Shown: positions 1 through 64,000 of the stretch, in pieces
Layout: each line of letters starts with the position of its first letter
Position numbering within the stretch: position 1 is the first letter of the stretch
NCBI GenBank assembly: GCA_013150955.1
Contig: JAADJD010000062.1
Coordinates: forward strand, 91,383 to 155,382
From: Calditrichota bacterium
Lineage (GTDB): Bacteria; Calditrichota; Calditrichia; RBG-13-44-9; J042
Length of the DNA: 64,000 nt
Reading direction: 5' to 3'
The notes under the pieces: model-generated
The model's input: only the letters and a program-made list of their open reading frames with translations
Told to the model about the DNA's origin: nothing
Database searches by the model: none
Made by a program: the position numbers and the translations under genes

Positions 1-545
1 GGTCGGGAAATTCCCAGCGTGGCAGCCATCCCCAACCAGGCCTCGCCGTCAAAATTTCCAATCTGGTATGTCCGGTCGATGTCGACATTCCCTTTTAACG
101 GCAGTTCAAGCATGTCCTTGGGCGCCTCTAAAAATCCATTTCCCACAACCGCAAGGGACAGGCTCAGATTTCGGGCATAAAACGCCAGCGTATTAAATTT
201 GGCCCAGAAGAAACCCTTCAAACCGGATTCATCAATGGCATTTAGAATCTCATTCTTATCCGCTGCGGTCAGGGAATCGCCCGTGGTAAAATAACGGTCG
301 TATAGTCCCTTGGAAAGGCTATTGTTGAACACGCTAATATTGGCTGTCAGCAAATTGAATTCAAAATTGAATGGGCGATACAACGCCAGGGTGGCTGGAT
401 TGGTGCCCACCTGCTCCAGTCCCTTGGCATCGGCCGTGTTGCTATTGGCCATCCCGGCCGATCGCGCATCGAAGGACAATTGCGCAAACACCCCAGGCAC
501 CAGCAGCAATACACTGATAATGGCAATTTTTCCATACCGTTTCAT
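1..545 (-). CDS. Exported outer-membrane-type protein (DUF5723-like), 3' end outside window
   Basis: The reading frame starts at ATG 545 and stays open to the window edge, giving 181 codons. A signal peptide is visible (MKRYGKIAIISVLLLVPGVFAQ), and the mature start, with ARSAGMANSNTADAKGLEQVGTNPATLAL, has the pattern seen at the N-terminus of PorV/DUF5723-type beta-barrels: a small glycine-rich turn, then a Trp- or Gly-containing NPA motif. The upstream gene ends only 7 bp before this ATG, and an AGGT Shine-Dalgarno overlaps that stop, so the two are probably co-transcribed. Assignment to a barrel family is inference from the N-terminal pattern only, because the rest of the protein is not in the window. 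Confidence 0.7.
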   Translation of the reverse strand, partial: MKRYGKIAIISVLLLVPGVFAQLSFDARSAGMANSNTADAKGLEQVGTNPATLALYRPFNFEFNLLTANISVFNNSLSKGLYDRYFTTGDSLTAADKNEILNAIDESGLKGFFWAKFNTLAFYARNLSLSLAVVGNGFLEAPKDMLELPLKGNVDIDRTYQIGNFDGEAWLGMAATLGISR

Positions 546-552
546 GGGATAC

Positions 553-2649
553 CTACTGATTTTCATTCACGATCACTGTTAATTTCACCTGACCATTGAC
601 GGTGATGTAATCCACCGTGCGCAGGGCAACCTCCCCCGGTGTATCGGCAATTTTCAATTCGTATGCCACCCGAATTGGCGGCTGGCTCAAGATCCGCATT
701 TCCTTACGGGTCAAATTGAACAGAACCTCGCTTTCCACCTCCTTATTGACGAATCCCGTGGCGGGATCCACCGTTGCCGCCTGCAGCTCAATTTCCTTAA
801 TAAATTCTTTATTGGGATTGAAATAGGTGGTATCGAACAAATCGTTGCGCAAGGAATCGCGGGTGACAATCATCCGAACTTTTCCACCCAGCGGGGTATG
901 ATTCTTGACCCGAAGCGTCAGCGTTGCCTCCTGAATATCATTCTGTAAGGCATCCCGTAACTCCTGATCAATATCCTGCTCAGTTAACGTATCCACGCGG
1001 CTCTGAACGGGTTCCATACCCTGAATGGAAAACTTCAAGGGTGTGGTTAGCTCGTAATTGGCCCAGACCTGACTTCCCAGGATCACTTCCGCTTCGCCAG
1101 AGGCGGTAATTTCGCCCTGCCCGCGAATGGAGGTTGGTAGAATGTTCACAAAATCCACCACCTCCGGGCCGGTCAATACAAATTGGGTTTGTCCTGGATT
1201 CCCCGGACGGCCGGGATTGATCGGCTGATTTAAAATCTCTATCTTTGCCGAATCGGTTACCACACCATTCTCATCTTCGTGATACCCCCACAAGGTGAGG
1301 TTTAACCGCAAATCTTCGATATACAACTCGTTGAATAGATTAAGAATCAATTTCACATCGGCCAAACGAATTCCCCCGCCTTCCAGGCGATTGTAATCGG
1401 CAATGTTCTTTTCCTCAAAAGGCCCAAAGTCAATGGTTTCCGGGGCCAGAATACCGGTAAAGGATTTGAAGAACAGCGAGTCGGAAGAAATCTCGGTTAC
1501 AATGTTGTCACTGCTCCGAACGGTTACAAACTGATCCGATTTGCTGGTCTTGGTAAAGATGAGCACCTCAATGCTATCCAGCGGCACATTGGGGTCGGTC
1601 GGATTCTGAATTTTGATACCATCCAGAACAATCTTCTGGTTGATCGGGTCTTGATCAATAAACAAACTATCCTGGAAAGGATTGCCGTCGGGGCGGATCA
1701 GGCTTGGGATGGTGTAGACAATTTTACCGGAAATGGCTGTCTCGTTCCGAAATGACAGGTAGAAATTGCCGCGACTGACCACCCCGCTTTTTATTTTATG
1801 CCGGCCGTTCAGGGCAAACCGAACCTTGCGCTGAAATTCCTGGGATTCCAGCTTTGCCTTCACGGAGCTGGCTTCCATATTGGCCAGATCCACAATGATC
1901 TGAATTCCGGTTTGATTCAACACTTCATCGGTAATGGTAATAGTATCCTTCCGGGCAATGGGCACATTGTATTCCAGACGCAGGCGGTCATAAACATACA
2001 TTCCCCCGGCAACGATATCATCCCGCCCTTCACCCTGATCGCCAGAAGCCACTACCTTGTCGATCAAAATATCGCTTACCTGATTACCCAGACTATCATT
2101 CTTCAAGGTGAATTGAATTCCCGAGGAGGAATTGTTGGGCCCCAGATCGAAAGGCAGGTTATTAATGACCCGGATGATGATCGTCCCCTGCTCCAGATAA
2201 ATCCACCGGTAATCCTCTGCCGTCAGAATCTTTGCCGGTGGAACCAGGGTGGTTTCCGGGATGACCACCTGGGCTCCTGTTGGCAAACTGGCCAGTTCAG
2301 GGAAGATTTCGGCCAGGGTAATCATTCCGGTGTTCATGGCCTGCAAGGAGTCCAATCGCAGAATCCCAATTTCCAGTTGATTGGTGCTTCCCCGGGGCTG
2401 AAATGCCAGTTCACTTTCCGAAAGGGTTTCTGGATCAACCTCACCATTGACCTGAAGGGTGAGTAGCGAATCGGGATTCTGGGCCACGATGTTGGAATCG
2501 CCCAGCACCTCACTCATCTTAAACGTTTGTTCTGACAGGGGAAGAATCAGTGGAACCGCCCATCGCGGGAGTACCGGTTCCTTAAAATCGCAGGTCAGGA
2601 AGAACAATAGCGGAACCAGTACGGGAATTAACGCCTTAATTTTTTTCAT
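553..2649 (-). CDS. Predicted lipoprotein of unknown function, 698 aa
   Basis: The N-terminus has two lysines, a hydrophobic stretch and LFFLTC, a usable lipobox with Cys20, so the protein is probably a lipoprotein anchored in the envelope. No catalytic motif is recognisable. The rest is rich in beta-strand-forming segments, with regions such as RLNLTLWGYHED and TLTLRVKNHTPLGGKVRMIV that resemble beta-sandwich or barrel-associated proteins common as uncharacterised ORFs in FCB genomes. It lies 7 bp upstream of the exported DUF5723-like gene, and the pairing suggests an envelope complex (lipoprotein plus outer-membrane protein). Function unknown. Confidence 0.75.
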   Translation of the reverse strand: MKKIKALIPVLVPLLFFLTCDFKEPVLPRWAVPLILPLSEQTFKMSEVLGDSNIVAQNPDSLLTLQVNGEVDPETLSESELAFQPRGSTNQLEIGILRLDSLQAMNTGMITLAEIFPELASLPTGAQVVIPETTLVPPAKILTAEDYRWIYLEQGTIIIRVINNLPFDLGPNNSSSGIQFTLKNDSLGNQVSDILIDKVVASGDQGEGRDDIVAGGMYVYDRLRLEYNVPIARKDTITITDEVLNQTGIQIIVDLANMEASSVKAKLESQEFQRKVRFALNGRHKIKSGVVSRGNFYLSFRNETAISGKIVYTIPSLIRPDGNPFQDSLFIDQDPINQKIVLDGIKIQNPTDPNVPLDSIEVLIFTKTSKSDQFVTVRSSDNIVTEISSDSLFFKSFTGILAPETIDFGPFEEKNIADYNRLEGGGIRLADVKLILNLFNELYIEDLRLNLTLWGYHEDENGVVTDSAKIEILNQPINPGRPGNPGQTQFVLTGPEVVDFVNILPTSIRGQGEITASGEAEVILGSQVWANYELTTPLKFSIQGMEPVQSRVDTLTEQDIDQELRDALQNDIQEATLTLRVKNHTPLGGKVRMIVTRDSLRNDLFDTTYFNPNKEFIKEIELQAATVDPATGFVNKEVESEVLFNLTRKEMRILSQPPIRVAYELKIADTPGEVALRTVDYITVNGQVKLTVIVNENQ

Positions 2650-2777
2650 TGGGAAAAACCTTTATTTTAAATTGCCTCACTCGTTATCGGGAAAATAAAT
2701 AAATCGACACAAACGACTTAAATATGAGATAATTTTTAATTTGCAAACTTGACTTAGGTCACTCCCGGATTCGAAAA

Positions 2778-5030
2778 TCACCGTTGCAGGACAAACCGAT
2801 GAACGGAACGATTGCCCACATTATCCACCACGAAAACCTCCAGGTGTCTGGCGCCGGAAGGCAGGTGGCGGGGGTCTACCCGGATGAATTTTTCCTCCGG
2901 ATCGTATTCAAACAACACCCAGCGGCCATCCGCCCGAACGGTGATCTGTTTCTCTTTGTATATGCCGGCCATCTCATCGTACACTTCAAAAAACAACGGG
3001 CGGCGGGCATTCAACAGGGAATCGTTCCGTACGGCACTTAACACCCGAAACACCGGCGGGATGGTATCCTGAATCAGCGTAAATTTTTCCAGGCTGGTGA
3101 TGCGCGCTCGTAATGTATTCCCCTCCCAGCGGGTAGGTAAAAACAGCCATCCTTTTTTGCGATCCCAGTAGTATGCGCCCAGCCCTTTCACCCCGCGGAG
3201 CGAATCGGGTACCCGAAAGCCCATCTCGGCTCCCCGGCGAAAGGGCTGATCGAACGGTTGAACGTCGTACACCGGCGCCAACATCCGGTACGGCGATGCA
3301 ACGGCGACCGTTTCATCGGGGACAATCTGTTGAATCCGGCAAAACAGGGTGTCGTATACACTCTCGCTTTCGAAACGAATCTCCAGTTGCCCATTCGACG
3401 ATGCAACCCGCTGCACCTTTCCCGGCACCACCGGATGCCATTGCTGCAGCTCCGCCACCAGAAAAGGAAATTCATCCACCGGCAATTGGCTAATCCGGAA
3501 AAAATCCTCCACAGATAAAACCATCAATGCCTCTTCGCGCAGGGGATAAATGGGAATCGCCCTGAAGATGTCCGATTCCAGCAACCGGGGCACCAGATGA
3601 ATGGGCACTTTTATTCCCAGCTGATTGCCACGGAAAACGATTCGTGGAGTAACACTGCTGCGGGTGGTTTGATCTTCTGGATCGACCGGATCTTCCAGTT
3701 GCGGATTCAGGTACACCGGCAACCCCGGCGATTGCGCCGTGTAGTAAGGGATGACTTTTAATTCCGGAATTTCCGGATTGGTCTTCAAGGGGATGGAAAG
3801 AAAATACCAGAAATCGCTGGCAATTTTTTGAACATCATCCAGAACGTATTGCGCGGGATCGCTAACTTTTCCAGACGCCGCCGGTTCACGAATCTCAATC
3901 CAGGTCAAGGGTTGCGGAGAGCGAACCGACAGCAGCAGTTTTTTTTGAACCACGCCCCGCGTCTCCACCTGCACCTGCAGATTTCGGTGAAAAATAATCG
4001 TCCCGCGGATCACCGTCTCATTCTGATGAAAATCCCGCAAACGGATCTCCACCGTATTTTCCCCATCATTCAGCAATCGCTCATCCAGAATGCCACCTTC
4101 AGGAGGAGTATCGGGATAAACCGGCAGAACATTCGCGGGATGACGGAAGAGATTTTGAAACTTGCCCCATCCCTTTCGCCATAACGAGAAATTTTTATCC
4201 AGCTCCACCAGGTGGGTATGGCTGTAGCTGAAACGATCATAGCGCACATGAAAGGCCGGTACCTGATTGACCAACAATTCGGCTTCATAAAGGCCAAATT
4301 TGTTGTGCACCCCGTTGCCCATATCATATGCACGAATGGCCAGGTAGGCCGGCCCGGAAAGGTAGAGCGGTTCCGATAATTCAATGGTTTTACCTGCGTG
4401 AAGGGGAATGATGAGTGTATCCGGTTCAAAATTAATGAATGTGCGTACCTTCAGGGGAATCACGGCCAGAAAACGTGCCCGTGGCGGGATGGTATCTTCC
4501 ACCTCACCCGGATAAAAACGCAACGGATTCATGGGACGGTTTTGCGGATCGCGAATTTCGAAATGCAGGTGGGGCACCCCGATTCCCGTTTCGCCGGTAT
4601 AGCCAATGACCTGTCCCTTTTGCACCGGAAATGCAGAGGGCTCGGGGAAATAGTCCAGCACGTACTGTTGCCGCTTCATCCGCAATCGATCCGCAAACGC
4701 CTCGATTTCCGGAATGAACCGTTCCAGGTGGGCGTAAACCGCAATGTTGCCATCCTTTAATTTCACATACAGGGCCTTTCCGTAACCATTTGCAGAGACC
4801 CGAATCCGATAAATGTAGCCATCATCGATGGCAAAGATCTTGTACCCGGTTCGATTCCAGGTTTTAATATCGATGGCAGCGTGAAAATGGCGCGGACGAA
4901 ATTCGCAGAAACTGCTGGTCAGGTGTTTGCTGGCATTGGTGGGCCAGAGGTAATCCCCGGCCATAAGCCCCACCGGAACCCCCAGAAAAAAAGTAAGAAG
5001 TATCCGTTGAACGCGTGAAAATATGTTCAT
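2778..5030 (-). CDS. Secreted M23-family metallopeptidase (LytM/peptidoglycan endopeptidase-like)
   Basis: The N-terminal hydrophobic stretch (residues 8-24) is a signal peptide or anchor. The M23 domain follows at about residues 40-175. The zinc and catalytic residues are intact: H50-x3-D54, H101 in YAHL, and the HLH motif at 154-156 in HLHFEIRDP. The family cuts peptidoglycan cross-bridges in the periplasm. Family members are usually 250-450 aa. This one has about 570 further residues, probably beta-sandwich domains, and the last 95 residues look Ig-like. The long C-terminal part may direct it to a partner rather than act as enzyme. Degenerate (catalytically dead) M23 proteins exist, but here all ligands are present. 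Confidence 0.9.
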   Translation of the reverse strand: MNIFSRVQRILLTFFLGVPVGLMAGDYLWPTNASKHLTSSFCEFRPRHFHAAIDIKTWNRTGYKIFAIDDGYIYRIRVSANGYGKALYVKLKDGNIAVYAHLERFIPEIEAFADRLRMKRQQYVLDYFPEPSAFPVQKGQVIGYTGETGIGVPHLHFEIRDPQNRPMNPLRFYPGEVEDTIPPRARFLAVIPLKVRTFINFEPDTLIIPLHAGKTIELSEPLYLSGPAYLAIRAYDMGNGVHNKFGLYEAELLVNQVPAFHVRYDRFSYSHTHLVELDKNFSLWRKGWGKFQNLFRHPANVLPVYPDTPPEGGILDERLLNDGENTVEIRLRDFHQNETVIRGTIIFHRNLQVQVETRGVVQKKLLLSVRSPQPLTWIEIREPAASGKVSDPAQYVLDDVQKIASDFWYFLSIPLKTNPEIPELKVIPYYTAQSPGLPVYLNPQLEDPVDPEDQTTRSSVTPRIVFRGNQLGIKVPIHLVPRLLESDIFRAIPIYPLREEALMVLSVEDFFRISQLPVDEFPFLVAELQQWHPVVPGKVQRVASSNGQLEIRFESESVYDTLFCRIQQIVPDETVAVASPYRMLAPVYDVQPFDQPFRRGAEMGFRVPDSLRGVKGLGAYYWDRKKGWLFLPTRWEGNTLRARITSLEKFTLIQDTIPPVFRVLSAVRNDSLLNARRPLFFEVYDEMAGIYKEKQITVRADGRWVLFEYDPEEKFIRVDPRHLPSGARHLEVFVVDNVGNRSVHRFVLQR

Positions 5031-5248
5031 AAACCCTTTTTATTCATGATGATCATCTCATTCCGATGGAAGGGCAAATATAATTGCCCAACCCCCTTCA
5101 GGCAAATTACTTTCGGCAGAACCCTTCCATTTTTAAGCCGGATTCGTTCTGCGCGGGCAAATGATTATTTTTACCGGCCCACCCATCTCCGACCATCACA
5201 TCCTTTTCTTACTCCCAGGCCATTCGTGCTGGCAATCATGCTCCCACC

Positions 5249-7369
5249 TTAGCGCCCCAGCCATTCCATCCGCACATCCACTACAGTCAACCGACGCCCA
5301 TCATCGGATAAAATGATCGGATTGAGGTCTAACGAGGTGATCCCCGGAAAATCCACCACCAGCTGCGAAAGCCGCAACAGGATATCCACCAACCGGGATT
5401 CCTCCATGGCCTCCAGATGCCGGGTACGCTTTAGCCAGGTGCGCAACCGGGTTTCCCGAATCATTTCACGGGCATCGCGGGGTGTAAGGGGAGCCAGACG
5501 AAAGGCCACTTCTTCCAGCGTTTCCACCAGCACGCCACCCAGCCCAACCATAATCATATGCCCCAGCTGCGCATCCTTTTGCACTCCCGCGATCAGTTCC
5601 CGACTTCCCGAGATCCATTCCTGCACCAGACAGACAGCCGAGGTTGAGGCCGCCAGCTTTTCCTGCAATTCCTGCAATTGATCCCAGGCCTGACGGATGT
5701 CCGATTCGGTTTGCAAATTGACCCGAACCGCTCCCACATCCGATTTATGAACAATCTGAGGAGACAGCAATTTCAACACCAGCGGACAATGCCAGGTACG
5801 GAAGATGTCCAGAACCTCTTCCAGATCCCGAACAATGGCAAATCGCGGAACGGGGAAGCCATACAACTCCAGCAACTTCCAGGCCTGTTGTTCGGCAAGG
5901 AATCCCCGGGGAGATAACTCGGCCTGCTCAAGGATATGTTGCGCCTGATCCCGATCCACCGAAAGCGTTACCATTTCTTCCTCAGGAAGAGATTTCCAGC
6001 GGGCATATTCCCACATGGAGGCCAGTGCCCATGCGGCACCATCGGGATGAGAAAAGACGGGCATATTCAGGGAATGAAATATTTCCACGCCGGAATGCTC
6101 ATCCCGGTGAGCCATCAGGACAATCATCACTGGCTTTTCGTGATCTTTGCCGATGAGTTGCTGAAATTCCCGGGCAATTTGTTCGGGAGTGGTGCTTACC
6201 GGCGGGCGCACGATGACGACCACCACAGCATCCACGGATTCGTCTTCCAGCACAATCTTCAGCGTTTCCCGATAAGTTTCCTGAGTGGCGCTGGCGATCA
6301 TGTCTACAGGATTTTCCACCGCCGCCTCTTCCGGCAGCAGCTGGCGCAACCGCTGACGGGTGGATTCCTGGAAAGGCCTAACCTGTAATCCCACCCGTTC
6401 CAGGGCATCCACGGTGAGGATACCCGGGCCACCGGCGTTGGTCACCACTCCCACCCGTGGTCCCCGGGGTAAAGGTGCCAGCGAAAATGCCAGTGCCGTC
6501 TCCACAAATTCCTGAACCCGCTCCAGAGAAATGGCCCCACATTGCCTGAACAGGGCGTCCACTGCACGGGTGCTACCGGCCAGCGCACCGGTATGGGAAA
6601 CTGCCGCCCGCGCCGCCGATTGACTGCGACCCGACTTCAACACCAGCACCGGCTTGCGGCGGCACAGCCGATACAACCCCTCTCGAAACCTGTCGGGACG
6701 ATCCAGGCCCTCCTGATACAGCATCACCACCCGACTGTCCGCATCTTCCAGCAGGTAGGGCAAAAAGTCGGTTTCCGTCAGATCCGCTTTGTTTCCCAGA
6801 CTGACAAATTTGGAGAAACCCAGCCGCAGGCTGATGGCCAATTCCATAATGGCCACCGCAAGAGCACCCGACTGGGACAGAAACGCCACGTTTCCGGGGA
6901 TCGGCTGAGTGGGCGAAAAGCTGGCATTCAAGCGAATCTCTGGATGGGTATTAAAAAAGCCCATGCAATTGGGCCCAATAAAGCGGATGCCATATTTGTA
7001 GGCTATTTCCAGCAACTCCATTTCCCGACGCCGTCCTGCTTCCCCGGTTTCTCGAAAGCCCGCCGTAATAATCACGGCCAGATGGATTCCTTTCTTTCCG
7101 CAGGACTCCAGGATTTCGGCCACCTGCTCCTTTCGGACCATAATCACGGCCAGATCCGGGGTCTCCGGCAATGTATCCAGAGAGCGGTGGCAGGCAATCC
7201 CTTCGATCTGATCCGCCGTGGGATGAATCAGGTAAATTGCTCCCTGATACCCAAAATCCATCACCGCGCGCAGAAACATGTGCCCCAGGGAGCCGGGCTT
7301 GCGGGACACACCGAAAATCACCAGCGAACGCGGCTGGAAAAACTTGCGATCATTCCACTCGCTCTTCAT
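5249..7369 (-). CDS. Acetate/acyl-CoA synthetase, NDP-forming, alpha-beta fusion
   Basis: Fused acyl-CoA synthetase (NDP-forming), which interconverts acyl-CoA, NDP and phosphate with acid, CoA and NTP. Domain order: CoA-binding Rossmann fold (about 8-135), succinyl-CoA-ligase-like alpha domains (about 145-455) and an ATP-grasp beta domain (about 485-700). The phosphohistidine segment is recognisable as SHTGALAGS, inside the usual GRSQSAARAA context. There is no GNAT extension, so it is not a Pat-type protein acetyltransferase. The length, about 700 aa, fits single-chain archaeal and bacterial ACD enzymes. Its ATG abuts the stop of the CheY-like gene (TAAATG, no spacer), so translation is probably coupled. 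Substrate range cannot be read from the sequence. Confidence 0.9.
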   Translation of the reverse strand: MKSEWNDRKFFQPRSLVIFGVSRKPGSLGHMFLRAVMDFGYQGAIYLIHPTADQIEGIACHRSLDTLPETPDLAVIMVRKEQVAEILESCGKKGIHLAVIITAGFRETGEAGRRREMELLEIAYKYGIRFIGPNCMGFFNTHPEIRLNASFSPTQPIPGNVAFLSQSGALAVAIMELAISLRLGFSKFVSLGNKADLTETDFLPYLLEDADSRVVMLYQEGLDRPDRFREGLYRLCRRKPVLVLKSGRSQSAARAAVSHTGALAGSTRAVDALFRQCGAISLERVQEFVETALAFSLAPLPRGPRVGVVTNAGGPGILTVDALERVGLQVRPFQESTRQRLRQLLPEEAAVENPVDMIASATQETYRETLKIVLEDESVDAVVVVIVRPPVSTTPEQIAREFQQLIGKDHEKPVMIVLMAHRDEHSGVEIFHSLNMPVFSHPDGAAWALASMWEYARWKSLPEEEMVTLSVDRDQAQHILEQAELSPRGFLAEQQAWKLLELYGFPVPRFAIVRDLEEVLDIFRTWHCPLVLKLLSPQIVHKSDVGAVRVNLQTESDIRQAWDQLQELQEKLAASTSAVCLVQEWISGSRELIAGVQKDAQLGHMIMVGLGGVLVETLEEVAFRLAPLTPRDAREMIRETRLRTWLKRTRHLEAMEESRLVDILLRLSQLVVDFPGITSLDLNPIILSDDGRRLTVVDVRMEWLGR

Positions 7370-7732
7370 TTACCGTTGCTCCAATACGTTCTCCACAATT
7401 CTTACCAGTTCCTGTATGTTTAATGGCTTCTTCAAAAAGGCTTCCACATCCAGACTTAAAACATCCTGAGGCCGGTACAGATGGGAATAGGCGGTGATTA
7501 AAATAATGGGGAAATCCGGCTTACGGTTTTTTATTTCCCGGGTCAGTTCCAATCCATTCAGCCCTGGCATTTCCACATCCACCACCGCCACATCAAAGGC
7601 GCTTTGCTTAAAAAATTCCAGCGCTTCCAGACCGTTCACTGAGGTGGTTACCGTATGCCCAAACAAAATGAACGCATCTGCCAGGGTATGTAACAGATCG
7701 GTGTCATCATCAACAATCAAAACATTCGCCAT
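7370..7732 (-). CDS. CheY-like single-domain response regulator
   Basis: A stand-alone receiver domain of 120 aa. The acidic pocket is DDD at 8-10, the phospho-acceptor is D52 in VVDVEMPG, T80 is the switch residue in LITAYS, and K101/K102 precede P103. No output domain follows, so it must signal through protein contacts. The SpoIIE-type phosphatase gene lies 181 bp upstream in the same orientation and the acyl-CoA synthetase follows with no spacer. A link to either pathway is possible but not shown. The start is supported by GGATGGAAGC upstream of ATG 7732. Confidence 0.92.
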   Translation of the reverse strand: MANVLIVDDDTDLLHTLADAFILFGHTVTTSVNGLEALEFFKQSAFDVAVVDVEMPGLNGLELTREIKNRKPDFPIILITAYSHLYRPQDVLSLDVEAFLKKPLNIQELVRIVENVLEQR

Positions 7733-7913
7733 GCTTCCATCCGAAATTTCGTGTCCACTAAAATCTGCCCCTGCATCTGCGGGGCAATGGGATTAACAAT
7801 TATCGATTGTTTCCGGGCAATTTGCAAGGTGGATTTTTTCTCGAATCAGAGGTTGCGTCATTCAATATTTTTTCCGGGGCATTCCCGGGCAATACGCGTG
7901 CATACCGTTTCGG

Positions 7914-9206
7914 TTATATTACCCGTTTCACAATCAACAGGGTAACATCATCCTGATTGGCAGCGGTGCCGCAAAATTGAGCCACGGCGTCCAGAATTTT
8001 CTCTCCCAGCGCCCGGGCAGAAAGTTCGCCGTTGGATTTCAACAACCGGATCAACCCGTCCAGGCCAAACATGCTACCATCCGCACATTGGGCTTCCGTG
8101 ATCCCATCGGAACAGATCACCAGCACATCACCGGGTTGCATTCTGGCCTGTCCTTCCCGATAGGTTAGCGGATGCAGAAAACCCAGCGGAAGACCACCGG
8201 TTTTTAGCTGGCGGATCAGGGGGTCACCGTTTCGGTAATGGAGTAAAAGCGGTGGCACATGTCCGGCATTGATGTATGTTAAACGGTGTTTGCGGGTATC
8301 CAGTTGCACCCAGACCACGGTCGCAAATTTGTCCTGTGCGGTGAAATCGAACAGATGCTGGTTAATCTTACGAAGCATGCGCGGGGCGGACATTCGGCTG
8401 CCCACCAGGGCATGAAAGGCTGCCTGCAAATTGGCCATCAGTAAGGCAGCGGGTATGCCCTTGCCGGATACATCCACCAGCACCAAACCCAGATTTTCAT
8501 GTTGAGGGAAAAAATCGTAGTAATCTCCTCCCACAAATTTGGATGGCTTTTGAAAGGCAAAGATCTCGTACTGCCGAAGCCGGGGCCATTGTTCCGGTAG
8601 CAGATGTTTCTGAATCTCAGCCGCCACCTGAAGCTCTTCTTCCAGGCGTTTGCGCTCCAGTGCCTCGTGATAGAGCTGAGCGTTCTGAATTGCCACGGCG
8701 ATATGATCCGCAAAGGCGCGCAAAAACTGAACATCACCCTCCCGAAACGGCCCCTCCTTTTTGTTCATAGACTCCACCACTCCAATGATGTGCCCATCCC
8801 GGTCCCGCACGGGCACACACAACACGGAACGGGTGCGGTATCCGCTGCGGCGATCCACTTCGGGATTAAACCGCGGATCCTGATACGCATCGGCAACATT
8901 CACGACCTCTCCGGTCCGGGCCACGTAGCCTGCCAACCCTCTGCCAATGGGCTGCCGGATCTCCAGGGATGCATCCCCCAGCAGCACCTTTGACCAGATT
9001 TCGCCCTTTTCCACATCCACTAAAAACAGCGTGCTGCGATCCGCATCCAGATTGCGGTTTACTTCCCGGACAATAATGTTCAACATTTCATCCAGGTTGA
9101 GGGTGGAATTGACCAGTTGAATGGCACTGAGCAGGGCCTGCAACTGGCCTGTGGTCAAAGGAATTTCCTGCTGCCCTGCCGGGAACGATTCCGTTGTCTC
9201 AGTCAT
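7914..9206 (-). CDS. GAF-domain PP2C-type serine phosphatase (RsbU/SpoIIE-like)
   Basis: Cytoplasmic signalling phosphatase. An N-terminal GAF sensor (about 30-175) is followed by a short coiled-coil linker (ERKRLEEELQVAAEIQKHLL) and a SpoIIE/PP2C domain (about 195-430). Metal-binding motifs are intact: GGDYYDFF, LVDVSGKG, SDGITEA and the terminal QDDVTLLIV. The family dephosphorylates anti-anti-sigma (STAS) proteins in partner-switching systems, or acts in related phosphorelays. No STAS or anti-sigma kinase gene is in this window, so the partner lies elsewhere. The start has a good Shine-Dalgarno (GGGAGTCAGAGC before ATG 9206). Confidence 0.93.
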   Translation of the reverse strand: MTETTESFPAGQQEIPLTTGQLQALLSAIQLVNSTLNLDEMLNIIVREVNRNLDADRSTLFLVDVEKGEIWSKVLLGDASLEIRQPIGRGLAGYVARTGEVVNVADAYQDPRFNPEVDRRSGYRTRSVLCVPVRDRDGHIIGVVESMNKKEGPFREGDVQFLRAFADHIAVAIQNAQLYHEALERKRLEEELQVAAEIQKHLLPEQWPRLRQYEIFAFQKPSKFVGGDYYDFFPQHENLGLVLVDVSGKGIPAALLMANLQAAFHALVGSRMSAPRMLRKINQHLFDFTAQDKFATVVWVQLDTRKHRLTYINAGHVPPLLLHYRNGDPLIRQLKTGGLPLGFLHPLTYREGQARMQPGDVLVICSDGITEAQCADGSMFGLDGLIRLLKSNGELSARALGEKILDAVAQFCGTAANQDDVTLLIVKRVI

Positions 9207-9285
9207 GCTCTGACTCCCTTATGAACGAAGCTTCACACGGAAAGCAAACACTCTCCGCAACCAATGCTCTGATGATTCTTCCCTG

Positions 9286-9744
9286 TCAGGGAACCCGGTG
9301 CAGCATCACCCCGGAACCCGAAAGTTTCATGCGGCCCCGACCGCCCCATTTTTTACCGGAGCTGTGAAAACCTCCCGTCAGGACATCATTCGAATGATCG
9401 ATCAGTACATTCAACTCTTTCCGAACAATGCCCTCATCCTTTACCAAGGGGCCTTCCAGGTGAACGTGAATCACATAATCCGGATTGCCCAGCAAACGCA
9501 GCCACCAGCGATTCCAGCGCAATGCGCCGTCCCGAATCACCGCATCCCCAATTCGCCCACTAACCGTACCATCGGCCTGAATGTACAGATCGAATGGCAG
9601 GCTATCCTGCTGACACCAGCTGACGATGATTTCTCCCTTCCCCTGCCAGTGACCGGCCAATTCGCGAAACGGCATGCGAGAATCCCCGGTACCTGCCATC
9701 ACCCACTGTGCGATCAGGATCAAAAAGGTCATCTGTTTCAACAT
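9286..9744 (-). CDS. Small exported protein of unknown function, 152 aa
   Basis: A short signal peptide (MLKQMTFLILIAQWVMAG) precedes about 130 residues with several short beta-type segments, such as GKGEIIVSW, DLYIQADGTVSGRIGDA and VIHVHLEGPL. The pattern of WQG, DGTVSGRIGDA and GGFHSSG resembles lipocalin-like or avidin-like small barrels that measure turnover of a bound ligand, but I cannot assign a family. A GGAGGATAGATC Shine-Dalgarno supports the ATG at 9744. It sits between the GAF phosphatase and a DUF456 membrane protein, all on the - strand. Confidence 0.6.
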   Translation of the reverse strand: MLKQMTFLILIAQWVMAGTGDSRMPFRELAGHWQGKGEIIVSWCQQDSLPFDLYIQADGTVSGRIGDAVIRDGALRWNRWWLRLLGNPDYVIHVHLEGPLVKDEGIVRKELNVLIDHSNDVLTGGFHSSGKKWGGRGRMKLSGSGVMLHRVP

Positions 9745-9804
9745 GATCTATCCTCCGTCAATGGATATGGCCAAATCAGAAGTTCCCAAACCCGTATTCA
9801 ACCA

Positions 9805-10287
9805 TCAGAAAATCAAAAAATAAAGGAAAAGAACGGCCATGATGAAACCAATGATCAATCGGAATACACTGCTGGCCAGAAATCCCAGGAACGCTCCCCA
9901 GCCGGCCTTCCAGGCCTCCTGTTGCGAACGTCCCACCAACATCTCGCCCACCACTGCGCCAACAAAGGGCCCCAGAATCAATCCCCAGATGCTCAGGATC
10001 ATAAAACCCACCACCGCGCCAATGATTGCCCCCCAGACACCAGCGGATGTGGCTCCGAACTTTTTCGCCCCTACAGCACCTGCCAGATAATCCATCACAT
10101 AGGTCAGTGTGGTTACAATTCCCAGCACGACCATCGTCGTCCACCCGTAATCGCTCCAGCCGGAGACCAGTCCCCAGACCAGGTAGCCCACATAAATCAG
10201 CGCAATTCCCGGCAACAGGGGAATCAATGTGCCCACCAATCCCACCGCAATGCAGATGAGTGCAACGATCAACCCAAGGGTTTGCAT
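9805..10287 (-). CDS. DUF456 family membrane protein
   Basis: A 160-residue, almost wholly hydrophobic protein with glycine-rich helices. The segments LVGTLIPLLPGIALIYVG, GAKKFGATSAGVWGAIIGA and GPFVGAVVGE are the conserved features of DUF456, a family of four- to five-helix inner-membrane proteins without known function. Length matches the family. An AGGAAAATAACC Shine-Dalgarno precedes the ATG. It is 60 bp from the next small exported protein. Confidence 0.85.
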   Translation of the reverse strand: MQTLGLIVALICIAVGLVGTLIPLLPGIALIYVGYLVWGLVSGWSDYGWTTMVVLGIVTTLTYVMDYLAGAVGAKKFGATSAGVWGAIIGAVVGFMILSIWGLILGPFVGAVVGEMLVGRSQQEAWKAGWGAFLGFLASSVFRLIIGFIMAVLFLYFLIF

Positions 10288-10340
10288 GGTTATTTTCCTG
10301 TTAATTTGTTCGTTTCAATATGCATGAATTGTCCCGAAAA

Positions 10341-11105
10341 TCAAACGTCTATCTGGATGTTTATTACCGGCCCGGTGAACAACGGCAACTGCAGGTACAG
10401 GTCGGGTTGACCGGCAAGCCTTTCGAGCCAATCCTTAAGCAATCCGAACTGTAAAAACCACGGGAGCGGGTCGATGTACTCAAAGGCCAGGGCATATTTG
10501 CGACCGGGCGTGGGATTTTCCAGCAGGCGCCAGAATCGGGTGCGGGCGTCCTCGACCATGGCCGCTGCTCGTTGCTGCAGAAAGGAAGAGATGTCTGCCG
10601 TACTCGTTGACGCAGTGCTCTTCAACCACCGGTAGAAATCCTGCATAAAGGTGCTGGCCACATCGGTCATGATGTAATCCCCCAAACGCAGATTGAATTT
10701 GAGATCGGATTCATCGACCCGAACATTTTCCAGATGAAAAATGGGGGCTTCGGTGGCAAATGTTTCCGGCACAAACCGATGGCCATAAACCGTGATAAGA
10801 GGTGCCAGATACAGGCTACACAGAAGAACCGTTTTTGACAGGAAAGCCGCGGTTTCCGAAGGAAAATGCGATTCCGAAAAGGGAATGGGAAACGGAAATG
10901 CCAGGCGGATGAACGGTTCTTTTTCCAATTGCGGATATTGTGCGACGGCTGTGTCGTCGGCAGCCACCACTCCAATCCGGCGATACCGAAACTTGCGCAC
11001 CAGTAAATTCAGAAGGACTTCATTCACATAGGGATCGGTAACGGCAATAACACCTTTTACGTTGGCCACCAGATACAGATACTGATTCCAGGGTACGAGC
11101 GTCAT
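10341..11105 (-). CDS. Hypothetical protein, 254 aa
   Basis: The frame can extend to 11174, but the start at 11105 (MTLVPWNQYLYLVANVKG) is better, because GGAGAGGAAATACGG lies directly upstream. No membrane segment or known motif is seen. The N-terminal half alternates hydrophobic strands with short loops, and FPFPIPFSESHFPSE is a notable proline-rich patch. The C-terminal half includes a helical stretch (SSFLQQRAAAMVEDARTRFWRLLENP). It is the last gene of the - strand group and is transcribed divergently from the symporter gene. Function not recognised. Confidence 0.6.
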   Translation of the reverse strand: MTLVPWNQYLYLVANVKGVIAVTDPYVNEVLLNLLVRKFRYRRIGVVAADDTAVAQYPQLEKEPFIRLAFPFPIPFSESHFPSETAAFLSKTVLLCSLYLAPLITVYGHRFVPETFATEAPIFHLENVRVDESDLKFNLRLGDYIMTDVASTFMQDFYRWLKSTASTSTADISSFLQQRAAAMVEDARTRFWRLLENPTPGRKYALAFEYIDPLPWFLQFGLLKDWLERLAGQPDLYLQLPLFTGPVINIQIDV

Positions 11106-11456
11106 CCGTATTTCCTCTCCCGCTCTGTTAGAATTTAACCAATAGTGAATATCCAGCAAACAGATAATGCACAACCACCATAGGATTTTTTCGAACCATT
11201 AAGGCAGCTCCGACTACCTAAGGACACGTGCGGGAGATGTCACAGCTTTCCAGACACCGCCTAACGTTTCCATTAAGCACCGTGGACAGCCACTCGATGA
11301 GCAATTTTCCTGTCGTTCTGACAAGGCATCGAGAAAAAACCATGCAAGCGTAATCCTTCGCATTTTTATCCCTCACGGAAAGCGTTTTTCCACAGGTTTT
11401 TCAAATCGTGGTTTCATTTATTCGATATCACCCCCTAAATTCGGCCTTCAGATAAC
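11106..11456. other. Divergent intergenic region
   Basis: 351 bp separate the divergently read hypothetical gene and the symporter gene. I see no RNA gene and no repeat of the window-wide family. A TAAATT at 11436-11441 could be a -10 element for the symporter, but the matching -35 is poor. Confidence 0.4.
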
Positions 11457-13013
11457 GTGAAACCATATATGGAAACACGCACACTGTACTGGATCGCTTT
11501 TGTTGCCTACAGCCTGCTGGTTCTGGGCATTGGTTACCATACCTGGCGGCGGCATCGACATCGGGGAAGCGCGGTTAGCAACCAAACATATTGGGCGGCA
11601 GACCGCCAGCTCTCTGGCTGGTCGGTGGGGCTATCCATTTCCGCAAGTATGATGTCCATAAGCTGGTCCTGTGTGTATGGCGTTCAACTATTTTACTGGT
11701 ATGGTGTGGGAGCCATCTGGCTGCTCATCATTCCCTGGTTACTGACGATGGCCGGGTTTTACCTTCTATCGCCGCGGTTTCGCCGGATGGCGGTTTTTTC
11801 CCAGCCAGAGCTTCTGGAAAAACGCTTTGGCATACGATCCCGGCAATTGCTTTCGCCGGCACTGATTCTGGTGTTCACCGTCTGGGGCGGTGCCGAAATT
11901 TATGCCGCAGGGATCACCCTGCAACCCTTTCTGGGACTCCCATTGCCCTGGACACTTCTGATCATCGCCTGCATCGTTGCGGCGTATTCCTTTCTGGGCG
12001 GGTTTGGCGCTGTGGTATCAACTGACAAAATTCAATTTTTACTGGTGGCCGGTTTTATTTCCCTGATGGCCTTTCTGGGTTTCAAGGGGTTGCAGACACA
12101 CGATCAAGTGCTGGATGTGGTTCAATTAACCCGGCTGGCTCCGAAATCCCAAAGCGGCATTCCCTGGCTGTTTTCTCCGGGGCCGGCACTGATTCTCATC
12201 ACCCTGTTCGTTTACCTGCCGGGATGGCTGGTCGAAACCGACGTATGGATTCGCCTGCAGGCCGCCCGCAGCAACCCCGAAGCCCGCAAAGGCATCTTTC
12301 TGGCCGCTGTGAATTCCCTGATTTTCGTTGGAATCGTACCCATGATTATCGGCCTCAGCGCTCTGGCCATCTATCCTGCAATCAACGGCGAAATTCCTGC
12401 CCGATTACAGGATGGGGCCTTCATATTTGGCGCCTTCATGCAGGATTTCTCCTCCAGCTGGCTGAATCTGATTCTGGGGATTGGCCTGCTGGCTGCATCC
12501 ATGTCCACCGTGGATACCTGCGGCAACGTGGTGGCCCTGTCCGCATCCTATGACCTGCTGGAACCGCGGTTAAAGCACCGCTGGTCACCCCACCGGTTAA
12601 ACCTGCTGTCGCGCTGGATGTCTGCCGGGGCCATCTTTCTGGCGTTCTTTTATGCCCTGTTTACGGAATCGCTGTGGGATATATTCTACCTCTCTTCTGG
12701 TATTTTAACCACCACCGTTTTCCTGCCGGTGGTGGCGGCATTTCATCCAGGAACCCACTCCCGAATGATTCACGGGGCCATCCTTTTCGGTTTTGCAGGA
12801 ACCCTGATTTTCTACTTTTTAGAATCCCGGGGCCACCTGTCTGTTATTGAACCACAGTGGCTATCTCAAACCGGTCTGGGTTACATCATCTGGGGATTCC
12901 TGGCCTCCATCCTGGGATTCCTTATGGGTTCCCGGATTCCGCCTCATCCCGGAAACCTTGCCACTGAAAAAGACACCGTTCACCATTCATCCAAAGGGAG
13001 GAATCGTTCATGA
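11457..13013 (+). CDS. Sodium:solute symporter family transporter
   Basis: A polytopic inner-membrane protein of 518 aa with about 13-14 hydrophobic segments, the size and layout of the SSS (LeuT-fold) family. The signatures YWAADRQLSGWSVGLSISASMMS in the first helices, FSQPELLEKRFG and YSFLGGFGAVVSTDKIQF are typical of sodium-coupled symporters of this family. Substrate cannot be told. The frame opens with GTG at 11457, and ATG at 11469 is an equally likely start. Neither has a Shine-Dalgarno, and a TAAATT -10-like hexamer lies only 15-27 bp upstream, so the transcript may have a very short leader. It overlaps the next gene by 4 bp (ATGA). Confidence 0.9.
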   Translation: MKPYMETRTLYWIAFVAYSLLVLGIGYHTWRRHRHRGSAVSNQTYWAADRQLSGWSVGLSISASMMSISWSCVYGVQLFYWYGVGAIWLLIIPWLLTMAGFYLLSPRFRRMAVFSQPELLEKRFGIRSRQLLSPALILVFTVWGGAEIYAAGITLQPFLGLPLPWTLLIIACIVAAYSFLGGFGAVVSTDKIQFLLVAGFISLMAFLGFKGLQTHDQVLDVVQLTRLAPKSQSGIPWLFSPGPALILITLFVYLPGWLVETDVWIRLQAARSNPEARKGIFLAAVNSLIFVGIVPMIIGLSALAIYPAINGEIPARLQDGAFIFGAFMQDFSSSWLNLILGIGLLAASMSTVDTCGNVVALSASYDLLEPRLKHRWSPHRLNLLSRWMSAGAIFLAFFYALFTESLWDIFYLSSGILTTTVFLPVVAAFHPGTHSRMIHGAILFGFAGTLIFYFLESRGHLSVIEPQWLSQTGLGYIIWGFLASILGFLMGSRIPPHPGNLATEKDTVHHSSKGRNRS

Positions 13014-13465
13014 AAAGCAGTCTCCTCTTCGCAATCTTAGCCGGCACCTTCTGGGGTGTGGGTGGCTATTTCGAAAAAGCCGGATTGCAACTGTTGAAAA
13101 TGCCCCCTATCGTCGGCATTACCATCCGTACCGGCATTGCACTGATCCTGCTGGGCATCATTTCCATACCCGCCTGGCAAACGCTGGAAAAAACGTCGGC
13201 CATTTCTGGATGGGTCATGCTGGTCATTGGCGGCGGCATCGTTGCAGGGACTCTGGGAATGTGGAGTTTTTATGCGGCGCTTTCACATTCTCAAAATCTT
13301 GGGGTAACGCTGGCCATCGCCTTTGCCTTTTCGCCCCTTGCCGGCACCATGACCGGACTTTTGAAAGGGACTCAACAGATGGACTGGAAAATTGCGCTGG
13401 GATTGATTTTTATTATTGGCGGAATGATTCTAATCCAGCTGGCTCATCAGGGCACCCGATCGTGA
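13010..13465 (+). CDS. EamA-like half-size transporter protein (DMT superfamily)
   Basis: 151 residues with five hydrophobic helices and the EamA pattern: a near N-terminal FWGVGGYFEKAG, later ALSHSQNLGVTLAIAFAFSPLAGTMTGLL and GLIFIIGGMILIQL. Full-length EamA transporters have ten helices. One such unit is half of that and probably works as a dimer. The ATGA overlap with the symporter gene and a strong Shine-Dalgarno (AAAGGGAGGAATCGTTC) indicate translational coupling, so the pair may act together on related substrates. Confidence 0.88.
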   Translation: MKSSLLFAILAGTFWGVGGYFEKAGLQLLKMPPIVGITIRTGIALILLGIISIPAWQTLEKTSAISGWVMLVIGGGIVAGTLGMWSFYAALSHSQNLGVTLAIAFAFSPLAGTMTGLLKGTQQMDWKIALGLIFIIGGMILIQLAHQGTRS

Positions 13466-13474
13466 GAAATGAAC

Positions 13475-13508
13475 AATCCCTTCCTGCGTCCCGGTGCAGG
13501 AAGGGATT
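13475..13508. terminator. Perfect 13-bp stem-loop after the symporter/EamA operon
   Basis: AATCCCTTCCTGC pairs exactly with GCAGGAAGGGATT across an 8-nt loop, starting 10 bp after the EamA stop. There is no U-tract on either side, so termination may be factor-assisted, or the hairpin may protect the transcript end. Confidence 0.6.
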
Positions 13509-13592
13509 CACCCATCCCAAAGTTTTCCCGATTCGCCCCATTAATCATCGGCTATCCAATAAACCCTCAACAAGTTTCCATCCAAGATATAA

Positions 13593-13640
13593 TCTTTTTA
13601 TTTGTGTTCATTCGTGTTATTCGTGGTCTCATGGATAAAT
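13593..13640. repeat. Fragment of the dispersed inverted-repeat element (copy A)
   Basis: One arm of the element family described under copy D is present here: TTTATTTGTGTTCATTCG followed by TGTTATTCGTGGTCTCATG. The other arm and the centre are missing. It lies between convergent genes (13465 and 13682). Confidence 0.8.
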
Positions 13641-13681
13641 CGCATTGTGTCGCGCTCATCGTGCTCAAAACAGAATCCAGA

Positions 13682-15052
13682 TTAAAATTTGTAAGAAAGA
13701 CCGATCATGACCCGCGTTACCCGGATATCTTCCAGCGTTCCACCCGGCGTCAAGGCGTCTTCGGACTCCTGCTTCCAGGCACCATACAGATAGGTGATGT
13801 TTAACGATACGTACTGATCCAGTTTAAAGCCCAATCCAGAGGTCAAATACACCCGATCCATCGTTTTGGGGGCACCCTGGTAAGGCGCGGGAATGTAAAT
13901 GTAACCACCGCGCACACGAAGCATTTCCCCCAGTGCCCATTCACCGCCGATCTGATAGCGGATGGTCTCCCGATACTCCCGCCGGATAACGCGATTTTCA
14001 TCCAGTAAAGCGGCATAATCGGGATCGTCCATGGAATTCTCCGGGATGACAAACCGGGTTTGCGACCAATCCCGATACCGGAAACTGGCGGCCAGGGTGA
14101 ACGGCTTCACCCTCAACGAAATACCGCCATCGAAATAAAACGGCGTCTGGACTTTGTACTGGAATTCTCCTCGATCCAGTTCTTGCTGGTCACTAAAACC
14201 ATCGTCGTAGACCAGTTCATCGGTTGCCAGATAGGATTCGGTTACCGTAAAGGTCACCGGCAATCCAATGGTAGCCCCCAGACGGGCAAATCCGCCCAGT
14301 TTAAACATACCCCCAATTTTCATCCCGATGGCCGAATACTGGGACTGGATGGACTCTTCGTATTTGTACGAATAAAAATCGGCTACCATTTTAGGTTCTG
14401 AGTATTCATTGTAAATATCTTCCTGGTAAAAGAACAATTGATAATTTTCCCGTCCCCGCCAGATGTCCAGACTGACCCCGAGGTCAAAATTGGGGGACAA
14501 CGCAATGGCCGCCGCAACGCTCCAGTTCCGTAATCCACCTTCGTTGTTCACTTCCTCGGTCTGCTGGACATTCTTATCAAACGGGTAATAAACTTCCTGC
14601 CCATCTTCGATAACCGGGATTTCCAGACCATTGCTCTGGGTATTGAATCCCTCAAAGAGCAGGGAACGATCAAAATCTTTCACCCGGTTGTAACCAAAGC
14701 CAAGCACAAAGCTGCCTCGCGTGGTAGGAAGAGGCAGGGCAAATCCAATCGCCCGCACCTGGGTAAAGCCCTGACTTTGATCGGTGGTTACACCATAAAA
14801 GGTTGCCGAATTGTTGAAATTTATGTGAGACAATTCTCCATAAAATTCCGATTGCCGCAGGGAAGCCAGTCCCGCTGGATTCCAGTAGATGGATAAATAA
14901 TTATCCGTGGTTGCGGTGAAAGCACCGCCCATGGACAGGGCACGGGCACCAAAGCCCATCTCGTCCTGCACAATCCGAACCGCATCGAACGCACTTTGAC
15001 CCCACAGGTTGACACCGAGCATCAGTAACAGAGAAACAACACCCCGCCACAT
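13682..15052 (-). CDS. OmpP1/FadL-type outer-membrane beta-barrel
   Basis: A signal peptide (MWRGVVSLLLMLGVNLWGQ) is followed by the family-typical GARALSMGGAFTATTDNYLSIYWNPAGLA, in which Gly-rich turns precede the NPAGLA motif. The remainder is alternating strands, and the chain ends in SYKF, with the C-terminal aromatic typical of BAM-inserted barrels. FadL-family proteins pass hydrophobic compounds through the outer membrane, while PorV-type relatives serve as shuttle proteins in type IX secretion. Which applies here is open. It follows the Tyr-rich lipoprotein gene by 28 bp, so they are probably one transcript. Confidence 0.88.
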   Translation of the reverse strand: MWRGVVSLLLMLGVNLWGQSAFDAVRIVQDEMGFGARALSMGGAFTATTDNYLSIYWNPAGLASLRQSEFYGELSHINFNNSATFYGVTTDQSQGFTQVRAIGFALPLPTTRGSFVLGFGYNRVKDFDRSLLFEGFNTQSNGLEIPVIEDGQEVYYPFDKNVQQTEEVNNEGGLRNWSVAAAIALSPNFDLGVSLDIWRGRENYQLFFYQEDIYNEYSEPKMVADFYSYKYEESIQSQYSAIGMKIGGMFKLGGFARLGATIGLPVTFTVTESYLATDELVYDDGFSDQQELDRGEFQYKVQTPFYFDGGISLRVKPFTLAASFRYRDWSQTRFVIPENSMDDPDYAALLDENRVIRREYRETIRYQIGGEWALGEMLRVRGGYIYIPAPYQGAPKTMDRVYLTSGLGFKLDQYVSLNITYLYGAWKQESEDALTPGGTLEDIRVTRVMIGLSYKF

Positions 15053-15080
15053 AAATATTCACTCCCTTCTTTAACCTTTT

Positions 15081-16361
15081 TTAACGCCGTTTAATCGTTG
15101 CCCGGGAAGACGTTCCCCGGCTGGAACTGGAAGAGCGGCTGCTTCCGCTCCAGCTGCTTCGCGAAGAGGAACTGGATGAAGACCGATAACTGGGCCGGCT
15201 GGACGATCGAGACGGCGACCGATAGCTGGGCCGACTGGAAGAACTGGATCGGCTGGATCGATAGGATGGCCGGGACGAGCTGCTCTTCCGGGCAGGCGCT
15301 ACCGACTCCTGACGTGACTTTCGATAGCTCCGGTACTTTTTAGTTTCGCTACTGCGAGTCCGTCGGATTTCCCGGGTGTGCGAAGATCCATTTTCCCGCG
15401 CGCGAACCACTTTCTTTTCCGTCCGCCGCGGGCTTTTAGTCCGAACCACCTTGCGCTCACTTCGCTTTGAAGAGCGGACGTCTTTCTTGACTCGCCTCTT
15501 TTCTTCGGTGCTCAATCGGGCGCGTTTGCGCTCCCGATCGTAAATCTTCCGGATAATGCGCTGCTTGTCCGCATTGCGATTGCCATTAGTTAACTCCTTC
15601 GGAACCCGGGTGCGGATAATTTCTGGCGTTCGGCGCCGATTCCGTTCGCGATCAGGAACCTCCCGCTCCACCACGGTACGCTGTTTCCGCTCCGCCACCT
15701 GGCCGCGCTTACCGTTGCTGACCACCGGACTGGAAGCGACCGGTCGGACACCCCCAACCAGCGTCCGATCCGACGGTTCTCGATCACGAATCAGTGGTTT
15801 ACGGCGATCCCACTCACGCCGCTTGGTCGGCGCGCGATCCACCACATATCCATAGTTGATCCATCCGCCCCAGTAAAATCCATCCCAATAATACGGCGAA
15901 TATCCATAAAACCCCCAATAGCCAGTGTAATAATAATCCCACCAGTAGTACGGATAAGACCAATACGGATAATACACCACTACCGGAGGTGGGTAATACC
16001 AGAACGGTCGACCAAAATGCAATCCAATGTGAACACTAACAAAGGGGCCATAGAAGGGATCATAAAAGAATGGATCGTAATAAAACGGATCATAGAAAAA
16101 CGGATCGTACCAGCCGCCAACAATGTAATCACGATTGTAAAAGTAATAATTTTTAACAATGGTACGACCATAGCCGTAGTCATCGTAAGCCTCTTCCTCG
16201 TAAACGGTGTCTACCTCAGCAGTGGTATACTCTTCATCCGAATACACCACTGTGGTGGAGGTGACACCCCTCGTGGTACCAAACGTGGTATAACATCCCT
16301 GAAAAAGTAACAGCGAAACAACCGCTGTTGTTATCATCAAAATGGATCGCCAGGATTTCAT
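15081..16361 (-). CDS. Lipoprotein with Tyr/Trp/Phe-rich and Arg/Ser-rich halves
   Basis: ATG 16361 is chosen over GTG 16370 because AGTGAGGTGATCGAC gives it proper spacing. The N-terminus carries a lipobox (LLLFQGC), so it is probably a lipoprotein. Residues about 60-180 are extremely rich in Tyr, Trp and Phe, with near-tandem YDPFF/YDPFY units. The remainder is Arg/Lys-rich, then dominated by Ser, Arg and Tyr in short repeats such as SSRPSYRSS. Neither half is expected to fold as an ordinary globular domain. Such chains can form sticky, cross-linkable or adhesive surfaces, but no function is known. It lies downstream of the sigma-54-type regulator and upstream of the FadL-type barrel. Confidence 0.8.
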   Translation of the reverse strand: MKSWRSILMITTAVVSLLLFQGCYTTFGTTRGVTSTTVVYSDEEYTTAEVDTVYEEEAYDDYGYGRTIVKNYYFYNRDYIVGGWYDPFFYDPFYYDPFFYDPFYGPFVSVHIGLHFGRPFWYYPPPVVVYYPYWSYPYYWWDYYYTGYWGFYGYSPYYWDGFYWGGWINYGYVVDRAPTKRREWDRRKPLIRDREPSDRTLVGGVRPVASSPVVSNGKRGQVAERKQRTVVEREVPDRERNRRRTPEIIRTRVPKELTNGNRNADKQRIIRKIYDRERKRARLSTEEKRRVKKDVRSSKRSERKVVRTKSPRRTEKKVVRARENGSSHTREIRRTRSSETKKYRSYRKSRQESVAPARKSSSSRPSYRSSRSSSSSRPSYRSPSRSSSRPSYRSSSSSSSRSSWSGSSRSSSSSRGTSSRATIKRR

Positions 16362-16396
16362 GTCGATCACCTCACTTTAGTTCTACCCTTTTCTAA

Positions 16397-16412
16397 CTCA
16401 ATATATGTGCCA
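16397..16412 (-). promoter_or_regulatory. Sigma-54-like promoter site upstream of the Tyr-rich lipoprotein
   Basis: Read on the - strand, TGGCAC-N5-TTGAG matches the -24/-12 pattern TGGCAC-N5-TTGCW except that the -12 GC is GA. It lies about 36-50 bp before the lipoprotein ATG, which would give a short leader. The adjacent gene upstream encodes a sigma-54 activator. Functional evidence is lacking and the -12 mismatch is important. Confidence 0.45.
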
Positions 16413-16535
16413 AAAGATTCTGTGGAAAAGGGAATATCACAAAACGACCGATTTTTCTTGAAAAATCAACGGGTTTGCCCATGCTCCTGAATGGCGGGAC
16501 GATCAGACCACTGTCAACTTTGTTGACACAAGGTG

Positions 16536-17984
16536 CTAATCCAGTTTATACTTTGCCAGATCGATCCGGTACCGCTGTAGTTTTTTATGCAGTCCCATGC
16601 GACTCAAACCCAATTCCCGTGCCGTCTGGCTGATGTTTCCCCGATTTTTTTGCAATGCCCGCTCGATAAAATACCTCTCCATCTGTTCCACCCGTTCTTT
16701 TAACTGCAATGCCCCCTGACCATTAAAAGGTGCTCCGTCTGTCGTGTGGATCTCCGGAAATTCAATCAAATCAGGTGTAATGGCCATCCCATCATCCGCC
16801 AGCACAATCGCGCGTTCGATGATATTCTCCAGCTGACGCACATTGCCCGGGTAATCGTAATCCCGCAACCGTTGGAGCGCTTCCGGGTGGATGCCGGTGA
16901 TTCGCTTGCCCATCTTCAAGGAATATTTCCGGATAAAATGATACACCAGTTCGGGGATATCCTCCCGGCGCTCCCTTAAAGGCGGCAAATGGATGGGAAA
17001 CACATTCAAACGATAGAACAAATCTTCCCGAAATTTGCCTTCCTGCACTGCCCGAGCCAGATCCCGATTGGTTGCGGAAATGACCCGGACATTCACATGA
17101 ATGGCTTTTTCGGATCCCACCGGGTGAATCTCCCCTTCCTGCAATACCCGAAGCAGGCGTTTCTGAAATTCCGGGGAGGTTTCTCCAATCTCATCCAGAA
17201 AGATGGTTCCGCCATCGGCCAGTTCAAACAATCCTTTTTTATCGCGAGTGGCCCCGGTAAAGGCCCCTTTTACGTGACCAAATAATTCGCTTTCCAGAAG
17301 GGTTTCCGGTAACGAAGCACAATTCTGACTGACAAACATTTTATGTTTACGAGGGCCGTTGTAATGAATTGCCCGGGCGACCAATTCTTTGCCCGTGCCG
17401 GTTTCCCCGGTGATTAAAACCGTGACGTCCGTGGGAATCACCTTTTTTAGCAAATGAAACACCTTTTGCATGGCCGGACTTTTGCCAATGATATGGTCGA
17501 AGGTGTATTCGGCCTCCATCTCGCGTTGCAGCAGCAAGTTTTCCGCGGCCAGCCGTTCGTTGGCCTGACGCAATTCTTCCAGTAAGCGTTCATTGTCTTT
17601 TTTCAGCTGATAATGTTCAATGGCCCGACGGACGATCAGTCGCAACTCATCCGGTTCCCAGGGCTTTTGAATGTAGTAGAAAATTTGCCCCTCATTAATG
17701 GCCCGGATAGTGGCATCGATATCGGAATACCCGGTAATCAGGATGCGCACCGCATCCGGCTGAATGTCTCTGGCCTGCCGCAGGAATTCCACTCCGGTCA
17801 TTTCGGGCATCCGTTGATCCACCAGTAAAACGGCAACCGGTTGCTTGCGGATCACTTCCAGAGCCGATAATGGCGAAGAGGACAGGATCACCTCATAGTC
17901 CCGTCGTAAAATGCGCTGAATGGCGTGCAAGATCCCCTGTTCGTCATCCACGGCCAGAACCGTGTACCGTCGATTCGTTGACAT
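16536..17984 (-). CDS. NtrC-family sigma-54-dependent response regulator
   Basis: Three domains in the classic order. The receiver domain (about 7-120) has D56 as phospho-acceptor. The AAA+ domain (about 155-385) has Walker A GETGTGKE, the sigma-54-contact loop GAFTGA, and Walker B FLDEIGE. A Fis-type HTH (about 440-475) contains NISQTARELGLSRMGLHKKL. It activates transcription from sigma-54 promoters by ATP-driven remodelling. The gene overlaps the sensor kinase stop by one base (TAATG), so kinase and regulator are almost surely a cognate pair. A candidate target site lies just downstream, in front of the Tyr-rich lipoprotein gene. Confidence 0.96.
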   Translation of the reverse strand: MSTNRRYTVLAVDDEQGILHAIQRILRRDYEVILSSSPLSALEVIRKQPVAVLLVDQRMPEMTGVEFLRQARDIQPDAVRILITGYSDIDATIRAINEGQIFYYIQKPWEPDELRLIVRRAIEHYQLKKDNERLLEELRQANERLAAENLLLQREMEAEYTFDHIIGKSPAMQKVFHLLKKVIPTDVTVLITGETGTGKELVARAIHYNGPRKHKMFVSQNCASLPETLLESELFGHVKGAFTGATRDKKGLFELADGGTIFLDEIGETSPEFQKRLLRVLQEGEIHPVGSEKAIHVNVRVISATNRDLARAVQEGKFREDLFYRLNVFPIHLPPLRERREDIPELVYHFIRKYSLKMGKRITGIHPEALQRLRDYDYPGNVRQLENIIERAIVLADDGMAITPDLIEFPEIHTTDGAPFNGQGALQLKERVEQMERYFIERALQKNRGNISQTARELGLSRMGLHKKLQRYRIDLAKYKLD

Positions 17985-20900
17985 TATTTCCTCTCCTCAT
18001 CCCTGTTTTTCCCGGTTTCCCTGGAAAGTGGCAAATAGATCCGAAAACACGTCCCCTTTCCTTCCTGACTTTCAACTTCGATGCGCCCCCCATGATCCTG
18101 AATGATCCGGTAACTGATACTCAATCCCAGTCCCGTTCCCTGGCCCACAGGTTTGGTGGTAAAAAACGGATCAAAGATCCGCGAAAGCACATCGGCTGGA
18201 ATGCCTTTTCCATCGTCGCGAATCTCCACGCACACTCGATCCCCTTCACTGCGTGTGGTGATCCAGATGTTTCCTTTCCCCTCAATGGCCTGAATGGCAT
18301 TCAACAAAAGGTTCATGAATACCTGATTGATTTGCCCGGGCTGACAGACAATTCGGGGTAGCTCGCCATACTTTTTGTGAACCCGAATCCGATCCCGAAT
18401 TTCGTGGCGCAGAAGGGTCAGGGTCGATTCCAGGCCTTCGTGTAAATCCACCGACTTGAACGCCGCTTCGTCCAGTCGGGAAAAATTGCGTAAGTTTTGC
18501 ACCACTTCTTTCACCCGTCGGCTTCCATCCAGGCTTTCCTGAATCAAACCATTCAAATCGTTTAAAATAAAGTCCAGATCGTATTGATCCTGTAATTGTT
18601 GTACCGTTTCTTTTAACTTTTCGGGCAGATCCCTGGCATCCCGTTGTTTTAAAATGACCTCCAGCAATCGCGAGAGCGCCTCGACATATTCCTGCAGGGT
18701 CTTCAAATTGGCATACACAAAGCTAATGGGATTATTTAATTCGTGGGCAACCCCCGCGACCAGTTGCCCCAGACTGGACATTTTTTCGCTCTGGATGAGC
18801 TGGGCCTGCGCCTCCTTCAATTCCTGATACAATCGCCGCAATTCCCGGTTCTTCGCTTCCAGCTCCCGCACATATTTCTCCCGCACCTCGGCCTCAGTCA
18901 CCTTCTGAATCAACCGCTTGGTCTCTTCGATATAGCGATTGTTTTCCACGGCAATGGCGGCCTGATTGGCAATAATCTGCAAAATGCTTCGATCCTCCGC
19001 ATTCAATTCCCGACGTCTCTCCCCGGTTACCAGAACAATCACTGCATACAGGTTATCCTCCCGGCCAATCGGGATCAGGTAATCGCAGGGAATTCGGGTG
19101 AACTCCGGCAACTGTCTTTGAATCTCATCACAGGCCAGAATGCGCCCCCCGCTCAGAAGCGCCTGTTTAGACGGGTCGAGCGAGATTTCCGGCATTTGTG
19201 GAAGCGTTTTTCCGGAACGGGCCACCTCACGAAACACATCGCCCTGCTTTTCCATGACCAGACAGAGCGATATTTCCAGCGCCCGGTGAATGGTGGAAGC
19301 CAGCTGGGAGAACAGCTCCTGATTGGTTTTAATTAAAATCAAATCCCGCGAAAATGCCTGCAGCAGACGGCGATAGCCAAACCGCTTTTCCTCCACCCGG
19401 CGAATTTTCTCCAGCACCACGGTGGCCGCCCCGATCACCACCAGCAAAACCCCCAGCTGGGTGGTTAAAATTTTTCGTACCGGCTCTTCCCGATACATCC
19501 AGAACACCCCGTAAAGCAGCCCAATCATTAACAGAATGAAGGCATTAAAACTCACATTGCGCCAGTGGTAGCGCGAGCCAGCCAGGGAAAGAAAGGCCAC
19601 AATGATGCCAAAAATCAATAACGACAATCCCAGATTGATCCAGAAATCCAGTTGTTGAACCAGGCGACCCAGGGAATGCATCATTCGGTAGGACACCTTC
19701 CGCAGGCCGGTTTTTTCTTCCACGATGTACACATTTCCCGGTTTCAGCCCGGAACGCCAGCGTTCGGTGCCGGAGGGGAAGACGATTCGCGCAGTGTATT
19801 GTCCCCCGGCGTCCACCCCAAAATGGGCCACCAGTTCGCTCAGGGATAAATAACCCTGTCCCCCACTGATTTCCCGAAAACCAACCAGCACCAGGCTGTC
19901 CCGCTCATCTCGTTTATACAACCACACCCGGGTGCCCACAGCATCGCGATTGCTCCCGACCCCTTCAAGGATCAGGCGGACATAATTTTTGTTATTTAAC
20001 GGATTGAGATACAGAACGGAATGGGTGTCCTTGTTGGCCACAAATACGTCCAGATCACCATCGTCATCCAGATCCGCTACCGCCACCCCGGTGCTGTAAT
20101 TCTGGTTTCGAACGGTACCCGGGAGCCGTTCCTCAAACACCCGTTCCAGCAGCTGCCCATTTCGATTCAAATAAAATTGATTGGGGCCAATGTTGGAGAA
20201 AAAAACATCCTGCCACCCGTCGTTGTTTAGATCAGCAATGATACCGCCATACGCCGGGTAGGGATTGGCCACCTGAAACGGCCGGGGAGCTTCCTCAAAT
20301 TGCCAGTTCGTGTCCCCGGCCGCTGTATGATTCAGATACAGGCGACTGTGGCCATCGCGATCCGCAACCAGAAAATCGAGATCGCCATCATTATCCACAT
20401 CGCCAAAAACCACGCTGTTGCTATTCACCGCGTGTTGGAGGTGAAACAACGGCAAAGAAACCGGACGGAAGGACATTCCCCCGCGATTTTCATAAAGCGT
20501 ATCTGGAGCAAACCAATTGCAAACGTAGAGATCCAGATCACCATCCCCATCCACATCGGCAAAGGCCGCACCCTGACTTACCGCACGCGAAGCCACCCCA
20601 TATGCCGACGCCCGATCGCGAAAATACCGCCCATCGTAATTGATGAACAGATGATTGGCATGGTGCTCGTCCGTAACGAACAAATCCAGGTCACCATCGC
20701 CATCCACGTCTCCCCAGATTCCCATATTGCCATCCAGGGGACGCCGCAACCCCATCTCTTCGGTCACATCCTGAAAACGAAAATGGGGCAACTGGCGAAA
20801 CAATCGGGTACTGACCCCCCACCCCAGAATCAGCACATCCACCCGGCCGTCATCGTCAAAATCGACGGCCGATCCGCCAAGCTCCAGATTAACCTTTTTG

Positions 20901-21244
20901 CGCGGCATAAGGTTACCCCCCAGGCCGGTGGCGATGGTTCGATCTTCGAAGGTTTGCCCTCCCTGGTTCACAAATAACCGGTTGAGATTCCGAAATCGCA
21001 CCACATAAAGATCCGGATAACCATCATGATTCAAATCGCGAAACACCACCCCGTAACTGTCCCCAAACTCCGGTAATAGAGAATGACTCACCGGTTGGGC
21101 AAACATCCGGGCGACCCAGAGGGAATCTCCAGTTGCACCTGCAGAACTCATGAATAAAAAAATCAGGCCAATAGCCCCCAGCCAGCGCATGCTCCCGCAC
21201 GGTGAAAAGCCTGGGGAACGCTCACAGTAGGTTACTGTTTCCAT
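17984..21244 (-). CDS. Membrane sensor histidine kinase with FG-GAP/VCBS and ASPIC/UnbV sensor region
   Basis: An unusual sensor kinase of 1086 aa (positions below count from the TTG at 21247, one codon upstream). After a signal-type segment (about 20-38) come seven Ca-binding FG-GAP/VCBS motifs (for example DVDGDGDLD at 180-188 and 231-239, DVDNDGDLD at 283-291, DLDDDGDLD at 392-400), then an ASPIC/UnbV-like segment (about 435-510). Three TM helices lie near 538-556, 568-584 and 597-613. The cytoplasmic half has a GAF domain (about 640-775), coiled coil, HisKA with H835 in HELNNP, and HATPase_c (about 955-1080) with NLLLNAIQAI, DDGKGIP and GTGLGL. It phosphorylates the overlapping NtrC-type regulator. 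Starts at TTG 21247 or at an internal ATG encoding MRWLGAIG are also possible. Confidence 0.92.
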   Translation of the reverse strand: METVTYCERSPGFSPCGSMRWLGAIGLIFLFMSSAGATGDSLWVARMFAQPVSHSLLPEFGDSYGVVFRDLNHDGYPDLYVVRFRNLNRLFVNQGGQTFEDRTIATGLGGNLMPRKKVNLELGGSAVDFDDDGRVDVLILGWGVSTRLFRQLPHFRFQDVTEEMGLRRPLDGNMGIWGDVDGDGDLDLFVTDEHHANHLFINYDGRYFRDRASAYGVASRAVSQGAAFADVDGDGDLDLYVCNWFAPDTLYENRGGMSFRPVSLPLFHLQHAVNSNSVVFGDVDNDGDLDFLVADRDGHSRLYLNHTAAGDTNWQFEEAPRPFQVANPYPAYGGIIADLNNDGWQDVFFSNIGPNQFYLNRNGQLLERVFEERLPGTVRNQNYSTGVAVADLDDDGDLDVFVANKDTHSVLYLNPLNNKNYVRLILEGVGSNRDAVGTRVWLYKRDERDSLVLVGFREISGGQGYLSLSELVAHFGVDAGGQYTARIVFPSGTERWRSGLKPGNVYIVEEKTGLRKVSYRMMHSLGRLVQQLDFWINLGLSLLIFGIIVAFLSLAGSRYHWRNVSFNAFILLMIGLLYGVFWMYREEPVRKILTTQLGVLLVVIGAATVVLEKIRRVEEKRFGYRRLLQAFSRDLILIKTNQELFSQLASTIHRALEISLCLVMEKQGDVFREVARSGKTLPQMPEISLDPSKQALLSGGRILACDEIQRQLPEFTRIPCDYLIPIGREDNLYAVIVLVTGERRRELNAEDRSILQIIANQAAIAVENNRYIEETKRLIQKVTEAEVREKYVRELEAKNRELRRLYQELKEAQAQLIQSEKMSSLGQLVAGVAHELNNPISFVYANLKTLQEYVEALSRLLEVILKQRDARDLPEKLKETVQQLQDQYDLDFILNDLNGLIQESLDGSRRVKEVVQNLRNFSRLDEAAFKSVDLHEGLESTLTLLRHEIRDRIRVHKKYGELPRIVCQPGQINQVFMNLLLNAIQAIEGKGNIWITTRSEGDRVCVEIRDDGKGIPADVLSRIFDPFFTTKPVGQGTGLGLSISYRIIQDHGGRIEVESQEGKGTCFRIYLPLSRETGKNRDEERK

Positions 21245-21397
21245 CAATGTGGACTTTTCCCCGTTGCATTAAGTGTTTAAGCATGTAACGACTCGAATTA
21301 CCCTGAATACACAACGCTTAAGTAAAGATGTTCACGCAGATAAAACGAACCGCGATTTGCAAAAATTCCTCTGAAACCATTCGATTTGAAGCCAAGT

Positions 21398-21548
21398 AAT
21401 GCATTGAACCGCGAATCACGCGAATGAACACAAAAAATATCAATTAAAATCACGAATAAACCTCGAAGTGAATTTTCATACAGATCTAATCCAATGGATT
21501 TTATTAATTGGTATTAATCCGTGCAATTCGTGGTCTAACGCAGAATTT
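21398..21548 (-). repeat. Dispersed inverted-repeat element, copy B, about 150 bp
   Basis: A complete copy of the element described under copy D, with its centre in reverse orientation. Left arm: TAATGCATTGAACCGCGAAT, then CACGCGAATGAACACAAA. Right arm: the diverged inverse ending in ATTCGTGGTCTAACGCA. The 510-bp gap between the kinase start and the phospholipase-like gene holds this copy and no other recognised feature. Confidence 0.85.
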
Positions 21549-21757
21549 CGGCTAAATGATAATTCGTGCCAACTCGCATGCATTTTCGGAATCTGAGTTA
21601 ACAATTTGAATGCCCTGTGCAGGGCGTTCAAGCCGGGCAATAGAAACACCTCCCCGATCCATTCAGTGTTTTTTCTGAGAATGTCATCAATATAGACCGG
21701 AACGATGGGGGATTCAAGGGTAAACTGGAGTGAATCAGGCGCTGTGGAGCGAACAGA

Positions 21758-22996
21758 CTATTCGCGAATGCGGGGCGGGGTGTATTCCCGGCAGGGATCC
21801 ACCACCCGGGCATAGGGACTGTTCCAGCTTTTTAGAAAGGTGCGCGCAATGATCCGGACAATACCCTTGCTTCTTACCACCAGGCCCAGATTCCGGGAGC
21901 GGTGAAAATAACTCTCCGCCCAGTTGGAAGTGCCCACCCACACCCATTCATCATCCACAACCATAAACTTGCAATGCTCCACCCGGGCAAAGGGGATAAA
22001 TCCACCGCTGTATTCGGGCAATTCGGTAAAGCGGACTTCGATGTTCGGCACCACCTGAAGGCTTTTCAGAAAATCGATTCCGGGCTTTCGGGTGTTCCAG
22101 TTGGAAACCAGCAACCGCACCTGCACCCCCCGGGCCGCCGCCGATCGTAACGCATTGTCCAGCACTGGATAAAACATCTTCCCATATACCGGTTCGTAAT
22201 TCAATAACTGAATGAAAATCCGTCTCTGCGCCCGGGAAATCAGATCCAGCAGGGCTGTTTCATCATGGGTTAGATTTGGAAACGTGAGCGTGTCGTTGAT
22301 TGGGCTGAAGGTGGGGAAGATTTCCACCCATTCCTCTTTCCATTTCATTTGCAGCGGTTTTTGAGGAGAAATGAGGATTTCGTCTGCAACAGGGGGAAGG
22401 GGCTTCAGGGCGGCATCGGGATTTCCCGCCAGGAACCAATCGCGATCAAAAATCTGCAAAATCAGACGCGCCAGCCGTTCGTTGCGAACGCGCAATCCCA
22501 GTTCATGGATATGTTTTAACGCCCGCCAGTCATAATTCTGGCTGCCGATGAACACGTCCCGGGCGTCAACCACAAAATATTTTGCATGCTGAACGCCACC
22601 CCGCTTGTTAAACCAGCGGATGATGCGCACTTCGATATTGGACACCCGGTCGAGCGAATCCAGCATTTGAGGATAAATCTGGTAAAACCTGCCATCGGCC
22701 AGGATACGGATCTGCACCCCACGCCCGGCCGCCTCCTGCAGCGCATGAAGAACCGTGTCCAGCGGTTCGCCTTCCTGATGGGACAGGTAAAATATTTCGA
22801 TATCGATGCGCTCCCGGGCCCCCTGAATCATGTCCAACCAGACGTCCAGTGTCCGCGCGGTTTCCGGCAGCCCCAGATCAACTTCCACCGGAACGCTCTC
22901 CACCACCTCAATTGGTGGCTGCGCCAGGGCCAATCCTGTCAGAATAATCGGGATCCAAACAAAGCGTAGCAATCTGCGAAACCCGGCAATCAACAT
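21758..22996 (-). CDS. Exported phospholipase D-like protein with two HKD motifs
   Basis: A signal peptide (about 1-25, ending LALAQ) precedes two PLD catalytic motifs: H137-x-K139-x4-D144, in QHAKYFVVDARDVFIGSQNYD, and H341-x-K343-x4-D348, in EHCKFMVVDDEWVWVGTSNW. Both are complete and followed by the usual G-x-x-N. PLD-superfamily enzymes transfer phosphodiesters in phospholipids or nucleic acids. The length of 412 aa and the exported location resemble secreted PLD-like proteins, for which substrates are mostly unknown. A good Shine-Dalgarno (GGAAAGGTGAAAAC) marks ATG 22996. A terminator separates it from rpoZ. Confidence 0.92.
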   Translation of the reverse strand: MLIAGFRRLLRFVWIPIILTGLALAQPPIEVVESVPVEVDLGLPETARTLDVWLDMIQGARERIDIEIFYLSHQEGEPLDTVLHALQEAAGRGVQIRILADGRFYQIYPQMLDSLDRVSNIEVRIIRWFNKRGGVQHAKYFVVDARDVFIGSQNYDWRALKHIHELGLRVRNERLARLILQIFDRDWFLAGNPDAALKPLPPVADEILISPQKPLQMKWKEEWVEIFPTFSPINDTLTFPNLTHDETALLDLISRAQRRIFIQLLNYEPVYGKMFYPVLDNALRSAAARGVQVRLLVSNWNTRKPGIDFLKSLQVVPNIEVRFTELPEYSGGFIPFARVEHCKFMVVDDEWVWVGTSNWAESYFHRSRNLGLVVRSKGIVRIIARTFLKSWNSPYARVVDPCREYTPPRIRE

Positions 22997-23051
22997 GTTT
23001 TCACCTTTCCATCAATGATGGGAACAGACGATTTGGCTTCAAAAGGGGCAT

Positions 23052-23074
23052 AAAAAAACCCCGCCGGAGCGGGG
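23052..23074 (-). terminator. Intrinsic terminator after rpoZ
   Basis: On the - strand CCCCGC pairs with GCGGGG across a 4-nt loop and is followed directly by seven Ts, 22 bp after the rpoZ stop. This is a typical rho-independent terminator. Confidence 0.85.
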
Positions 23075-23095
23075 CGACTATCTTCGGGGAAAACG

Positions 23096-23398
23096 TTAAC
23101 GTCTAACCGGTTCGTAATGAAATTCCAGCTTTCCTTCCAGAAATTCTCGCTGGGCCGTAACCACCGGATTTTCCTCTTCTTCGATTTCGGTCTTCTCCAT
23201 TTCCACCTCTTCCTGCTCCAGCTGCAGGAAATCGGTTTCAAATCCCCCTTCCAGTTCTTCCAGAATCTGGCGGTCTCGCTTCTTTTGATAGAGTTCCTCA
23301 TTAATCTGTCGGGCCCGCTTGGAAATGACCATGACCGCTTCGTAGAGATTCTGGGCAATGTCCAGAAACTTTTTTAAATCCTGAGTACTTGCAGGCAT
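23096..23398 (-). CDS. rpoZ: RNA polymerase omega subunit (RpoZ-like)
   Basis: A 100-residue protein with the omega/RPB6 signature NLYEAVMVISKRARQINEEL, which fits the omega subunit's role in wrapping beta' during polymerase assembly. The C-terminal half is acidic and low in complexity, with EQEEVEMEKTEIEEEE, as in FCB-group omega proteins. The start at ATG 23398 is preferred over TTG 23407: AGGAGGTTGTCCGGT puts the Shine-Dalgarno 8 bp before the ATG, while it would directly abut the TTG. It has its own promoter and terminator, so it is monocistronic. Confidence 0.85.
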   Translation of the reverse strand: MPASTQDLKKFLDIAQNLYEAVMVISKRARQINEELYQKKRDRQILEELEGGFETDFLQLEQEEVEMEKTEIEEEENPVVTAQREFLEGKLEFHYEPVRR

Positions 23399-23446
23399 AC
23401 CGGACAACCTCCTTTGATCTTATAAATTTTCAAATTCCGAGCGCCA

Positions 23447-23475
23447 AATATAACACAATATTTTTGTGAGGTCAA
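23447..23475 (-). promoter_or_regulatory. Sigma-70-type promoter for rpoZ, with inverted repeat in the spacer
   Basis: TTGACC-17 bp-TATATT on the - strand. The spacer contains CACAA-N5-TTGTG (23454-23468), a palindrome placed where a repressor would block polymerase. This shows that ordinary -35/-10 promoters are used here. Confidence 0.7.
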
Positions 23476-23512
23476 CTGTCGGAATAATTATCCGGAAAGC
23501 CGTCTTTGCTTC

Positions 23513-23541
23513 TTGTAATTTTTTTTGGTAACCCTTAATTT
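23513..23541 (+). promoter_or_regulatory. Probable promoter of the PEBP-family gene
   Basis: TTGTAA-17 bp-TAATTT, 24 bp before the first ATG of the gene. The match to consensus is moderate and the region is AT-rich, so it may be fortuitous. Confidence 0.4.
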
Positions 23542-23565
23542 CTTTACAAAAATTGGAGGGGCACC

Positions 23566-24159
23566 ATGCAACTCCAGCATTTCGCCCGAAAATTGGCGGC
23601 ATTCGGGTTTGGAATCGCGTTTATTGTTTTCACAACCTGCTCCAGCAAGGCGGACAAATCGAATACCATACAAACCAAAAAAGGGGAGGAAACCACCATG
23701 TCCTTCATTCTGAAAAGCCCGGCCTTTGAACACGGAAAACCGATACCTCTGAAATACACCTGCGATGGCCCGGACGTCTCGCCTCCGCTGAGCTGGAGTG
23801 GCACGCCGGCGGGCACTAAAAGTTTTGTGCTCATCTGCGATGATCCCGATGCCCCCGTGGGCACTTGGGTGCACTGGGTAATCTACAACATTCCCGGAGA
23901 CCGAACTGAATTGCCAGAGGGCGTGGCAAAGGAAAACATTGTGCTGGAAGACGTTCGACAGGGAATTAACGATTTTCAACGGATTGGCTATGGGGGACCC
24001 TGTCCACCGGGTGGCAAACCCCATCGTTACTTTTTTAAACTGTATGCCCTGGATATCGAAAGCAACTGGGAAGCCGGTCTGACCAAAGAAGAGGTGCTGG
24101 AAAAAATGGAGAATCATGTGCTGGGTCAGACCGAACTGATGGGAACCTATCAACGATAA
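23566..24159 (+). CDS. YbhB/YbcL (PEBP) family protein with lipoprotein-type leader and a second start
   Basis: The PEBP fold (residues about 45-197) contains the family ligand-site segments YTCDGPDVSPPLSW, DPDAPVGTWVHWVIYNIP and GYGGPCPPGGKPHRYFFKLYAL. Bacterial members have no well-established role. The first ATG (23566) has a Shine-Dalgarno (GGAGGGGCACC) and adds a 44-residue leader with a hydrophobic core and a weak lipobox (VFTTC). The in-frame ATG at 23698 also has one (GGGGAGGAAACCACC) and would give a 153-aa cytoplasmic protein, which is the usual YbhB length. Both products may be made. The stop is 8 bp from the 3' end of the convergent RNase P RNA. Confidence 0.9.
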   Translation: MQLQHFARKLAAFGFGIAFIVFTTCSSKADKSNTIQTKKGEETTMSFILKSPAFEHGKPIPLKYTCDGPDVSPPLSWSGTPAGTKSFVLICDDPDAPVGTWVHWVIYNIPGDRTELPEGVAKENIVLEDVRQGINDFQRIGYGGPCPPGGKPHRYFFKLYALDIESNWEAGLTKEEVLEKMENHVLGQTELMGTYQR

Positions 24160-24167
24160 AAAAACAG

Positions 24168-24621
24168 CTATCCGGGGCAAATCTGTAAGCCGAATTCTGT
24201 CTCCCGTACCACGGGAGGGTGATCATTTATCTAAGCGGCCTACCCGGGAGTGGTGGGACCATTGTCCCGGCGAAGCGGGCCACTTCGCCCCTCCATTGGG
24301 AGGGTTCCTCCCCTATTTGGCCTTGCTCCGGGTGGGGTTTGTCCGGCCTGGGTGTTACCACATTCCCCTGCACGGGGGAATCTCCCTCTCGGGAGCCAGC
24401 CGGTGGGCTCTTACCCCGCCTTTTCACCCTTACCTCCTGCCCACCCGCTTTCGGGAAACGGGTGCTTCAAACGGCAGGAGGCGGTATCGTTTCTGTGACA
24501 CTTTCCATCCCGAAAAGCTTACGCTTTTCGAGTCCCGGATTCTCTCCGGGCACCCTGCCCTGTGGAGTTCGGACTTTCCTCCCCGCCCCTGCGGGGCGAT
24601 CACCCGATTTGCCCCGGATAG
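24168..24621 (-). ncRNA. rnpB: RNase P RNA (class A)
   Basis: On the - strand this region shows the conserved RNase P RNA core: GAGGAAAGTCCGAACTCCAC near the 5' side, GGTAAGGGTGAAAAGG, GTAAGAGCCCACCGG, and at the 3' side AGAATTCGGCTTACAG. The ends form a perfect 16-bp P1 helix (24606-24621 with 24168-24183), which sets the boundaries; the RNA is about 454 nt. P1 is followed by a run of seven Ts (24160-24166), so P1 may double as the terminator stem. The RNA processes tRNA 5' ends. All open frames in this interval are shadows. The zinc-ribbon gene ends 60 bp upstream. Confidence 0.97.
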
Positions 24622-24681
24622 TTTGAAATTCGGGTGGATTTTCTAAACGCCAAACGCCACTCTACCAGAAAAGATCCCGGT

Positions 24682-25392
24682 TCACTCTTCGTTCATCCAC
24701 ACCAGAATACGTCCACAGAACTCGCAGGTGATCAATCGATTCAATTCTCGAATTTCCACAATCTTTTGCGGCGGAATGGCCGAATAACACCCTCCGCAGG
24801 AACTGCGTTTCACGGGTGCCACGGCGATGCCTCCCTTCGCACTCCGAATGCGCTCATACTGCCGATACAATCGCGGTTCAATCTGCGCCACTACCTCTTC
24901 CCGTTCAACCTTTAACCGCTCCTCTTCCGATTGGGTTTGCTGGGAAATTTCCTCCAGTTCCTGCTGATACTCATTCAATTGTTTTTGCAATTCCTGAATC
25001 TGGGTCGTCAACTCCGCGATTTCTTTGTCCAGCTCCTCCTCGGTTTCCAGGGTCTGCAGGATCTTGTTGTCCAGTTCCTCAATCTCCAGCTTCTTGGTAT
25101 CTATTTCCAGAGAGATGGCATCGTATTCCTTATTCGTCTTCACCTGGTACAGCTGTTCCTCAAATTTCTTCAATTGCTCCTTGCTGGCTTCCACTTCCAG
25201 TTCAAACATGCGCCGATCACTAATGATCTTTTCCTTCTGCTTCTGCAACTCCGCCAGTCGTCCCTGCTTTTCGTCCAGATCTTCCTGCGTTTGTTCAATC
25301 AGGAAGGGCAAATCCCCCTTCTGCAGCTTCAGCTCATCCAGCCGTGTATCGATGGTTTGAAGTTTGACCAGATTCGCGACAATCTGTTTCAA
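24682..25392 (-). CDS. C4-type zinc-ribbon coiled-coil protein (COG1579/DUF164)
   Basis: A long coiled coil (about 20-170), rich in Glu, Lys and Gln, is followed by a zinc ribbon, CGGCYSAIPPQ and later CEFCGR, two CxxC knuckles. This is the COG1579 layout, a family found next to Nif3-like proteins and of uncertain role. The frame can be read from TTG 25425, but TTG 25392 is chosen because AGGAGGT lies 4 bp before it and position 25425 falls within the tRNA terminator T-tract. A TTG start is certain in either case. The length becomes 236 aa. Confidence 0.9.
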   Translation of the reverse strand: MKQIVANLVKLQTIDTRLDELKLQKGDLPFLIEQTQEDLDEKQGRLAELQKQKEKIISDRRMFELEVEASKEQLKKFEEQLYQVKTNKEYDAISLEIDTKKLEIEELDNKILQTLETEEELDKEIAELTTQIQELQKQLNEYQQELEEISQQTQSEEERLKVEREEVVAQIEPRLYRQYERIRSAKGGIAVAPVKRSSCGGCYSAIPPQKIVEIRELNRLITCEFCGRILVWMNEE

Positions 25393-25423
25393 TTTTACCT
25401 CCTCTTCCTTTGTACGTTCAGTC

Positions 25424-25458
25424 AAAAAAAAAGTGCACTCGTTTATCGGAGTGCACTT
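25424..25458 (-). terminator. Intrinsic terminator of the CAU tRNA
   Basis: AAGTGCACTC pairs with GAGTGCACTT across an 8-nt loop. On the - strand the T-tract follows the stem. It lies between the tRNA and the zinc-ribbon gene, whose expression therefore needs read-through or a promoter in the small gap. Confidence 0.85.
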
Positions 25459-25536
25459 TCGGGTTTACAGGTTCTTGTTTCCGTTGTTGAAAGAAACGCC
25501 AAATACCTCAACAATTTGAATCTCCTCTCCATTTAG

Positions 25537-25610
25537 TGGGCCCTCCAGGACTCGAACCTGGGACCAGTCGATTATGAGTCGACCGCTCTAACCAACTGAG
25601 CTAAGGGCCC
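25537..25610 (-). tRNA. tRNA with CAU anticodon (Ile2 or elongator Met)
   Basis: 74 nt with a complete cloverleaf: acceptor GGGCCCT/AGGGCCC, D-arm GCTC/GAGC, anticodon stem GTCGA/TCGAC with loop CTCATAA, T-arm CCAGG/CCTGG with TTCGAGT. No CCA is encoded. Anticodon CAU does not begin as an initiator, since the acceptor ends are fully paired. The body resembles bacterial tRNA-Ile2 more than elongator Met, but this cannot be decided here. Confidence 0.95.
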
Positions 25611-25627
25611 CAAAAAAGGCGACAAAA

Positions 25628-25656
25628 AATTTAATTTTTCAAATTTTTAAATGCAA
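25628..25656 (-). promoter_or_regulatory. Probable tRNA promoter
   Basis: TTGCAT-17 bp-TAAATT upstream of the CAU tRNA. The -10 hexamer is the same as for tRNA-Phe, and the tRNA begins 17 bp after it. The surrounding DNA is AT-rich, so support is modest. Confidence 0.4.
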
Positions 25657-25750
25657 TATAATTTTATTTCCATAATCGCCAAAATTATAAACGTTAGAAG
25701 CAACCGGCATTGTTCCCTGAACCCTCATTTTTCTTTTCTTACTTTGGAAC

Positions 25751-26082
25751 CCAGATTATACATTCGCCTACGAATCAAACGAATTCACACAAACAAAAAT
25801 AATCAAATCCATTTGATGATATCCGGATGAAAGATGTGTTCCGGGATTTATCCCAGATTATGCAATAGCCTACGAATTACACGAATTAAAACGAATAAAA
25901 AACAATAAAATCCATTTGATGATATCTGGATGAAGATGTGTTCCAGGATTTCTTCGCGATTTTGCAGATATTTTTGGGTTTCATTCGCGTGATTCGCGGC
26001 TTAATGCATGATTTGGGTTTATTCGCTATTTTGAAGATGTTTTTAGAGTTCATTCGCGTGATTGGTGGTTGAATGCATGAGG
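25751..26082 (+). repeat. Dispersed inverted-repeat elements, copy C (one complete, two partial)
   Basis: A partial unit (25751-25850) runs directly into a complete forward unit (25852-26017), which is followed by a right half (26018-26082). The complete unit starts CCCAGATTATGCAATAGCC, has the centre with GGATGAAGATGTGTTCC, and ends TTAATGCATGATTTGGG. The units share their boundary sequences, as if inserted into or recombined with each other. Confidence 0.85.
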
Positions 26083-26415
26083 TTGAAACATCCACGGGGG
26101 AATCGTTTCTCTGAATGACGCATTTACAACGTGCCGATCCCACACATGGTTTCAACCATCCAGGACCGGCAAAGCAGGTAAATAAGCGATATAGTGGGAC
26201 ATGGCTTTTCGGGATTGACCGATTACGTCTGGCGGGCCTCCCCCGTGCGTGGACAGCCGTAGAACGCAACACCCGGAGTCATCGGAGTCAGGCAAATACA
26301 ACAGGGCAGACGCTGACTATCCCGCCTGCCCTGCCTGGTATCTTTCAGAAATCCACGTCCAACCATCATTATTCTGGATTCATCGGATCTGCTAACGCCC
26401 TGTTGGTTTGGCTGA
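26083..26415. other. Intergenic region with one stem-loop
   Basis: About 330 bp without a gene I can support. CAGGGCAG (26302-26309) pairs with CTGCCCTG (26326-26333) and could be a weak terminator for the cyclase gene that ends at 26416. No T-tract follows. Both-strand open frames here have no family resemblance. Confidence 0.35.
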
Positions 26416-27210
26416 TCACCCCTCCGGTACTCGCGCAACAATCCGCACCGGACCGCCACTGCCGCCTTTAATCTTCATGGGCAAAGCGATTACCCAGGCT
26501 CCCGTGGCCGGCAGCTGATCCAGATTGGCTACATTTTCCAGGATGGGAATGTTCTGGCCATTCAGGATCTGGTGACTTTCGAAATGGGTCGACTGGCCAT
26601 AATCGATGCTGGGGGTGTCCAGGCCGATCGCATCGATCGTGCGATTTTCCACCAGCCAGCGTGCGGCGTCCGGATGCAGCCCTGGAAAATGCAACTTTGG
26701 AACCGCCTGGGCGCCCCGTTCGGCCGTTCCCATATATTTTTCCCGATCCGGCCAGAATCGACCGTATCCCGTTCGCAGAAAAACAATGGCCCCGCTGGGA
26801 ATTTCCCCGTGCCGGGCTTCCCAGTTCTGAAAATCCTCCACCGTCACCAGATAATCCCGGTTTTTCAACGCCTGTTCCGAAACATCAATCACCACCGCCG
26901 GCCCCATGAGTTGTTCCAGTGGAATTTCATTTACCGGCCGTTTTCCCTGGGCAAAATGCACCGGAGCATCCATGTGGGTTCCCCCATGCTCCGCGGCGCA
27001 GAACTTATTCGCCGAATAATAAAATCCCTGATCGGTGACTCCCGAAAAAACCGTCTCCAGCTTAAACGGATCCGACGTGGGCCAGTAGATGGTCTCCTCC
27101 GAAAATTCATAACTCAAATCAATCCAGCGCCCACCATCCAGCCCGACTTCTTTCCGGGCACATCCCAGTACCAGCAAACCCATCAATATGAATAATCCAA
27201 ACCCTTTCAT
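26416..27210 (-). CDS. Cyclase-family lipoprotein (kynurenine-formamidase fold)
   Basis: The metal-binding signature HGGTHMDAPVHF (H75, H79, D81, H85 from the chosen start) is complete, placing it in the cyclase family PF04199. These Zn/Mn enzymes hydrolyse amide or ester bonds, as in kynurenine formamidase and isatin hydrolase. The N-terminus has a lipobox (LLVLGC, Cys17), so the enzyme probably works outside the cytoplasm, which is not the usual place for KynB. ATG 27210 is preferred over 27237 because GGGGAGTTACC lies just before it. No tryptophan-degradation genes are nearby, so the substrate is unknown. Confidence 0.9.
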   Translation of the reverse strand: MKGFGLFILMGLLVLGCARKEVGLDGGRWIDLSYEFSEETIYWPTSDPFKLETVFSGVTDQGFYYSANKFCAAEHGGTHMDAPVHFAQGKRPVNEIPLEQLMGPAVVIDVSEQALKNRDYLVTVEDFQNWEARHGEIPSGAIVFLRTGYGRFWPDREKYMGTAERGAQAVPKLHFPGLHPDAARWLVENRTIDAIGLDTPSIDYGQSTHFESHQILNGQNIPILENVANLDQLPATGAWVIALPMKIKGGSGGPVRIVARVPEG

Positions 27211-27336
27211 GGTAACTCCCCATCCTTTTTTACCCAAATTTTAAAATAAATTAAAATACGAAATCATTTTTCGCAAATCCCCGGAACAGCAATTTTCCTT
27301 GCCTGCCCATGGATTCATCGCCCGGCTTTTCTGAAT

Positions 27337-27356
27337 TTTCCATATTAATGGAAAAA
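27337..27356. promoter_or_regulatory. Palindrome in the HD-gene upstream region (possible operator)
   Basis: TTTTCCAT-ATTA-ATGGAAAA is a perfect 8-bp inverted repeat, 75 bp before the HD-protein ATG and about 125 bp before the divergent cyclase ATG. It could be a regulator-binding site for either gene. The surroundings are very AT-rich. Confidence 0.35.
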
Positions 27357-27430
27357 TTTTTTTATTATTTTGGAGGTTCATGGAAAAACCAGCCAGAATG
27401 GAGAAGACGTAACGGAAAGGAGCCGGCGCT

Positions 27431-27982
27431 ATGAATCGTGAAGAAGCCTTTCAATTGTTAACGGAATACACAAAAAAGGAAAATCTAATCAAGCACGCCC
27501 TGGCAGTAGAGGCTGCCATGCGGGCCTATGCACGCGAATTTGGTGAAGACGAAGAAACCTGGGGCATTGTGGGACTGCTCCACGATTTTGATTACGAGCG
27601 CTACCCCAGCCTGGAGGATCATCCCTTCCGGGGAGCGGAAATTCTCCGGCAAAAAGGGGTTCCTGAAGAATGGGTGGAAGCGATTCTGGGGCACGCCAAT
27701 CACACCGGCGTTCCCCGGCGGACTCGAATGGCCAAAACGCTTTACGCAGTGGATGAACTCTGTGGGTTCATTACCGCCGTGGCCTACGTGCGGCCCAGCA
27801 AAAAAATTGCCGATGTCACCGTCAAATCGGTCAAGAAAAAACTGAAAGACAAAGCCTTTGCCAGACAGGTGAGCCGGGAAGATATTTTCAGGGGCGCCGA
27901 GGAACTGGGCGTGCCCCTGGACGAACACATCGATCGGGTCATTCGGGCCATGCAAAGCATTGCCGATCAACTGGGACTTTAG
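27431..27982 (+). CDS. HD-domain phosphohydrolase
   Basis: A 183-aa HD-superfamily protein. Metal ligands appear as H22 in LIKHALAVE, H51-D52 in GLLHDFDYE and D108 in YAVDELCG, with the HxG-type helix HANHTGV at about 88-94. The family hydrolyses phosphate esters in nucleotides or second messengers. This small version, of HDIG type, has no attached output domain and no assigned substrate. The start has AAAGGAGCCGGCGCT upstream. It precedes the ECF sigma gene by 44 bp, and could share its transcript. Confidence 0.92.
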   Translation: MNREEAFQLLTEYTKKENLIKHALAVEAAMRAYAREFGEDEETWGIVGLLHDFDYERYPSLEDHPFRGAEILRQKGVPEEWVEAILGHANHTGVPRRTRMAKTLYAVDELCGFITAVAYVRPSKKIADVTVKSVKKKLKDKAFARQVSREDIFRGAEELGVPLDEHIDRVIRAMQSIADQLGL

Positions 27983-28026
27983 GAATTCGATGGTGCGCAA
28001 CAATTTAAATTGCCATACGTAAACCC

Positions 28027-28623
28027 ATGTCCGACTTTAAGAAAGAAGATCGAAAAAAAGAAGATCACCAGCTGGTACACCGTGCCCGTTCTGGGGATCA
28101 AAAGGCGTTCGAAGAACTGTTAAATAAATACCGGAACCTGGTTTATCACGTCATGTACCGAATGGTCCAAAATCCACAAGAAGCTGAAGACCTGACCCAG
28201 GAAGCTTTCATGAAAGCGTTTCATGCCATTCACACGTTTAACGAAGAATTCGCTTTCTCCACCTGGCTGATGAAAATTGCCACCAACAATTGCATCGATT
28301 TTCTGAGAAAAAAGAAACTGAAAACCTATTCCATCGATAAACCCGTTCAATACAAGGACGAGGAAATTCAGATCGACGTCCCCGACACCGACCCATCGCC
28401 GGAACGCCGTCTGCTGGAAGATGAACGCAAACAACTGCTGCAAACGGCCATCGACTCGCTCCCCACACTGTATCGCACGGTAATCCTGCTCCGCCATCAG
28501 GAAGAAAAATCCTACGAAGAAATTGCCGAGATTTTAAACATTCCCATCGGGACGGTTAAAGCACGCCTGTTCCGGGCACGGGAAATGCTCAATAAAAAAA
28601 TAAAGGACATTTTGTACGGATGA
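28027..28623 (+). CDS. ECF-type sigma factor (sigma-70 family)
   Basis: A 198-aa sigma factor with region 2 (about 25-95: YRNLVYHVMYRMVQNPQEAEDLTQEAF, then FSTWLMKIATNNCIDFLRKKK) and region 4 (about 135-190: LPTLYRTVILLRHQEEKSYEEIAEILNIPIGTVKARLFRARE). It lacks regions 1 and 3, as ECF factors do. The expected neighbour is a membrane anti-sigma factor with a cytosolic zinc-binding ASD. Instead, the gene overlaps by 4 bp the next gene, which encodes an exported toast-rack-like protein. The N-terminus is unusually charged (FKKEDRKKEDHQ). Confidence 0.95.
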   Translation: MSDFKKEDRKKEDHQLVHRARSGDQKAFEELLNKYRNLVYHVMYRMVQNPQEAEDLTQEAFMKAFHAIHTFNEEFAFSTWLMKIATNNCIDFLRKKKLKTYSIDKPVQYKDEEIQIDVPDTDPSPERRLLEDERKQLLQTAIDSLPTLYRTVILLRHQEEKSYEEIAEILNIPIGTVKARLFRAREMLNKKIKDILYG

Positions 28624-29519
28624 ATTTCCGGCGCTTTCCTCACTGGCCTGTTTTCTGGATCATCGGACTATCCCTCTGCGGATTGCTGCTGGCGGGTCCA
28701 CCGGACCGGACCAGCAAGCTGCGTCGCATTATTGATTGGTCCGGCGAAGAGGCCCTGCACGCCCGCATTTACGTGGGAACCGGCCTGTTTTACCTGATGC
28801 CCGGTAGCTCCAAACGCATCATGGAAGGGGAGTTTCTGTTCCGAAAGATTCCCCCAAAAATCAGTTACGAAGTGGTGGGAGATAAGGGACAGCTTCGAAT
28901 TCGCTTTACCGACAAACCTTCCAAAAAAAAGGAGGAAGATGAGGATCAATCGACAAACATATCCTCGCTGGATGAAATTTACGAAAACGAATGCAATCTG
29001 CGATTCACCCCGAATATACCCATTTCCCTCATTCTGGAATTCGGGGTGGTTAAAGGCGAAGTGGAGCTGGGGGGACTCCAGATGGAAAAATTGAAGCTCA
29101 GTGTGGGTGTTAGTGGACTGGATGTGAATTTCCAGAAACCCAATCCCATCATCATGGAAGAAATTGAGGTGGAAGCCGGGGTAGGGAAATTGCAACTGGA
29201 AAATCTGGGTAACGCGAATTTCTCTTATTTCAAATTCGATGGGGGACTGGGGAGTTACGAAGTGGATTTGAGCGGCGATTTTCGGCAGAATGCCGACGTG
29301 GACATCAATCTGGGGCTGGGCAAACTCCTGCTGTACCTGCCCCGATCCATCGGCGTGCGGCTGAAGGTGAACAAGTCTTTTCTCACCTCCTTTAGCATTG
29401 ACGACGTGTATAAAAAAAACAACTATTACTTCAACGAAAACTGGGGCAAGGCCCCTTACAGCATGGACATCCGCATTGATGCCGGCATTGGACGCATTTC
29501 CATTGAGTGGGTGGATTGA
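28620..29519 (+). CDS. Exported toast-rack/LiaF-C-like protein, 299 aa
   Basis: ATGA overlap with the ECF sigma gene. A signal peptide or N-terminal anchor (about 8-26) is followed by a repetitive beta-rich chain. Successive segments such as ISLILEFGVVKGEVELGGLQ, LKLSVGVSGLDVNF, EIEVEAGVGKLQLENL and ADVDINLGLGKLLLYLP are right-handed repeats, as in toast-rack and LiaF C-terminal domains. LiaF-type proteins regulate envelope-stress systems. It has no zinc-binding anti-sigma motif or clear second TM helix, so it is not a standard anti-sigma. A role in controlling, or being the main target of, the sigma factor is plausible. Confidence 0.8.
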   Translation: MNFRRFPHWPVFWIIGLSLCGLLLAGPPDRTSKLRRIIDWSGEEALHARIYVGTGLFYLMPGSSKRIMEGEFLFRKIPPKISYEVVGDKGQLRIRFTDKPSKKKEEDEDQSTNISSLDEIYENECNLRFTPNIPISLILEFGVVKGEVELGGLQMEKLKLSVGVSGLDVNFQKPNPIIMEEIEVEAGVGKLQLENLGNANFSYFKFDGGLGSYEVDLSGDFRQNADVDINLGLGKLLLYLPRSIGVRLKVNKSFLTSFSIDDVYKKNNYYFNENWGKAPYSMDIRIDAGIGRISIEWVD

Positions 29520-29575
29520 TCCCTTCTACCCCCAATTCACAGATTTTCTCCATTCTTACATTCAACCCTCATAAA

Positions 29576-29970
29576 ATGATGAACCGCGAATCACACGAAT
29601 GAACACAAACAAATCCAGATTATGCATCAGACCACGAATGACACGAATGAACACAAATAAACACAGATTATGCATTAGAACCACGAATTACACGAATTAA
29701 CACAAATAAAACCAATAAAATACATTAGATTGTGTCTGGATGAAAATGTGTTCCAGGGTTTATTCGCGATTTTGTTGATATTTTTTGGATTCATTCGTGT
29801 GATTCGCGGTTAAATGCATTATTTGGGATAAAATTTGGATTCTATTTGGATGAAAATGTTTTTCCGGAATATTCGCTATTTTGTTGGTTTTTTTCGAATT
29901 CATTCGCGTGATTCGCGGTTTAACCCATTATCTGGGTCTATTCGTGTGAATTCGTGTCATCCGTAGGCAA
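29576..29970 (+). repeat. Dispersed inverted-repeat element cluster, copy D
   Basis: Reference copy. Complete forward unit 29662-29827: outer end ACAGATTATGCATTAGAACC, arm CACGAATTACACGAATTAAC, centre with CCAATAAAATACATT and GGATGAAAATGTGTTCC, then TTTATTCGCGATTTTG, and an inverted arm TTCATTCGTGTGATTCGCGG, ending TAAATGCATTATTTGGG. Units are about 165 bp. The arms carry internal 10-bp-like periodicity (ACGAAT every 8-9 bp). Two extra left arms (29577 and 29619) precede it and a right half with further arms follows. It lies between convergent genes and holds the 500-bp gap apart from the terminator. Confidence 0.9.
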
Positions 29971-29976
29971 CTACAA

Positions 29977-30004
29977 AAAAGGGTCACCCCGGGGTGACCC
30001 TTTT
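29977..30004 (-). terminator. Terminator of nrdJ, palindromic
   Basis: A perfect 14-bp palindrome with arms AAAAGGGTCACCCC and GGGGTGACCCTTTT. On the - strand it ends in TTTTTTG, giving a good terminator after nrdJ. The central CCCC/GGGG forms the loop. It could also stop the + strand transcript. Confidence 0.8.
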
Positions 30005-30031
30005 CTTTCCTGATTACTGTGACAAACGAGG

Positions 30032-32866
30032 TTACGAACATCCCGTGGTGGTTCCACATTCAATGCACTTGTAGCAGCTCCCATTGCGCACCATGATGGA
30101 TCCACACATGGGGCAGTTGGGCGCATCGGCCTGGGTGGTGAAGATGACCTTTTCCCGCTCCTCCAGGGAAAGGGATTTATCGGCGAGCGATTCGGTGTGC
30201 CCACCGCTGGCATCACCGGCGTTCCCTGCCGTGGCCTGCGTACCGGAAGGACCTTCCACCGATCGCACTTCCATATACTTTTCTTTTTCTTCCTTGGGTA
30301 AAAACTTTAATGCCAGCCAGCGGAAAATGTAATCCATCACCGACTTGGCATAAGGAATATTGGGATTTCCAGTATATCCCGATGGCTCGAACCGGGTATG
30401 GCTGAACTTGTCCACCAGCACTTTCAAAGGCACCCCGTATTGAAGTGCCAGAGAGATGGCGGTTGCAAAAGAATCCATCAATCCCGAAACGACGGAGCCT
30501 TCTTTGGCCATCACAATAAAGATTTCTCCCGGCGAACCATCCTCATACATGCCCACGGTGATGTAACCCTCGTGGCCTCCCACGGAGAACTTGTGGGTAA
30601 TGGCCTTGCGCTCATCAGGCAGGCGCCGGCGGTACGGCCGGCCGTATTCCTTCACCGCTTCCTTGGCAGCCGTGGAAAGCGGCTGGGTGCGTTTGGAGTT
30701 ATCCCGGTAGATGGCAATGGCCTTCACCCCCATCTTCCAGGCCTTCATGTAAATCTCCATAATTTCTTCCACGGTGGTCTCTTCCGGCACGTTCACCGTT
30801 TTGGAAATGGCACCCGAAATAAACGGCTGCACGGCGGCCAGCATTTTAACGTGGCCCATGTAATGAATGGAACGCACGCCATTGATGGGCTTAAATGCAC
30901 AATCGAAGACCGGCAGATGTTCGGATTTTAGCCCCGGCGCCCCCTCGATGGTGTCGTGCTCGTTAATATAGTCGATGATGTCCCTGGCGGTCTTTTCATC
31001 ATAACCCAGACGCTTCAGGGCACGGGGTACAGAGTTGTTCACAATCTTTAACATGCCTCCACCCACCAGCTTCTTGTATTTCACCAGGGCGATGTCCGGC
31101 TCCACACCGGTGGTATCGCAATCCATCATAAAGGCAATGGTGCCGGTGGGCGCCAGAACCGATACCTGAGCGTTGCGGTACCCATACTGCTCGCCCAGGT
31201 TCAGTGCCACATCCCATACCGAGGTGGCAGCCTCGTAGAGATAGTCGGGCAGGTAACGCGACTCCAGTTTGTACGCCGCATCCCGATGTTTGCGGATGAC
31301 CCGCAACATGGGTTCCCGGTTTTTAGGGAATTCCTCGAAGGGTCCCATATACCGGGCCAGTTCGGCTGAGGTGGCATATGCATGACCGGTTAAAATGGAT
31401 GTAACGGCACCGGCATACGCCCGACCTTCGTCGCTGTCGTACGGTAATCCCAGGGACATCAATAAGGCGCCCAGATTGGCATAGCCCAGTCCCAGCGTGC
31501 GGAATTTATGAGAATTCTGGGCAATCTCCTTTCGCGGATAACTGGAATTATCCACGATGATTTCCATGGCCGTAATCATCACCCGTACGGCCTTTTTGTA
31601 GGATTCCACATCGAAATGGCCTTCTTCATCCAGGAATTTCAACAGATTGAGTGAGGCCAGATTGCAGGCCGTATCATCGATGAACATGTATTCGGAGCAG
31701 GGATTGGACGCATTGATTCGGGCCGAATTGGGGCAGGTATGCCAGTCGTTAATGGTGGTGTCGTACTGCATGCCGGGATCCCCGCAAATGTGGGTGGCCT
31801 CGGCAATCATGTGCATAATGTCCCGCGCGCGATAGGTATCCATGGGCTCGCCCGTGGTCACAGCGCGGGTCACCCATTCGCGATCCTCTTCCACCGCCCG
31901 CATGAATTCATCGGTTACCCGCACGCTATGGTTGGCATTCTGGAAAAAGACCGAACTGTAGGCTTCCCCATTGATCGAACCGTCGTACCCGGCATCGATT
32001 AAGGCCCAGGCCTTCTTTTCTTCGTTGGCCTTGGAATTAATGAATTCCACAATATCCGGATGATCCACATTCAGAATAACCATTTTAGCAGCACGCCGGG
32101 TCTTTCCACCGGATTTAATCACCCCCGCAAACGCATCGAACCCTTTCATAAACGAAACCGGTCCTGAGGCCTTCCCACCCCCCGACAGCGGTTCCTTGGA
32201 AGACCGCAAGACCGACAGGTTGGTACCCGTTCCCGATCCGTACTTGAACAACATGCCTTCGATCTTTGCCAGATCCAGAATGCTTTCCATGGTATCCTGA
32301 ACCGAATTGATGAAGCAGGCCGAACATTGCGGCTTTTCTTCGATTCCCACATTAAACCACACCGGGCTGTTAAACGCGGCGTACTGATTCACCAGCAGGG
32401 CCGTCAATTCCGAATAGAACACCTCTCCATCTTCCGGCGTGGCGAAATACCCATCTTTAATCCCCCAGTCTGCAATGGTCCGGGCGACCCGATTGATCAG
32501 TTGCTTCACACTGGTTTCCCGTTCCGGAGTGCCCGGTTTCCCGTGGAAATATTTCGACACCACCACATTGGTAGCCAGCTGAGACCAGAACTTGGGAACC
32601 TCCACATCCTCCTGTCGGAACACCACCTCCCGCTTCTCGTTGGTAATTAAAGCCTCCCTCTTCTCCCACTCTATTTCATCGAAAGGGTGAATCCCAGGTC
32701 GTGAAAAGTAGTGCTGGAATTTCATCCCTTTCGGTTCTTGTTGTTGCCCCGAATCCTTTTGGGTATCCTTTTTCGTGGTAACCGATTGACTCGCACCTTC
32801 CTCATCCATGGGAAACAACCATTCCTCTTTGACCGATGGACCCGACGGGGACTTCTTGCCTGACAT
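30032..32866 (-). CDS. nrdJ: Adenosylcobalamin-dependent (class II) ribonucleotide reductase
   Basis: 944 aa, within the range for NrdJ. It reduces ribonucleotides to deoxyribonucleotides with an adenosylcobalamin radical. Recognisable features: the active-site entry CSACFINSVQD near 185, GSGTGTNLSVLRSSKEPLSGGG, the strongly conserved NPCSEYMFIDDTACNLASLNL, and LAPTGTIAFMMDCDTTGVEP. The C-terminus has a zinc-finger type CPMCGSIMVRNG, then CYKCIECGTTTGCS, carrying the cysteines that re-reduce the active site. No nrdA/B or nrdD is in the window. A Shine-Dalgarno (AAAGGAGGCACGT) and a good promoter are present. Confidence 0.98.
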   Translation of the reverse strand: MSGKKSPSGPSVKEEWLFPMDEEGASQSVTTKKDTQKDSGQQQEPKGMKFQHYFSRPGIHPFDEIEWEKREALITNEKREVVFRQEDVEVPKFWSQLATNVVVSKYFHGKPGTPERETSVKQLINRVARTIADWGIKDGYFATPEDGEVFYSELTALLVNQYAAFNSPVWFNVGIEEKPQCSACFINSVQDTMESILDLAKIEGMLFKYGSGTGTNLSVLRSSKEPLSGGGKASGPVSFMKGFDAFAGVIKSGGKTRRAAKMVILNVDHPDIVEFINSKANEEKKAWALIDAGYDGSINGEAYSSVFFQNANHSVRVTDEFMRAVEEDREWVTRAVTTGEPMDTYRARDIMHMIAEATHICGDPGMQYDTTINDWHTCPNSARINASNPCSEYMFIDDTACNLASLNLLKFLDEEGHFDVESYKKAVRVMITAMEIIVDNSSYPRKEIAQNSHKFRTLGLGYANLGALLMSLGLPYDSDEGRAYAGAVTSILTGHAYATSAELARYMGPFEEFPKNREPMLRVIRKHRDAAYKLESRYLPDYLYEAATSVWDVALNLGEQYGYRNAQVSVLAPTGTIAFMMDCDTTGVEPDIALVKYKKLVGGGMLKIVNNSVPRALKRLGYDEKTARDIIDYINEHDTIEGAPGLKSEHLPVFDCAFKPINGVRSIHYMGHVKMLAAVQPFISGAISKTVNVPEETTVEEIMEIYMKAWKMGVKAIAIYRDNSKRTQPLSTAAKEAVKEYGRPYRRRLPDERKAITHKFSVGGHEGYITVGMYEDGSPGEIFIVMAKEGSVVSGLMDSFATAISLALQYGVPLKVLVDKFSHTRFEPSGYTGNPNIPYAKSVMDYIFRWLALKFLPKEEKEKYMEVRSVEGPSGTQATAGNAGDASGGHTESLADKSLSLEEREKVIFTTQADAPNCPMCGSIMVRNGSCYKCIECGTTTGCS

Positions 32867-32970
32867 ACGTGCCTCCTTTTGTTAAATGGAACAACAATCC
32901 CTCTAACCCATTATAAATGCGTTAATTACGTTATCATTTTTAAATGGGGTTTTAATTTTTGATCAGCTCA

Positions 32971-32999
32971 AAAATATCATCCGTCCCCTAAAATGTCAA
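32971..32999 (-). promoter_or_regulatory. Sigma-70-type promoter of nrdJ
   Basis: TTGACA-17 bp-TATTTT. The predicted transcript starts near 32964, giving a leader of about 98 nt. That leader is AT-rich and does not show the B12 riboswitch core. Confidence 0.7.
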
Positions 33000-33103
33000 A
33001 TAAAAAATGGGGCCGGGTCACATTTCATTTTTGTGGCAAAAATTGCAACCGAATTGCAAATCTCCAGCCGAATTCATCATAAATATTCTGGGACGTGTTG
33101 CCA

Positions 33104-33204
33104 GGCGGGATTGCCCCGCCATCTCCTTTCGTCACGATTGGCAAAAGGAAGGCGTTTTCCGGTGGGAGTCGGTCACTCCGGGGCCATCCCGAAAAAGGCC
33201 CCGG
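33104..33204. other. GC-rich block with two hairpins upstream of nrdJ
   Basis: A GC-rich island in AT-rich intergenic DNA. GGCGGG-ATTGC-CCCGCC (33104-33120) and CCGGGGCC-N11-GGCCCCGG (33178-33204) are perfect stems of 6 and 8 bp. The second begins 14 bp after the stop of the small protein gene (- strand) and may end its transcript. No T-tract is present. The block may also be a regulatory RNA or a repeat, which cannot be decided here. Confidence 0.45.
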
Positions 33205-33217
33205 AACACCCGATGGG

Positions 33218-33400
33218 CTACAATTTGTCACTAAAGAAATCCTCGCTGCGCCGATGCGCCTTCTCGATTAATTTGTTCTTGTACTTTCCGTGTAATTTGG
33301 ACATCTCCTTAAAGGCCTCTTCCTTGTCCTCGGGTAATTGCTTGGGATGGCAGGCGTAATAGATTTTCACAAACTCCAGGGCAATTTCATTGAAATCCAT
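33218..33400 (-). CDS. Small protein of unknown function, 60 aa
   Basis: ATG 33400 has the better Shine-Dalgarno (GTGGAGGTCGCC) than ATG 33412 upstream. The product, starting MDFNEIALEFVKIYYACHP, is highly charged and helical, without Cys-knuckles or membrane segments. Its coding character comes from a good ribosome-binding site, a compact helical sequence and regular base use. No family is recognised. Its stop is followed by the hairpin at 33178-33204. Confidence 0.65.
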   Translation of the reverse strand: MDFNEIALEFVKIYYACHPKQLPEDKEEAFKEMSKLHGKYKNKLIEKAHRRSEDFFSDKL

Positions 33401-33490
33401 GGCGACCTCCACTTATTTAATTCATTTTCAATTTTGTTGAATTTGCTTATTTTCCCGTTGTCCATATTAATTTAAAACGATCGGGAAATT

Positions 33491-33496
33491 TATAAT
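33491..33496 (+). promoter_or_regulatory. Perfect -10 hexamer, 13 bp before the EamA gene start
   Basis: TATAAT at 33491-33496. The -35 region is not convincing. If used, transcription begins within about 7 nt of the ATG at 33510, so the message would be nearly leaderless. No Shine-Dalgarno precedes the ATG. Confidence 0.5.
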
Positions 33497-33509
33497 AGCA
33501 AAATATCCC

Positions 33510-34427
33510 ATGCAAAGCAAGTCCGGCCCGGCAAAACTCACCATCTACCTGGTTCTGGTTTTTGCCGTGTTCATGACCTCCTGGGCCTCGATTCTGATCC
33601 GCTGGTGTGGCGAGACGCCCGCACTGGTGATTTCCTTCTACCGATTGCTGTGGTCGTTTGTTTTGTTTGGAATGATTGCCTCCCGTTCCGCTCGTAAGAA
33701 CCTGTGGCAGCTAAAAGGCCTCTCCGGCCGCCACTTTATGCTGGTGTTGACTGCCGGAGCCATGCTGGCCCTGCACTTTGCCACCTGGATTGCCTCCCTG
33801 AAATACACCACAGTGGCGCAATCGCTGGTGCTGGAATCCACCCACCCGGTTTTTGCCGTGCTGCTGTCCTGGCTGTGGCTCAAGGAGAAAAGCTCCCTGC
33901 GCACGGGCATTGCCGTTGCCATTACGTTTGTGGGTATCCTCATCATTGGTGGGCACGATGTGACGCTGGCCCCTCGCTATTTCATCGGGGATATGCTGGC
34001 CCTGGTGAGCGCCCTGTTTGTCACCCTTTACCTACTGATCGCTCGCTATCTGCGGGGACATATCGATCTCTCCCCGTACCTGTTCGCGGTATACGGTTCG
34101 GCCACGCTGGTATTGTTGTTTATGAATCTTTCGGTGGGCCACGAACTCATCCGCTACCGCTGGCCGGTTCACCTGCTGATGTTTTTACTGGCGATGGGGC
34201 CAACGGGCATTGGACATTCATTGATCAACTGGGCAGCCCGGCACATCCCGGTTTACCGAATCAACCTCATGCTGCTGGGAGAACTGATTCTGGCTTCCAT
34301 CCTGGCCTATTTGATTTTTCAGGAAGTACCCGCCCGAATGTTTTTCGTGGGGGCACCATTCATCATATCGGGTATCGTTCTCGCCCTGACGGAAACCTCC
34401 CGGACGGATGCTTTAGACCACGAATGA
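33510..34427 (+). CDS. EamA/DMT-superfamily transporter, ten helices
   Basis: 305 aa with ten hydrophobic segments arranged as two EamA repeats. The first includes MTSWASILIRWCGETPALVISFYR and the second LVSALFVTLYLLIARYLR. Family members export amino acids or other metabolites, but the substrate is unknown. The ATG lacks a Shine-Dalgarno and sits 13 bp after a TATAAT. The last codons (TDALDHE-stop) come from the start of repeat copy E, whose arm begins at about 34410. This means that the present C-terminus was shaped by the repeat, though it is a short hydrophilic tail that need not matter for transport. Confidence 0.92.
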   Translation: MQSKSGPAKLTIYLVLVFAVFMTSWASILIRWCGETPALVISFYRLLWSFVLFGMIASRSARKNLWQLKGLSGRHFMLVLTAGAMLALHFATWIASLKYTTVAQSLVLESTHPVFAVLLSWLWLKEKSSLRTGIAVAITFVGILIIGGHDVTLAPRYFIGDMLALVSALFVTLYLLIARYLRGHIDLSPYLFAVYGSATLVLLFMNLSVGHELIRYRWPVHLLMFLLAMGPTGIGHSLINWAARHIPVYRINLMLLGELILASILAYLIFQEVPARMFFVGAPFIISGIVLALTETSRTDALDHE

Positions 34428-34950
34428 CACGAATGAATATAAATAAAAACAAATTGTTAGAAGACAATGATTCCGTAAACAAAACTTGCCGGCACCTTAA
34501 TAATAAGTTTTTTCGAAACGGTTGGTTTTATGCACTAAACCACGAATCACATGAATGAATCATATAAACCCAAATTATGCAATAAACCTCGAATCACGCG
34601 AATGAAGCCAAAAAATATCTGCAAAATCGCGAAAAAACCCAGGAACACATTTTCATCCAGACACAATCCAATGTATTTTATTGGTTTTATTTGTGTTCAT
34701 TCGTGTAATTCGTAGGCTATTGCTTAATCTGGTGTAATTCGTAGGCTATTGCTTAATCTGGGATAAAATATCTACAAAATCGCGAATAAACCAGGGAACG
34801 CATTTTCATCCAGACACAGTCCAATGTATTTTATTGGCTTTATTTGTGTGAATTCGTGTCATTCGTAGGCTATTGCTTAATCTGGGATTATTTTTATTGG
34901 TGTTCATTCGTGTAATTCGTAGGCGAATGCATAATCCGGGTTTAATCATC
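34410..34950 (-). repeat. Dispersed inverted-repeat element cluster, copy E
   Basis: The largest cluster. An arm (34410-34445) supplies the stop of the EamA gene. Other arms follow at about 34519-34560. A complete reverse unit spans 34568-34731, with its centre in the opposite orientation to copy D. A second reverse unit, lacking its outer left end, spans about 34732-34890, and another arm ends near 34945. GTGTAATTCGTAGGCTATTG plus CTTAATCTG is repeated exactly in tandem (34703-34731 and 34732-34760). The 630-bp gap holds nothing else recognisable. Confidence 0.9.
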
Positions 34951-35057
34951 TTAAATCCAGCAGATGATTGTGAATGCTTAATCCAGGTTGAAAATGATCC
35001 TGTCGCCGGGGAAAACGTTCTGGCAGCCAGGCCATCCCCAGCATTCCGGCCACTGCA

Positions 35058-36365
35058 TCAAGCCTTTTTAAGCCGCTCCATCTCCCTGCGGCTGAGTTCC
35101 AGACCATGGCTGTCTGGCTTCATTTCGTTTTTCCGCAACAGGTAGGCAAACAGAAATCCAAAGAATCCCAGCGAGGTAAAAATCCACATCCCCAGGCGGT
35201 ACCCTTCGGGATTTTCCGCACCCGCGCCCATTAAATCATTGGCCCAGCCGATGATCACATTAAACGCAAATAGACCGATGTTCTGAATCATGGTCATGAC
35301 CCCGTAGGCCGTGCCCAGCTTCGACTGTTCAACAATATAGGCCACCGAGGGCCACATGACTGCTGGAATGAGCGAGAAAGCGATTCCCATCATGGCCATG
35401 GGAATGTACAGGGGAACACTGGTGTAGGCCATGAGGAGATATACCGGGATGAGCAACAGGGAACCGAACATCATCAACAGGGCCCGCTTTCCGATGTAAT
35501 CCACCAGCAGACCAAATAGCGGAGTAAAGATCATCGCAAACAGGGTCAACATACTGTTCAAAAAGCCGCCCAGTTCGCGACTGGTACCATGGGCCTCAAT
35601 AAAGAATTTGACCGCAAAGGTCTGAAAAGGAAAGATGGCGGAGTAGAAGGTAATGCACAAGAGCACGATGTACCAATAGGACTTACCGAAGCGGAAGATG
35701 TCCGCAATGACCACCTTTTCGGGCTCTTCTTCCTGACCCAGCACGTAGGTTTTTTCAGCGTGGGCATCCAGCAGCCAGTAGATAGCGGCCGCCACCACGC
35801 AAATCAATCCCGCAATCACGCTGATGAACAGCGGCCATTGCCAGTGGGCATAAGCGGCCTTGGCCCAGGTGGGAGAGTTCAGGGCGGCAAAGGAACCCAG
35901 ACGAGCAATGGTCAGATTAATGCCGAAGGCGAAGCTCAATTCCTTTCCACGAAAATATTTTGCCAGCGCCGTGGTGACTGCCACAATCAACGATTCTGCA
36001 CCCAACCCAAAAATTAGCCGGCCAGCAGCCATAACTTCGAACTGCGGTGAAGCCGCCGTGAGCCCGGCCCCCACAAAGCAAAGAGAGGCAAAAATCAACG
36101 TGGCCTTGCGTGTGCCAATGCGATCGATGATAAATCCGCCCACCAGCACCATAAAGATGTTGGGGAAACTGTAAATCGCATTAAGCATCCCGATGTTGGT
36201 ATTGGAAAAACCCAGTTGCGATTTCAGCACATCGGCCAGGGGACTGATGCTATCGTACACATAATAATTACCAAACATGGCCATGCTGGCCACCACCAGC
36301 ACCAACCAGCGATAAAACGCGGACGGTTCTCGACGGGGCAAAGACGTGGATGCATCGATAACCAT
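35058..36365 (-). CDS. Major facilitator superfamily transporter
   Basis: 435 aa with twelve predicted helices. The family motif A appears after helix 2 as GGFIIDRIGTRKATL, and its second-half counterpart as GLLVDYIGKRALLMM. The N-terminal cytosolic part is short. The substrate cannot be told. An organic-anion or sugar-phosphate antiporter-like character is suggested by the first-half context but is not proved. ATG 36365 follows a Shine-Dalgarno-like GGGAGATGATCC. The gene converges with the EamA gene, and repeat copy E lies between their ends. Confidence 0.92.
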   Translation of the reverse strand: MVIDASTSLPRREPSAFYRWLVLVVASMAMFGNYYVYDSISPLADVLKSQLGFSNTNIGMLNAIYSFPNIFMVLVGGFIIDRIGTRKATLIFASLCFVGAGLTAASPQFEVMAAGRLIFGLGAESLIVAVTTALAKYFRGKELSFAFGINLTIARLGSFAALNSPTWAKAAYAHWQWPLFISVIAGLICVVAAAIYWLLDAHAEKTYVLGQEEEPEKVVIADIFRFGKSYWYIVLLCITFYSAIFPFQTFAVKFFIEAHGTSRELGGFLNSMLTLFAMIFTPLFGLLVDYIGKRALLMMFGSLLLIPVYLLMAYTSVPLYIPMAMMGIAFSLIPAVMWPSVAYIVEQSKLGTAYGVMTMIQNIGLFAFNVIIGWANDLMGAGAENPEGYRLGMWIFTSLGFFGFLFAYLLRKNEMKPDSHGLELSRREMERLKKA

Positions 36366-36624
36366 GGATCATCTCCCGTTTTTCGATTGTCATTCCCTCG
36401 CTCACGGCCAGTTGCACGCCGCGGCTATCACAAGGGTTGCTGCACTTCGCTCAGCAATGTGTTACTGCCGGATCGTTCCAGAATTCCCTTCGATTATACA
36501 GATTCCCGCGCGATTCTGCAATAGGTAGACAAATTTCTCTCCCAACACACCAGGGACAGCCTTTCCTGGAATCCGGAATTGCATGCTGGTAACTTCTGCC
36601 CTTCCGGACGAAAATGGATAACGG

Positions 36625-36654
36625 TTGCTTTTCATTCCGCAGCCCCCTTATATT
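36625..36654 (+). promoter_or_regulatory. Probable promoter of the GWxTD gene
   Basis: TTGCTT-18 bp-TATATT. The predicted start point lies near 36661, within a few bases of the ATG at 36664. This excludes the longer frame from 36625 and implies a near-leaderless message. Confidence 0.45.
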
Positions 36655-36663
36655 TTTGAAAAA

Positions 36664-37974
36664 ATGCGAAAAATGAAAACACGGTGTACCACGGTACTTT
36701 TTTTTCTTCTTTTCTCTCTAACCATTGCTGCCCCTCAATACGAAGAAATTTATTCCTTAAAAGGCCCATTTGACCACATTGTACAGAAAAAACCGGTGGC
36801 CTTTCGTGCATTTCCCGTCTGGGAGGATTCACTCCGGTTTCGTATTTATCTGCTGGTGGAAATTCAATACGACTATTTACTCTTCATCATTCACGAAGGG
36901 AAATTCACAGCCTCTGCAGAAATTGAGGTGATTTTCAAAGAAAAAGATGATGAGCACGGGTTTACCCGCCTGTGGCAAACGTCAGTTCAAACATCCACTT
37001 TCGATTCCACCAATTTGAAGCACCTTTACCATTTTACCATGGACACGCTGACTGTTCCACCGGGAAATTACACCGTTTACTTTCGGTATACCGATTTAAA
37101 CGGGGCGCTGCAGTTTAAAATCAAACAAAAGATGAATTTGCAGGCGGACAAACCGATGTTTATCAGCGGGCCGGTATTGTTGTACCGGAACACACCACCA
37201 CCCACCGGGTTTTCTCTTTTTCCCGAAAAGCCCTCGGCCTTCGGGCAGCACTGGGATTTCAACCGGGATGTCAGCTTCTTTTTTCACTTCAATTCCGCCC
37301 CGGACAATCCGCTTCAGTATTTCCAGCTCAGCATTCGGAACCGGGAGACACGCCGGACGGAGCTGGCCATCGATACCACCTGGACTCACCCTCCGCAGGC
37401 CAAATTCCTGTCCATTCCACTGGCCACTCATCTGTTGGCAGAAGGCAAATACGACGTGCAGACCGTCTGGAAATTTCGAAACCGTACGATCAAGAAAAGT
37501 TACCCCTTTCGCATCATCTGGTTCGATAAACCCCTCAGTCTGTGGGACATCCGGCGGGCTATTAAACCACTACGCTATTTGATGGACACCGCGGAGTACA
37601 TGGCATTTCGGGATGCGCCACTGCCATTGCTGGAGCGCCGGTTCGAAGAATTCTGGCAGGAACGGGATCCCACACCCGGAAACCCGTTCAACGAGGCCAT
37701 GGCGGAATTTTACCGTCGGGTGGACATTGCCAATCGCCGCTGGAGCGATGGCGGGGAGGAAGGTTGGGAAACCGACATTGGTAAAATCTTCATCCTTTAC
37801 GGTGAACCGGATCTGATTGAAGACCACAGCCTGGATCCCGAAGGTCAGCCCTATCTAAAATGGATTTATTTTCTGGAAGATCGCAAGGTTGAGGTGACCT
37901 TTATTTCCGTTGAGGGACGAAAGGCCTATCGTCTGGAAAAACTGGAAGAGATACCCAATGACGACGAAGGATAA
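36664..37974 (+). CDS. GWxTD domain-containing exported protein
   Basis: The signal peptide is MKTRCTTVLFFLLFSLTIAA, starting at the second of two close ATGs (36664 and 36673). The C-terminal part holds the eponymous motif as GWETDIGKIFILYGEPDLIE at about 367-386, followed by a segment typical of this domain. The GWxTD family occurs in FCB and related lineages as periplasmic proteins of unknown role. The middle section is beta-rich. No Shine-Dalgarno precedes either ATG. The gene overlaps the next by 17 bp, so it heads a co-translated run with a Gfo/Idh/MocA oxidoreductase and a methyltransferase. Confidence 0.9.
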   Translation: MRKMKTRCTTVLFFLLFSLTIAAPQYEEIYSLKGPFDHIVQKKPVAFRAFPVWEDSLRFRIYLLVEIQYDYLLFIIHEGKFTASAEIEVIFKEKDDEHGFTRLWQTSVQTSTFDSTNLKHLYHFTMDTLTVPPGNYTVYFRYTDLNGALQFKIKQKMNLQADKPMFISGPVLLYRNTPPPTGFSLFPEKPSAFGQHWDFNRDVSFFFHFNSAPDNPLQYFQLSIRNRETRRTELAIDTTWTHPPQAKFLSIPLATHLLAEGKYDVQTVWKFRNRTIKKSYPFRIIWFDKPLSLWDIRRAIKPLRYLMDTAEYMAFRDAPLPLLERRFEEFWQERDPTPGNPFNEAMAEFYRRVDIANRRWSDGGEEGWETDIGKIFILYGEPDLIEDHSLDPEGQPYLKWIYFLEDRKVEVTFISVEGRKAYRLEKLEEIPNDDEG

Positions 37975-38989
37975 GGTTCACATTGGTGTGGTGGGCGTGG
38001 GGCATCTGGGACGGCTGCACGTCCAGCAATTGCAACACATCGAGGCTGCCCATCTGGTTGGATTTTACGATGTGGACGCGGATCGGTCGGAACAGATTTC
38101 CCGCGAATTTGGCGTCCAGGCGTTCCCCAGCTTCGAGGCACTGCTCCAACAATGCGACGCCATTAGCATCGTCACACCGACGTCCTTCCATTACGAGTAC
38201 GCCCGAGCCGCCCTGCAGGCCAATCGGCATGTGTTCATTGAAAAACCCATCACCAGCACCCTGGAAGAAGCCGACGCGCTCATCGCTCTGGGAAGGGAAC
38301 GAAATTTGAAAATACAGGTGGGTCATATCGAGCGATTCAACCCGGCCATTCTGGCCATCGAACCGCTGAATATCAATCCGTTGTTCATCGAATCTCATCG
38401 CCTGGCCAATTTTAATCCCCGTGGCACCGACGTGGCCGTGGTACTGGATTTGATGATCCACGACATCGACCTCATCCTGAGCTTCGTTCACAGCCCGGTA
38501 AAGGAAGTTCAGGCCAGCGGTGTGCGGGTCATTTCTTCCACCGAAGACATCGCCAACTGCCGCGTGATGTTCGAAAACGGATGCGTGGCCAATGTGACAG
38601 CCAGTCGTATCTCGGCCCGCAACATGCGCAAAATGCGATTCTTTCAGCCACATGCCTACGTATCGGTGGACTTCCTGGAGGGGTTTTCGGAAGTGTACTA
38701 TCTGGCATCGGAGCAGCTGCACATTCCGGGAACCGAGCTGGCCTTTTCCCTGGGAGAAATCGAAAAAGGCATGGAGAAAAAGGAAATTCGTTACGCCCGC
38801 CTGGAAAAGCGCGATGTGAATCCCCTGCGCTACGAACTGGAGCTATTCTGCCAGGCGATCCTGCGCGACACTCAACCGCCCGTTACCGCCGAAGATGGTC
38901 GCCGGGCCCTGAAAGTTGCCGGGATAATCCTGGAAAAAATTCATCAACATACGGAGCATGTAAAAAAACACTGGGGTGAATTGCCGTGA
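37958..38989 (+). CDS. Gfo/Idh/MocA-family NAD(P)-dependent oxidoreductase
   Basis: A 343-aa enzyme. The N-terminal Rossmann fold has VGVVGVGHLGRLHVQQ at about 10-25, and the family motif EKP occurs at 105-107 as HVFIEKPITSTLEEADALI. The C-terminal alpha/beta domain begins with GHIERFNPAI. Enzymes of this family oxidise or reduce sugars and their nucleotide derivatives. The form resembles those acting on UDP-N-acetylglucosamine-type sugars in lipid A or surface-sugar pathways, but no such genes lie beside it. ATG 37958 is preferred over the longer frame because GGAAGAGATACCC precedes it. It overlaps both neighbours. Confidence 0.92.
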   Translation: MTTKDKVHIGVVGVGHLGRLHVQQLQHIEAAHLVGFYDVDADRSEQISREFGVQAFPSFEALLQQCDAISIVTPTSFHYEYARAALQANRHVFIEKPITSTLEEADALIALGRERNLKIQVGHIERFNPAILAIEPLNINPLFIESHRLANFNPRGTDVAVVLDLMIHDIDLILSFVHSPVKEVQASGVRVISSTEDIANCRVMFENGCVANVTASRISARNMRKMRFFQPHAYVSVDFLEGFSEVYYLASEQLHIPGTELAFSLGEIEKGMEKKEIRYARLEKRDVNPLRYELELFCQAILRDTQPPVTAEDGRRALKVAGIILEKIHQHTEHVKKHWGELP

Positions 38990-39567
38990 AACTGGGTGAG
39001 TTCTTTTTCAAATATCGGGGCGTTACACCGATACCACTGGTGCTCGTTATTCTTTATTTTGCCCAACCCACACCGCAATCGTTTCTGTATGGGATTGGCC
39101 TGATGGTACTGGGAGAAATTATCCGCATCTGGGGGGTAAGCTATGCCGGTGGGGCCACGCGCACCCGCGAAGTGGGGGCACCCCGGTTGGTGACCAATGG
39201 CCCATTCGCTCACGTCCGCAATCCCCTGTACCTGGGCAACATGCTCATGTACACCGGTGCCGCCATCATTCCCAATGTCTGGACACCCCTGCTCATTGCC
39301 ATCGTCTGGCTGTACTTCGGGTTTCAATATTACTGGATCGTTCGTCTGGAAGAAGAAAAGTTAACTGAATTGTTCGGTGAGGAATACCTACACTACCAGA
39401 AAGTGGTGCCCCGTTTTTTTCCCCGGATAACCCCGGCCCAATCGCAACATCCCGTGCGCCCAAATTTGTGGGCTGCCCTGAAATCTGAAAAAAGTACCTT
39501 CTTGAGTTTTTTCACGATTCTTATTTTATTTTATGTGAAGATGCGATTTTTCACGCATCCTTCGTAA
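38986..39567 (+). CDS. Isoprenylcysteine carboxyl methyltransferase-like membrane protein
   Basis: 193 aa with four to five membrane helices. The conserved part is TNGPFAHVRNPLYLGNMLMYTG followed near the C-terminus by EEEKLTELFGEEYLHYQKVVPRFFP, the signature of the ICMT/PEMT-type membrane methyltransferases. These use S-adenosylmethionine to methylate lipids, isoprenoid groups or phospholipids. Bacterial substrates are mostly unknown. It begins at GTG 38986, which overlaps the previous TGA by 4 bp. The last about 30 residues form another helix. Confidence 0.9.
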   Translation: MKLGEFFFKYRGVTPIPLVLVILYFAQPTPQSFLYGIGLMVLGEIIRIWGVSYAGGATRTREVGAPRLVTNGPFAHVRNPLYLGNMLMYTGAAIIPNVWTPLLIAIVWLYFGFQYYWIVRLEEEKLTELFGEEYLHYQKVVPRFFPRITPAQSQHPVRPNLWAALKSEKSTFLSFFTILILFYVKMRFFTHPS

Positions 39568-39639
39568 ACCGATCGCACCAATCGTCTGGATCTTTCTCAT
39601 AAATCCACAAATCAGGAATCAAAATCCAGGGAAACTGCC

Positions 39640-41064
39640 ATGGATCATCCATTATTATCGTCCCGGACAGGGATCACCATCGAAACCGTACGGGAGCAGG
39701 TGGTTGGGGTAAATACCCGGGTTCCCCTTTTTGACGGCCGCCTTGTCCCCTATATTAATTTTGACAATGCCGCCAGCACCCCGGTGCTTAAGCCGGTGCT
39801 GGACAAAATGAATCAGTTCATGGCCTGGTACAGCAGCATTCATCGGGGAACGGGATTTAAATCCCAGCTAAGCTCCGAACTGTACGATCTGGCCCGGGAA
39901 GTGGTGGCTCGCTTTGTGGGACTGGAACTGCAGGGGCACACCATCATTTTTGTAAAAAATACGACCGAAGCGATCAACAAACTGGCCAATCGGCTGAACC
40001 TTACTCCTGACGATGTGGTACTGGTAACCAAAATGGAACACCACTCCAACGATCTGCCCTGGCGCAAACGCGCGCGTGTGGTGCACATTGATGTGGACGA
40101 ACAGGGCCGGTTGCGGGAAGCGGATCTGGTTCAACAGCTGGAACGCTACGGCAAAGCCACAAAACTGTTTGCCGTGACCGGTGCCTCCAATGTGACCGGT
40201 TGGGTTAACGACATTCACCGGCTGGCCACCATTTGCCATCAATACGGGGTCAAAATCCTGGTGGACGCTGCCCAGCTGGCGCCCCATCGAAAGATCGACA
40301 TGAAGCCTCAGTCCGATCCCGCCCATATTGACTTTCTGGCCTTTTCCGCACATAAAATTTACGCCCCCTTTGGAGCCGGAGTGCTGATTGGGGATCAGGA
40401 TGTTTTCGAATCCGGGGAACCGGACATGGTGGGCGGGGGAACGGTGGACATCGTATCGTACGACCATGTGGAATGGACGGCGCCACCGGAAAAGGACGAA
40501 GCGGGTACCCCAAACACCGTGGGAGTGCTGGCCATGGTCAAAGCATTAATGGTGCTGGAAGAAATCGGCATGGATCAGGTGGCGGCACACGAAGCGCGAT
40601 TGACCCGTTATGCGCTGCAGCGCCTGCGGGAAATCCCCGACATCCGTATTCTGGGAAGCGACGATCCAGAAGACGTGGAAAACCGGCTGGGGGTGATTAC
40701 CTTTAATATTGGTCAACTTCATCATGCACTGGTGGCCGCCATTTTAAATCACGAAGCGGCCATTGCCGTACGGAACGGCTGTTTTTGTGCTCATCCCTAC
40801 ATCAAGTTAATGCTGGGCATTTCCGATGAGGAAGCCGCCCGGTTAGAGGAAGACATCCGGCGGGGCGATCGCTCCCGCATCCCCGGGGCGGTGCGGGTGA
40901 GCTTCGGGATTTACAATACCGAATCGGAAATCGATGTGCTGGTCGACATTCTGAATAAAATTGCGCGCAAACAGTGGCAGGGGGATTACGAACTGGATCG
41001 CCAGCGAGGGGCCTATTTCCTGAAACATGCCACGATCGATTACCACCGATTCTTTCAATTATAA
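39640..41064 (+). CDS. Class V aminotransferase-fold PLP enzyme (cysteine-desulfurase-like)
   Basis: 474 aa. The PLP-binding Lys is K239 in FSAHKIYAPFGAG, with H134 in EHHSND stacking on PLP and D209 in LVDAAQ. RNGCFCAHP (379-385) aligns with the catalytic-Cys loop of SufS-type desulfurases (C383), which bring sulfur from cysteine. No suf/isc genes lie nearby, so its donor or product may be different. Related kynureninase- or isopenicillin-epimerase-like enzymes share the fold. It follows the methyltransferase gene by 72 bp on the same strand. Confidence 0.85.
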   Translation: MDHPLLSSRTGITIETVREQVVGVNTRVPLFDGRLVPYINFDNAASTPVLKPVLDKMNQFMAWYSSIHRGTGFKSQLSSELYDLAREVVARFVGLELQGHTIIFVKNTTEAINKLANRLNLTPDDVVLVTKMEHHSNDLPWRKRARVVHIDVDEQGRLREADLVQQLERYGKATKLFAVTGASNVTGWVNDIHRLATICHQYGVKILVDAAQLAPHRKIDMKPQSDPAHIDFLAFSAHKIYAPFGAGVLIGDQDVFESGEPDMVGGGTVDIVSYDHVEWTAPPEKDEAGTPNTVGVLAMVKALMVLEEIGMDQVAAHEARLTRYALQRLREIPDIRILGSDDPEDVENRLGVITFNIGQLHHALVAAILNHEAAIAVRNGCFCAHPYIKLMLGISDEEAARLEEDIRRGDRSRIPGAVRVSFGIYNTESEIDVLVDILNKIARKQWQGDYELDRQRGAYFLKHATIDYHRFFQL

Positions 41065-41252
41065 AGTTAATGGTGGTCGAAATCCCCCTATGACTCCTGT
41101 CGGCGTGGCGGATAGGCGGCACGGTTCCTGAAACGGGCATCAACCCGTGGAATCCCTGTGAAACCGGGTAGCACTGGAACAAGCGAATGACACCTTTCGT
41201 TTTGGGTGAACTTTTCATTCCGAACTGGAGGAGGAAAAGCAGGGGGTACACC

Positions 41253-43160
41253 ATGGGCAGGGTCAAAGTAAGCGCCATTCTCCTGGCGCTATATATCGGT
41301 ATAAACAATCTGGGTGCAATCAATGGGGCCACATTTGCCATTTACGTGGGGCCGGGCGCGTGGATTGATGGAGTCATAGCCTTCGAGAATTTTCTGGATT
41401 GGAAGGGCATCTCTCACGAGCGGGTGACACCAACGGATGTGAATACCATCGTACTAAAAAATTATTATCAGGCCATTTTCATGCCCGGTGGCGATGCCTA
41501 TTACTACAAACTTTACATCGATTCCAGCGGCGTCCAGCACATTCGGGATCTGGTATTCTCCGGTGGGGGCTATATCGGTACCTGCGCGGGCGCCTACTAC
41601 GCTTCCGATTCCATTCGATGGGAAGGCGGCACCTACGATTATCCCCTGGATCTATTTCAGGGATTTTCCAATGGCGCCATCGACGTGATTGCTCCCTGGC
41701 CCAACTACACCATGACCCCCATCAACATGAATCCCAACAATCCCATCAATCAATACGCTCCCGCGGCGATGACATCTCTGTATTACGGCGGGCAGACATT
41801 TGTCCCCCATGCCGGTGTTCAGGTCGATACCCTGTTTACCTGGGCGGCCTATCACGACAGCGTGGGTGGCATCAGCTTTACCTACGGCAGCGGGAGGGTT
41901 TTACTAATGGGGATTCATCCCGAAATTGATGAAAACACCAATCGGGATGGAACCACCTTTGCGGACAGCCTGGACGATCGGGAATCGGACTGGAACTGGC
42001 TGTGGACAGCCATTGACTGGTTGCTGAAAAAACCACTATCCACTCCCCAGATCTGGATTAATGAATTCCATTACGACAATGCTGGAACGGATGAAAACGA
42101 ATTTGTTGAGATTGTGGTGCCGGCATATTTCACAGACCTGGCCAATGTGACCCTGAACCTGTACGATGGCGCCACCGGAACAATTTACGATTCCCACACC
42201 CTGAATACCTTTTCGGCTGGCCTTCGCCAGGGCGATTTGCAAATCTACTACAAAACCATTCCGGGCATTCAGGACGGCCCGGACGGCTTCAGCCTCGATT
42301 ATAAGGGGAACCTCATTCAATTCATCAGTTACGAAGGGACATTCACCGCCTCGACTGGCATTGCCTCCGGTTATCGCAGCACGGATATCGGGGTTGCGGA
42401 AAGCGGCACCGATGCCCCTGGATTATCCCTTCAGCTCCTGGGAAGCGGAACGGCCTATCCGGATTTCAGCTGGGGCGGCCCCTATGGTCAAACGGTCGGC
42501 AATGTGAATTCCGACGGGAACACCGACCAGAGCCTCCCGGTACAGTTGCGATTTTTCCGGGCGGAGCCCCAACCCCAGGGAGTATTGCTGGTGTGGGAAA
42601 CGGCATCCGAAATCAACAATCTGGGATTTGTGCTGGAAAAGGCCACTGAAGACAGCACGGCCTTTCAACTGCTGGCCAGCTATGCGTCCCACCCGGCCCT
42701 GCAGGGTGCTGGAAACAGTACCCAGTCGCGACGATACGAATTTCTGGACAGGGAAGTCACCCCCGGGCAAACGTACTGGTACCGTTTATCCGACGTCTCC
42801 GTCAGCGGGCAACGCACCCTCCTGGCCACCATTCGCGTGGACGGGAATTCCGAAGACCTTCCGCTGGCAAATCACCTCTCTCCCCGTCAATTTCGGCTGT
42901 ATGCCTGCTACCCCAATCCATTCAATCCAATCACCACCATCGCTTTCGACATTGCCGAAACGGCTGACCGTTCCATTCCCGTGCGACTGGATGTTTTCAA
43001 CACCCGCGGTCAACGGGTGGCCACCCTGCTTCACACCTCCCTTCCGCCGGGTCAATATCGCATCCCATTTGACGCCGGTGAATTGCCATCGGGTATTTAT
43101 TATTACCGCTTACAGGCGGGCCACTGGGTATCCACCCGAAAGATGGTGCTGCTGCGTTGA
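41253..43160 (+). CDS. Secreted BPL_N/lamin-tail protein with type IX-like sorting domain
   Basis: ATG 41253 is chosen because GGGGGTACACC precedes it and the next residues form a signal peptide. The first domain (about 28-260) is like the glutamine-amidotransferase-like N-terminal region of biotin protein ligase (BPL_N), with C111 in GTCAGAYYAS as nucleophile. A lamin-tail domain (IWINEFHYDNAGTDENEFVEIV) follows at about 265-400. The C-terminal 80 residues, with CYPNPFNPITTIAFDI and ending GIYYYRLQAGHWVSTRKMVLLR, are a sorting domain. An extracellular BPL_N enzyme with this tail is unusual. A substrate is unknown. Confidence 0.85.
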   Translation: MGRVKVSAILLALYIGINNLGAINGATFAIYVGPGAWIDGVIAFENFLDWKGISHERVTPTDVNTIVLKNYYQAIFMPGGDAYYYKLYIDSSGVQHIRDLVFSGGGYIGTCAGAYYASDSIRWEGGTYDYPLDLFQGFSNGAIDVIAPWPNYTMTPINMNPNNPINQYAPAAMTSLYYGGQTFVPHAGVQVDTLFTWAAYHDSVGGISFTYGSGRVLLMGIHPEIDENTNRDGTTFADSLDDRESDWNWLWTAIDWLLKKPLSTPQIWINEFHYDNAGTDENEFVEIVVPAYFTDLANVTLNLYDGATGTIYDSHTLNTFSAGLRQGDLQIYYKTIPGIQDGPDGFSLDYKGNLIQFISYEGTFTASTGIASGYRSTDIGVAESGTDAPGLSLQLLGSGTAYPDFSWGGPYGQTVGNVNSDGNTDQSLPVQLRFFRAEPQPQGVLLVWETASEINNLGFVLEKATEDSTAFQLLASYASHPALQGAGNSTQSRRYEFLDREVTPGQTYWYRLSDVSVSGQRTLLATIRVDGNSEDLPLANHLSPRQFRLYACYPNPFNPITTIAFDIAETADRSIPVRLDVFNTRGQRVATLLHTSLPPGQYRIPFDAGELPSGIYYYRLQAGHWVSTRKMVLLR

Positions 43161-43191
43161 AAAACCGATTGGTCTGGTCAGTTTATCCCGG

Positions 43192-43511
43192 TTGATGCAC
43201 TAACCTACGAATTACACGAATAAACACGAACAAAAAGAATAAAATCCGTTTGATTATATCCGGATGAAAAATGTGTTTTATTTGTTTTATTTGTGTTCAT
43301 TCGTGTCATTCGTGGTCTAAAGCATAATTTGGGTTCATGGTTTATCCCAAATTATGCAATCAACCACGAATCAAGCGAATGAATTCGGAAAAAATCAACA
43401 AAATAGCGAATATATCCGGGAAAAACATTTTCACCCAGATAGAATCAAGTGCATTTTATTATTTTTATTGGTGTTAATTCGTGTAATTCGTAGGCTAATG
43501 CACAATTTTGG
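43192..43511. repeat. Dispersed inverted-repeat elements, copy F (one forward, one reverse)
   Basis: F1 (43192-43333) is in forward orientation with part of its centre replaced or deleted between AAAAATGTGTTTTATTTG and the right arm. F2 (43346-43511) is a complete reverse unit starting CCCAAATTATGCAATCAACC. They stand head to head with 12 bp between, and fill the gap between the secreted BPL_N gene and tRNA-Phe. Confidence 0.88.
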
Positions 43512-43531
43512 TTTATCTCATTATTTGGGAT

Positions 43532-43563
43532 AAAAAAAGGGCACAATCTTTTCGATTGTGCCC
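43532..43563 (-). terminator. Intrinsic terminator of tRNA-Phe
   Basis: GGGCACAATC pairs exactly with GATTGTGCCC across a 5-nt loop. On the - strand seven Ts follow. The stem starts 8 bp after the tRNA 3' end. Confidence 0.92.
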
Positions 43564-43570
43564 CTGACGG

Positions 43571-43643
<73 letters not shown>

Positions 43644-43663
43644 ATCCTGTTTAAAGCGAAGCA

Positions 43664-43692
43664 AATTTACACGGGCAGCCCTGAAAAATCAA
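43664..43692 (-). promoter_or_regulatory. Promoter of tRNA-Phe
   Basis: TTGATT-17 bp-TAAATT, with the tRNA 20 bp after the -10. The same -10 sequence fronts the CAU tRNA. Confidence 0.55.
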
Positions 43693-43907
43693 GTCAAATT
43701 TCATCTTGCTCGCTCACCCCACGCGTGGCAAAAGACCTAAAAAAATAACGGGTTACACCTATCCAGGGTTCCCTGTATGCCGCAGACATCCCTTTCTTGT
43801 TTCACCCTTCCCCGCCCCCGGAAGCAGCCAATCGACTGGGATCGCCCCACTGTCGATCGTGCGATTCTGGATTACCCATCCGGTTCCTTTTTGGTACCAC
43901 CTCATGC

Positions 43908-46388
43908 CTATTCCACCTTTCGATAAAACTCGTTGAGGCACCACACCTTCACGTCCGCTGGCCGGGCCGAATTGGTTTTTCTTTTCCCGGTAATCTGCAC
44001 CGAATCCCCCGGAAACAGATCCAGCCAGTTATCGGAAAACTCCACGCCCGGCGCCTCCAGAAAAACGCCGGGAACAAAGGTGTGGGCATTCAATCGGATG
44101 CGAATTTCCTCCCCGGTCTCATCCTCAACCGCCCACTGCAACCCTTCTGGATCCAGGTGCAAATGTTTTAAAGGCAAGTACGTCCAATAATGGCGGGAAA
44201 TTTCCTCTCCCGCATCATCCATCAAGCGCAATAACCAGAGGCGACAGGCCTTTTCGTCATCGGAGATCGGAGTGTGCCGCTCCCACACGGTGAGCACCTG
44301 ACCTGCTGGAAGCTGAACGGCCTGAGTGCCTGACCACACGGGGGCGTTTTCCTTCAAATCAAAAAGAGTCAGCTGAAGTTCGCCATTCCAGACCGTGCTA
44401 TCCAGATTCAGGGCACGGACGCAGATCTTCTCCCCATCGCCTTGAATGACTGCCCGCTGTTTCTGGAAAAACCGCCGCGCGGCAAAATAAGCGGCCTTGG
44501 GTTGCAGGTTGGCATCAATCAACGCCCAGCTGGTTACCGGCCAGCAATCATTAAGTTGCCAGATTAGACTGCCCGACGTCTGTGGCCAGCGAAAACGCCA
44601 GTGATCCACACAGGTTTGCAGGGCCAGTGCCTGGTTCAACCAGGTCAGGTAAAGAAACGCCTCCCAGCGGGTGGAAACAGGCAAATGTGCCACCAGAAAG
44701 CGAAACAATCGTTCGGTGCCTTCTTCCTGCTTGTTATGATGTTCCACCGTGCGGCTCCAGGGATACCGTTCCCCGGGTTCGATTGCTGCTTCCAGGGTTT
44801 CCCGATTCGCCGGCGCCTGAAATCCAAATTCGGTGACGAAAAGACTGTCATCCGCTTCCACGGTGCGATAATCCTGCCAGATGCTCCAGATGTTCCACTG
44901 ATGCCGATTGCCACTGCGGGTATCGTTGGGATCTGCGTCGTCACCAAACGGCGAAGACGGCCAGTAAGCCCGGGTGGGATCCAGTTGCTGGCACAATTCC
45001 GGCAACAATCGATGGAAAATCGAATATCCGGGCATGTCTTCCGGGGAACGTCCGGTACGCTGGTACCAGATCCATTCATTCTCATTATTCCCACACCAGA
45101 TTACCAGACAGGGATGATGCTGCAGGCGGCCAATCTGATAGCGCGCTTCCCGACGCACATTTTCCAGAAAGGCCTGGTGCTCGGGATAATCCCCGCAGGC
45201 AAACATGAAGTCCTGCCACACCATCAATCCCAGGCGATCACACCATTCGTAAAACACATCCGTCTCATATACGCCGCCACCCCACACCCGGAGCATGTTC
45301 ATCCCGGCATCCCGGGCCATCTGCAACAATCGCCGATATTTTTCCGCCGATACGCGGGGTAGAAACGCATCCGCCGGAATCCAGTTGGCGCCCTGAGCAT
45401 ACACCGGGCGACCATTAACCACAAACCGGAATACGGGGTTTCCCTGATCATCCTGACGCTCCAGGGTAACGGTTCGAATGCCGACGAACCAGGTGCGCTC
45501 ATCCACCACCTCTTTTCCGCTGAATAAACGCGCCTCCAGTTTATACCGGAAGGGTTCTCCCATCCCGTTAGGCCACCACAACCTGGGATTCTTTATCTCC
45601 AGCTGGCAGTCCACGGCGTTTGAATTTATCGGCACGCGGGTATTCCAGACGGGTTCATCCACCCCGGGCTCCCGCAAGACGATTTCCAGTTCCCCGGATT
45701 CGTCTGCAAACCACTCCAGCTGAACCTCCACCCGAACGACCGCTTTCCGGGACGATGCCGAAAGGGTGTGAAATCGCAGATGATCCAAGCGACCCGCATG
45801 CAGCCTTTCCAGATACACCGGTTTCCAGATGCCCACCGTGGGCAGGGATGGCCCCCAGTCCCATCCAAAGGCATACTGCGCCTTGCGGATGTAAACCCGC
45901 TCGGCGCTGTTGGGTGCCGAAAGCGGGCCATATTCCGCCACCTGCGAACGGGCATACAACACCGGGGATTCGAAGATAACTTCCAGCACATTCTCCCCCG
46001 ATTTCAATAAATGGGAGACGGGAAATCGGTAGGCCAGGAACATGTTATCGGTGCTGGCTATCTCTACCCCGTTAAGCCGAACGGTGGCAATGGTGTCCAG
46101 TCCCTCAAAAACCAGAAAAATTGGATGTTGCGGATTCAACCACTGAGGATCCACCTGAAACGTTTTGACGTATCGCCAGCGCTGATCATGTACCCACTGC
46201 ACCGCCACCTCGTTGCGGTTTACAAATGGGTCGGGAATGATGCCGGCCGCCAGCAAATCCGTGTGAATGGTTCCTGGAACCTGTGCCGGCAGGCCATCGG
46301 ATGGAAACGCTCGTGCCACTTCCCCGGGAAGGGACTCCATTTCTGGATGGACACGCCAGTCCCCACACAAATCCAGGCGCTCTCGCAT
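43908..46388 (-). CDS. GH2 beta-mannosidase
   Basis: 826 aa, the usual size for bacterial GH2 beta-mannosidases. The sugar-binding, Ig-like and TIM-barrel parts follow in order. FGWDWGPSLPTVGIWKPVYLE (about 174-194) is a family hallmark. The catalytic acid/base is E436 in WCGNNENEW and the nucleophile is E520 in FVTEFGFQ. It removes terminal beta-mannose from oligosaccharides. No signal peptide is seen, so it should act in the cytoplasm on imported sugars. A Shine-Dalgarno (GGGAGGGCATGATCG) fronts ATG 46388. It is the last gene of the beta-mannoside locus and complements the GH130 phosphorylase upstream. Confidence 0.93.
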   Translation of the reverse strand: MRERLDLCGDWRVHPEMESLPGEVARAFPSDGLPAQVPGTIHTDLLAAGIIPDPFVNRNEVAVQWVHDQRWRYVKTFQVDPQWLNPQHPIFLVFEGLDTIATVRLNGVEIASTDNMFLAYRFPVSHLLKSGENVLEVIFESPVLYARSQVAEYGPLSAPNSAERVYIRKAQYAFGWDWGPSLPTVGIWKPVYLERLHAGRLDHLRFHTLSASSRKAVVRVEVQLEWFADESGELEIVLREPGVDEPVWNTRVPINSNAVDCQLEIKNPRLWWPNGMGEPFRYKLEARLFSGKEVVDERTWFVGIRTVTLERQDDQGNPVFRFVVNGRPVYAQGANWIPADAFLPRVSAEKYRRLLQMARDAGMNMLRVWGGGVYETDVFYEWCDRLGLMVWQDFMFACGDYPEHQAFLENVRREARYQIGRLQHHPCLVIWCGNNENEWIWYQRTGRSPEDMPGYSIFHRLLPELCQQLDPTRAYWPSSPFGDDADPNDTRSGNRHQWNIWSIWQDYRTVEADDSLFVTEFGFQAPANRETLEAAIEPGERYPWSRTVEHHNKQEEGTERLFRFLVAHLPVSTRWEAFLYLTWLNQALALQTCVDHWRFRWPQTSGSLIWQLNDCWPVTSWALIDANLQPKAAYFAARRFFQKQRAVIQGDGEKICVRALNLDSTVWNGELQLTLFDLKENAPVWSGTQAVQLPAGQVLTVWERHTPISDDEKACRLWLLRLMDDAGEEISRHYWTYLPLKHLHLDPEGLQWAVEDETGEEIRIRLNAHTFVPGVFLEAPGVEFSDNWLDLFPGDSVQITGKRKTNSARPADVKVWCLNEFYRKVE

Positions 46389-46449
46389 CGATCATGCCCT
46401 CCCAATCTATTCCAGTAAACACCTCTTTCTGCAGAATACCCCCATCGGG

Positions 46450-49400
46450 TTAGCGGACGAGCATGAGCTTACCATACTGGCTGGCCTGCCCGTATGCAAT
46501 GCGGTAGAAATAAATCCCCGAAGCCACGCTTACCTTCTGGGCATTCTTGCCCTGCCAGCGAAACCGTACGGTTGTCGGTTTCGAGACCGGCAATTGCTGT
46601 CGGTAAATTTCCTGCCCCAGAATGTTGAAAATCTTCAACTCCACAAAGCGGGCCCCGGGCTGGGGATCGTGGATCTGCACCACAAACTCCGTCGTATCGT
46701 TAAACGGATTCGGGAAGGGGCCCCGCAGACTCAGTCGTTTTCCCCGTTGCACTTCCGGGGTTTCGGCATCGGCAATTTTTACCAGATTCTCCACCGTCGC
46801 CATGGCGAAAGCCGTCCCCGCTCCATAAATTTCCTGACCTATCTGTCCAGACTTTTCCCATCCTTCCCGCAAATCTTCCAGGGGGATGTAAAGATCCGGG
46901 TGATTCAGCGAACCGTAGCGGGCCGTATCCGTGTGCACCACTTCCAGCGGGAGATGGGGCGGATAGGTGTAATACAAAACGGCCTGTGACTGCTCCACAA
47001 ACGCCTGAATGAGCTGCTGGACAAATTCTGGAACGATGCCTCCCACCAGCTGGGAATATTCCAGCAGGTACAGCACGGTCTCGTATTGCTCCTTGGGTGT
47101 AATCACCGCACTGTGCTTCATGGGGGAGAGCCCCATAAAGGTCTGGTAGTACTGTCCATATCCGTAATCGCATTCCCACATCCAGGTGAGCCGGAATATG
47201 TTGGCCAACGCCACGTAACTTAACCCGAGGTACCAGGGATCGCCCGTCATGGCATACAGACGCGCACAGGCGGCAGCCCCAATGGCGCTCATGTGAACCT
47301 CGTACATGAGGTCAAATCCTTTGCCTTCAAAATGGGAGATCCCCGCAATAGCTTCTCGCAGGTAGGTGCTATCCCCGGTTAGCTCAAACACGTCCAGCAT
47401 CAAATAGGCATAACCGCCTACCGCATCCGGCTCCGATCCGTAAAGGGGTTGATTGCCGGCGTAAGCAAACTTCACTGGAAATTCGTAATTCACGTTATGG
47501 GCCAGATCGATGACCACTGGAATGGATTGCAACAACAATCGCCGCGCTGTGGAATCCCCCATCTTTGCCAGCGCCGACAGGCCCATGTGCAACTGCATGG
47601 TGTACCAGCTATCGCCCTCGGTAATGCCTTCGTTAGGATAATCGTTCACGATGGTCTGGTACTGCTGGTTGAAAAAGTACGGCAGGGTTGCCGAAAGGGT
47701 CTCATCCAGGTCGGAAAGTTCGCCGAAAAGATTTTCGTAGCGCTTCAGCGGAACCAGGACGTCCAGCTGGGCGATCATTTCCGCACTGTTGAATCGGGTG
47801 ATGTCCACATACGCCCTCAGAAACGGTTTACCATTCAGCTGCACCCAGCAGGAGGGATCTTTTAAATCCCGGGCACTTTTGCGAGCAATCTCCTGCCAGT
47901 TTACCGTCATCACCGGCGGAACGGAAATCTGCCTCAGCACCTGAGCCAGGCCTTCCAGATAGCGCAACATGACGTCATCTTCGCTGCGGGGATGATCTGG
48001 ATAGAGTTTCAAAAAAGCATCGGTCAGGATTAGTGGACTGTTCGGGAAGGTCTGGTTCACGTCCACCGCGCGCAAATACCCAAAATCCCGCCGGCTGGTT
48101 TGCACCACATCGCGAGGTTTGACTCGCAGTCGTTCAAAATACGGATTCAATCGGGAAAAATTTTGAAAATACAGTATGGTTGCCTCCGTTCCTCCCTGAT
48201 CCACCAGAAAGGTGAACCCGGTTGCCAGCGGTACCTGACTGGCAAAAACCCGTGGCGATGCTTCTACCCATTCATCACGTCCCCGATGGTAAAACCGAAA
48301 TTCGCGGGCGGATTGATCGATGGGGTGGGCGGAATGTGCCTGCACCTGCCCCACAAACCGCAGCAAACCCGGTGCATCCCGATAGGCCACCACCTGACCA
48401 ACCATCTGCCCCCACGACCGTTCCGCTTCCAGGCGAACGACGATGGAGTCCTCGTTTTGATTCACGGTCACCGCCTTCAGGCCTTCTGCCGCGGTGAGAT
48501 TCAGGGAAGGTGCATTCAGGATGCGGGTGGCCAGTGCCCGCTCGTTACCATTCAGCGGGGAAATCAAAATATAGTCGTCGTAGCGACCGGCCTCATAAAA
48601 AACCTCGAATCCTCCGCTGATCAGGCGAAACCCGTTCTGCCACAGGGAATCCAGGTAAACCGCAGAGGCTGCGGCCAGGGTAGTAACCGTGGTTGTCCAG
48701 ACGGCCTGTCCGTCCACGCCATCGGGATCGGTTATGCGGGCCTGCACTTCGTAAGTGGTATTTTCCTGCAGTCCGTAAATGGTTTTACGAAACAGACTAT
48801 CCTCCCGGCTCATCACCCCCACCGGGATCCAGTCTCCATCTCCCCGCAAACGGTACCACAGCTCCACCCGCCCGTTCCGATTGGCGTCGCCCCGGTACTG
48901 CAGTTCACAGGTCACCCGGTGAATACCAGCCGCCCGGACGGTAAACGCCAGCGAAACCAGTCTGGGGGTTTGCAAACGCACACCGGTAAAGCGCTGGGGA
49001 TTGGGCCCCACTACGCCATCGTTGTCGGTGGCACGGATTTCCACTTCGTACGTCTGATCGGCTTGCAAACCACTCAACACCCCCTGGAAACGAAAATCCC
49101 CGCGCTGCAGGGATTGCTCTGCTGACCAGTCTCCATTCTCCGGCCGGTAGCGCAGAAACGCCTGACCATTCCGGTTGTCATCCCCCCAGAACGGCAGGGT
49201 AATCCGCACCTCGCTGACGGTTGCTTCCAGTTGGGCTGTCTCCAGCACCAATCGATCCTCAGCTCGGGTGGTCAATTTCAGCACCGGGCGAAAATATTCC
49301 GGGAAATATTCCCGGGAGGCAACATCCAGAATGCCGGTACCGGCAGCCGGAACGGGCTCCCGAACCACCAGCCCCATATTGCTATCCGGGTGGACCAGCC

Positions 49401-49992
49401 AGAATTGCACCAGCGGGGTCAGATTCCACTGCAACCACTGGCCGGTGGCCATGTCCGGCGTAACCACCAGGCTATCTACCGGGACGCCCTGACGGTCTGC
49501 GGGAATGCCATCGGCTCCCGGCTGATCCCATAACAGCGATCCCTGGCGGGCCGCCAGCCAGCTGCACTCTCCCGTCCGGGCCGGCCGGCCATCGTAGCCA
49601 CCCGGATCGTCTCCCTGACCTTCTCCCCATGGCTTCTTCAAGCGGTACACCGCCAGGGTTTTTGCCACCGATTGTTCGGTGCGTCGTTGCACCAGGTATA
49701 ATTGTAATTCGGCCCGGTCAATTTCCAGCGACCGGGGAAGGTGGGACAGATCGAAGCGCAACAGGGCAAATTTGGCATCCGCCATGGCCCCGTTGCCGGT
49801 CACCTCCAGAAAGGTTTCCGCACCCGTGTTGTTTTCCGGCTTATCGGCCAGAATGTGGGCATCCTGTGCCCCCTGGTAGCCGTTTACCCCGCCCTGCAAA
49901 ATCACCGTTTGCTGGGCAAACAAACCACTGTTGATCAGAACTCCCCCCAATACCAGCCACAAAACCCCAAAGATGCCGTGCTTCATCGTCAT
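46450..49992 (-). CDS. Large secreted protein with DNRLRE-like, FnIII-like and sorting domains
   Basis: 1180 aa. A signal peptide ends near LFAQ (about 26). A DNRLRE/CBM-like domain follows (about 28-230: LLRFDLSHLPRSLEIDRAELQLYLVQ), typical of surface glycan-active proteins. Two beta-sandwich repeats (about 245-440) share ENTTYEVQARITDPDGV-like and QTYEVEIRATDNDGV-like segments. Residues about 690-1060 are alpha-helical, with the appearance of an alpha/alpha-toroid. The C-terminus ends in FPNPFNDTTEFVVQI and GIYFYRIAYGQASQYGKLMLVR, a type IX-like sorting domain. It probably stays at the cell surface to bind or cut mannoside-containing polymers. The catalytic family is not assigned. Confidence 0.82.
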   Translation of the reverse strand: MTMKHGIFGVLWLVLGGVLINSGLFAQQTVILQGGVNGYQGAQDAHILADKPENNTGAETFLEVTGNGAMADAKFALLRFDLSHLPRSLEIDRAELQLYLVQRRTEQSVAKTLAVYRLKKPWGEGQGDDPGGYDGRPARTGECSWLAARQGSLLWDQPGADGIPADRQGVPVDSLVVTPDMATGQWLQWNLTPLVQFWLVHPDSNMGLVVREPVPAAGTGILDVASREYFPEYFRPVLKLTTRAEDRLVLETAQLEATVSEVRITLPFWGDDNRNGQAFLRYRPENGDWSAEQSLQRGDFRFQGVLSGLQADQTYEVEIRATDNDGVVGPNPQRFTGVRLQTPRLVSLAFTVRAAGIHRVTCELQYRGDANRNGRVELWYRLRGDGDWIPVGVMSREDSLFRKTIYGLQENTTYEVQARITDPDGVDGQAVWTTTVTTLAAASAVYLDSLWQNGFRLISGGFEVFYEAGRYDDYILISPLNGNERALATRILNAPSLNLTAAEGLKAVTVNQNEDSIVVRLEAERSWGQMVGQVVAYRDAPGLLRFVGQVQAHSAHPIDQSAREFRFYHRGRDEWVEASPRVFASQVPLATGFTFLVDQGGTEATILYFQNFSRLNPYFERLRVKPRDVVQTSRRDFGYLRAVDVNQTFPNSPLILTDAFLKLYPDHPRSEDDVMLRYLEGLAQVLRQISVPPVMTVNWQEIARKSARDLKDPSCWVQLNGKPFLRAYVDITRFNSAEMIAQLDVLVPLKRYENLFGELSDLDETLSATLPYFFNQQYQTIVNDYPNEGITEGDSWYTMQLHMGLSALAKMGDSTARRLLLQSIPVVIDLAHNVNYEFPVKFAYAGNQPLYGSEPDAVGGYAYLMLDVFELTGDSTYLREAIAGISHFEGKGFDLMYEVHMSAIGAAACARLYAMTGDPWYLGLSYVALANIFRLTWMWECDYGYGQYYQTFMGLSPMKHSAVITPKEQYETVLYLLEYSQLVGGIVPEFVQQLIQAFVEQSQAVLYYTYPPHLPLEVVHTDTARYGSLNHPDLYIPLEDLREGWEKSGQIGQEIYGAGTAFAMATVENLVKIADAETPEVQRGKRLSLRGPFPNPFNDTTEFVVQIHDPQPGARFVELKIFNILGQEIYRQQLPVSKPTTVRFRWQGKNAQKVSVASGIYFYRIAYGQASQYGKLMLVR

Positions 49993-50055
49993 GTGTTCTC
50001 CTTCACATCGGTGTCACGTTACCAAATAATGATTTCAGGGAACAACTCCCCGGGA

Positions 50056-50988
50056 TTATCCCACCCGGTGCTTCCACAGCGCGTCGATCAACCGGGATAC
50101 TTTACCCACCGCCAGACCCACCACCTTATCCGCCCCTCCGTAGAATACCAGCAGATCGTCATCAAAAATGGCCGTTCCCTGAGGAAAAACCACGTTATTC
50201 ACATCGCCAATTTTTTCGTAGTCGCGTTCCGGTTCCAGAATGGGATACGGCAGGCGGGCAAGTACCTTTAAGGGATTGCGTTCATCCAGCAGAACGGCTC
50301 CCGCCCGGTAAGTCAGCTGCTTATCCACCCCATGGTAAATCAGGATCCAACCGGCATCGGTTAAAAACGGTGGCGGGCCGGCTCCGATTTTTTCGGCTTC
50401 CCAGATCTGCTCCCCGTACAATACCGTATGGTCATCCAGATTGGCCAGGTGACGTTCCCAGTACTCCGGCTCGGGTTCCAGAAAATGATCCAGATCGTCA
50501 AACAGGGCGATCTGAATGTTGGGCTCAATGCGGTGCATGAAGGCCACCTTGCCATCCACCCGACCGGGAAACAGCATGGCATCTTTGTCCCAGGTATCCG
50601 GCCCAACCTGACCAATTTTATGGTATTCCCGAAAATCTTTTGTTTCCGCCATGATGATGCGTACCTCTTCCCCATCGAATCCGGAATAAAACACAAAGTA
50701 GCGATCCTCGAAGGGAACGATACGTGGATCCTCACATCCGCGGGATTCCTGAGGAAGGGTACGCGAAATGACCGGTTCGTCATGGCGTTCCAGCACCTCG
50801 CCATGGCGATTCAACCGGGCATAGCCGATGGTGGAATAGTTATCCCCCTCCACGGCTCGATAGAGCATGTGGATATCTTCGTTACCGCGAACGGTGCCCG
50901 GATTAAACGCTGCTCGCGATTCCCAGGCATTTTCCTCTCGCGGCCCCAGGATGATCCCGTTTACTCTTTCCAGCTGAAACTGACCCAT
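50056..50988 (-). CDS. GH130 family beta-mannoside phosphorylase
   Basis: 310 aa from ATG 50988, preferred because AAAGGAGATGGGCAG lies before it. The frame to 51015 would add nine residues without a ribosome site. The five-bladed propeller sequence has GH130 features: AAFNPGTVRGNEDIHMLYRAVEG, SRGCEDPRIVPFEDRYFVFYSGFDGEE, WDKDAMLFPG, GAGPPPFLTDAGWILIYHGVD and WPIL-like YPILEPERDYEKIGDVNNVVFPQG. GH130 enzymes cleave beta-1,4- or beta-1,2-mannosides with phosphate to give mannose-1-phosphate. Its position beside a GH2 beta-mannosidase fits a cytoplasmic mannoside route. The exact glycan is undetermined. Confidence 0.93.
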   Translation of the reverse strand: MGQFQLERVNGIILGPREENAWESRAAFNPGTVRGNEDIHMLYRAVEGDNYSTIGYARLNRHGEVLERHDEPVISRTLPQESRGCEDPRIVPFEDRYFVFYSGFDGEEVRIIMAETKDFREYHKIGQVGPDTWDKDAMLFPGRVDGKVAFMHRIEPNIQIALFDDLDHFLEPEPEYWERHLANLDDHTVLYGEQIWEAEKIGAGPPPFLTDAGWILIYHGVDKQLTYRAGAVLLDERNPLKVLARLPYPILEPERDYEKIGDVNNVVFPQGTAIFDDDLLVFYGGADKVVGLAVGKVSRLIDALWKHRVG

Positions 50989-51024
50989 CTGCCCATCTCC
51001 TTTTTTACATTCCACGATTTACTT

Positions 51025-52458
51025 TTAATTCAATGTTTTCTTGAACGTTGCTCTGGAAGCGTCATTCAACTGCCGGCGGAATCGGTTCATTTCGGCCCGC
51101 GCAATGGGATTCCGTTCAATGGCCTGCAGAATCATCAATGCCTCGATGGTCGACTCGGCACCGGCATTGCGATTGACCCGAACCGATCCTGCGGGCGATT
51201 TACCATCCCCGGTCATGGAAGGTTCCCGATACAGCCCATCGAAGCAGCGTCCTGTCCGGGCATCGTACATTACGGCTCCGGCGGGATTGTTCCCGAAGAG
51301 CCAGGCGGCCAGCTGCCCGGCCTGACGTGCGTAGGCCTCCTGCCCGGTGATCCGATACGCCATCAAACTGGCCATGACCATGGGACGAATATCGTAGGCA
51401 ATTTGCGGGAACGCCTCCCGGCGCACCACCTGAACCCCCGCCGCGCTTCCCCGAAACTGCAGCGCGTGCAGGAACCGGTTTTCCAGCAAATAGTGGTAAA
51501 AATAGCGGACTTCCACCAGGGCGCGACGCACCCATTCTTCTTTCTGCAGGAAAGATCCCAGGGTCAACAGTGCATGGGACTGGCTATTGCCCCAGGCATG
51601 CCAGAGATTTCGCCAGCTCCGAAAGGCTCCAAAGGGAAACCGAAGGGAATCGCCTGTTTGCATGATAAGGATGCCCCTGGCCAATCGTTCGGCCAGGGCC
51701 ACCAGATGTCCCCGAAACTCTGGGGAGGCCTGTGGTAAATATTGATCCAGTGCCAGCAACATCACCGCTGCCTGATCGGCACCGGTTTCTACCGGCAGGT
51801 AGGCCGGACAAACCAGTCCATCATAAACCACCGTATCTGGATACGTTGATAAAACGCTATCGTAAAGGGAAAAACTCAATTCCAGGGCATGCTCTGCCTG
51901 TAACGCCAGGGGAACATTTTTGGCGCGTAGCAGGGGCAGGGCGCGTGCCAGCGCCCACTGGGCGCGCCAGGTCCACCAATCCGGACGATTCGTACTGGTC
52001 TCTCCATCACGATTGATGGAATAATCCTCCTGAATAAAATTGTAAAATGTGCCCTCCGGGCTTTGCATGTGAAGTAAAAAGCGCACCAGCAGTTCCACCC
52101 GGCGCCAGGAATCCATCCGCCCGTGGCGCTCGTAATCTTCCAGGTACACCAGAATGGCCCGCGCGGCATCATCCACACAGGCAATGCCTTCTCCCGGCGC
52201 AGCAATGGGCCGGTAATCCGGATATTCCGCGTAAATCCGCACAATGCCCATTTCCGAATCACCCGTGGGTACGACCTGGAAGAGGGCATTGAGGTGAGAC
52301 AGGTTTACCAGCGGCAAGGGGCGACTGGCACACCGCCAGCCTATCACCAGCAACGGCAACACCAGCACCAGTAGTCCCCCTCCAACCTTCCACCAACAGA
52401 ATCCGGAGGTGTGCCCGTTTTTCCGGTTCATTGGACGATTGTTTCCCTTTCTCCTCAC
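51025..52458 (-). CDS. Predicted alpha/alpha-toroid, membrane-anchored or exported carbohydrate-active protein
   Basis: 477 aa. GTG 52458 is chosen because AAGGAG lies within the preceding gene's stop region, 9 bp upstream. The N-terminal part is basic, then GGGLLVLVLPLLVIGW (about 27-42) is a TM or signal segment followed by RC, perhaps a lipobox-like Cys. The mature chain is helical and Trp/Tyr-rich: GIACVDDAARAILVYLEDYERHG, DWWTWRAQWALARALPLL, LWHAWGNSQSHALLTLG. This resembles six-hairpin glycosidases and related proteins without telling the substrate. It is 6 bp after the MalG-type permease gene and 36 bp before the GH130 gene, so it belongs to the locus. Confidence 0.75.
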   Translation of the reverse strand: MRRKGNNRPMNRKNGHTSGFCWWKVGGGLLVLVLPLLVIGWRCASRPLPLVNLSHLNALFQVVPTGDSEMGIVRIYAEYPDYRPIAAPGEGIACVDDAARAILVYLEDYERHGRMDSWRRVELLVRFLLHMQSPEGTFYNFIQEDYSINRDGETSTNRPDWWTWRAQWALARALPLLRAKNVPLALQAEHALELSFSLYDSVLSTYPDTVVYDGLVCPAYLPVETGADQAAVMLLALDQYLPQASPEFRGHLVALAERLARGILIMQTGDSLRFPFGAFRSWRNLWHAWGNSQSHALLTLGSFLQKEEWVRRALVEVRYFYHYLLENRFLHALQFRGSAAGVQVVRREAFPQIAYDIRPMVMASLMAYRITGQEAYARQAGQLAAWLFGNNPAGAVMYDARTGRCFDGLYREPSMTGDGKSPAGSVRVNRNAGAESTIEALMILQAIERNPIARAEMNRFRRQLNDASRATFKKTLN

Positions 52459-52464
52459 TGCGGT

Positions 52465-53280
52465 TCACTCCTTTAATCCGGTTGTGGCCATACTTTCAAT
52501 GAAGTAGCGCTGGAAGAACAGATAGGCCAGCACAATGGGCAACGCCAGCATGGTTGCCGCCGCCAGCTTTACCCCCAGCTGGGCCTCCGCCCGTCCCCCC
52601 ACCGCAAACAGGGCAATCAACTGAGGCATGGTCATCAACTCCTCCACCCGAATCACAATCAGTGGCCAGAGCACCTCGTTCCAGGTATTCATGAAGGTGA
52701 TGATGCCCACGGTCACCAGCGCCGGTACAGCATTGGGCCAGAGAATCCGAAATAAAATCTGCAAATCGCCGCAGCCATCGATGCGTGCGGCATCGATGAG
52801 ATCCTGCGGAATGCTCATGAAAAACTGGCGAAACATGATGATGCCAAACGCATTCATGATGTAGGGCACGATCAGGGCCAGATAGGTATCCACCCAGCCA
52901 AATTTGACCATCAGGATGTACTGGGGAATCAGGGTAATCTGAAATGGCAGCGTCATCGTAAAGAGAATGACGTAAAAAATCAGATTGCGTCCCCGGAAGC
53001 GCAAGCGCGATAGCGCATACCCCACCATGGAACCAAACACCAGTACTCCGGCCGTTACGGCCGCGGAAACCAGCAGACTGTTCAGCAGTGCCCGAAAGAT
53101 CGGGATTTTCTCCACCACCTGTTGATAGCTGTGCAAAGACATACGGGAGGGCAACAGCACCAGCGACTCGATTTCCTTCTCCGGTGCCAGCGAGGCCATC
53201 ACCATCCAGAAAAATGGATAGGTGAAAACAATCACTCCGGCAATCAGCACCAGGTAAATCATCCATTTGCGCGAACCCAT
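52465..53280 (-). CDS. Carbohydrate ABC transporter permease, MalG type
   Basis: 271 aa from ATG 53280. The longer frame starts with TTG 53310 but has no Shine-Dalgarno, while GGGGACATCAG fronts the ATG. Six helices are expected. The EAA loop for the ATPase contact is seen as ARIDGCGDLQILFRILWPNAVPALVT. This is the second permease of a sugar importer and pairs with the next gene. No ATPase gene follows, so it probably shares an ATPase (MsmK/UgpC-like) coded elsewhere. Confidence 0.94.
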   Translation of the reverse strand: MGSRKWMIYLVLIAGVIVFTYPFFWMVMASLAPEKEIESLVLLPSRMSLHSYQQVVEKIPIFRALLNSLLVSAAVTAGVLVFGSMVGYALSRLRFRGRNLIFYVILFTMTLPFQITLIPQYILMVKFGWVDTYLALIVPYIMNAFGIIMFRQFFMSIPQDLIDAARIDGCGDLQILFRILWPNAVPALVTVGIITFMNTWNEVLWPLIVIRVEELMTMPQLIALFAVGGRAEAQLGVKLAAATMLALPIVLAYLFFQRYFIESMATTGLKE

Positions 53281-53476
53281 CTGATGTCCCCGTGTTAAAT
53301 GCCTTCCCAATCGTTCATTACGAAATTTTCAAAAGCGGCTGATGGCATCCCGTTCCCGGAATATTCTCCATTCCATGAAATGGTAACCGGAATCATCCGC
53401 CCCGCTGGAAGGGCGGCTTTCAATCTGGACATGACTGTTTTGCCCCTCTTCACGAATTCACCCCTTCCTGTCACCC

Positions 53477-54337
53477 TCAAATCGTGACCTCCCGTTCCAC
53501 CAATTTTTTCTGGATGACCACCACCAGCATGATCAACAGGGCAAAAAAGAAGCCCAGGGTAGCGGCATATCCCATGTGGTAAAAAAAGAATCCTTCCTTA
53601 TATATATAAAGCACAGCCGAAAGGGTACGATTGAGCGGCCCGCCTCCGGTTAAAATGTAGGGTTCAATAAACAGGGAAAACCCACCAATGGTGGACAGAA
53701 CCACCACCAGGAAGATGGTGGGATTGATCATGGGCAGGGTAATGTGGCGAAATTTTTGCCAGGCGGTAGCGCCTTCCAGATCGGCAGCCTCGTACAATTG
53801 CGCCGGCACGCTCTGCAGGCCGACCAGGAACAACACAATGTACAACCCCACGTTTTTCCAGGTGGCCATCAGGGCGATGGACGGCATGGCCAGATCGGGA
53901 TCCACCAGCCAACCCACTTTCCCCAGACCGATGGCCACCAGCAGCCGGTTCAATAATCCAGAATCGTAACTGAAAAGCCGCTGCCAGAGGATGGTCACCA
54001 CCACCCCGGAAACAATCACCGGCAAAAAATAGGCTGCGCGGAAAAATCCCCGCAAACGCAATTGGCGATTGAGCAATTCCGCAAAAAACAGGGCCACGAC
54101 AATCTGCAAGGGAATATGGATCAGCAGGAAAATCAGCGTGTTGCCCAGTGCCCGGAAGAACAATGCATCGTTGGCCAGCCGGTGGAAGTTATGCAATCCC
54201 ACAAACTCCATGGGTGCAATGATATTCCAGCGGTGAAACACCAGCACCAGCGAAAAACCCACCGGAAATGCAACGAACAATAGAAAATGCACCACGTATG
54301 GCAACACGAATCCGTAGCCGGTGTAACGTCGGGTCAT
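53477..54337 (-). CDS. Carbohydrate ABC transporter permease, MalF type
   Basis: 286 aa from ATG 54337, which has AGGTGGAAGGT upstream. ATG 54355 is an alternative without one. Helices and the EAA loop (EAADLEGATAWQKFRHITLPMINPT) identify a sugar-transport permease of the COG1175 type. It forms the inner-membrane channel with the MalG-type protein. The gap of 196 bp to the MalG-type gene is longer than elsewhere in this run. It holds no obvious gene or terminator. Confidence 0.94.
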   Translation of the reverse strand: MTRRYTGYGFVLPYVVHFLLFVAFPVGFSLVLVFHRWNIIAPMEFVGLHNFHRLANDALFFRALGNTLIFLLIHIPLQIVVALFFAELLNRQLRLRGFFRAAYFLPVIVSGVVVTILWQRLFSYDSGLLNRLLVAIGLGKVGWLVDPDLAMPSIALMATWKNVGLYIVLFLVGLQSVPAQLYEAADLEGATAWQKFRHITLPMINPTIFLVVVLSTIGGFSLFIEPYILTGGGPLNRTLSAVLYIYKEGFFFYHMGYAATLGFFFALLIMLVVVIQKKLVEREVTI

Positions 54338-54419
54338 ACCTTCCACCTGTTTCATGCTTTTGTCATGCCGGTCTCAACCGGTTTTACAGAAAAACGATTC
54401 CCCATGCAGATCGCCGGGA

Positions 54420-55763
54420 TCACAGCATCAGCCTGACTCGGCGGGCGGCTTCTTCCAGCGCCTTATCCACCGGAACCACTCCATAGATGACACTGGCCTC
54501 GAACTGCTGGGAAATGGCGTCGAACACCTCTTTCAATACCGGGCAGACATCGGTGCCCCGAACATACTGTGCCTGCCGGGCAAATGGCTTCATCCGGGGA
54601 TTTTTTTCAAAATACGCCTGAAAGTAGGGATCCTGAAACAGATTCCGTCGCCGGGGCAGCTGATCGGTGGTCTCCAGAAACAGGCGATCGTTTTCCTTGC
54701 TAATCATGAAGCGCACAAATTTCCAGGCCAGTCGCGGATTGGGACTGGTTCCAAAAATGACAATGTTTTTAGGATCCCCATAGGTGTAAACCGGGCCCTG
54801 GTGATCATCGGGAACCGGCACGGGTGCAAATCGATATTCAAAACCTTCCGGTTTAAATTTTTCCAGATACCGCACTACCCAGGGGCCGGTGAACTGGGTG
54901 GCCACCTGTCCCGCAATAAACGGATCCTGCCGGCCTTCCATGGGATCGCGGGGTAAATGGCCGCCCGCATACAGGCGACGGAGAAATTGAAACACTTCTC
55001 GGGCGTAACGATTGTTAAACACGACCCGATTGCCCGTTACCAGTGGGGCACCCTCACTGGCTGCCAGATACAGGGGATAAAAATCGAAGAGCCGTTTCCA
55101 CCAGGTGACATTCACATTCAGGTAGCCGATCCACCGATCCACATAGCCATCGCCATCGGTGTCGGCTTTCATTTTTTCTGCCGCCTGTAAATATTCGCTG
55201 TAGGTGGCCGGGGGCCGATCCAGGCCGATCGCCCGGAAAAGCCCCACATTGTACACCATCATGATGGGGTTAATCTTCCAGGGAACCTGGTAAATGTGGC
55301 CATCTTCCGAAGTAGCTTCCCGCACCACGGCCGAATCGCAGCGCTGGTAAAGAAATTCCAGAAATCCCGGAAGCGTATCCAGCGGCACCAGCACCCCTGC
55401 GCGGGCAAAGGCTTCCACATCCCCCTGCCACATGTTGGAATACACATCGGGCGTGGTTTTGCCCACCACCGCGGCCAGAATGACTTCCTCGCTGGACTGT
55501 CCCTCTGGAACGGGCTGATAACGCACCGGCGTGTCCGGATGCCGACGATTCCATTCGGCCACTACCAGGCGGGCAAATTCAATCTCGTAAGGATTGTTCG
55601 ATGACCAGTAGATGATTTCGTTGGGATTGCGCTGACGGGTGGATGTGCAGGCCAATCCTGAGAGGATCAACGCGCTGCAGACCGCCAGGTAAACCACCTG
55701 ACGACAACGCCAAACCATCCGTGCCCGTCTTACCGATCGACCATCAAAAAAATGCATCACCAT
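54420..55763 (-). CDS. Extracellular solute-binding lipoprotein of a sugar ABC importer
   Basis: 447 aa. Lipobox LSGLAC (about 34-39) follows a basic N-terminus. The chain IIYWSSNNPYEIEFARLVVAEWNRRHPDTPVRYQPVPEG and later GKTTPDVYSNMWQGDVEAFARAGVLVPLDTL are typical of COG1653-type sugar-binding proteins, and IGTSPNPRLAWKFVRFMIS is another common mark. It captures the sugar in the periplasm for the two permeases downstream. A Shine-Dalgarno (GAGGAAAGTGG) fronts ATG 55763. Its presence next to a TonB receptor suggests transfer of oligosaccharides from the outer membrane route. Confidence 0.94.
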   Translation of the reverse strand: MVMHFFDGRSVRRARMVWRCRQVVYLAVCSALILSGLACTSTRQRNPNEIIYWSSNNPYEIEFARLVVAEWNRRHPDTPVRYQPVPEGQSSEEVILAAVVGKTTPDVYSNMWQGDVEAFARAGVLVPLDTLPGFLEFLYQRCDSAVVREATSEDGHIYQVPWKINPIMMVYNVGLFRAIGLDRPPATYSEYLQAAEKMKADTDGDGYVDRWIGYLNVNVTWWKRLFDFYPLYLAASEGAPLVTGNRVVFNNRYAREVFQFLRRLYAGGHLPRDPMEGRQDPFIAGQVATQFTGPWVVRYLEKFKPEGFEYRFAPVPVPDDHQGPVYTYGDPKNIVIFGTSPNPRLAWKFVRFMISKENDRLFLETTDQLPRRRNLFQDPYFQAYFEKNPRMKPFARQAQYVRGTDVCPVLKEVFDAISQQFEASVIYGVVPVDKALEEAARRVRLML

Positions 55764-55839
55764 CCACTTTCCTCAACCCTTGACCGCGCCTTCCATCCCC
55801 CCACGGCGGCCCCTATTCGTTCACACTCCCAATCGCCGT

Positions 55840-56874
55840 TTAAAAAGCCACGTTAATGGAAAACCGTTGAACATTTTGCAGCCGACCAAAGTCGGCGTAG
55901 GCGTAATCCAGCTTCACCTGAAAATTCCCCAGAAACCGAACATGAAAACCGGCCCCCAGGGTAAAGCCTTCCTCCCCATCCCGCAGGAACAGGTTGCGGA
56001 AACCGCCCCGAAGGAAAAACTGTTCCCGGAAGGCATATTCCATCCCGATGTTCATGCTTTCGGTATTGTCGATGGGATGGAGCGCATCCACTGCCACGGT
56101 GAGGCGCTGTTGTTCGGTCTCCCAGGGTTCAATGGCCAGGCCGGCCTGAAAAATCAGCGGCAACGGCCACTGGTCGGTCTTCAACTCCGCAAAAATTCGA
56201 TCATTGTTTCCCAGTTTGTAGGGATCGATATCGTGGTAAACCAACAGATTGTCCCCGCTCATGCGCATGTCGGTACCAAAATTGGTTAATGCAGCGCCGA
56301 TGCGCAATCCCTTCAACCCGGTTCGAAACAGGGTACCCACATCGATGGCAAATCCCTGAGCGGTCTCTTTCCAGATGCGCTGGTAGATGTACTTGGCGGT
56401 CATTCCAAAGGAAAAGCGATCGGTCAGGTTAAATCCGTAACTGAGGGCCAACGCCAGATCCGAAGCCGAAAAGCGCTCCCCGGTCCCTTCGGGCTCTTCC
56501 ACCGTGCGCACCAGCATTTCTCCCATACTCAGGCTGGTCAGGCTGGCTCCCAGGGAACCGTACACTCCCAGGGGAATGACCACGCCGGCATAATCGAAGC
56601 GAATATCAGCCAGCCAGTTGGTATGGACGAACAGCACCTCCGGTCGTTTGAGCTGGGCAATGCCGGCCACATTCCAGTACAGCGCACTGGCATCGTTAGC
56701 GGTGGCCACAAATGCTCCCCCCATGCCAATGGCACGGGCACCCACACCGATCTCCAGAAACGGTGCCGCCGTTGTTCCCACATTGGACACGTTCTTCACA
56801 AATTGTGCCTGAACGGAAAACACCAGTGCCCCAATCACGAAAAGAATACCCCTGATGAAGCTGGATGCTTTCAT
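55840..56874 (-). CDS. PorV/PorQ-like outer-membrane protein
   Basis: ATG 56874 (MKASSFIRGILFVIGALVFSVQAQ) is chosen. The frame is open to 57291, but that part lies inside the upstream gene, and GGTGG is placed 6 bp before this ATG. The product, 344 aa, has a signal peptide and the pattern GVGARAIGMGGAFVATANDASALYWNVAGIAQLKRPEV, typical of UPF0164/PorV-type barrels in FCB bacteria. These aid export of type IX cargo or work with TonB-receptor partner proteins. It sits directly behind the large secreted partner of the TonB receptor. Confidence 0.9.
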   Translation of the reverse strand: MKASSFIRGILFVIGALVFSVQAQFVKNVSNVGTTAAPFLEIGVGARAIGMGGAFVATANDASALYWNVAGIAQLKRPEVLFVHTNWLADIRFDYAGVVIPLGVYGSLGASLTSLSMGEMLVRTVEEPEGTGERFSASDLALALSYGFNLTDRFSFGMTAKYIYQRIWKETAQGFAIDVGTLFRTGLKGLRIGAALTNFGTDMRMSGDNLLVYHDIDPYKLGNNDRIFAELKTDQWPLPLIFQAGLAIEPWETEQQRLTVAVDALHPIDNTESMNIGMEYAFREQFFLRGGFRNLFLRDGEEGFTLGAGFHVRFLGNFQVKLDYAYADFGRLQNVQRFSINVAF

Positions 56875-56887
56875 GACCATCCACCGC

Positions 56888-59800
56888 TTATTTGATGATT
56901 GCAAATTTTCCGATCTTTTCACCAATTCCCGGTGCTTCCACATGATAGATGTACACCCCGTAAGCAATTTCCTGATTGTCCTTGGACAACAGATTCCAGG
57001 CTGCCTGACCATTGTTGACATCGCTGTTGTGTTCAATGACGTCCACCAGATATCCCCGAATGGTGTAAATGCGAATGGTGCACTTCGGGGGCAAATTGAT
57101 GAAGTAGATGCGGCGTTCTCCGCGGCCAAACCGGAATGGACTTCTTGGCTCCCAGGATGCGGCCACCACGTACGGATTGGGCACCACGGCAATCCGATCC
57201 AGATCCGATTTTGCCTTTTCTCGATCAAATCGGCTTCCCCGAAGTTTAAAGGTGAACCGGTCGCCCGTGCGGAACGGCTTGAAAGTGGCAATCCGGAATA
57301 CGTCCCCCGGCTGGGGATACCGCGGCTTTCCTCGGGTGGGATCCACTTCCAGCACCAATCGCCAGGTGGTACTGTATTTCAAAATCGATTCGGGGTTTTC
57401 TTCCACGATGAGAATCTGCTCCAGCGAATCGATGCTCTGATCCTCGGTTACCGGCGTCAGGGTACTGTCTCGGTACTGATCGTAATATTCCCGGAAGATA
57501 AATTTTGCCGGCCGATCTTCGGTGAGATTGTAAACCGAAAATTTGGTGGGAACTGCCGGGAATCCCAGGAAACTGTACGAGGTATCGATGATCTGATCGG
57601 AAAACCGAATCTCATAATCCGCCGGGTACTTGGTGTTCAGGATGGCAAAGCGATCATCCAGGCTCACATCCCACTTCAGATTGCTATCGCCAATCAACCA
57701 GCCGGTGTTTAGCGGATCCACATCCACCTCCGTGTGATTGGTAATTTTCACCACAAATCCATCCACAATTGGCGAAACCGTTTCCTCGTGAACCACGGAA
57801 GTATCCAGTTTCAGCACCTTCTGGCCGTCGGTGATGTCGTAAATCATGTAAAAGGGCGTTCCGCGGTCGTGCAAGACCGTGGTATCGGCAAACTCCACCT
57901 GATAGGTGTGCCCATCGCGGATGGAATCCGGAATGATAAACTGAACCTCAAAATCGCCCGTACCGGCAGTTTCCCGGATGATTTCCCCGTCCAGCTCGGG
58001 TGGCACATAGCCGGCTGCCGGGGCGGTGGGGGTCACCACCGCGGTATTGATATCCACCTGCACATTGCCGGCAATATCCACTTTGATCACACTGGGACAT
58101 TCCGAGGGGGCAATCCCTTCCAGCGTGCCGATCGCGCTGGTATCCACAAATCCCCGGTCATAAGAAACCACCGCGTAATAATAGGTTTGGCCGTTCTGCA
58201 CATCCGTGTCCACGTACACGTGGCGCAGACCGGTATCTTCGCCCAGGTCAAATTTCACTCCCTGCACATCGATGGGATGCAATCCCTTGATGCCATTTTT
58301 CAGATCGAACTGGGCAATGGGTTTCCGGAAGGTGAGTCGGCCATAGGCATCGGTGATCAGCCGCCGTTCCAGGAATTCCGGCTCCGTGCTGCGGTAAATG
58401 CGGTAGCCCTCAAAATCATATTCCTGCAGGAAGGGATCGTAGGACTGTTCCGCCCGCGTGTCCCAGATCAGGGTGACCTTTTTATCTCCGGGAATGGCAA
58501 TCAGGCGGGGCTTGTCCGGTGGTTTCGCAAAGCGATAATCGGCATTGTAGATTTGCTGGACCGTCTTCTTTGTCCGGATGAGATCGTCCCGGTCTTCGGC
58601 AAAGATCAGGGCCATGGAATAATTTTCAGTCTGTCCCGCTTTTAAGGGGAACGATCCCGAAGAGAAGAACATACCCAGATTTGCGGTAACCTGACCTGCC
58701 GAAGGCGGCGGTGCGGATTTAAAGACCTTCCAGTTCTGTTCCTCGTTCCACAGTTCGTACGTATGCACCGGGAAGATGCGGAACCCGGTTAAACCAATCT
58801 GATCCGACTCATCCTTATCCGTCTTATCGAAGTTGGGTTCCCCATCGGTGGGGATGCCATCGGCCTCTCCTTCATCCGGGCCGGTGTAATTGGGATCCAG
58901 CGGGCCAATGCCATCGGCGCCCACGTCGTCGTTGAGCGGTTCGCCGGGATCCCATTGCCCGTTTTCATTCACATCCTCGTAGGGCCGCCAGTCCTGATCT
59001 TCGTCGCCAGACCAGTGCGGCCGGGGCTCCCGTCCGTAAAACTGGATGAATTTCTCCACATCATCCACGCCATACGGATACGTGTCCAGCCACACACCGG
59101 GGCCGCTATCCCGCCGTTCGTCCACCAATCCGTCGTCGTCGTTGTCCACATTGTCATCCTTAATTCCCGGACTTTCCAGAAAGGCAAATCCCGCAACCCC
59201 CACGGGGAACCAGCGTCCGGGCGTGCCGTAGCCGTCGTAATCCCACGCCCAGGCAATATCCAGGGTTAAATCGTATTCGCCGGTATCGTCGGAGGAATCA
59301 TCGGTGCCACCCACGCCCCAGTCGATATAAAATGCATAGTAGACCGAATCGTAATTGGTCTTGCCCTCGTTGGTAATGAAGTAAACGGCAAAGATGACAT
59401 CCTCGGCCAGAACCTGCGACCACTGGAAATAGCGTGCAGCCACTTCCAGTCCCAGTCCCCGGCGCGTGGTGTCGGTGGGATCGGGATAAAAATCCCATTC
59501 TTCGTCGGGATCATCGTCAAACACGAAATAGGTTTCCAGATCGGCATTGCGCACGCCTTTTCCGAAAAAGCCGTTCCAGAAGACCACATCATCCACCAGG
59601 CCATTCTCATCGTTATCGATGCCATCGCGCACTTCACCGGGATTCACCCAATCGGGTTGATCGGGCCACACATCCGGCCAGGTGCTGGGGTCGTCGCTCA
59701 TCGCGGGCTCGGTGGACTTGGGGTAAAAATAGCCCGGCAAGGGTGCCCATCCCCACAATTCGCCCTTGGGGCCGGTGTCCACAAATTCCCGGTACTGGGT

Positions 59801-60109
59801 TTCCATGGGGTGAATCACATTTCCATTGTTGTCGATGGCACGGGCCTGCACAATCAGCGCCACGCCGTCCACATACTGATGCCCCGTCCCCTTGGGCCAT
59901 TCCCCGGAGGGTGAATCGGGCCAGTGGGCAATTTCGCCCCAGTTAATAAAAATGGTACGCACCAGATTCCCATCCATAATGCCCTGCCGGCGCCAGATGG
60001 GATCGCCCACGTTGGGATCCGGCGTGCGCTGGGCCCACAGGGCCATCAACGCTCCCGATAAAAGCAAGAGGTGAATCCACAACCTTATAGTGGTTCGACG
60101 TGTCCTCAT
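56888..60109 (-). CDS. Large secreted partner protein of the TonB receptor, with Ca-binding motifs
   Basis: 1073 aa. A signal peptide (about 9-26) is followed by a long chain in which acidic, Ca-binding-like loops recur: DGIDNDENGLVDD, DDNVDNDDDGLVDE and DVNENGQWDPGEPLNDD. The middle has Fn3-like strands (KKVTLIWDTRAEQSYDPFLQEYDFEGYRIYRST), and the C-terminus, GVYIYHVEAPGIGEKIGKFAIIK, looks like a FlgD/T9SS-type domain. It lies 12 bp after the TonB receptor stop and directly before the PorV-like gene, the order in which Calditrichota-like genomes put a receptor and its surface partner. A SusD-like glycan-capture role is inferred; SusD homology itself is not visible. Confidence 0.8.
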   Translation of the reverse strand: MRTRRTTIRLWIHLLLLSGALMALWAQRTPDPNVGDPIWRRQGIMDGNLVRTIFINWGEIAHWPDSPSGEWPKGTGHQYVDGVALIVQARAIDNNGNVIHPMETQYREFVDTGPKGELWGWAPLPGYFYPKSTEPAMSDDPSTWPDVWPDQPDWVNPGEVRDGIDNDENGLVDDVVFWNGFFGKGVRNADLETYFVFDDDPDEEWDFYPDPTDTTRRGLGLEVAARYFQWSQVLAEDVIFAVYFITNEGKTNYDSVYYAFYIDWGVGGTDDSSDDTGEYDLTLDIAWAWDYDGYGTPGRWFPVGVAGFAFLESPGIKDDNVDNDDDGLVDERRDSGPGVWLDTYPYGVDDVEKFIQFYGREPRPHWSGDEDQDWRPYEDVNENGQWDPGEPLNDDVGADGIGPLDPNYTGPDEGEADGIPTDGEPNFDKTDKDESDQIGLTGFRIFPVHTYELWNEEQNWKVFKSAPPPSAGQVTANLGMFFSSGSFPLKAGQTENYSMALIFAEDRDDLIRTKKTVQQIYNADYRFAKPPDKPRLIAIPGDKKVTLIWDTRAEQSYDPFLQEYDFEGYRIYRSTEPEFLERRLITDAYGRLTFRKPIAQFDLKNGIKGLHPIDVQGVKFDLGEDTGLRHVYVDTDVQNGQTYYYAVVSYDRGFVDTSAIGTLEGIAPSECPSVIKVDIAGNVQVDINTAVVTPTAPAAGYVPPELDGEIIRETAGTGDFEVQFIIPDSIRDGHTYQVEFADTTVLHDRGTPFYMIYDITDGQKVLKLDTSVVHEETVSPIVDGFVVKITNHTEVDVDPLNTGWLIGDSNLKWDVSLDDRFAILNTKYPADYEIRFSDQIIDTSYSFLGFPAVPTKFSVYNLTEDRPAKFIFREYYDQYRDSTLTPVTEDQSIDSLEQILIVEENPESILKYSTTWRLVLEVDPTRGKPRYPQPGDVFRIATFKPFRTGDRFTFKLRGSRFDREKAKSDLDRIAVVPNPYVVAASWEPRSPFRFGRGERRIYFINLPPKCTIRIYTIRGYLVDVIEHNSDVNNGQAAWNLLSKDNQEIAYGVYIYHVEAPGIGEKIGKFAIIK

Positions 60110-60121
60110 AACCCACCCACG

Positions 60122-62800
60122 TTAAAATTCAATTTCAAATCCCAATTGAACCTGTCGGGGTTCCTTGTAAAAGTCCGGTCGGATGTAATAATCCTGCAGC
60201 TTGTTCAATCCTCGCGGTCGCAATCCCCCCACATACAGGGGTGCCAGCGTGTATCCCGCCCGACCCGTATCGGTAAACACATTGACCTCATTCAAACGAT
60301 CGAACAGATTGAAAACCCGTAAAAAGAAGGAAAACTTGAATCCAAACAACTGAATGTCCTTGTAGGCATACACATCCACATAGTAGATGTCCGGCTTGCG
60401 CCCGCTATTTTCCACCGCCGTTTGCACGTTTTGAAAGGTGGGGGTATACGGAAAGCCGGTACCATAGCGAGCCACGATGCTGACCGCCAGGTTGCCCGGC
60501 GTGCCCAGGGTAATGGTCGCATTCAACTGATGGCGGCGATCCCAGTCTAACGGAACCAGCTGTTTGACCGTCTCCTTGGGGGGATCGGTTTGCTGATCCA
60601 GATAAGCCGTATTGGGATCCGAGGCATTTCCCTTGGCGATCTGGTAAGTATAGTCAATGGCCGCGTAAATGCCGTCAGAATAGCGCTTTTCAAATTCCAG
60701 GGTCACCCCGCGCACGTAACCGTAGTCGCGATTGATATACCGCGCATACTTGATGCCCTCCAGCGTGTACAGCACTTCCGTCCCCAGCAGGTTCCGAATA
60801 TCTTTAAAGAACGCGGTTACCGAAAGGCCGTAGTCCCGCCCCAGCTGCTGCTGCAACCCGATTTCATAGATGACCGTTTTCTGCGGCTTGAGCTCCGCAT
60901 TCCCCACCGTATTCAACAGGCTCTGTGGGGGTGGGGAAGGGGTACTTTGCAGCGGATAAATATCGAATTCTGGATTGGTATACAGGTAAAAGAAGGTTGG
61001 TATTTGAAAGAAATGGCCATAGGAAACATGGATGACCCCGGTTTCGGAAATGGGATAGGCAATGCCAAAACGCGGGCTGACCTGATAACTGGGTTTAGCC
61101 TTCGTCCGTGGCGATTTTCCGGGATTGCTGAAATCGGTGGGCACTTCGCCATCGGGATCAAAATAATCGAATCGCACCCCGGCATTGACCACCATGTAGG
61201 TGAATTCCATCTTGTCCTGCAGGTAGGCCGAAAATTCAATCGGATAATGCGTATACTTGTTGTTGTTGTACTGAGTGATCGGGGGGATCCGTTCGGGCAA
61301 TTCGGGAACCACTTCAAACTCGTGCATCCACAACCGGTGGCGGCGATATTCCACTCCCCCCTTCAACTGATGCATCGGGGTGACCTGGCTGGTAATGTCC
61401 CATTTCACCAGATGGGTCGTGGTACTGCGTTTAAAATGCCACATCTGTTGCCCGCCACTCAAATAGGCGTTGGCTCCGGTATCCTGCAACCGCTGGGCGC
61501 TGACATAACGCGGATCGAAGGGATCTTCATAAACATACTGCTTGTAGCGGGTGTAAAAATACGCGTAGCGCAAATCCATGAAGGTGCGCTCATTGAACAC
61601 ATGGTTCCAGGCCACCGTTTGATGGATGCTGGTTCGAAAACGCCGGTAATCGCCATCGGGATTCAGGCGGAACCGGTGGTCATATTCCCGCCACTGCTTT
61701 TCCTGGTAAATGGTTTCCAGGTTGATTTTGTCCAGCGTGCCCAGGCGATAGGTCAGCTTGGCATTCAGCGTCAACCGTTTGCGATTGTTCATCGGGACGG
61801 CCGGCGCTTCGGCAATTAATCGTTCCGCCAGATCTTCAGAAAAATTATACTGCCTCCCGCGACTTTCCACAATCCAGTCTTCCGGTTTCTCCGCCGTAAA
61901 GTCCGAATGATCCGTGGGTAGAAATACCCGCTTTCCGTAAATGTACCCTTCCGTTTCGTACAGGCGGCCGCTGGCAAAAAAGGTCAGATTTTTAAATATG
62001 GGGCCACTCACGTTGAACTGATAATTGCGCACGGGATTCAATGCATCGATGTTCCAGAAAATATCCTTATGCCGACTGATGTAATCGCCAAAATAGACGG
62101 TGGCATTTCCGGTAAAAACATTGGTGCCTTCTTTGGTAACAATGTTGACCACTCCCGACATGGCCTGACCGTACTCCGCGTTAAAGGTGCCGCTGATGAC
62201 GTTCAGCTCCTGAATGGCGTTGTTTTCCACTTCCACAGCAAATTCCCCGGAGTACACATCATTCACCGGGATTCCGTCAATCATGTACACCACCTCCCCA
62301 ATGCGTCCGCCCCGGAAGTGGCCCTCGATTACCCCGGCCTGCAGGTTCACCACATCGGTGAAATTTTCCACCGGCAGGCTTTCGATCACATCGCTGCCAA
62401 TGTTGGTTTCGGTGGAGGTAAGATCCCGCCGTACCAGAGGACGCTCGGCCACCACTTCAATCGTCTCCCCCAGTTCCACCGCCGTTTCCCGCATCTGAAA
62501 GTCGATCCGGGTGGTCTTGTCCACATTCACCCGCACATTACTGACCACCACATCCTGATACCCGATCATGGAGGCCCGCAAGGTGTATACCCCCGGGGGT
62601 ATCCCGATAATGATGTAGGTGCCATCCACATCCGTGGCGGCGCCAAAGGTGGTCCCTTCAACAATGATGTTGACTCCGGGCAGGGGCTCACCGGTCTGAG
62701 CATCCACGGCGGCGCCCACGATTTTACCGGTCGTGCCTGCCCACAACACCACGCTGCTAAACAATAACACATTGACGATGCGACAAACCCATTTGCCCAT
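60122..62800 (-). CDS. TonB-dependent receptor with carboxypeptidase-regulatory-like N-domain
   Basis: 892 aa. Signal peptide (about 1-22), then a CarboxypepD_reg-like domain (about 25-110: GKIVGAAVDAQTGEPLPGVNIIVEGTTFGAATDVDGTYIIIGIPPGVYTL), a plug (about 120-235: VVNLQAGVIEGHFRGGRIGEVVYMIDGIPVNDVYSGEF) and a 22-strand-type barrel ending in QVQLGFEIEF with a terminal Phe. This resembles SusC-like importers. It moves large ligands, probably mannoside oligosaccharides in view of its neighbours, across the outer membrane. A Shine-Dalgarno (GGGAGGAAAAT) fronts ATG 62800. It heads the run of ten genes. Confidence 0.95.
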   Translation of the reverse strand: MGKWVCRIVNVLLFSSVVLWAGTTGKIVGAAVDAQTGEPLPGVNIIVEGTTFGAATDVDGTYIIIGIPPGVYTLRASMIGYQDVVVSNVRVNVDKTTRIDFQMRETAVELGETIEVVAERPLVRRDLTSTETNIGSDVIESLPVENFTDVVNLQAGVIEGHFRGGRIGEVVYMIDGIPVNDVYSGEFAVEVENNAIQELNVISGTFNAEYGQAMSGVVNIVTKEGTNVFTGNATVYFGDYISRHKDIFWNIDALNPVRNYQFNVSGPIFKNLTFFASGRLYETEGYIYGKRVFLPTDHSDFTAEKPEDWIVESRGRQYNFSEDLAERLIAEAPAVPMNNRKRLTLNAKLTYRLGTLDKINLETIYQEKQWREYDHRFRLNPDGDYRRFRTSIHQTVAWNHVFNERTFMDLRYAYFYTRYKQYVYEDPFDPRYVSAQRLQDTGANAYLSGGQQMWHFKRSTTTHLVKWDITSQVTPMHQLKGGVEYRRHRLWMHEFEVVPELPERIPPITQYNNNKYTHYPIEFSAYLQDKMEFTYMVVNAGVRFDYFDPDGEVPTDFSNPGKSPRTKAKPSYQVSPRFGIAYPISETGVIHVSYGHFFQIPTFFYLYTNPEFDIYPLQSTPSPPPQSLLNTVGNAELKPQKTVIYEIGLQQQLGRDYGLSVTAFFKDIRNLLGTEVLYTLEGIKYARYINRDYGYVRGVTLEFEKRYSDGIYAAIDYTYQIAKGNASDPNTAYLDQQTDPPKETVKQLVPLDWDRRHQLNATITLGTPGNLAVSIVARYGTGFPYTPTFQNVQTAVENSGRKPDIYYVDVYAYKDIQLFGFKFSFFLRVFNLFDRLNEVNVFTDTGRAGYTLAPLYVGGLRPRGLNKLQDYYIRPDFYKEPRQVQLGFEIEF

Positions 62801-63225
62801 ATTTTCCTCCCGGGAACCCTGGACAAAATCACCGTTTACCCATCAAAAATTTTAGATCTCCATGCCACACGAAAAACCTTAACTCAAATCCTTCCCGGAT
62901 TGATCGTACCGGATCCCGAAAATCCTGCTCAATTCCCACCCTCTTAGCAGCATAAAAAGCTACCCACCCATGAAGAAACGTTCTGCAATGTTCCTCCAGA
63001 TGAAACCGTTGCGACAACGCTTCTGAATTTACTGCGATAGACGGGACATCTCCTTTCCCTACCTGACCGCTCCTACCGAACCCGCCGTTGCTCACTGATG
63101 GGAATCGTTCGCACCTTATTCTGCAACTCCTGCCGATCGAAACATCACGCTCCGGTGGTTCCGGTGATCGATTGGCTGACCAACTTTTTTTCAAACATCC
63201 CGCAAATCGGATACAGATAAAATAA
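62801..63225. other. Upstream region of the beta-mannoside locus
   Basis: The 475 bp between the TonB receptor and the next gene probably carry the promoter and leader for the locus, as no gene of comparable quality is found. A 121-codon frame (62829-63194, -) has no convincing family or Shine-Dalgarno. I found no promoter that I can support. Confidence 0.4.
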
Positions 63226-63257
63226 GGCGGTGGATCATCCGGTGATGATCCCCCGCC
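63226..63257 (-). terminator. Terminator of the partial surface-protein gene
   Basis: A 14-bp stem with one G-T wobble or mismatch (GGCGGTGGATCATC against GATGATCCCCCGCC) and a 4-nt loop. On the - strand it is followed by TTATTTTATC. It lies 18 bp after the stop at 63276. Confidence 0.85.
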
Positions 63258-63275
63258 CGTATGGAGTGGAGTTCA

Positions 63276-64000
63276 TTACTTGATCAGCATCATCTTCTTG
63301 GTGATGAGGGCGTTGTCTCCCCGCAGCTGATACAGGTATACACCCGTGGCTACCTGACGTCCCTGATCGTCACGACCATCCCAGACCACCCGATACTGGC
63401 CGGGCGTCAGGTGACCGTCCACCAGCGTACGAATCTTCTGACCCAGCAGGTTGTAGATTTCCAGCTTCACCGGACCGGCCTTCGGCACCCGATATTCGAT
63501 CACCGTGATCGGGTTGAAGGGATTGGGATAGTTCTGGAACAACTGATAGTTGCTGGACAGGGTGGTCACGGGCGTCTCAGGATCCTCGATGCTTACCTGA
63601 ATCACTTTGAGCTCCTGAATGCCAAAATCATCGTACCAGGCCTTACCTTTGGGGAAGGAGGTAAATCGCGCCCGCATGCTCACGCCAGCCGCATCTGCGG
63701 GGGCCTGAGAAACCACGGCATAGTAAGTCCAGCCGCTTCTGGGCTCACGCTGATCGATGTAGAAGAACTGATCGCCCTCGGTTAGATCCCAGGCGGTCTT
63801 CAATGGCGCCCGATGATAGAAGAAACAGTAACCCAGACGATCATTGTCACGGGTTTTAACGACATTGGTGGGATAGAGCGTATCGCCCGTGCTCAGGCTG
63901 TCGGTGCGCACCCAGCCACTGATCAAATACCACTTACCCGGCGTCACCGGAACCGGCTCGCTGTAAAACACAATCTCATCCGCATTGTCATCCCGCTCAA
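63276..64000 (-). CDS. Surface protein with CBM-like and type IX-like sorting domains, 5' part outside window
   Basis: The frame is open at the window edge, so the true start lies beyond 64000. At least 241 residues are visible. An N-terminal jelly-roll-like segment (VPVTPGKWYLISGWVRT, then YYAVVSQAPADAAGVSMRARFTSFPKGKAWYDDFGIQEL) resembles CBM4/9-type modules. The last 75 residues have NYPNPFNPITVIEYRVP, NLLGQKIRTLVDG and GVYLYQLRGDNALITKKMMLIK, the archetype of an FCB sorting/FlgD-like domain. It is probably a surface-bound glycan protein. It ends in its own terminator, so it is transcribed apart from the TonB locus. Confidence 0.88.
   Translation of the reverse strand, partial: ERDDNADEIVFYSEPVPVTPGKWYLISGWVRTDSLSTGDTLYPTNVVKTRDNDRLGYCFFYHRAPLKTAWDLTEGDQFFYIDQREPRSGWTYYAVVSQAPADAAGVSMRARFTSFPKGKAWYDDFGIQELKVIQVSIEDPETPVTTLSSNYQLFQNYPNPFNPITVIEYRVPKAGPVKLEIYNLLGQKIRTLVDGHLTPGQYRVVWDGRDDQGRQVATGVYLYQLRGDNALITKKMMLIK

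Follow-up and report, generated by a model that had tools for sequence, protein, structure and literature searches.

Correia, ERIC and RUP elements have been described as TA-targeting. Insertion sequences (ISs) of the IS1380 family generate target duplications of 4-5 bp (PMC12116815), with 5 bp recorded for ISEcp1 (PMC2887853), and the copy numbers quoted in PMC10969869 include 711 for ERIC in Photorhabdus luminescens and >120 for Correia. Here, we describe a family of dispersed repeats from a Calditrichota genome, recognised in a stretch of 64,000 nucleotides (the window), the members of which are very probably gene-less, non-autonomous MITEs with IS1380-type ends, mobilised in trans by the transposase of that IS.

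A first-pass annotation of the window, made from the letters alone, had described six intergenic clusters of one design. All six are present and were recovered with a profile built from the units (nhmmer), which finds 15 units in the window, six of them full length (Table 1); ten Markov-shuffled windows (640 kb) gave no profile match at E<=1e-3. The orientations that had been assigned to the units are the profile strands, and the proposed size of 165 bp is the median unit length. Two of the clusters need correction. The repeat at 13593 is present only as a partial unit, and the cluster at 29576 comprises one full unit, a second one that is truncated, and additional arms. Its full unit is laid out as terminal inverted repeat (TIR), 9-bp-phased arm, centre GGATGAAAATGTGTTCC, inverted arm and TIR. 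The outer end also had to be corrected: the true boundary is CCC...GGG, and the 5-bp duplications lie outside it. TRF detected tandems of 48, 54, 69 and 102 bp in the window. Genes for tRNAs lie near two clusters, at window positions 25537-25610 (~140 bp away) and 43571-43643 (~60 bp away).

Table 1. Repeat units and arms located in the window
Position	Strand	Feature	Basis and remarks
13556..13638	-	Partial unit (model 7-104)	nhmmer 38 bits; beside/overlapping short ORFs
21392..21550	-	Full-length unit, left end degenerate	nhmmer 122 bits
25750..25852	+	Partial unit (left arm and centre), in tandem with 25852..26017	Profile; TRF period 102
25852..26017	+	Full-length unit; 5-bp flanks TTTAT / TTTAT, the target duplication	Profile
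26015..26080	+	Partial unit (right arm)	Profile
29615..29661	+	Extra left arm	Profile; TRF period 48
29664..29827	+	Full-length unit in the interval 29576-29970	nhmmer 170 bits
29832..29936	+	Second unit, 5'-truncated	Profile
29939..29978	-	Isolated arm	Profile
34407..34452	+	Isolated arm	Profile
34569..34732	-	Full-length unit; end pair 34569..34762 bracketed by ATAAA / ATAAA	Profile
34765..34886	-	Partial unit	Profile
34887..34940	-	Isolated arm	Profile
43187..43333	+	Full unit, centre shortened	Profile
43346..43510	-	Full-length unit; pair 43187-43511 bracketed by TTTAT / TTTAT	Profile

Scanning the host genome with a profile of the complete units, a check that the first-pass annotation had proposed, revealed a family that is genome-wide and not local. 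The census covers 1.986 Mb (49 %) of this genome (G000; 4.07 Mb in 66 contigs) and contains 666 units, 319 of them full length, which make up 3.9 % of the DNA examined. Extrapolation gives a total of ~1,360 units per genome, i.e. about 1,400, and the family amounts to about a quarter of the intergenic DNA of the genome. Only 3 of the 666 units lie inside naive ORFs. Median identity is 87 % to the consensus and 91 % to the nearest neighbour. The 165-bp consensus, obtained by iterating the profile on full copies, is CCCAGATTATGCATTAGCCTACGAATTACACGAATTAACACAAATAAAAATAATAAAATACATTGGATTATATCTGGATGAAAATGTGTTCCGGGGTTTATTCGCGATTTTGTTGATATTTTTTGGTTTCATTCGCGTGATTCGCGGTTTAATGCATTATTTGGG, and its termini are the inverted repeats CCCAGATTATGCATTAG. 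The TIRs (CCCAGATTATGCATT / AATGCATTATTTGGG) have a per-position conservation of mostly 0.7-0.98 and extend over ~17 bp (CCCARATTATGCATTAG). Inside them lie arms built of ACGAAT units in a phase of ~9 bp (CCTACGAAT TACACGAAT TAACACAAA), which are inverted with respect to each other and have the consensus ACGAATTACACGAATTAACAC. A 17-mer scan of genome contigs gave 40 matches, about what chance gives for that length, and none was accompanied by an element.

The units are bordered, exactly at CCC...GGG, by a 5-bp target duplication of the pattern WTNAW. Identical 5-mers flank 57 of the 148 isolated full units, where 12.4+-3.3 were expected and the maximum in 2,000 shuffles was 25, and 110 of all 301 full units (28.5+-4.9 expected; shuffle maximum 47). 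At the isolated full units, inverted 5-mer identity was seen just 7 times in 148 and identity of the flanks at k=6 not at all. TTTAA, TTAAA, TTTAT and ATAAA are the commonest duplications, and in composite units with extra arms the outer ends also carry matching duplications. Comparison of filled and empty sites, which had likewise been suggested, was possible with a congeneric genome (G001) that is collinear with the window over 25-44.9 kb and lacks all four of the comparable clusters. At the four cluster sites the G001 gaps are 240-451 bp shorter, whereas the remaining intergenic gaps of the collinear segment vary by 0-90 bp between the two genomes; absence is judged here at the level of the gap, the intergenic DNA of G001 being too diverged for the exact empty-site junction to be resolved. 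Elsewhere, G001 contains a single related element (L161 2441-2747, in G001:C15) with ATAAT on both sides, the centre of which is a different 9-bp-phased palindrome, i.e. the elements are nested.

Transposase searches of the host genome yielded seven matches to PF01609 and one to PF13701, and no rve (PF00665) transposases. The PF13701 protein is encoded where contig C18 begins. Profile NF033539 identifies it as a transposase of the IS1380 family (E 6e-65, 219 bits against a cut-off of 180), and it belongs to the single IS1380-family IS found in the genome. The PF01609 matches had at first been taken as unrelated, and the IS1380 element was recognised as the partner once its ends were fixed, which was done without reference to the MITE, by comparing IS copies. 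On the left, the ends of contigs C14 and C44 both overlap the beginning of C18 and part from each other outside CCCAGATTACGCATTAGAGAATTGAAC (CCCAGATTACGCATTAGAG), the flanks there being ATTAT and TTAAA. On the right, the alignment of C18 with C8 stops at ...GCGTAATCTGGG / ...GCGTAATTTGGG, flanked by TTAAA in C8 and AATCT in C18. WTNAW adjoins three of the four observed IS ends, the exception being AATCT. The IS ends (CCCAGATTACGCATTAG; end sequence taken as CCCARATTAYGCAWTAG) equal the MITE ends at 16 of 17 bases and beyond that agree only at background level (9/28), and the stretch common to MITE and IS is just ~17 bp. Outside the units, a search of 2 Mb for the 17-mer with up to 1 mismatch finds nothing but the IS ends. 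As assembled, the C18 transposase copy is split by a frameshift (83 + 361 aa), an interruption that suits copies of this age. The IS extends across contig breaks and no intact copy was read, which is why a search of 49 % of the genome for transposase-bearing elements between paired ends gave none. The earlier remark that the units contain no transposase holds, in that no element combining these ends with a matching duplication carried a transposase gene. The duplication length, read at the MITE units since no IS copy is whole, is 5 bp and within the IS1380 range.

The TIRs, the 5-bp duplication, the absence of the clusters from G001 and the presence of an IS1380 element with equal ends therefore argue strongly that the units are non-autonomous mobile elements of the MITE type, one of two readings offered by the first-pass annotation, and the shared 17-bp ends, together with the 4-5-bp duplications of IS1380, indicate that they are MITEs of the resident IS. 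We infer that the transposase of the resident IS1380 element, or an intact enzyme related to it, carried out the transposition. In the proposed mechanism, the transposase would bind in trans to the ~17-bp terminal repeats of a unit and insert it at AT-rich WTNAW pentamers, where a 5-bp stagger would produce the 5-bp duplication. Copies would then decay neutrally, to the observed median of 87 % to consensus, and would persist almost only between genes.

The body of the unit has counterparts of another kind. The first-pass annotation had found arms with ACGAATTACACGAAT familiar from uncultivated bacteria, and such arms do flank GxxExxY genes (TIGR04256; PF13366, PD-(D/E)XK) in many genomes. In the host genome there is one GxxExxY gene, outside the gene-less units, with an CCTACGAATCACCCGAATAAAACGAA arm upstream of it and, at its 3' end, a MITE that has its own TTTAT/TTTAT duplication. 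Throughout the phylum, GxxExxY genes occur in 37 of 40 genomes, with as many as 11 in one genome, and several of them are broken by stop codons (L070-L099, L212-L229). Read directly, such a gene is seen to be enclosed by a pair of short arms in inverted orientation, as in TCCACGAATTACACGAATGAATACGAATAA-gene-CAATTCGTGAAAATTCCTGAAATTCGTGGA. Inverted pairing between the upstream and downstream flanks is far more frequent than between mismatched flanks (p=1.7e-10) or flanks 600-900 bp away (p=1.8e-7), and the strongest self-repeat lag near these genes is 9. The arm motif differs by protein subfamily (ACGAAT, GATT, ACAGGAT, CACGAAG, CACAGAG or CACGGAT). Protein identity and flank similarity are correlated (Mantel rho=0.26, p=5e-4), also for pairs from different host families (rho=0.22, p=5e-4), although the correlation is of moderate size and the subfamilies were delimited with the data already in view. 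ACGAA-type arms were found at L092, the nearest to the GxxExxY of the host genome (69 % identity), and at the next, L074 and L093. Similarity of the consensus unit to other GxxExxY flanks did not correlate significantly with protein identity to L009 (rho 0.12).

The AlphaFold model of the GxxExxY protein is confident (pLDDT 92) and has a PD-(D/E)XK fold, with SSO0001 (4ic1) the nearest structure (Foldseek E 4.6e-4, VIA-align Z 9.5, rmsd 4.8 A over 103 residues) and lambda exonuclease the next match. No solved relative was convincing by sequence; D78, E88 and K90 are invariant in 22 GxxExxY sequences. Homologues from outside the phylum were read after the rule relating motif to subfamily had been formed, and with the fit judged by eye five follow the rule and one does not. 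Arms of the GATT type accompany the genes of Persicobacter (71 % to the GATT subfamily) and of a viral-collection contig (76 % to the same subfamily; TTGAAC..GATT), and those of Bernardetia and Bacteroides finegoldii, each 53 % to the CACAGAG subfamily, have CACAGAG arms. For the ACGAAT subfamily, a homologue on a viral-collection contig (42 %) has CACGAAA arms and that of Treponema saccharophilum (59 %) a weak ACACGGATT pair only. No GxxExxY was found in the phages searched. Nuclease subfamily and arm motif tend to change together, in this phylum and others.

Dispersed units also occur in other genomes of the set. G017, a single contig, has one GxxExxY gene with seven 135-bp palindromic units around it (L162, G017:C1:2240001-2250000) and at least 91 first-look candidate units (40 scored) spread over the chromosome; dispersed units were not found in three other genomes. 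No fixed duplication was evident by eye at the G017 units or at the bare palindromes of G016. Another MITE with ACGAAT-like arms, for which there are 99 first-look candidates, is found in G027 and has the ends TGAGTYCASTMTAAAAA (L290-L319). It is young, with copies of 123 or 114 bp that are 98-99 % identical, and has a 4-bp duplication (18 of 30 copies, 1.6 expected). Among the matches listed, almost all of its TIR sites (<=1 mismatch) pair at the MITE distance, and no IS with these ends was seen. Because ends and duplication differ between genomes and the inner arms are alike, we distinguish two layers: transposon ends on the outside, which are responsible for movement, and within them a GxxExxY-type palindrome, which is cargo or ancestry. 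On balance, we favour the view that the body of the window units is a gene-less member of the 9-bp-phased palindromes that normally enclose GxxExxY genes, captured between IS1380 ends. The broader proposal, that GxxExxY and its cognate 9-bp-phased palindromes constitute an undescribed selfish element of several phyla from which the window MITE derives by the gain of IS1380 ends, is tentative, and we would sooner doubt it than assert it.

The arms bear on who moves the units, as one might suppose that the GxxExxY PD-(D/E)XK nuclease of the host, and not a DDE transposase, spreads them, much as RAYTs spread REPINs. One nuclease gene accompanies hundreds of palindromes with its cognate arms, and a unit adjoins that gene; GxxExxY genes are bracketed by cognate inverted repeats across the phylum (p=1.7e-10 against mismatched pairs), protein and arm similarity are correlated across host families too, and G017 repeats the pattern of one gene with dispersed candidates (at least 91 at first look). 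We nevertheless consider this improbable. The IS1380 element accounts both for the outermost 17 bp and for the 5-bp duplication, the GxxExxY gene lies outside the MITE ends, and the G027 units, despite similar arms, have other ends (TGAGTYCA...) and a 4-bp duplication, so that neither ends nor duplication are tied to the arms.

A role in place of mobility is less probable still. The first-pass annotation had allowed for a REP/ERIC-like family, and repeats of the REP/ERIC/BIME kind might be kept for a structural or regulatory purpose (hairpin RNA, terminator, nucleoid or gyrase site). The consensus does fold into a long hairpin, and the almost exclusively intergenic units are unevenly placed, with 1.28 per convergent region against 0.43 per tandem and 0.35 per divergent region; such an excess at convergent 3' ends is, however, what tolerated insertion gives. 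Folding and covariation, also recommended in the annotation, were examined for 319 copies at the 58 pairs of the consensus hairpin. Pairing was 85.67 % against 85.62+-0.09 % when whole 3' arms were dealt to other copies, and double changes numbered 107 with either the true or the re-dealt arms. Individual copies pair because the consensus did, and the pairing is not maintained. A target duplication and IS-like ends are not expected of a structural repeat, the same places in congeneric G001 are without units, and no Rfam family matches at the unit sites, the only Rfam matches being to RNase P and tRNAs. As the arms do not covary and the placement fits tolerated insertion, the evidence speaks against a hairpin with a structural or regulatory role. 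Least probable of all is that tandem duplication, gene conversion or recombination was the main route of spread. Arms in tandem and composite units are frequent, with 2-5 units in 188 of 372 clusters, and the TRF tandems of the window are of this nature, but half of all clusters consist of one unit only, and target duplications are present at isolated units. Recombination accounts for the local growth of clusters and not for their dispersal.

With an IS1380-driven MITE as the preferred reading, the mechanism is ordinary, the copy number is extraordinary and the partner IS is identified. The family would be an extreme case of a known kind, with a single IS1380-driven miniature element making up ~4 % of a bacterial genome. 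A literature search found no paper on these repeats or on GxxExxY palindromes, and the association of nuclease and palindrome seems to be undescribed and the novel part. If the selfish-element proposal is true, a nuclease of ~125 aa is carried between inverted arms, with an arm motif that evolves with the nuclease, and its gene-less derivatives have dispersed in the host, where the IS1380 ends brought them to ~1,360 copies. GxxExxY is widespread but unstudied, and the association with arms makes a 'domain of unknown role' a testable system of nuclease-DNA recognition. It would also account for recurrent intergenic repeats of uncultivated bacteria, CACGAATTACACGAAT and CACAGAGGACACAGAG being examples.

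Among described systems, REPIN/RAYT (PMC3116915) is similar in having hundreds of paired inverted palindromes and few enzyme genes, and the GxxExxY palindromes share this layout. However, RAYTs are Y1 transposases, whereas the MITE has the ends of a DDE IS and GxxExxY is PD-(D/E)XK, and REPINs are defined in part by the lack of a target duplication, which here is present and 5 bp long. The units resemble Correia, ERIC and RUP in size, palindromic structure, intergenic position and occurrence in hundreds of copies, and differ from them in the 5-bp WTNAW target and in the lack of any Rfam match at their sites. With the GxxExxY-associated palindromes they share the 9-bp-phased inverted arms, but have no gene between them. 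The IS-derived bacterial MITEs (PMC10969869; TIMEs, PMC4133298) are alike in being short and without an ORF, in their TIRs and target duplication, in sharing the ends of a resident IS, and in their mostly intergenic position, the occurrence of both full-length and truncated copies, and mutual insertion. The units differ from these in number, the ~1,360 copies (3.9 %) being above counts such as the 711 (ERIC) and >120 (Correia) quoted in PMC10969869, in having an IS1380-family partner and in having a GxxExxY-type palindrome as their body. The partner itself is comparable to ISEcp1/ISEc9 (IS1380), with a DDE transposase (NF033539/PF13701) and a 4-5-bp duplication (5 bp here), and the ISEcp1 end CCTAGATTCTACGT, obtained by reverse-complementing the IRL given by PMC12116815, begins similarly to CCCAGATTACGCAT. 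ISEcp1, however, moves neighbouring genes by way of a poorly matching right repeat, whereas here gene-less elements with two good ends have been amplified.

Follow-up and report, generated by a model that had tools for sequence, protein, structure and literature searches.

The uptake of vitamin B12 in Bacteroides by BtuB-BtuG together with BtuFCD combines a TonB transporter, a non-SusD beta lid and an ABC importer (PMC10404256). In Thermoanaerobacter, the beta-1,2-mannoside cluster Teth514_1785-1796 holds a solute-binding protein (SBP), two permeases and GH130 phosphorylases (PMC4264767). In the type IX secretion system (T9SS), cargo with a type-B C-terminal domain (CTD) uses a dedicated PorP/SprF-like barrel as its surface anchor (PMC9143113, PMC12618676); for type-A CTDs PorV is the shuttle, and one PorV is reported to be common to them (PMC12618676).

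Here we describe a ten-gene operon of a Calditrichota MAG, located in the window, which is the whole stretch of 64,000 nucleotides that was analysed. We consider it reasonably probable that the operon, following the whole mechanism set out below, serves to take up beta-mannosides across two membranes and to break them down. A literature search, chiefly of open-access papers, found no description of such a TonB, PorV and ABC arrangement in Calditrichota, Marinimicrobia or Ignavibacteria.

Organization of the locus

An ORF check recovered all ten genes of the one-direction run that the sequence-only reading had placed at 43908-62800, all of them on the minus strand, and Pfam and NCBIfam scans agree with its identities for the GH2, the GH130, the two permeases, the SBP, the PorV-like barrel and the TonB receptor. 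The features are as follows.

63276..64000, minus strand: upstream surface protein with a T9SS tail, truncated where the contig stops (the ORF runs past 64000)
63226..63257, minus strand: probable terminator separating the operon from its upstream neighbour (14-nt inverted repeat, then a T-rich run)
60122..62800, minus strand: TonB-dependent receptor, 892 aa, operon gene 1 (Pfam PF00593, PF13715, PF07715)
56888..60109, minus strand: 1073-aa putative lid protein, no Pfam/NCBIfam family (predicted model, profile comparison)
55840..56880, minus strand: PorV/PorQ-family outer-membrane barrel, 346 aa with corrected start (Pfam/NCBIfam scans)
54420..55763, minus strand: sugar-binding lipoprotein of a CUT1 ABC importer (SBP_bac_1; best solved relative Lmo0859)
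53477..54355, minus strand: ABC permease, MalF/UgpA type (BPD_transp_1)
52465..53310, minus strand: ABC permease, MalG/UgpE type (BPD_transp_1)
51025..52458, minus strand: 477-aa exported (alpha/alpha)6-toroid protein (YPO2471 family, PDB 7tem, E 7.5e-130)
50056..51015, minus strand: GH130 (PF04041; solved phosphorylase relatives)
46450..49992, minus strand: 1180-aa surface protein (family scans, predicted model)
43908..46388, minus strand: GH2 beta-mannosidase without signal peptide (612 bits to 5n6u)
43537..43565, minus strand: terminator-like hairpin downstream of GH2, 12-bp stem, strongest on the operon strand

The gaps between the genes, which had been described as short, are mostly 6-76 bp, but 166 bp separates the two permeases. 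The hairpins on both sides and the short gaps make one transcription unit plausible, and all ten genes would then lie on one transcript. The listed ORF of the PorV-family barrel starts at 57291 and overlaps the 1073-aa gene; the likelier start is at ~56880, which gives 346 aa with a signal-peptide-like N terminus. Window and contig (C20, 155382) end together, inside the T9SS-tailed gene upstream (63276 to >64000), which leaves the locus truncated. In related loci the upstream slot is taken by a protein with CBM_4_9 and a CTD, with a LacI regulator before the CBM_4_9/CTD gene.

The SBP_bac_1 binding protein and the two MalF/MalG-type permeases identify the importer as CUT1. There is no MalK-type ATPase gene in the operon, and the single OB_MalK ATPase of the source genome, on contig C15, would power the importer. 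SprA (the T9SS translocon) and eight TonB_C matches are also present in the source genome, so that together with this ATPase the outside parts needed by the mechanism exist.

Elsewhere in the window, the convergent gap past GH2 contains AT-rich nested inverted repeats (43195-43403, arms of 57-58 nt, ~75% complementary). A BPL_N-like (class I amidotransferase-type) protein at 41187-43160 on the plus strand carries a T9SS C-terminal tail, so that a fold usually met in the cytosol is apparently secreted here. At 17984-21247 on the minus strand, FG-GAP/ASPIC-UnbV repeats are fused to GAF and histidine-kinase domains in a 1087-aa protein; with its beta-propeller-like repeats this is an unusual sensor kinase, and its gene is followed by that of a sigma-54 response regulator (16536-17984, minus strand).

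The receptor and the putative 1073-aa lid protein

The TonB receptor has a CarboxypepD_reg domain at its N terminus, followed by plug and barrel (TonB_dep_Rec) in the Pfam scan. Its NCBIfam score against the SusC/RagA subfamily model TIGR04056 is 53 bits, with a cut-off of 368, and covers the N-terminal part only. Within the operon there is no Pfam or NCBIfam match to the SusD family; the SusD matches of the genome sit elsewhere, and its three SusC/SusD pairs have no adjoining lid, importer or above-cut-off PorV-family gene. Since neither SusD nor the SusC subfamily is detected, the operon is not a SusCD PUL. This suggests that one genome holds two parallel systems, SusCD without an ABC importer and the present arrangement with one.

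The 1073-aa protein has no family match in the Pfam and NCBIfam scans. It consists of a signal peptide, a super-beta-sandwich (residues ~28-528), Fn3/Ig-like beta domains and a putative T9SS-type CTD that ends in GKFAIIK. The AlphaFold2 model (pLDDT 82.6) is nearly all beta. In model comparison, residues ~28-528 resemble the super-beta-sandwich found at the N terminus of GH15, GH94 and GH116 enzymes and of cyclic glucan synthase, with Z of 16-20 (best 20.3) and rmsd of 3-4 over ~250 residues, and the predicted model is without the catalytic alpha/alpha barrel of such enzymes. No beta-propeller is found among the structural matches listed, of which the best are super-beta-sandwich domains. SusD membership is ruled out by the absent family match and the all-beta model; the protein is neither SusD nor a lipoprotein, and the predicted fold agrees with the earlier proposal of a SusD analogue without the SusD fold. 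We refer to it as the lid, a role that it would play on the receptor. Foldseek whole-chain matches of the modelled proteins (Fn3 chains, receptors, macroglobulins) were uninformative, with TM-scores of ~0.05-0.2 on the query.

The lid CTD matches type-A T9SS CTDs in profile-profile comparison with a probability of 98, without a direct match to TIGR04183 or PF18962, and the sole match of the lid profile among PDB sequences is the CTD of PorU (E 0.014). In an alignment of 41 lid sequences from several phyla, most are 52-93% identical to the window protein, and paralogues and divergent relatives fall as low as 32%. The tail G-K-F-[AV]-[IV]-I-K is shared by 61 of the 85 lid-family rows and by none of the 109 other CTD proteins of the loci, and a PorV gene comes next after 49 of the 85 and after 2 of the 109, counts that are not independent because the 85 rows are homologous to one another. 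The tail subtype is also carried by the strongly divergent lid paralogues L019-L021. Further lid relatives lie at about six places in the source genome, most of them beside PorV-family genes.

The PorV-family barrel

The barrel belongs to the PorV/PorQ family, scoring 243.5 bits against NF033709 (cut-off 90); against the T9SS PorV equivalog NF033710 it reaches 95.6 bits, below the cut-off of 250. A type-A-like CTD with a PorV-family barrel of its own is at variance with the single common PorV reported for type-A CTDs (PMC12618676). The lid would be held at the surface by this barrel, which could be a shuttle only, or a transporter by itself.

The PorV family belongs among the FadL-type barrels, and it could be supposed from this that the barrel is a FadL-like channel, with the TonB receptor and lid merely capturing the substrate or signalling. 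We regard this as quite improbable, given that the private CTD subtype encoded beside the barrel suggests protein binding and that known PorV proteins carry out T9SS cargo transfer (PMC12618676).

Other periplasmic proteins accompany the same genes in some loci. A double PPIC-type rotamase gene is found in or beside them in the maltodextrin locus on contig C17 (L016:2154-3839). In two Fidelibacterota loci (L058:11293-12657 and L045:7900-9276), ~455-aa lipoproteins with a similar-looking start and no Pfam match are encoded between lid and PorV. Such proteins are possibly dedicated chaperones.

Linkage of the trio to the importer

The TonB receptor, the 1073-family protein and the PorV-family barrel are hereafter called the trio. 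The source genome has just two MalG-like permeases, and each is beside a trio. The second of these loci, on contig C17, carries alpha-amylases, a second solute-binding protein and a TrmB regulator, and is a maltodextrin version. The linkage was examined further by a search with the permease alone, in which loci were counted as well-flanked when at least 7.5 kb was available on both sides of the permease. In 36 Calditrichota genomes, 57 places were found, 55 of them outside the source genome; trio parts are present in 18 of the 21 well-flanked loci among these 55. For Fidelibacterota, an even sample of 100 genomes was used and 40 loci were fetched, and 18 of 24 well-flanked loci contain trio parts (L143, whose permease had been missed by the ORF caller, is counted among the 24). 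The trio parts share the strand of the importer in nearly all of the permease-first loci, and about a fifth of the well-flanked importer loci in both phyla are trio-less. Among the 48 loci found via the 1073-aa protein, 28 have trio and importer, and many of the others are cut contigs. By our own estimate, the lid places, about six or seven in number, with neighbourhoods of 20 kb each make up ~3-4% of the 4.07-Mb genome.

Chance neighbourhood was ruled out by the permease-first scans. The two phylum scans and the lid loci bear out the coupling of a TonB trio with an ABC importer that the sequence-only reading had claimed. What does not hold is a combination restricted to mannosides, as the same trio and importer occur with alpha-amylases on C17 and with varied glycoside hydrolases elsewhere (GH32 in L031). 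The latter, a trio-importer locus of a Calditrichaceae relative (L031:14081-16781), oddly couples a mannoside-type enzyme, GH130, with a fructoside-type one, GH32. A comparable gene content is present in G001, a genome of the same class in a single 4.98-Mb contig, where one locus (L085) holds lid, PorV, SBP, permeases, two GH130, the toroid protein and GH2.

The importers were assigned to three classes by score. Lids whose importers are of one class group together in the lid tree, with 18 label changes against a mean of 29.9 after shuffling; none of 200 shuffles was as low. This co-segregation holds also for paralogues inside one genome. It bears directly on the possibility that the operon consists of two independent modules, in which the ABC/GH130/toroid cassette is what matters and the trio imports something else, e.g. 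a cofactor or peptide. Gram-positive ABC and GH130 clusters do exist without TonB, as in Thermoanaerobacter (PMC4264767), and several importer loci in Fidelibacterota are trio-less. Against it, the linkage recurs in both permease-first scans and across three importer types, and lid and importer types co-segregate, so we hold such independence to be rather unlikely.

The trio could alternatively be a T9SS sorting or attachment module, i.e. a PorV shuttle with its cargo, which is incidental in cargo-rich sugar operons while the sugars enter via other porins. PorV is the shuttle of type-A CTDs (PMC12618676), and the best Foldseek match of the lid is the T9SS attachment protein PorZ, at a very low TM-score. 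Moreover, trios without nearby sugar genes occur in the source genome itself (L017, L019, L020 and L021, with TonB, a lid relative and PorV). These make it clear that the trio is not sugar-specific, and the trio gate probably serves other nutrients too. However, a TonB receptor, which T9SS shuttles can do without, regularly forms part of the trio, the lid tree follows the importer type, and 107 of the 109 other CTD proteins of the loci have no PorV neighbour. A mere sorting module is thus unlikely, although it is the least unlikely of the alternatives weighed here.

Enzymes and the likely substrate

The closest solved relatives of the GH130 are a 1,2-beta-oligomannan phosphorylase (9fj8, 199 bits) and a beta-1,2-mannobiose phosphorylase (7fip, 177 bits), whereas the remaining solved GH130 enzymes, beta-1,4 ones included, score ~103-117 bits. 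The protein matches PF04041 and retains the DPR, K-D-A and H-R motifs of the solved phosphorylases. It reaches 245 bits against NF052550, the beta-1,2-mannobiose phosphorylase equivalog with a cut-off of 450, which is the nearest branch. These relatives point no less to beta-1,2- than to beta-1,4-mannosides, and the beta-1,2 linkage of the substrate is to be taken as a lead, not a result. The GH2 aligns with the solved beta-mannosidase 5n6u at 612 bits over residues 34-800, almost its full length. The solved relatives of both enzymes fit the cytosolic beta-mannoside breakdown that had been assigned to them.

The 1180-aa protein has a DNRLRE-type N terminus and, in a model of moderate confidence (pLDDT 66.6), Fn3 domains and an (alpha/alpha) toroid; its C terminus is an ordinary type-A T9SS tail. 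The toroid of this predicted model resembles GH76 mannanases and epimerases (Z 24.2, rmsd 3.4, 318 residues). With the GH130, the GH2 and this GH76-like model, beta-mannosides are the likely substrate.

The 477-aa protein has no match in the Pfam and NCBIfam scans. Its homology to 7tem and its conserved residues, D96, D97, N140, W162 and R165 being invariant in the homologue alignment, make it probably a carbohydrate enzyme. The earlier description as a toroid lipoprotein is upheld by 7tem as far as the toroid is concerned; the lipobox is good in most homologues but poor in the window copy (GWRC). A literature search, chiefly of open-access papers, found no described function for YPO2471, and a plasmid search for the toroid protein gave three weak, uninformative records.

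Among cultured Calditrichota, growth on glucomannan and on starch has been reported for C. abyssi (PMC5317091), which matches the two locus types, mannoside and maltodextrin; the portions searched of that genome paper describe no such locus.

Proposed mechanism

Outside the cell, the T9SS-exported 1180-aa toroid protein and the upstream CTD protein would bind or trim the glycan. The T9SS would also export the lid, an enzyme-derived super-beta-sandwich without catalytic barrel, whose CTD would stay with the dedicated neighbouring PorV-family barrel at the outer membrane. In a presumed complex with the TonB receptor, the lid would capture oligomannosides in a SusD-like manner and, by its movement, let lid and receptor import them. 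In the periplasm, the binding lipoprotein would take the oligosaccharide, and the 477-aa toroid protein may trim it. The two permeases would then import it across the inner membrane, driven by the single MalK-type ATPase encoded elsewhere in the genome. In the cytosol, GH130 phosphorolysis would yield mannose-1-phosphate, and GH2 would remove terminal beta-mannose. The linkage, the folds and the enzymes all fit the two-membrane route of the sequence-only reading, in which the part of the trio in import is what we infer from gene linkage.

This mechanism would give an explicit answer to how FCB members outside Bacteroidota pass oligosaccharides over two membranes. It would give the probable role of lid to a 1073-aa family that neither Pfam nor NCBIfam models, and would tie type IX secretion to nutrient import via a dedicated PorV-type barrel. 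Because the pairing of gate and pump recurs across little-studied phyla, it seems to represent a general alternative to SusC/SusD sugar uptake in gut bacteria. More tentatively, and with somewhat more doubt than confidence, we propose that the trio constitutes a separate class of nutrient gate alongside SusCD, with a barrel-anchored lid, forming the outer-membrane half of CUT1 importers across six phyla (Calditrichota, KSB1, Kryptoniota, Ignavibacteriota, Fidelibacterota and Electryoneota). If so, the lid would be anchored through a private CTD subtype to a PorV-type barrel of its own instead of by a lipid.

Comparison with known systems

The SusC/SusD PULs of Bacteroidota resemble the operon in having a CarboxypepD_reg-extended TonB transporter, an adjacent surface partner and glycoside hydrolases in one operon. 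In contrast to SusD, the partner is all-beta by model, is a non-lipoprotein and bears a putative T9SS-type CTD, and the operon adds a PorV-family barrel and a CUT1 importer. The T9SS type-B cargo and its PorP are alike in that the cargo gene adjoins its own barrel, but the operon has a type-A-like CTD with a PorV-family barrel. As for the 477-aa toroid protein, YPO2471 (PDB 7tem) is a clear homologue.

The inner half of the system is most like Teth514_1785-1796 of Thermoanaerobacter, with an SBP, two permeases and GH130, and the window GH130 is closest to that type; that cluster, however, is Gram-positive, has no outer-membrane part and contains its ATPases. In the BtuBG system, likewise, an inner-membrane ABC importer goes with a TonB transporter whose surface lid is all-beta and not SusD. 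BtuG is a beta-propeller lipoprotein, whereas the lid here is by prediction a super-beta-sandwich T9SS cargo with a PorV-family barrel, and the substrate class differs. By analogy, the operon can be regarded as a variation on the theme of TonB transporter, lid and ABC importer, for which BtuBG is the precedent.
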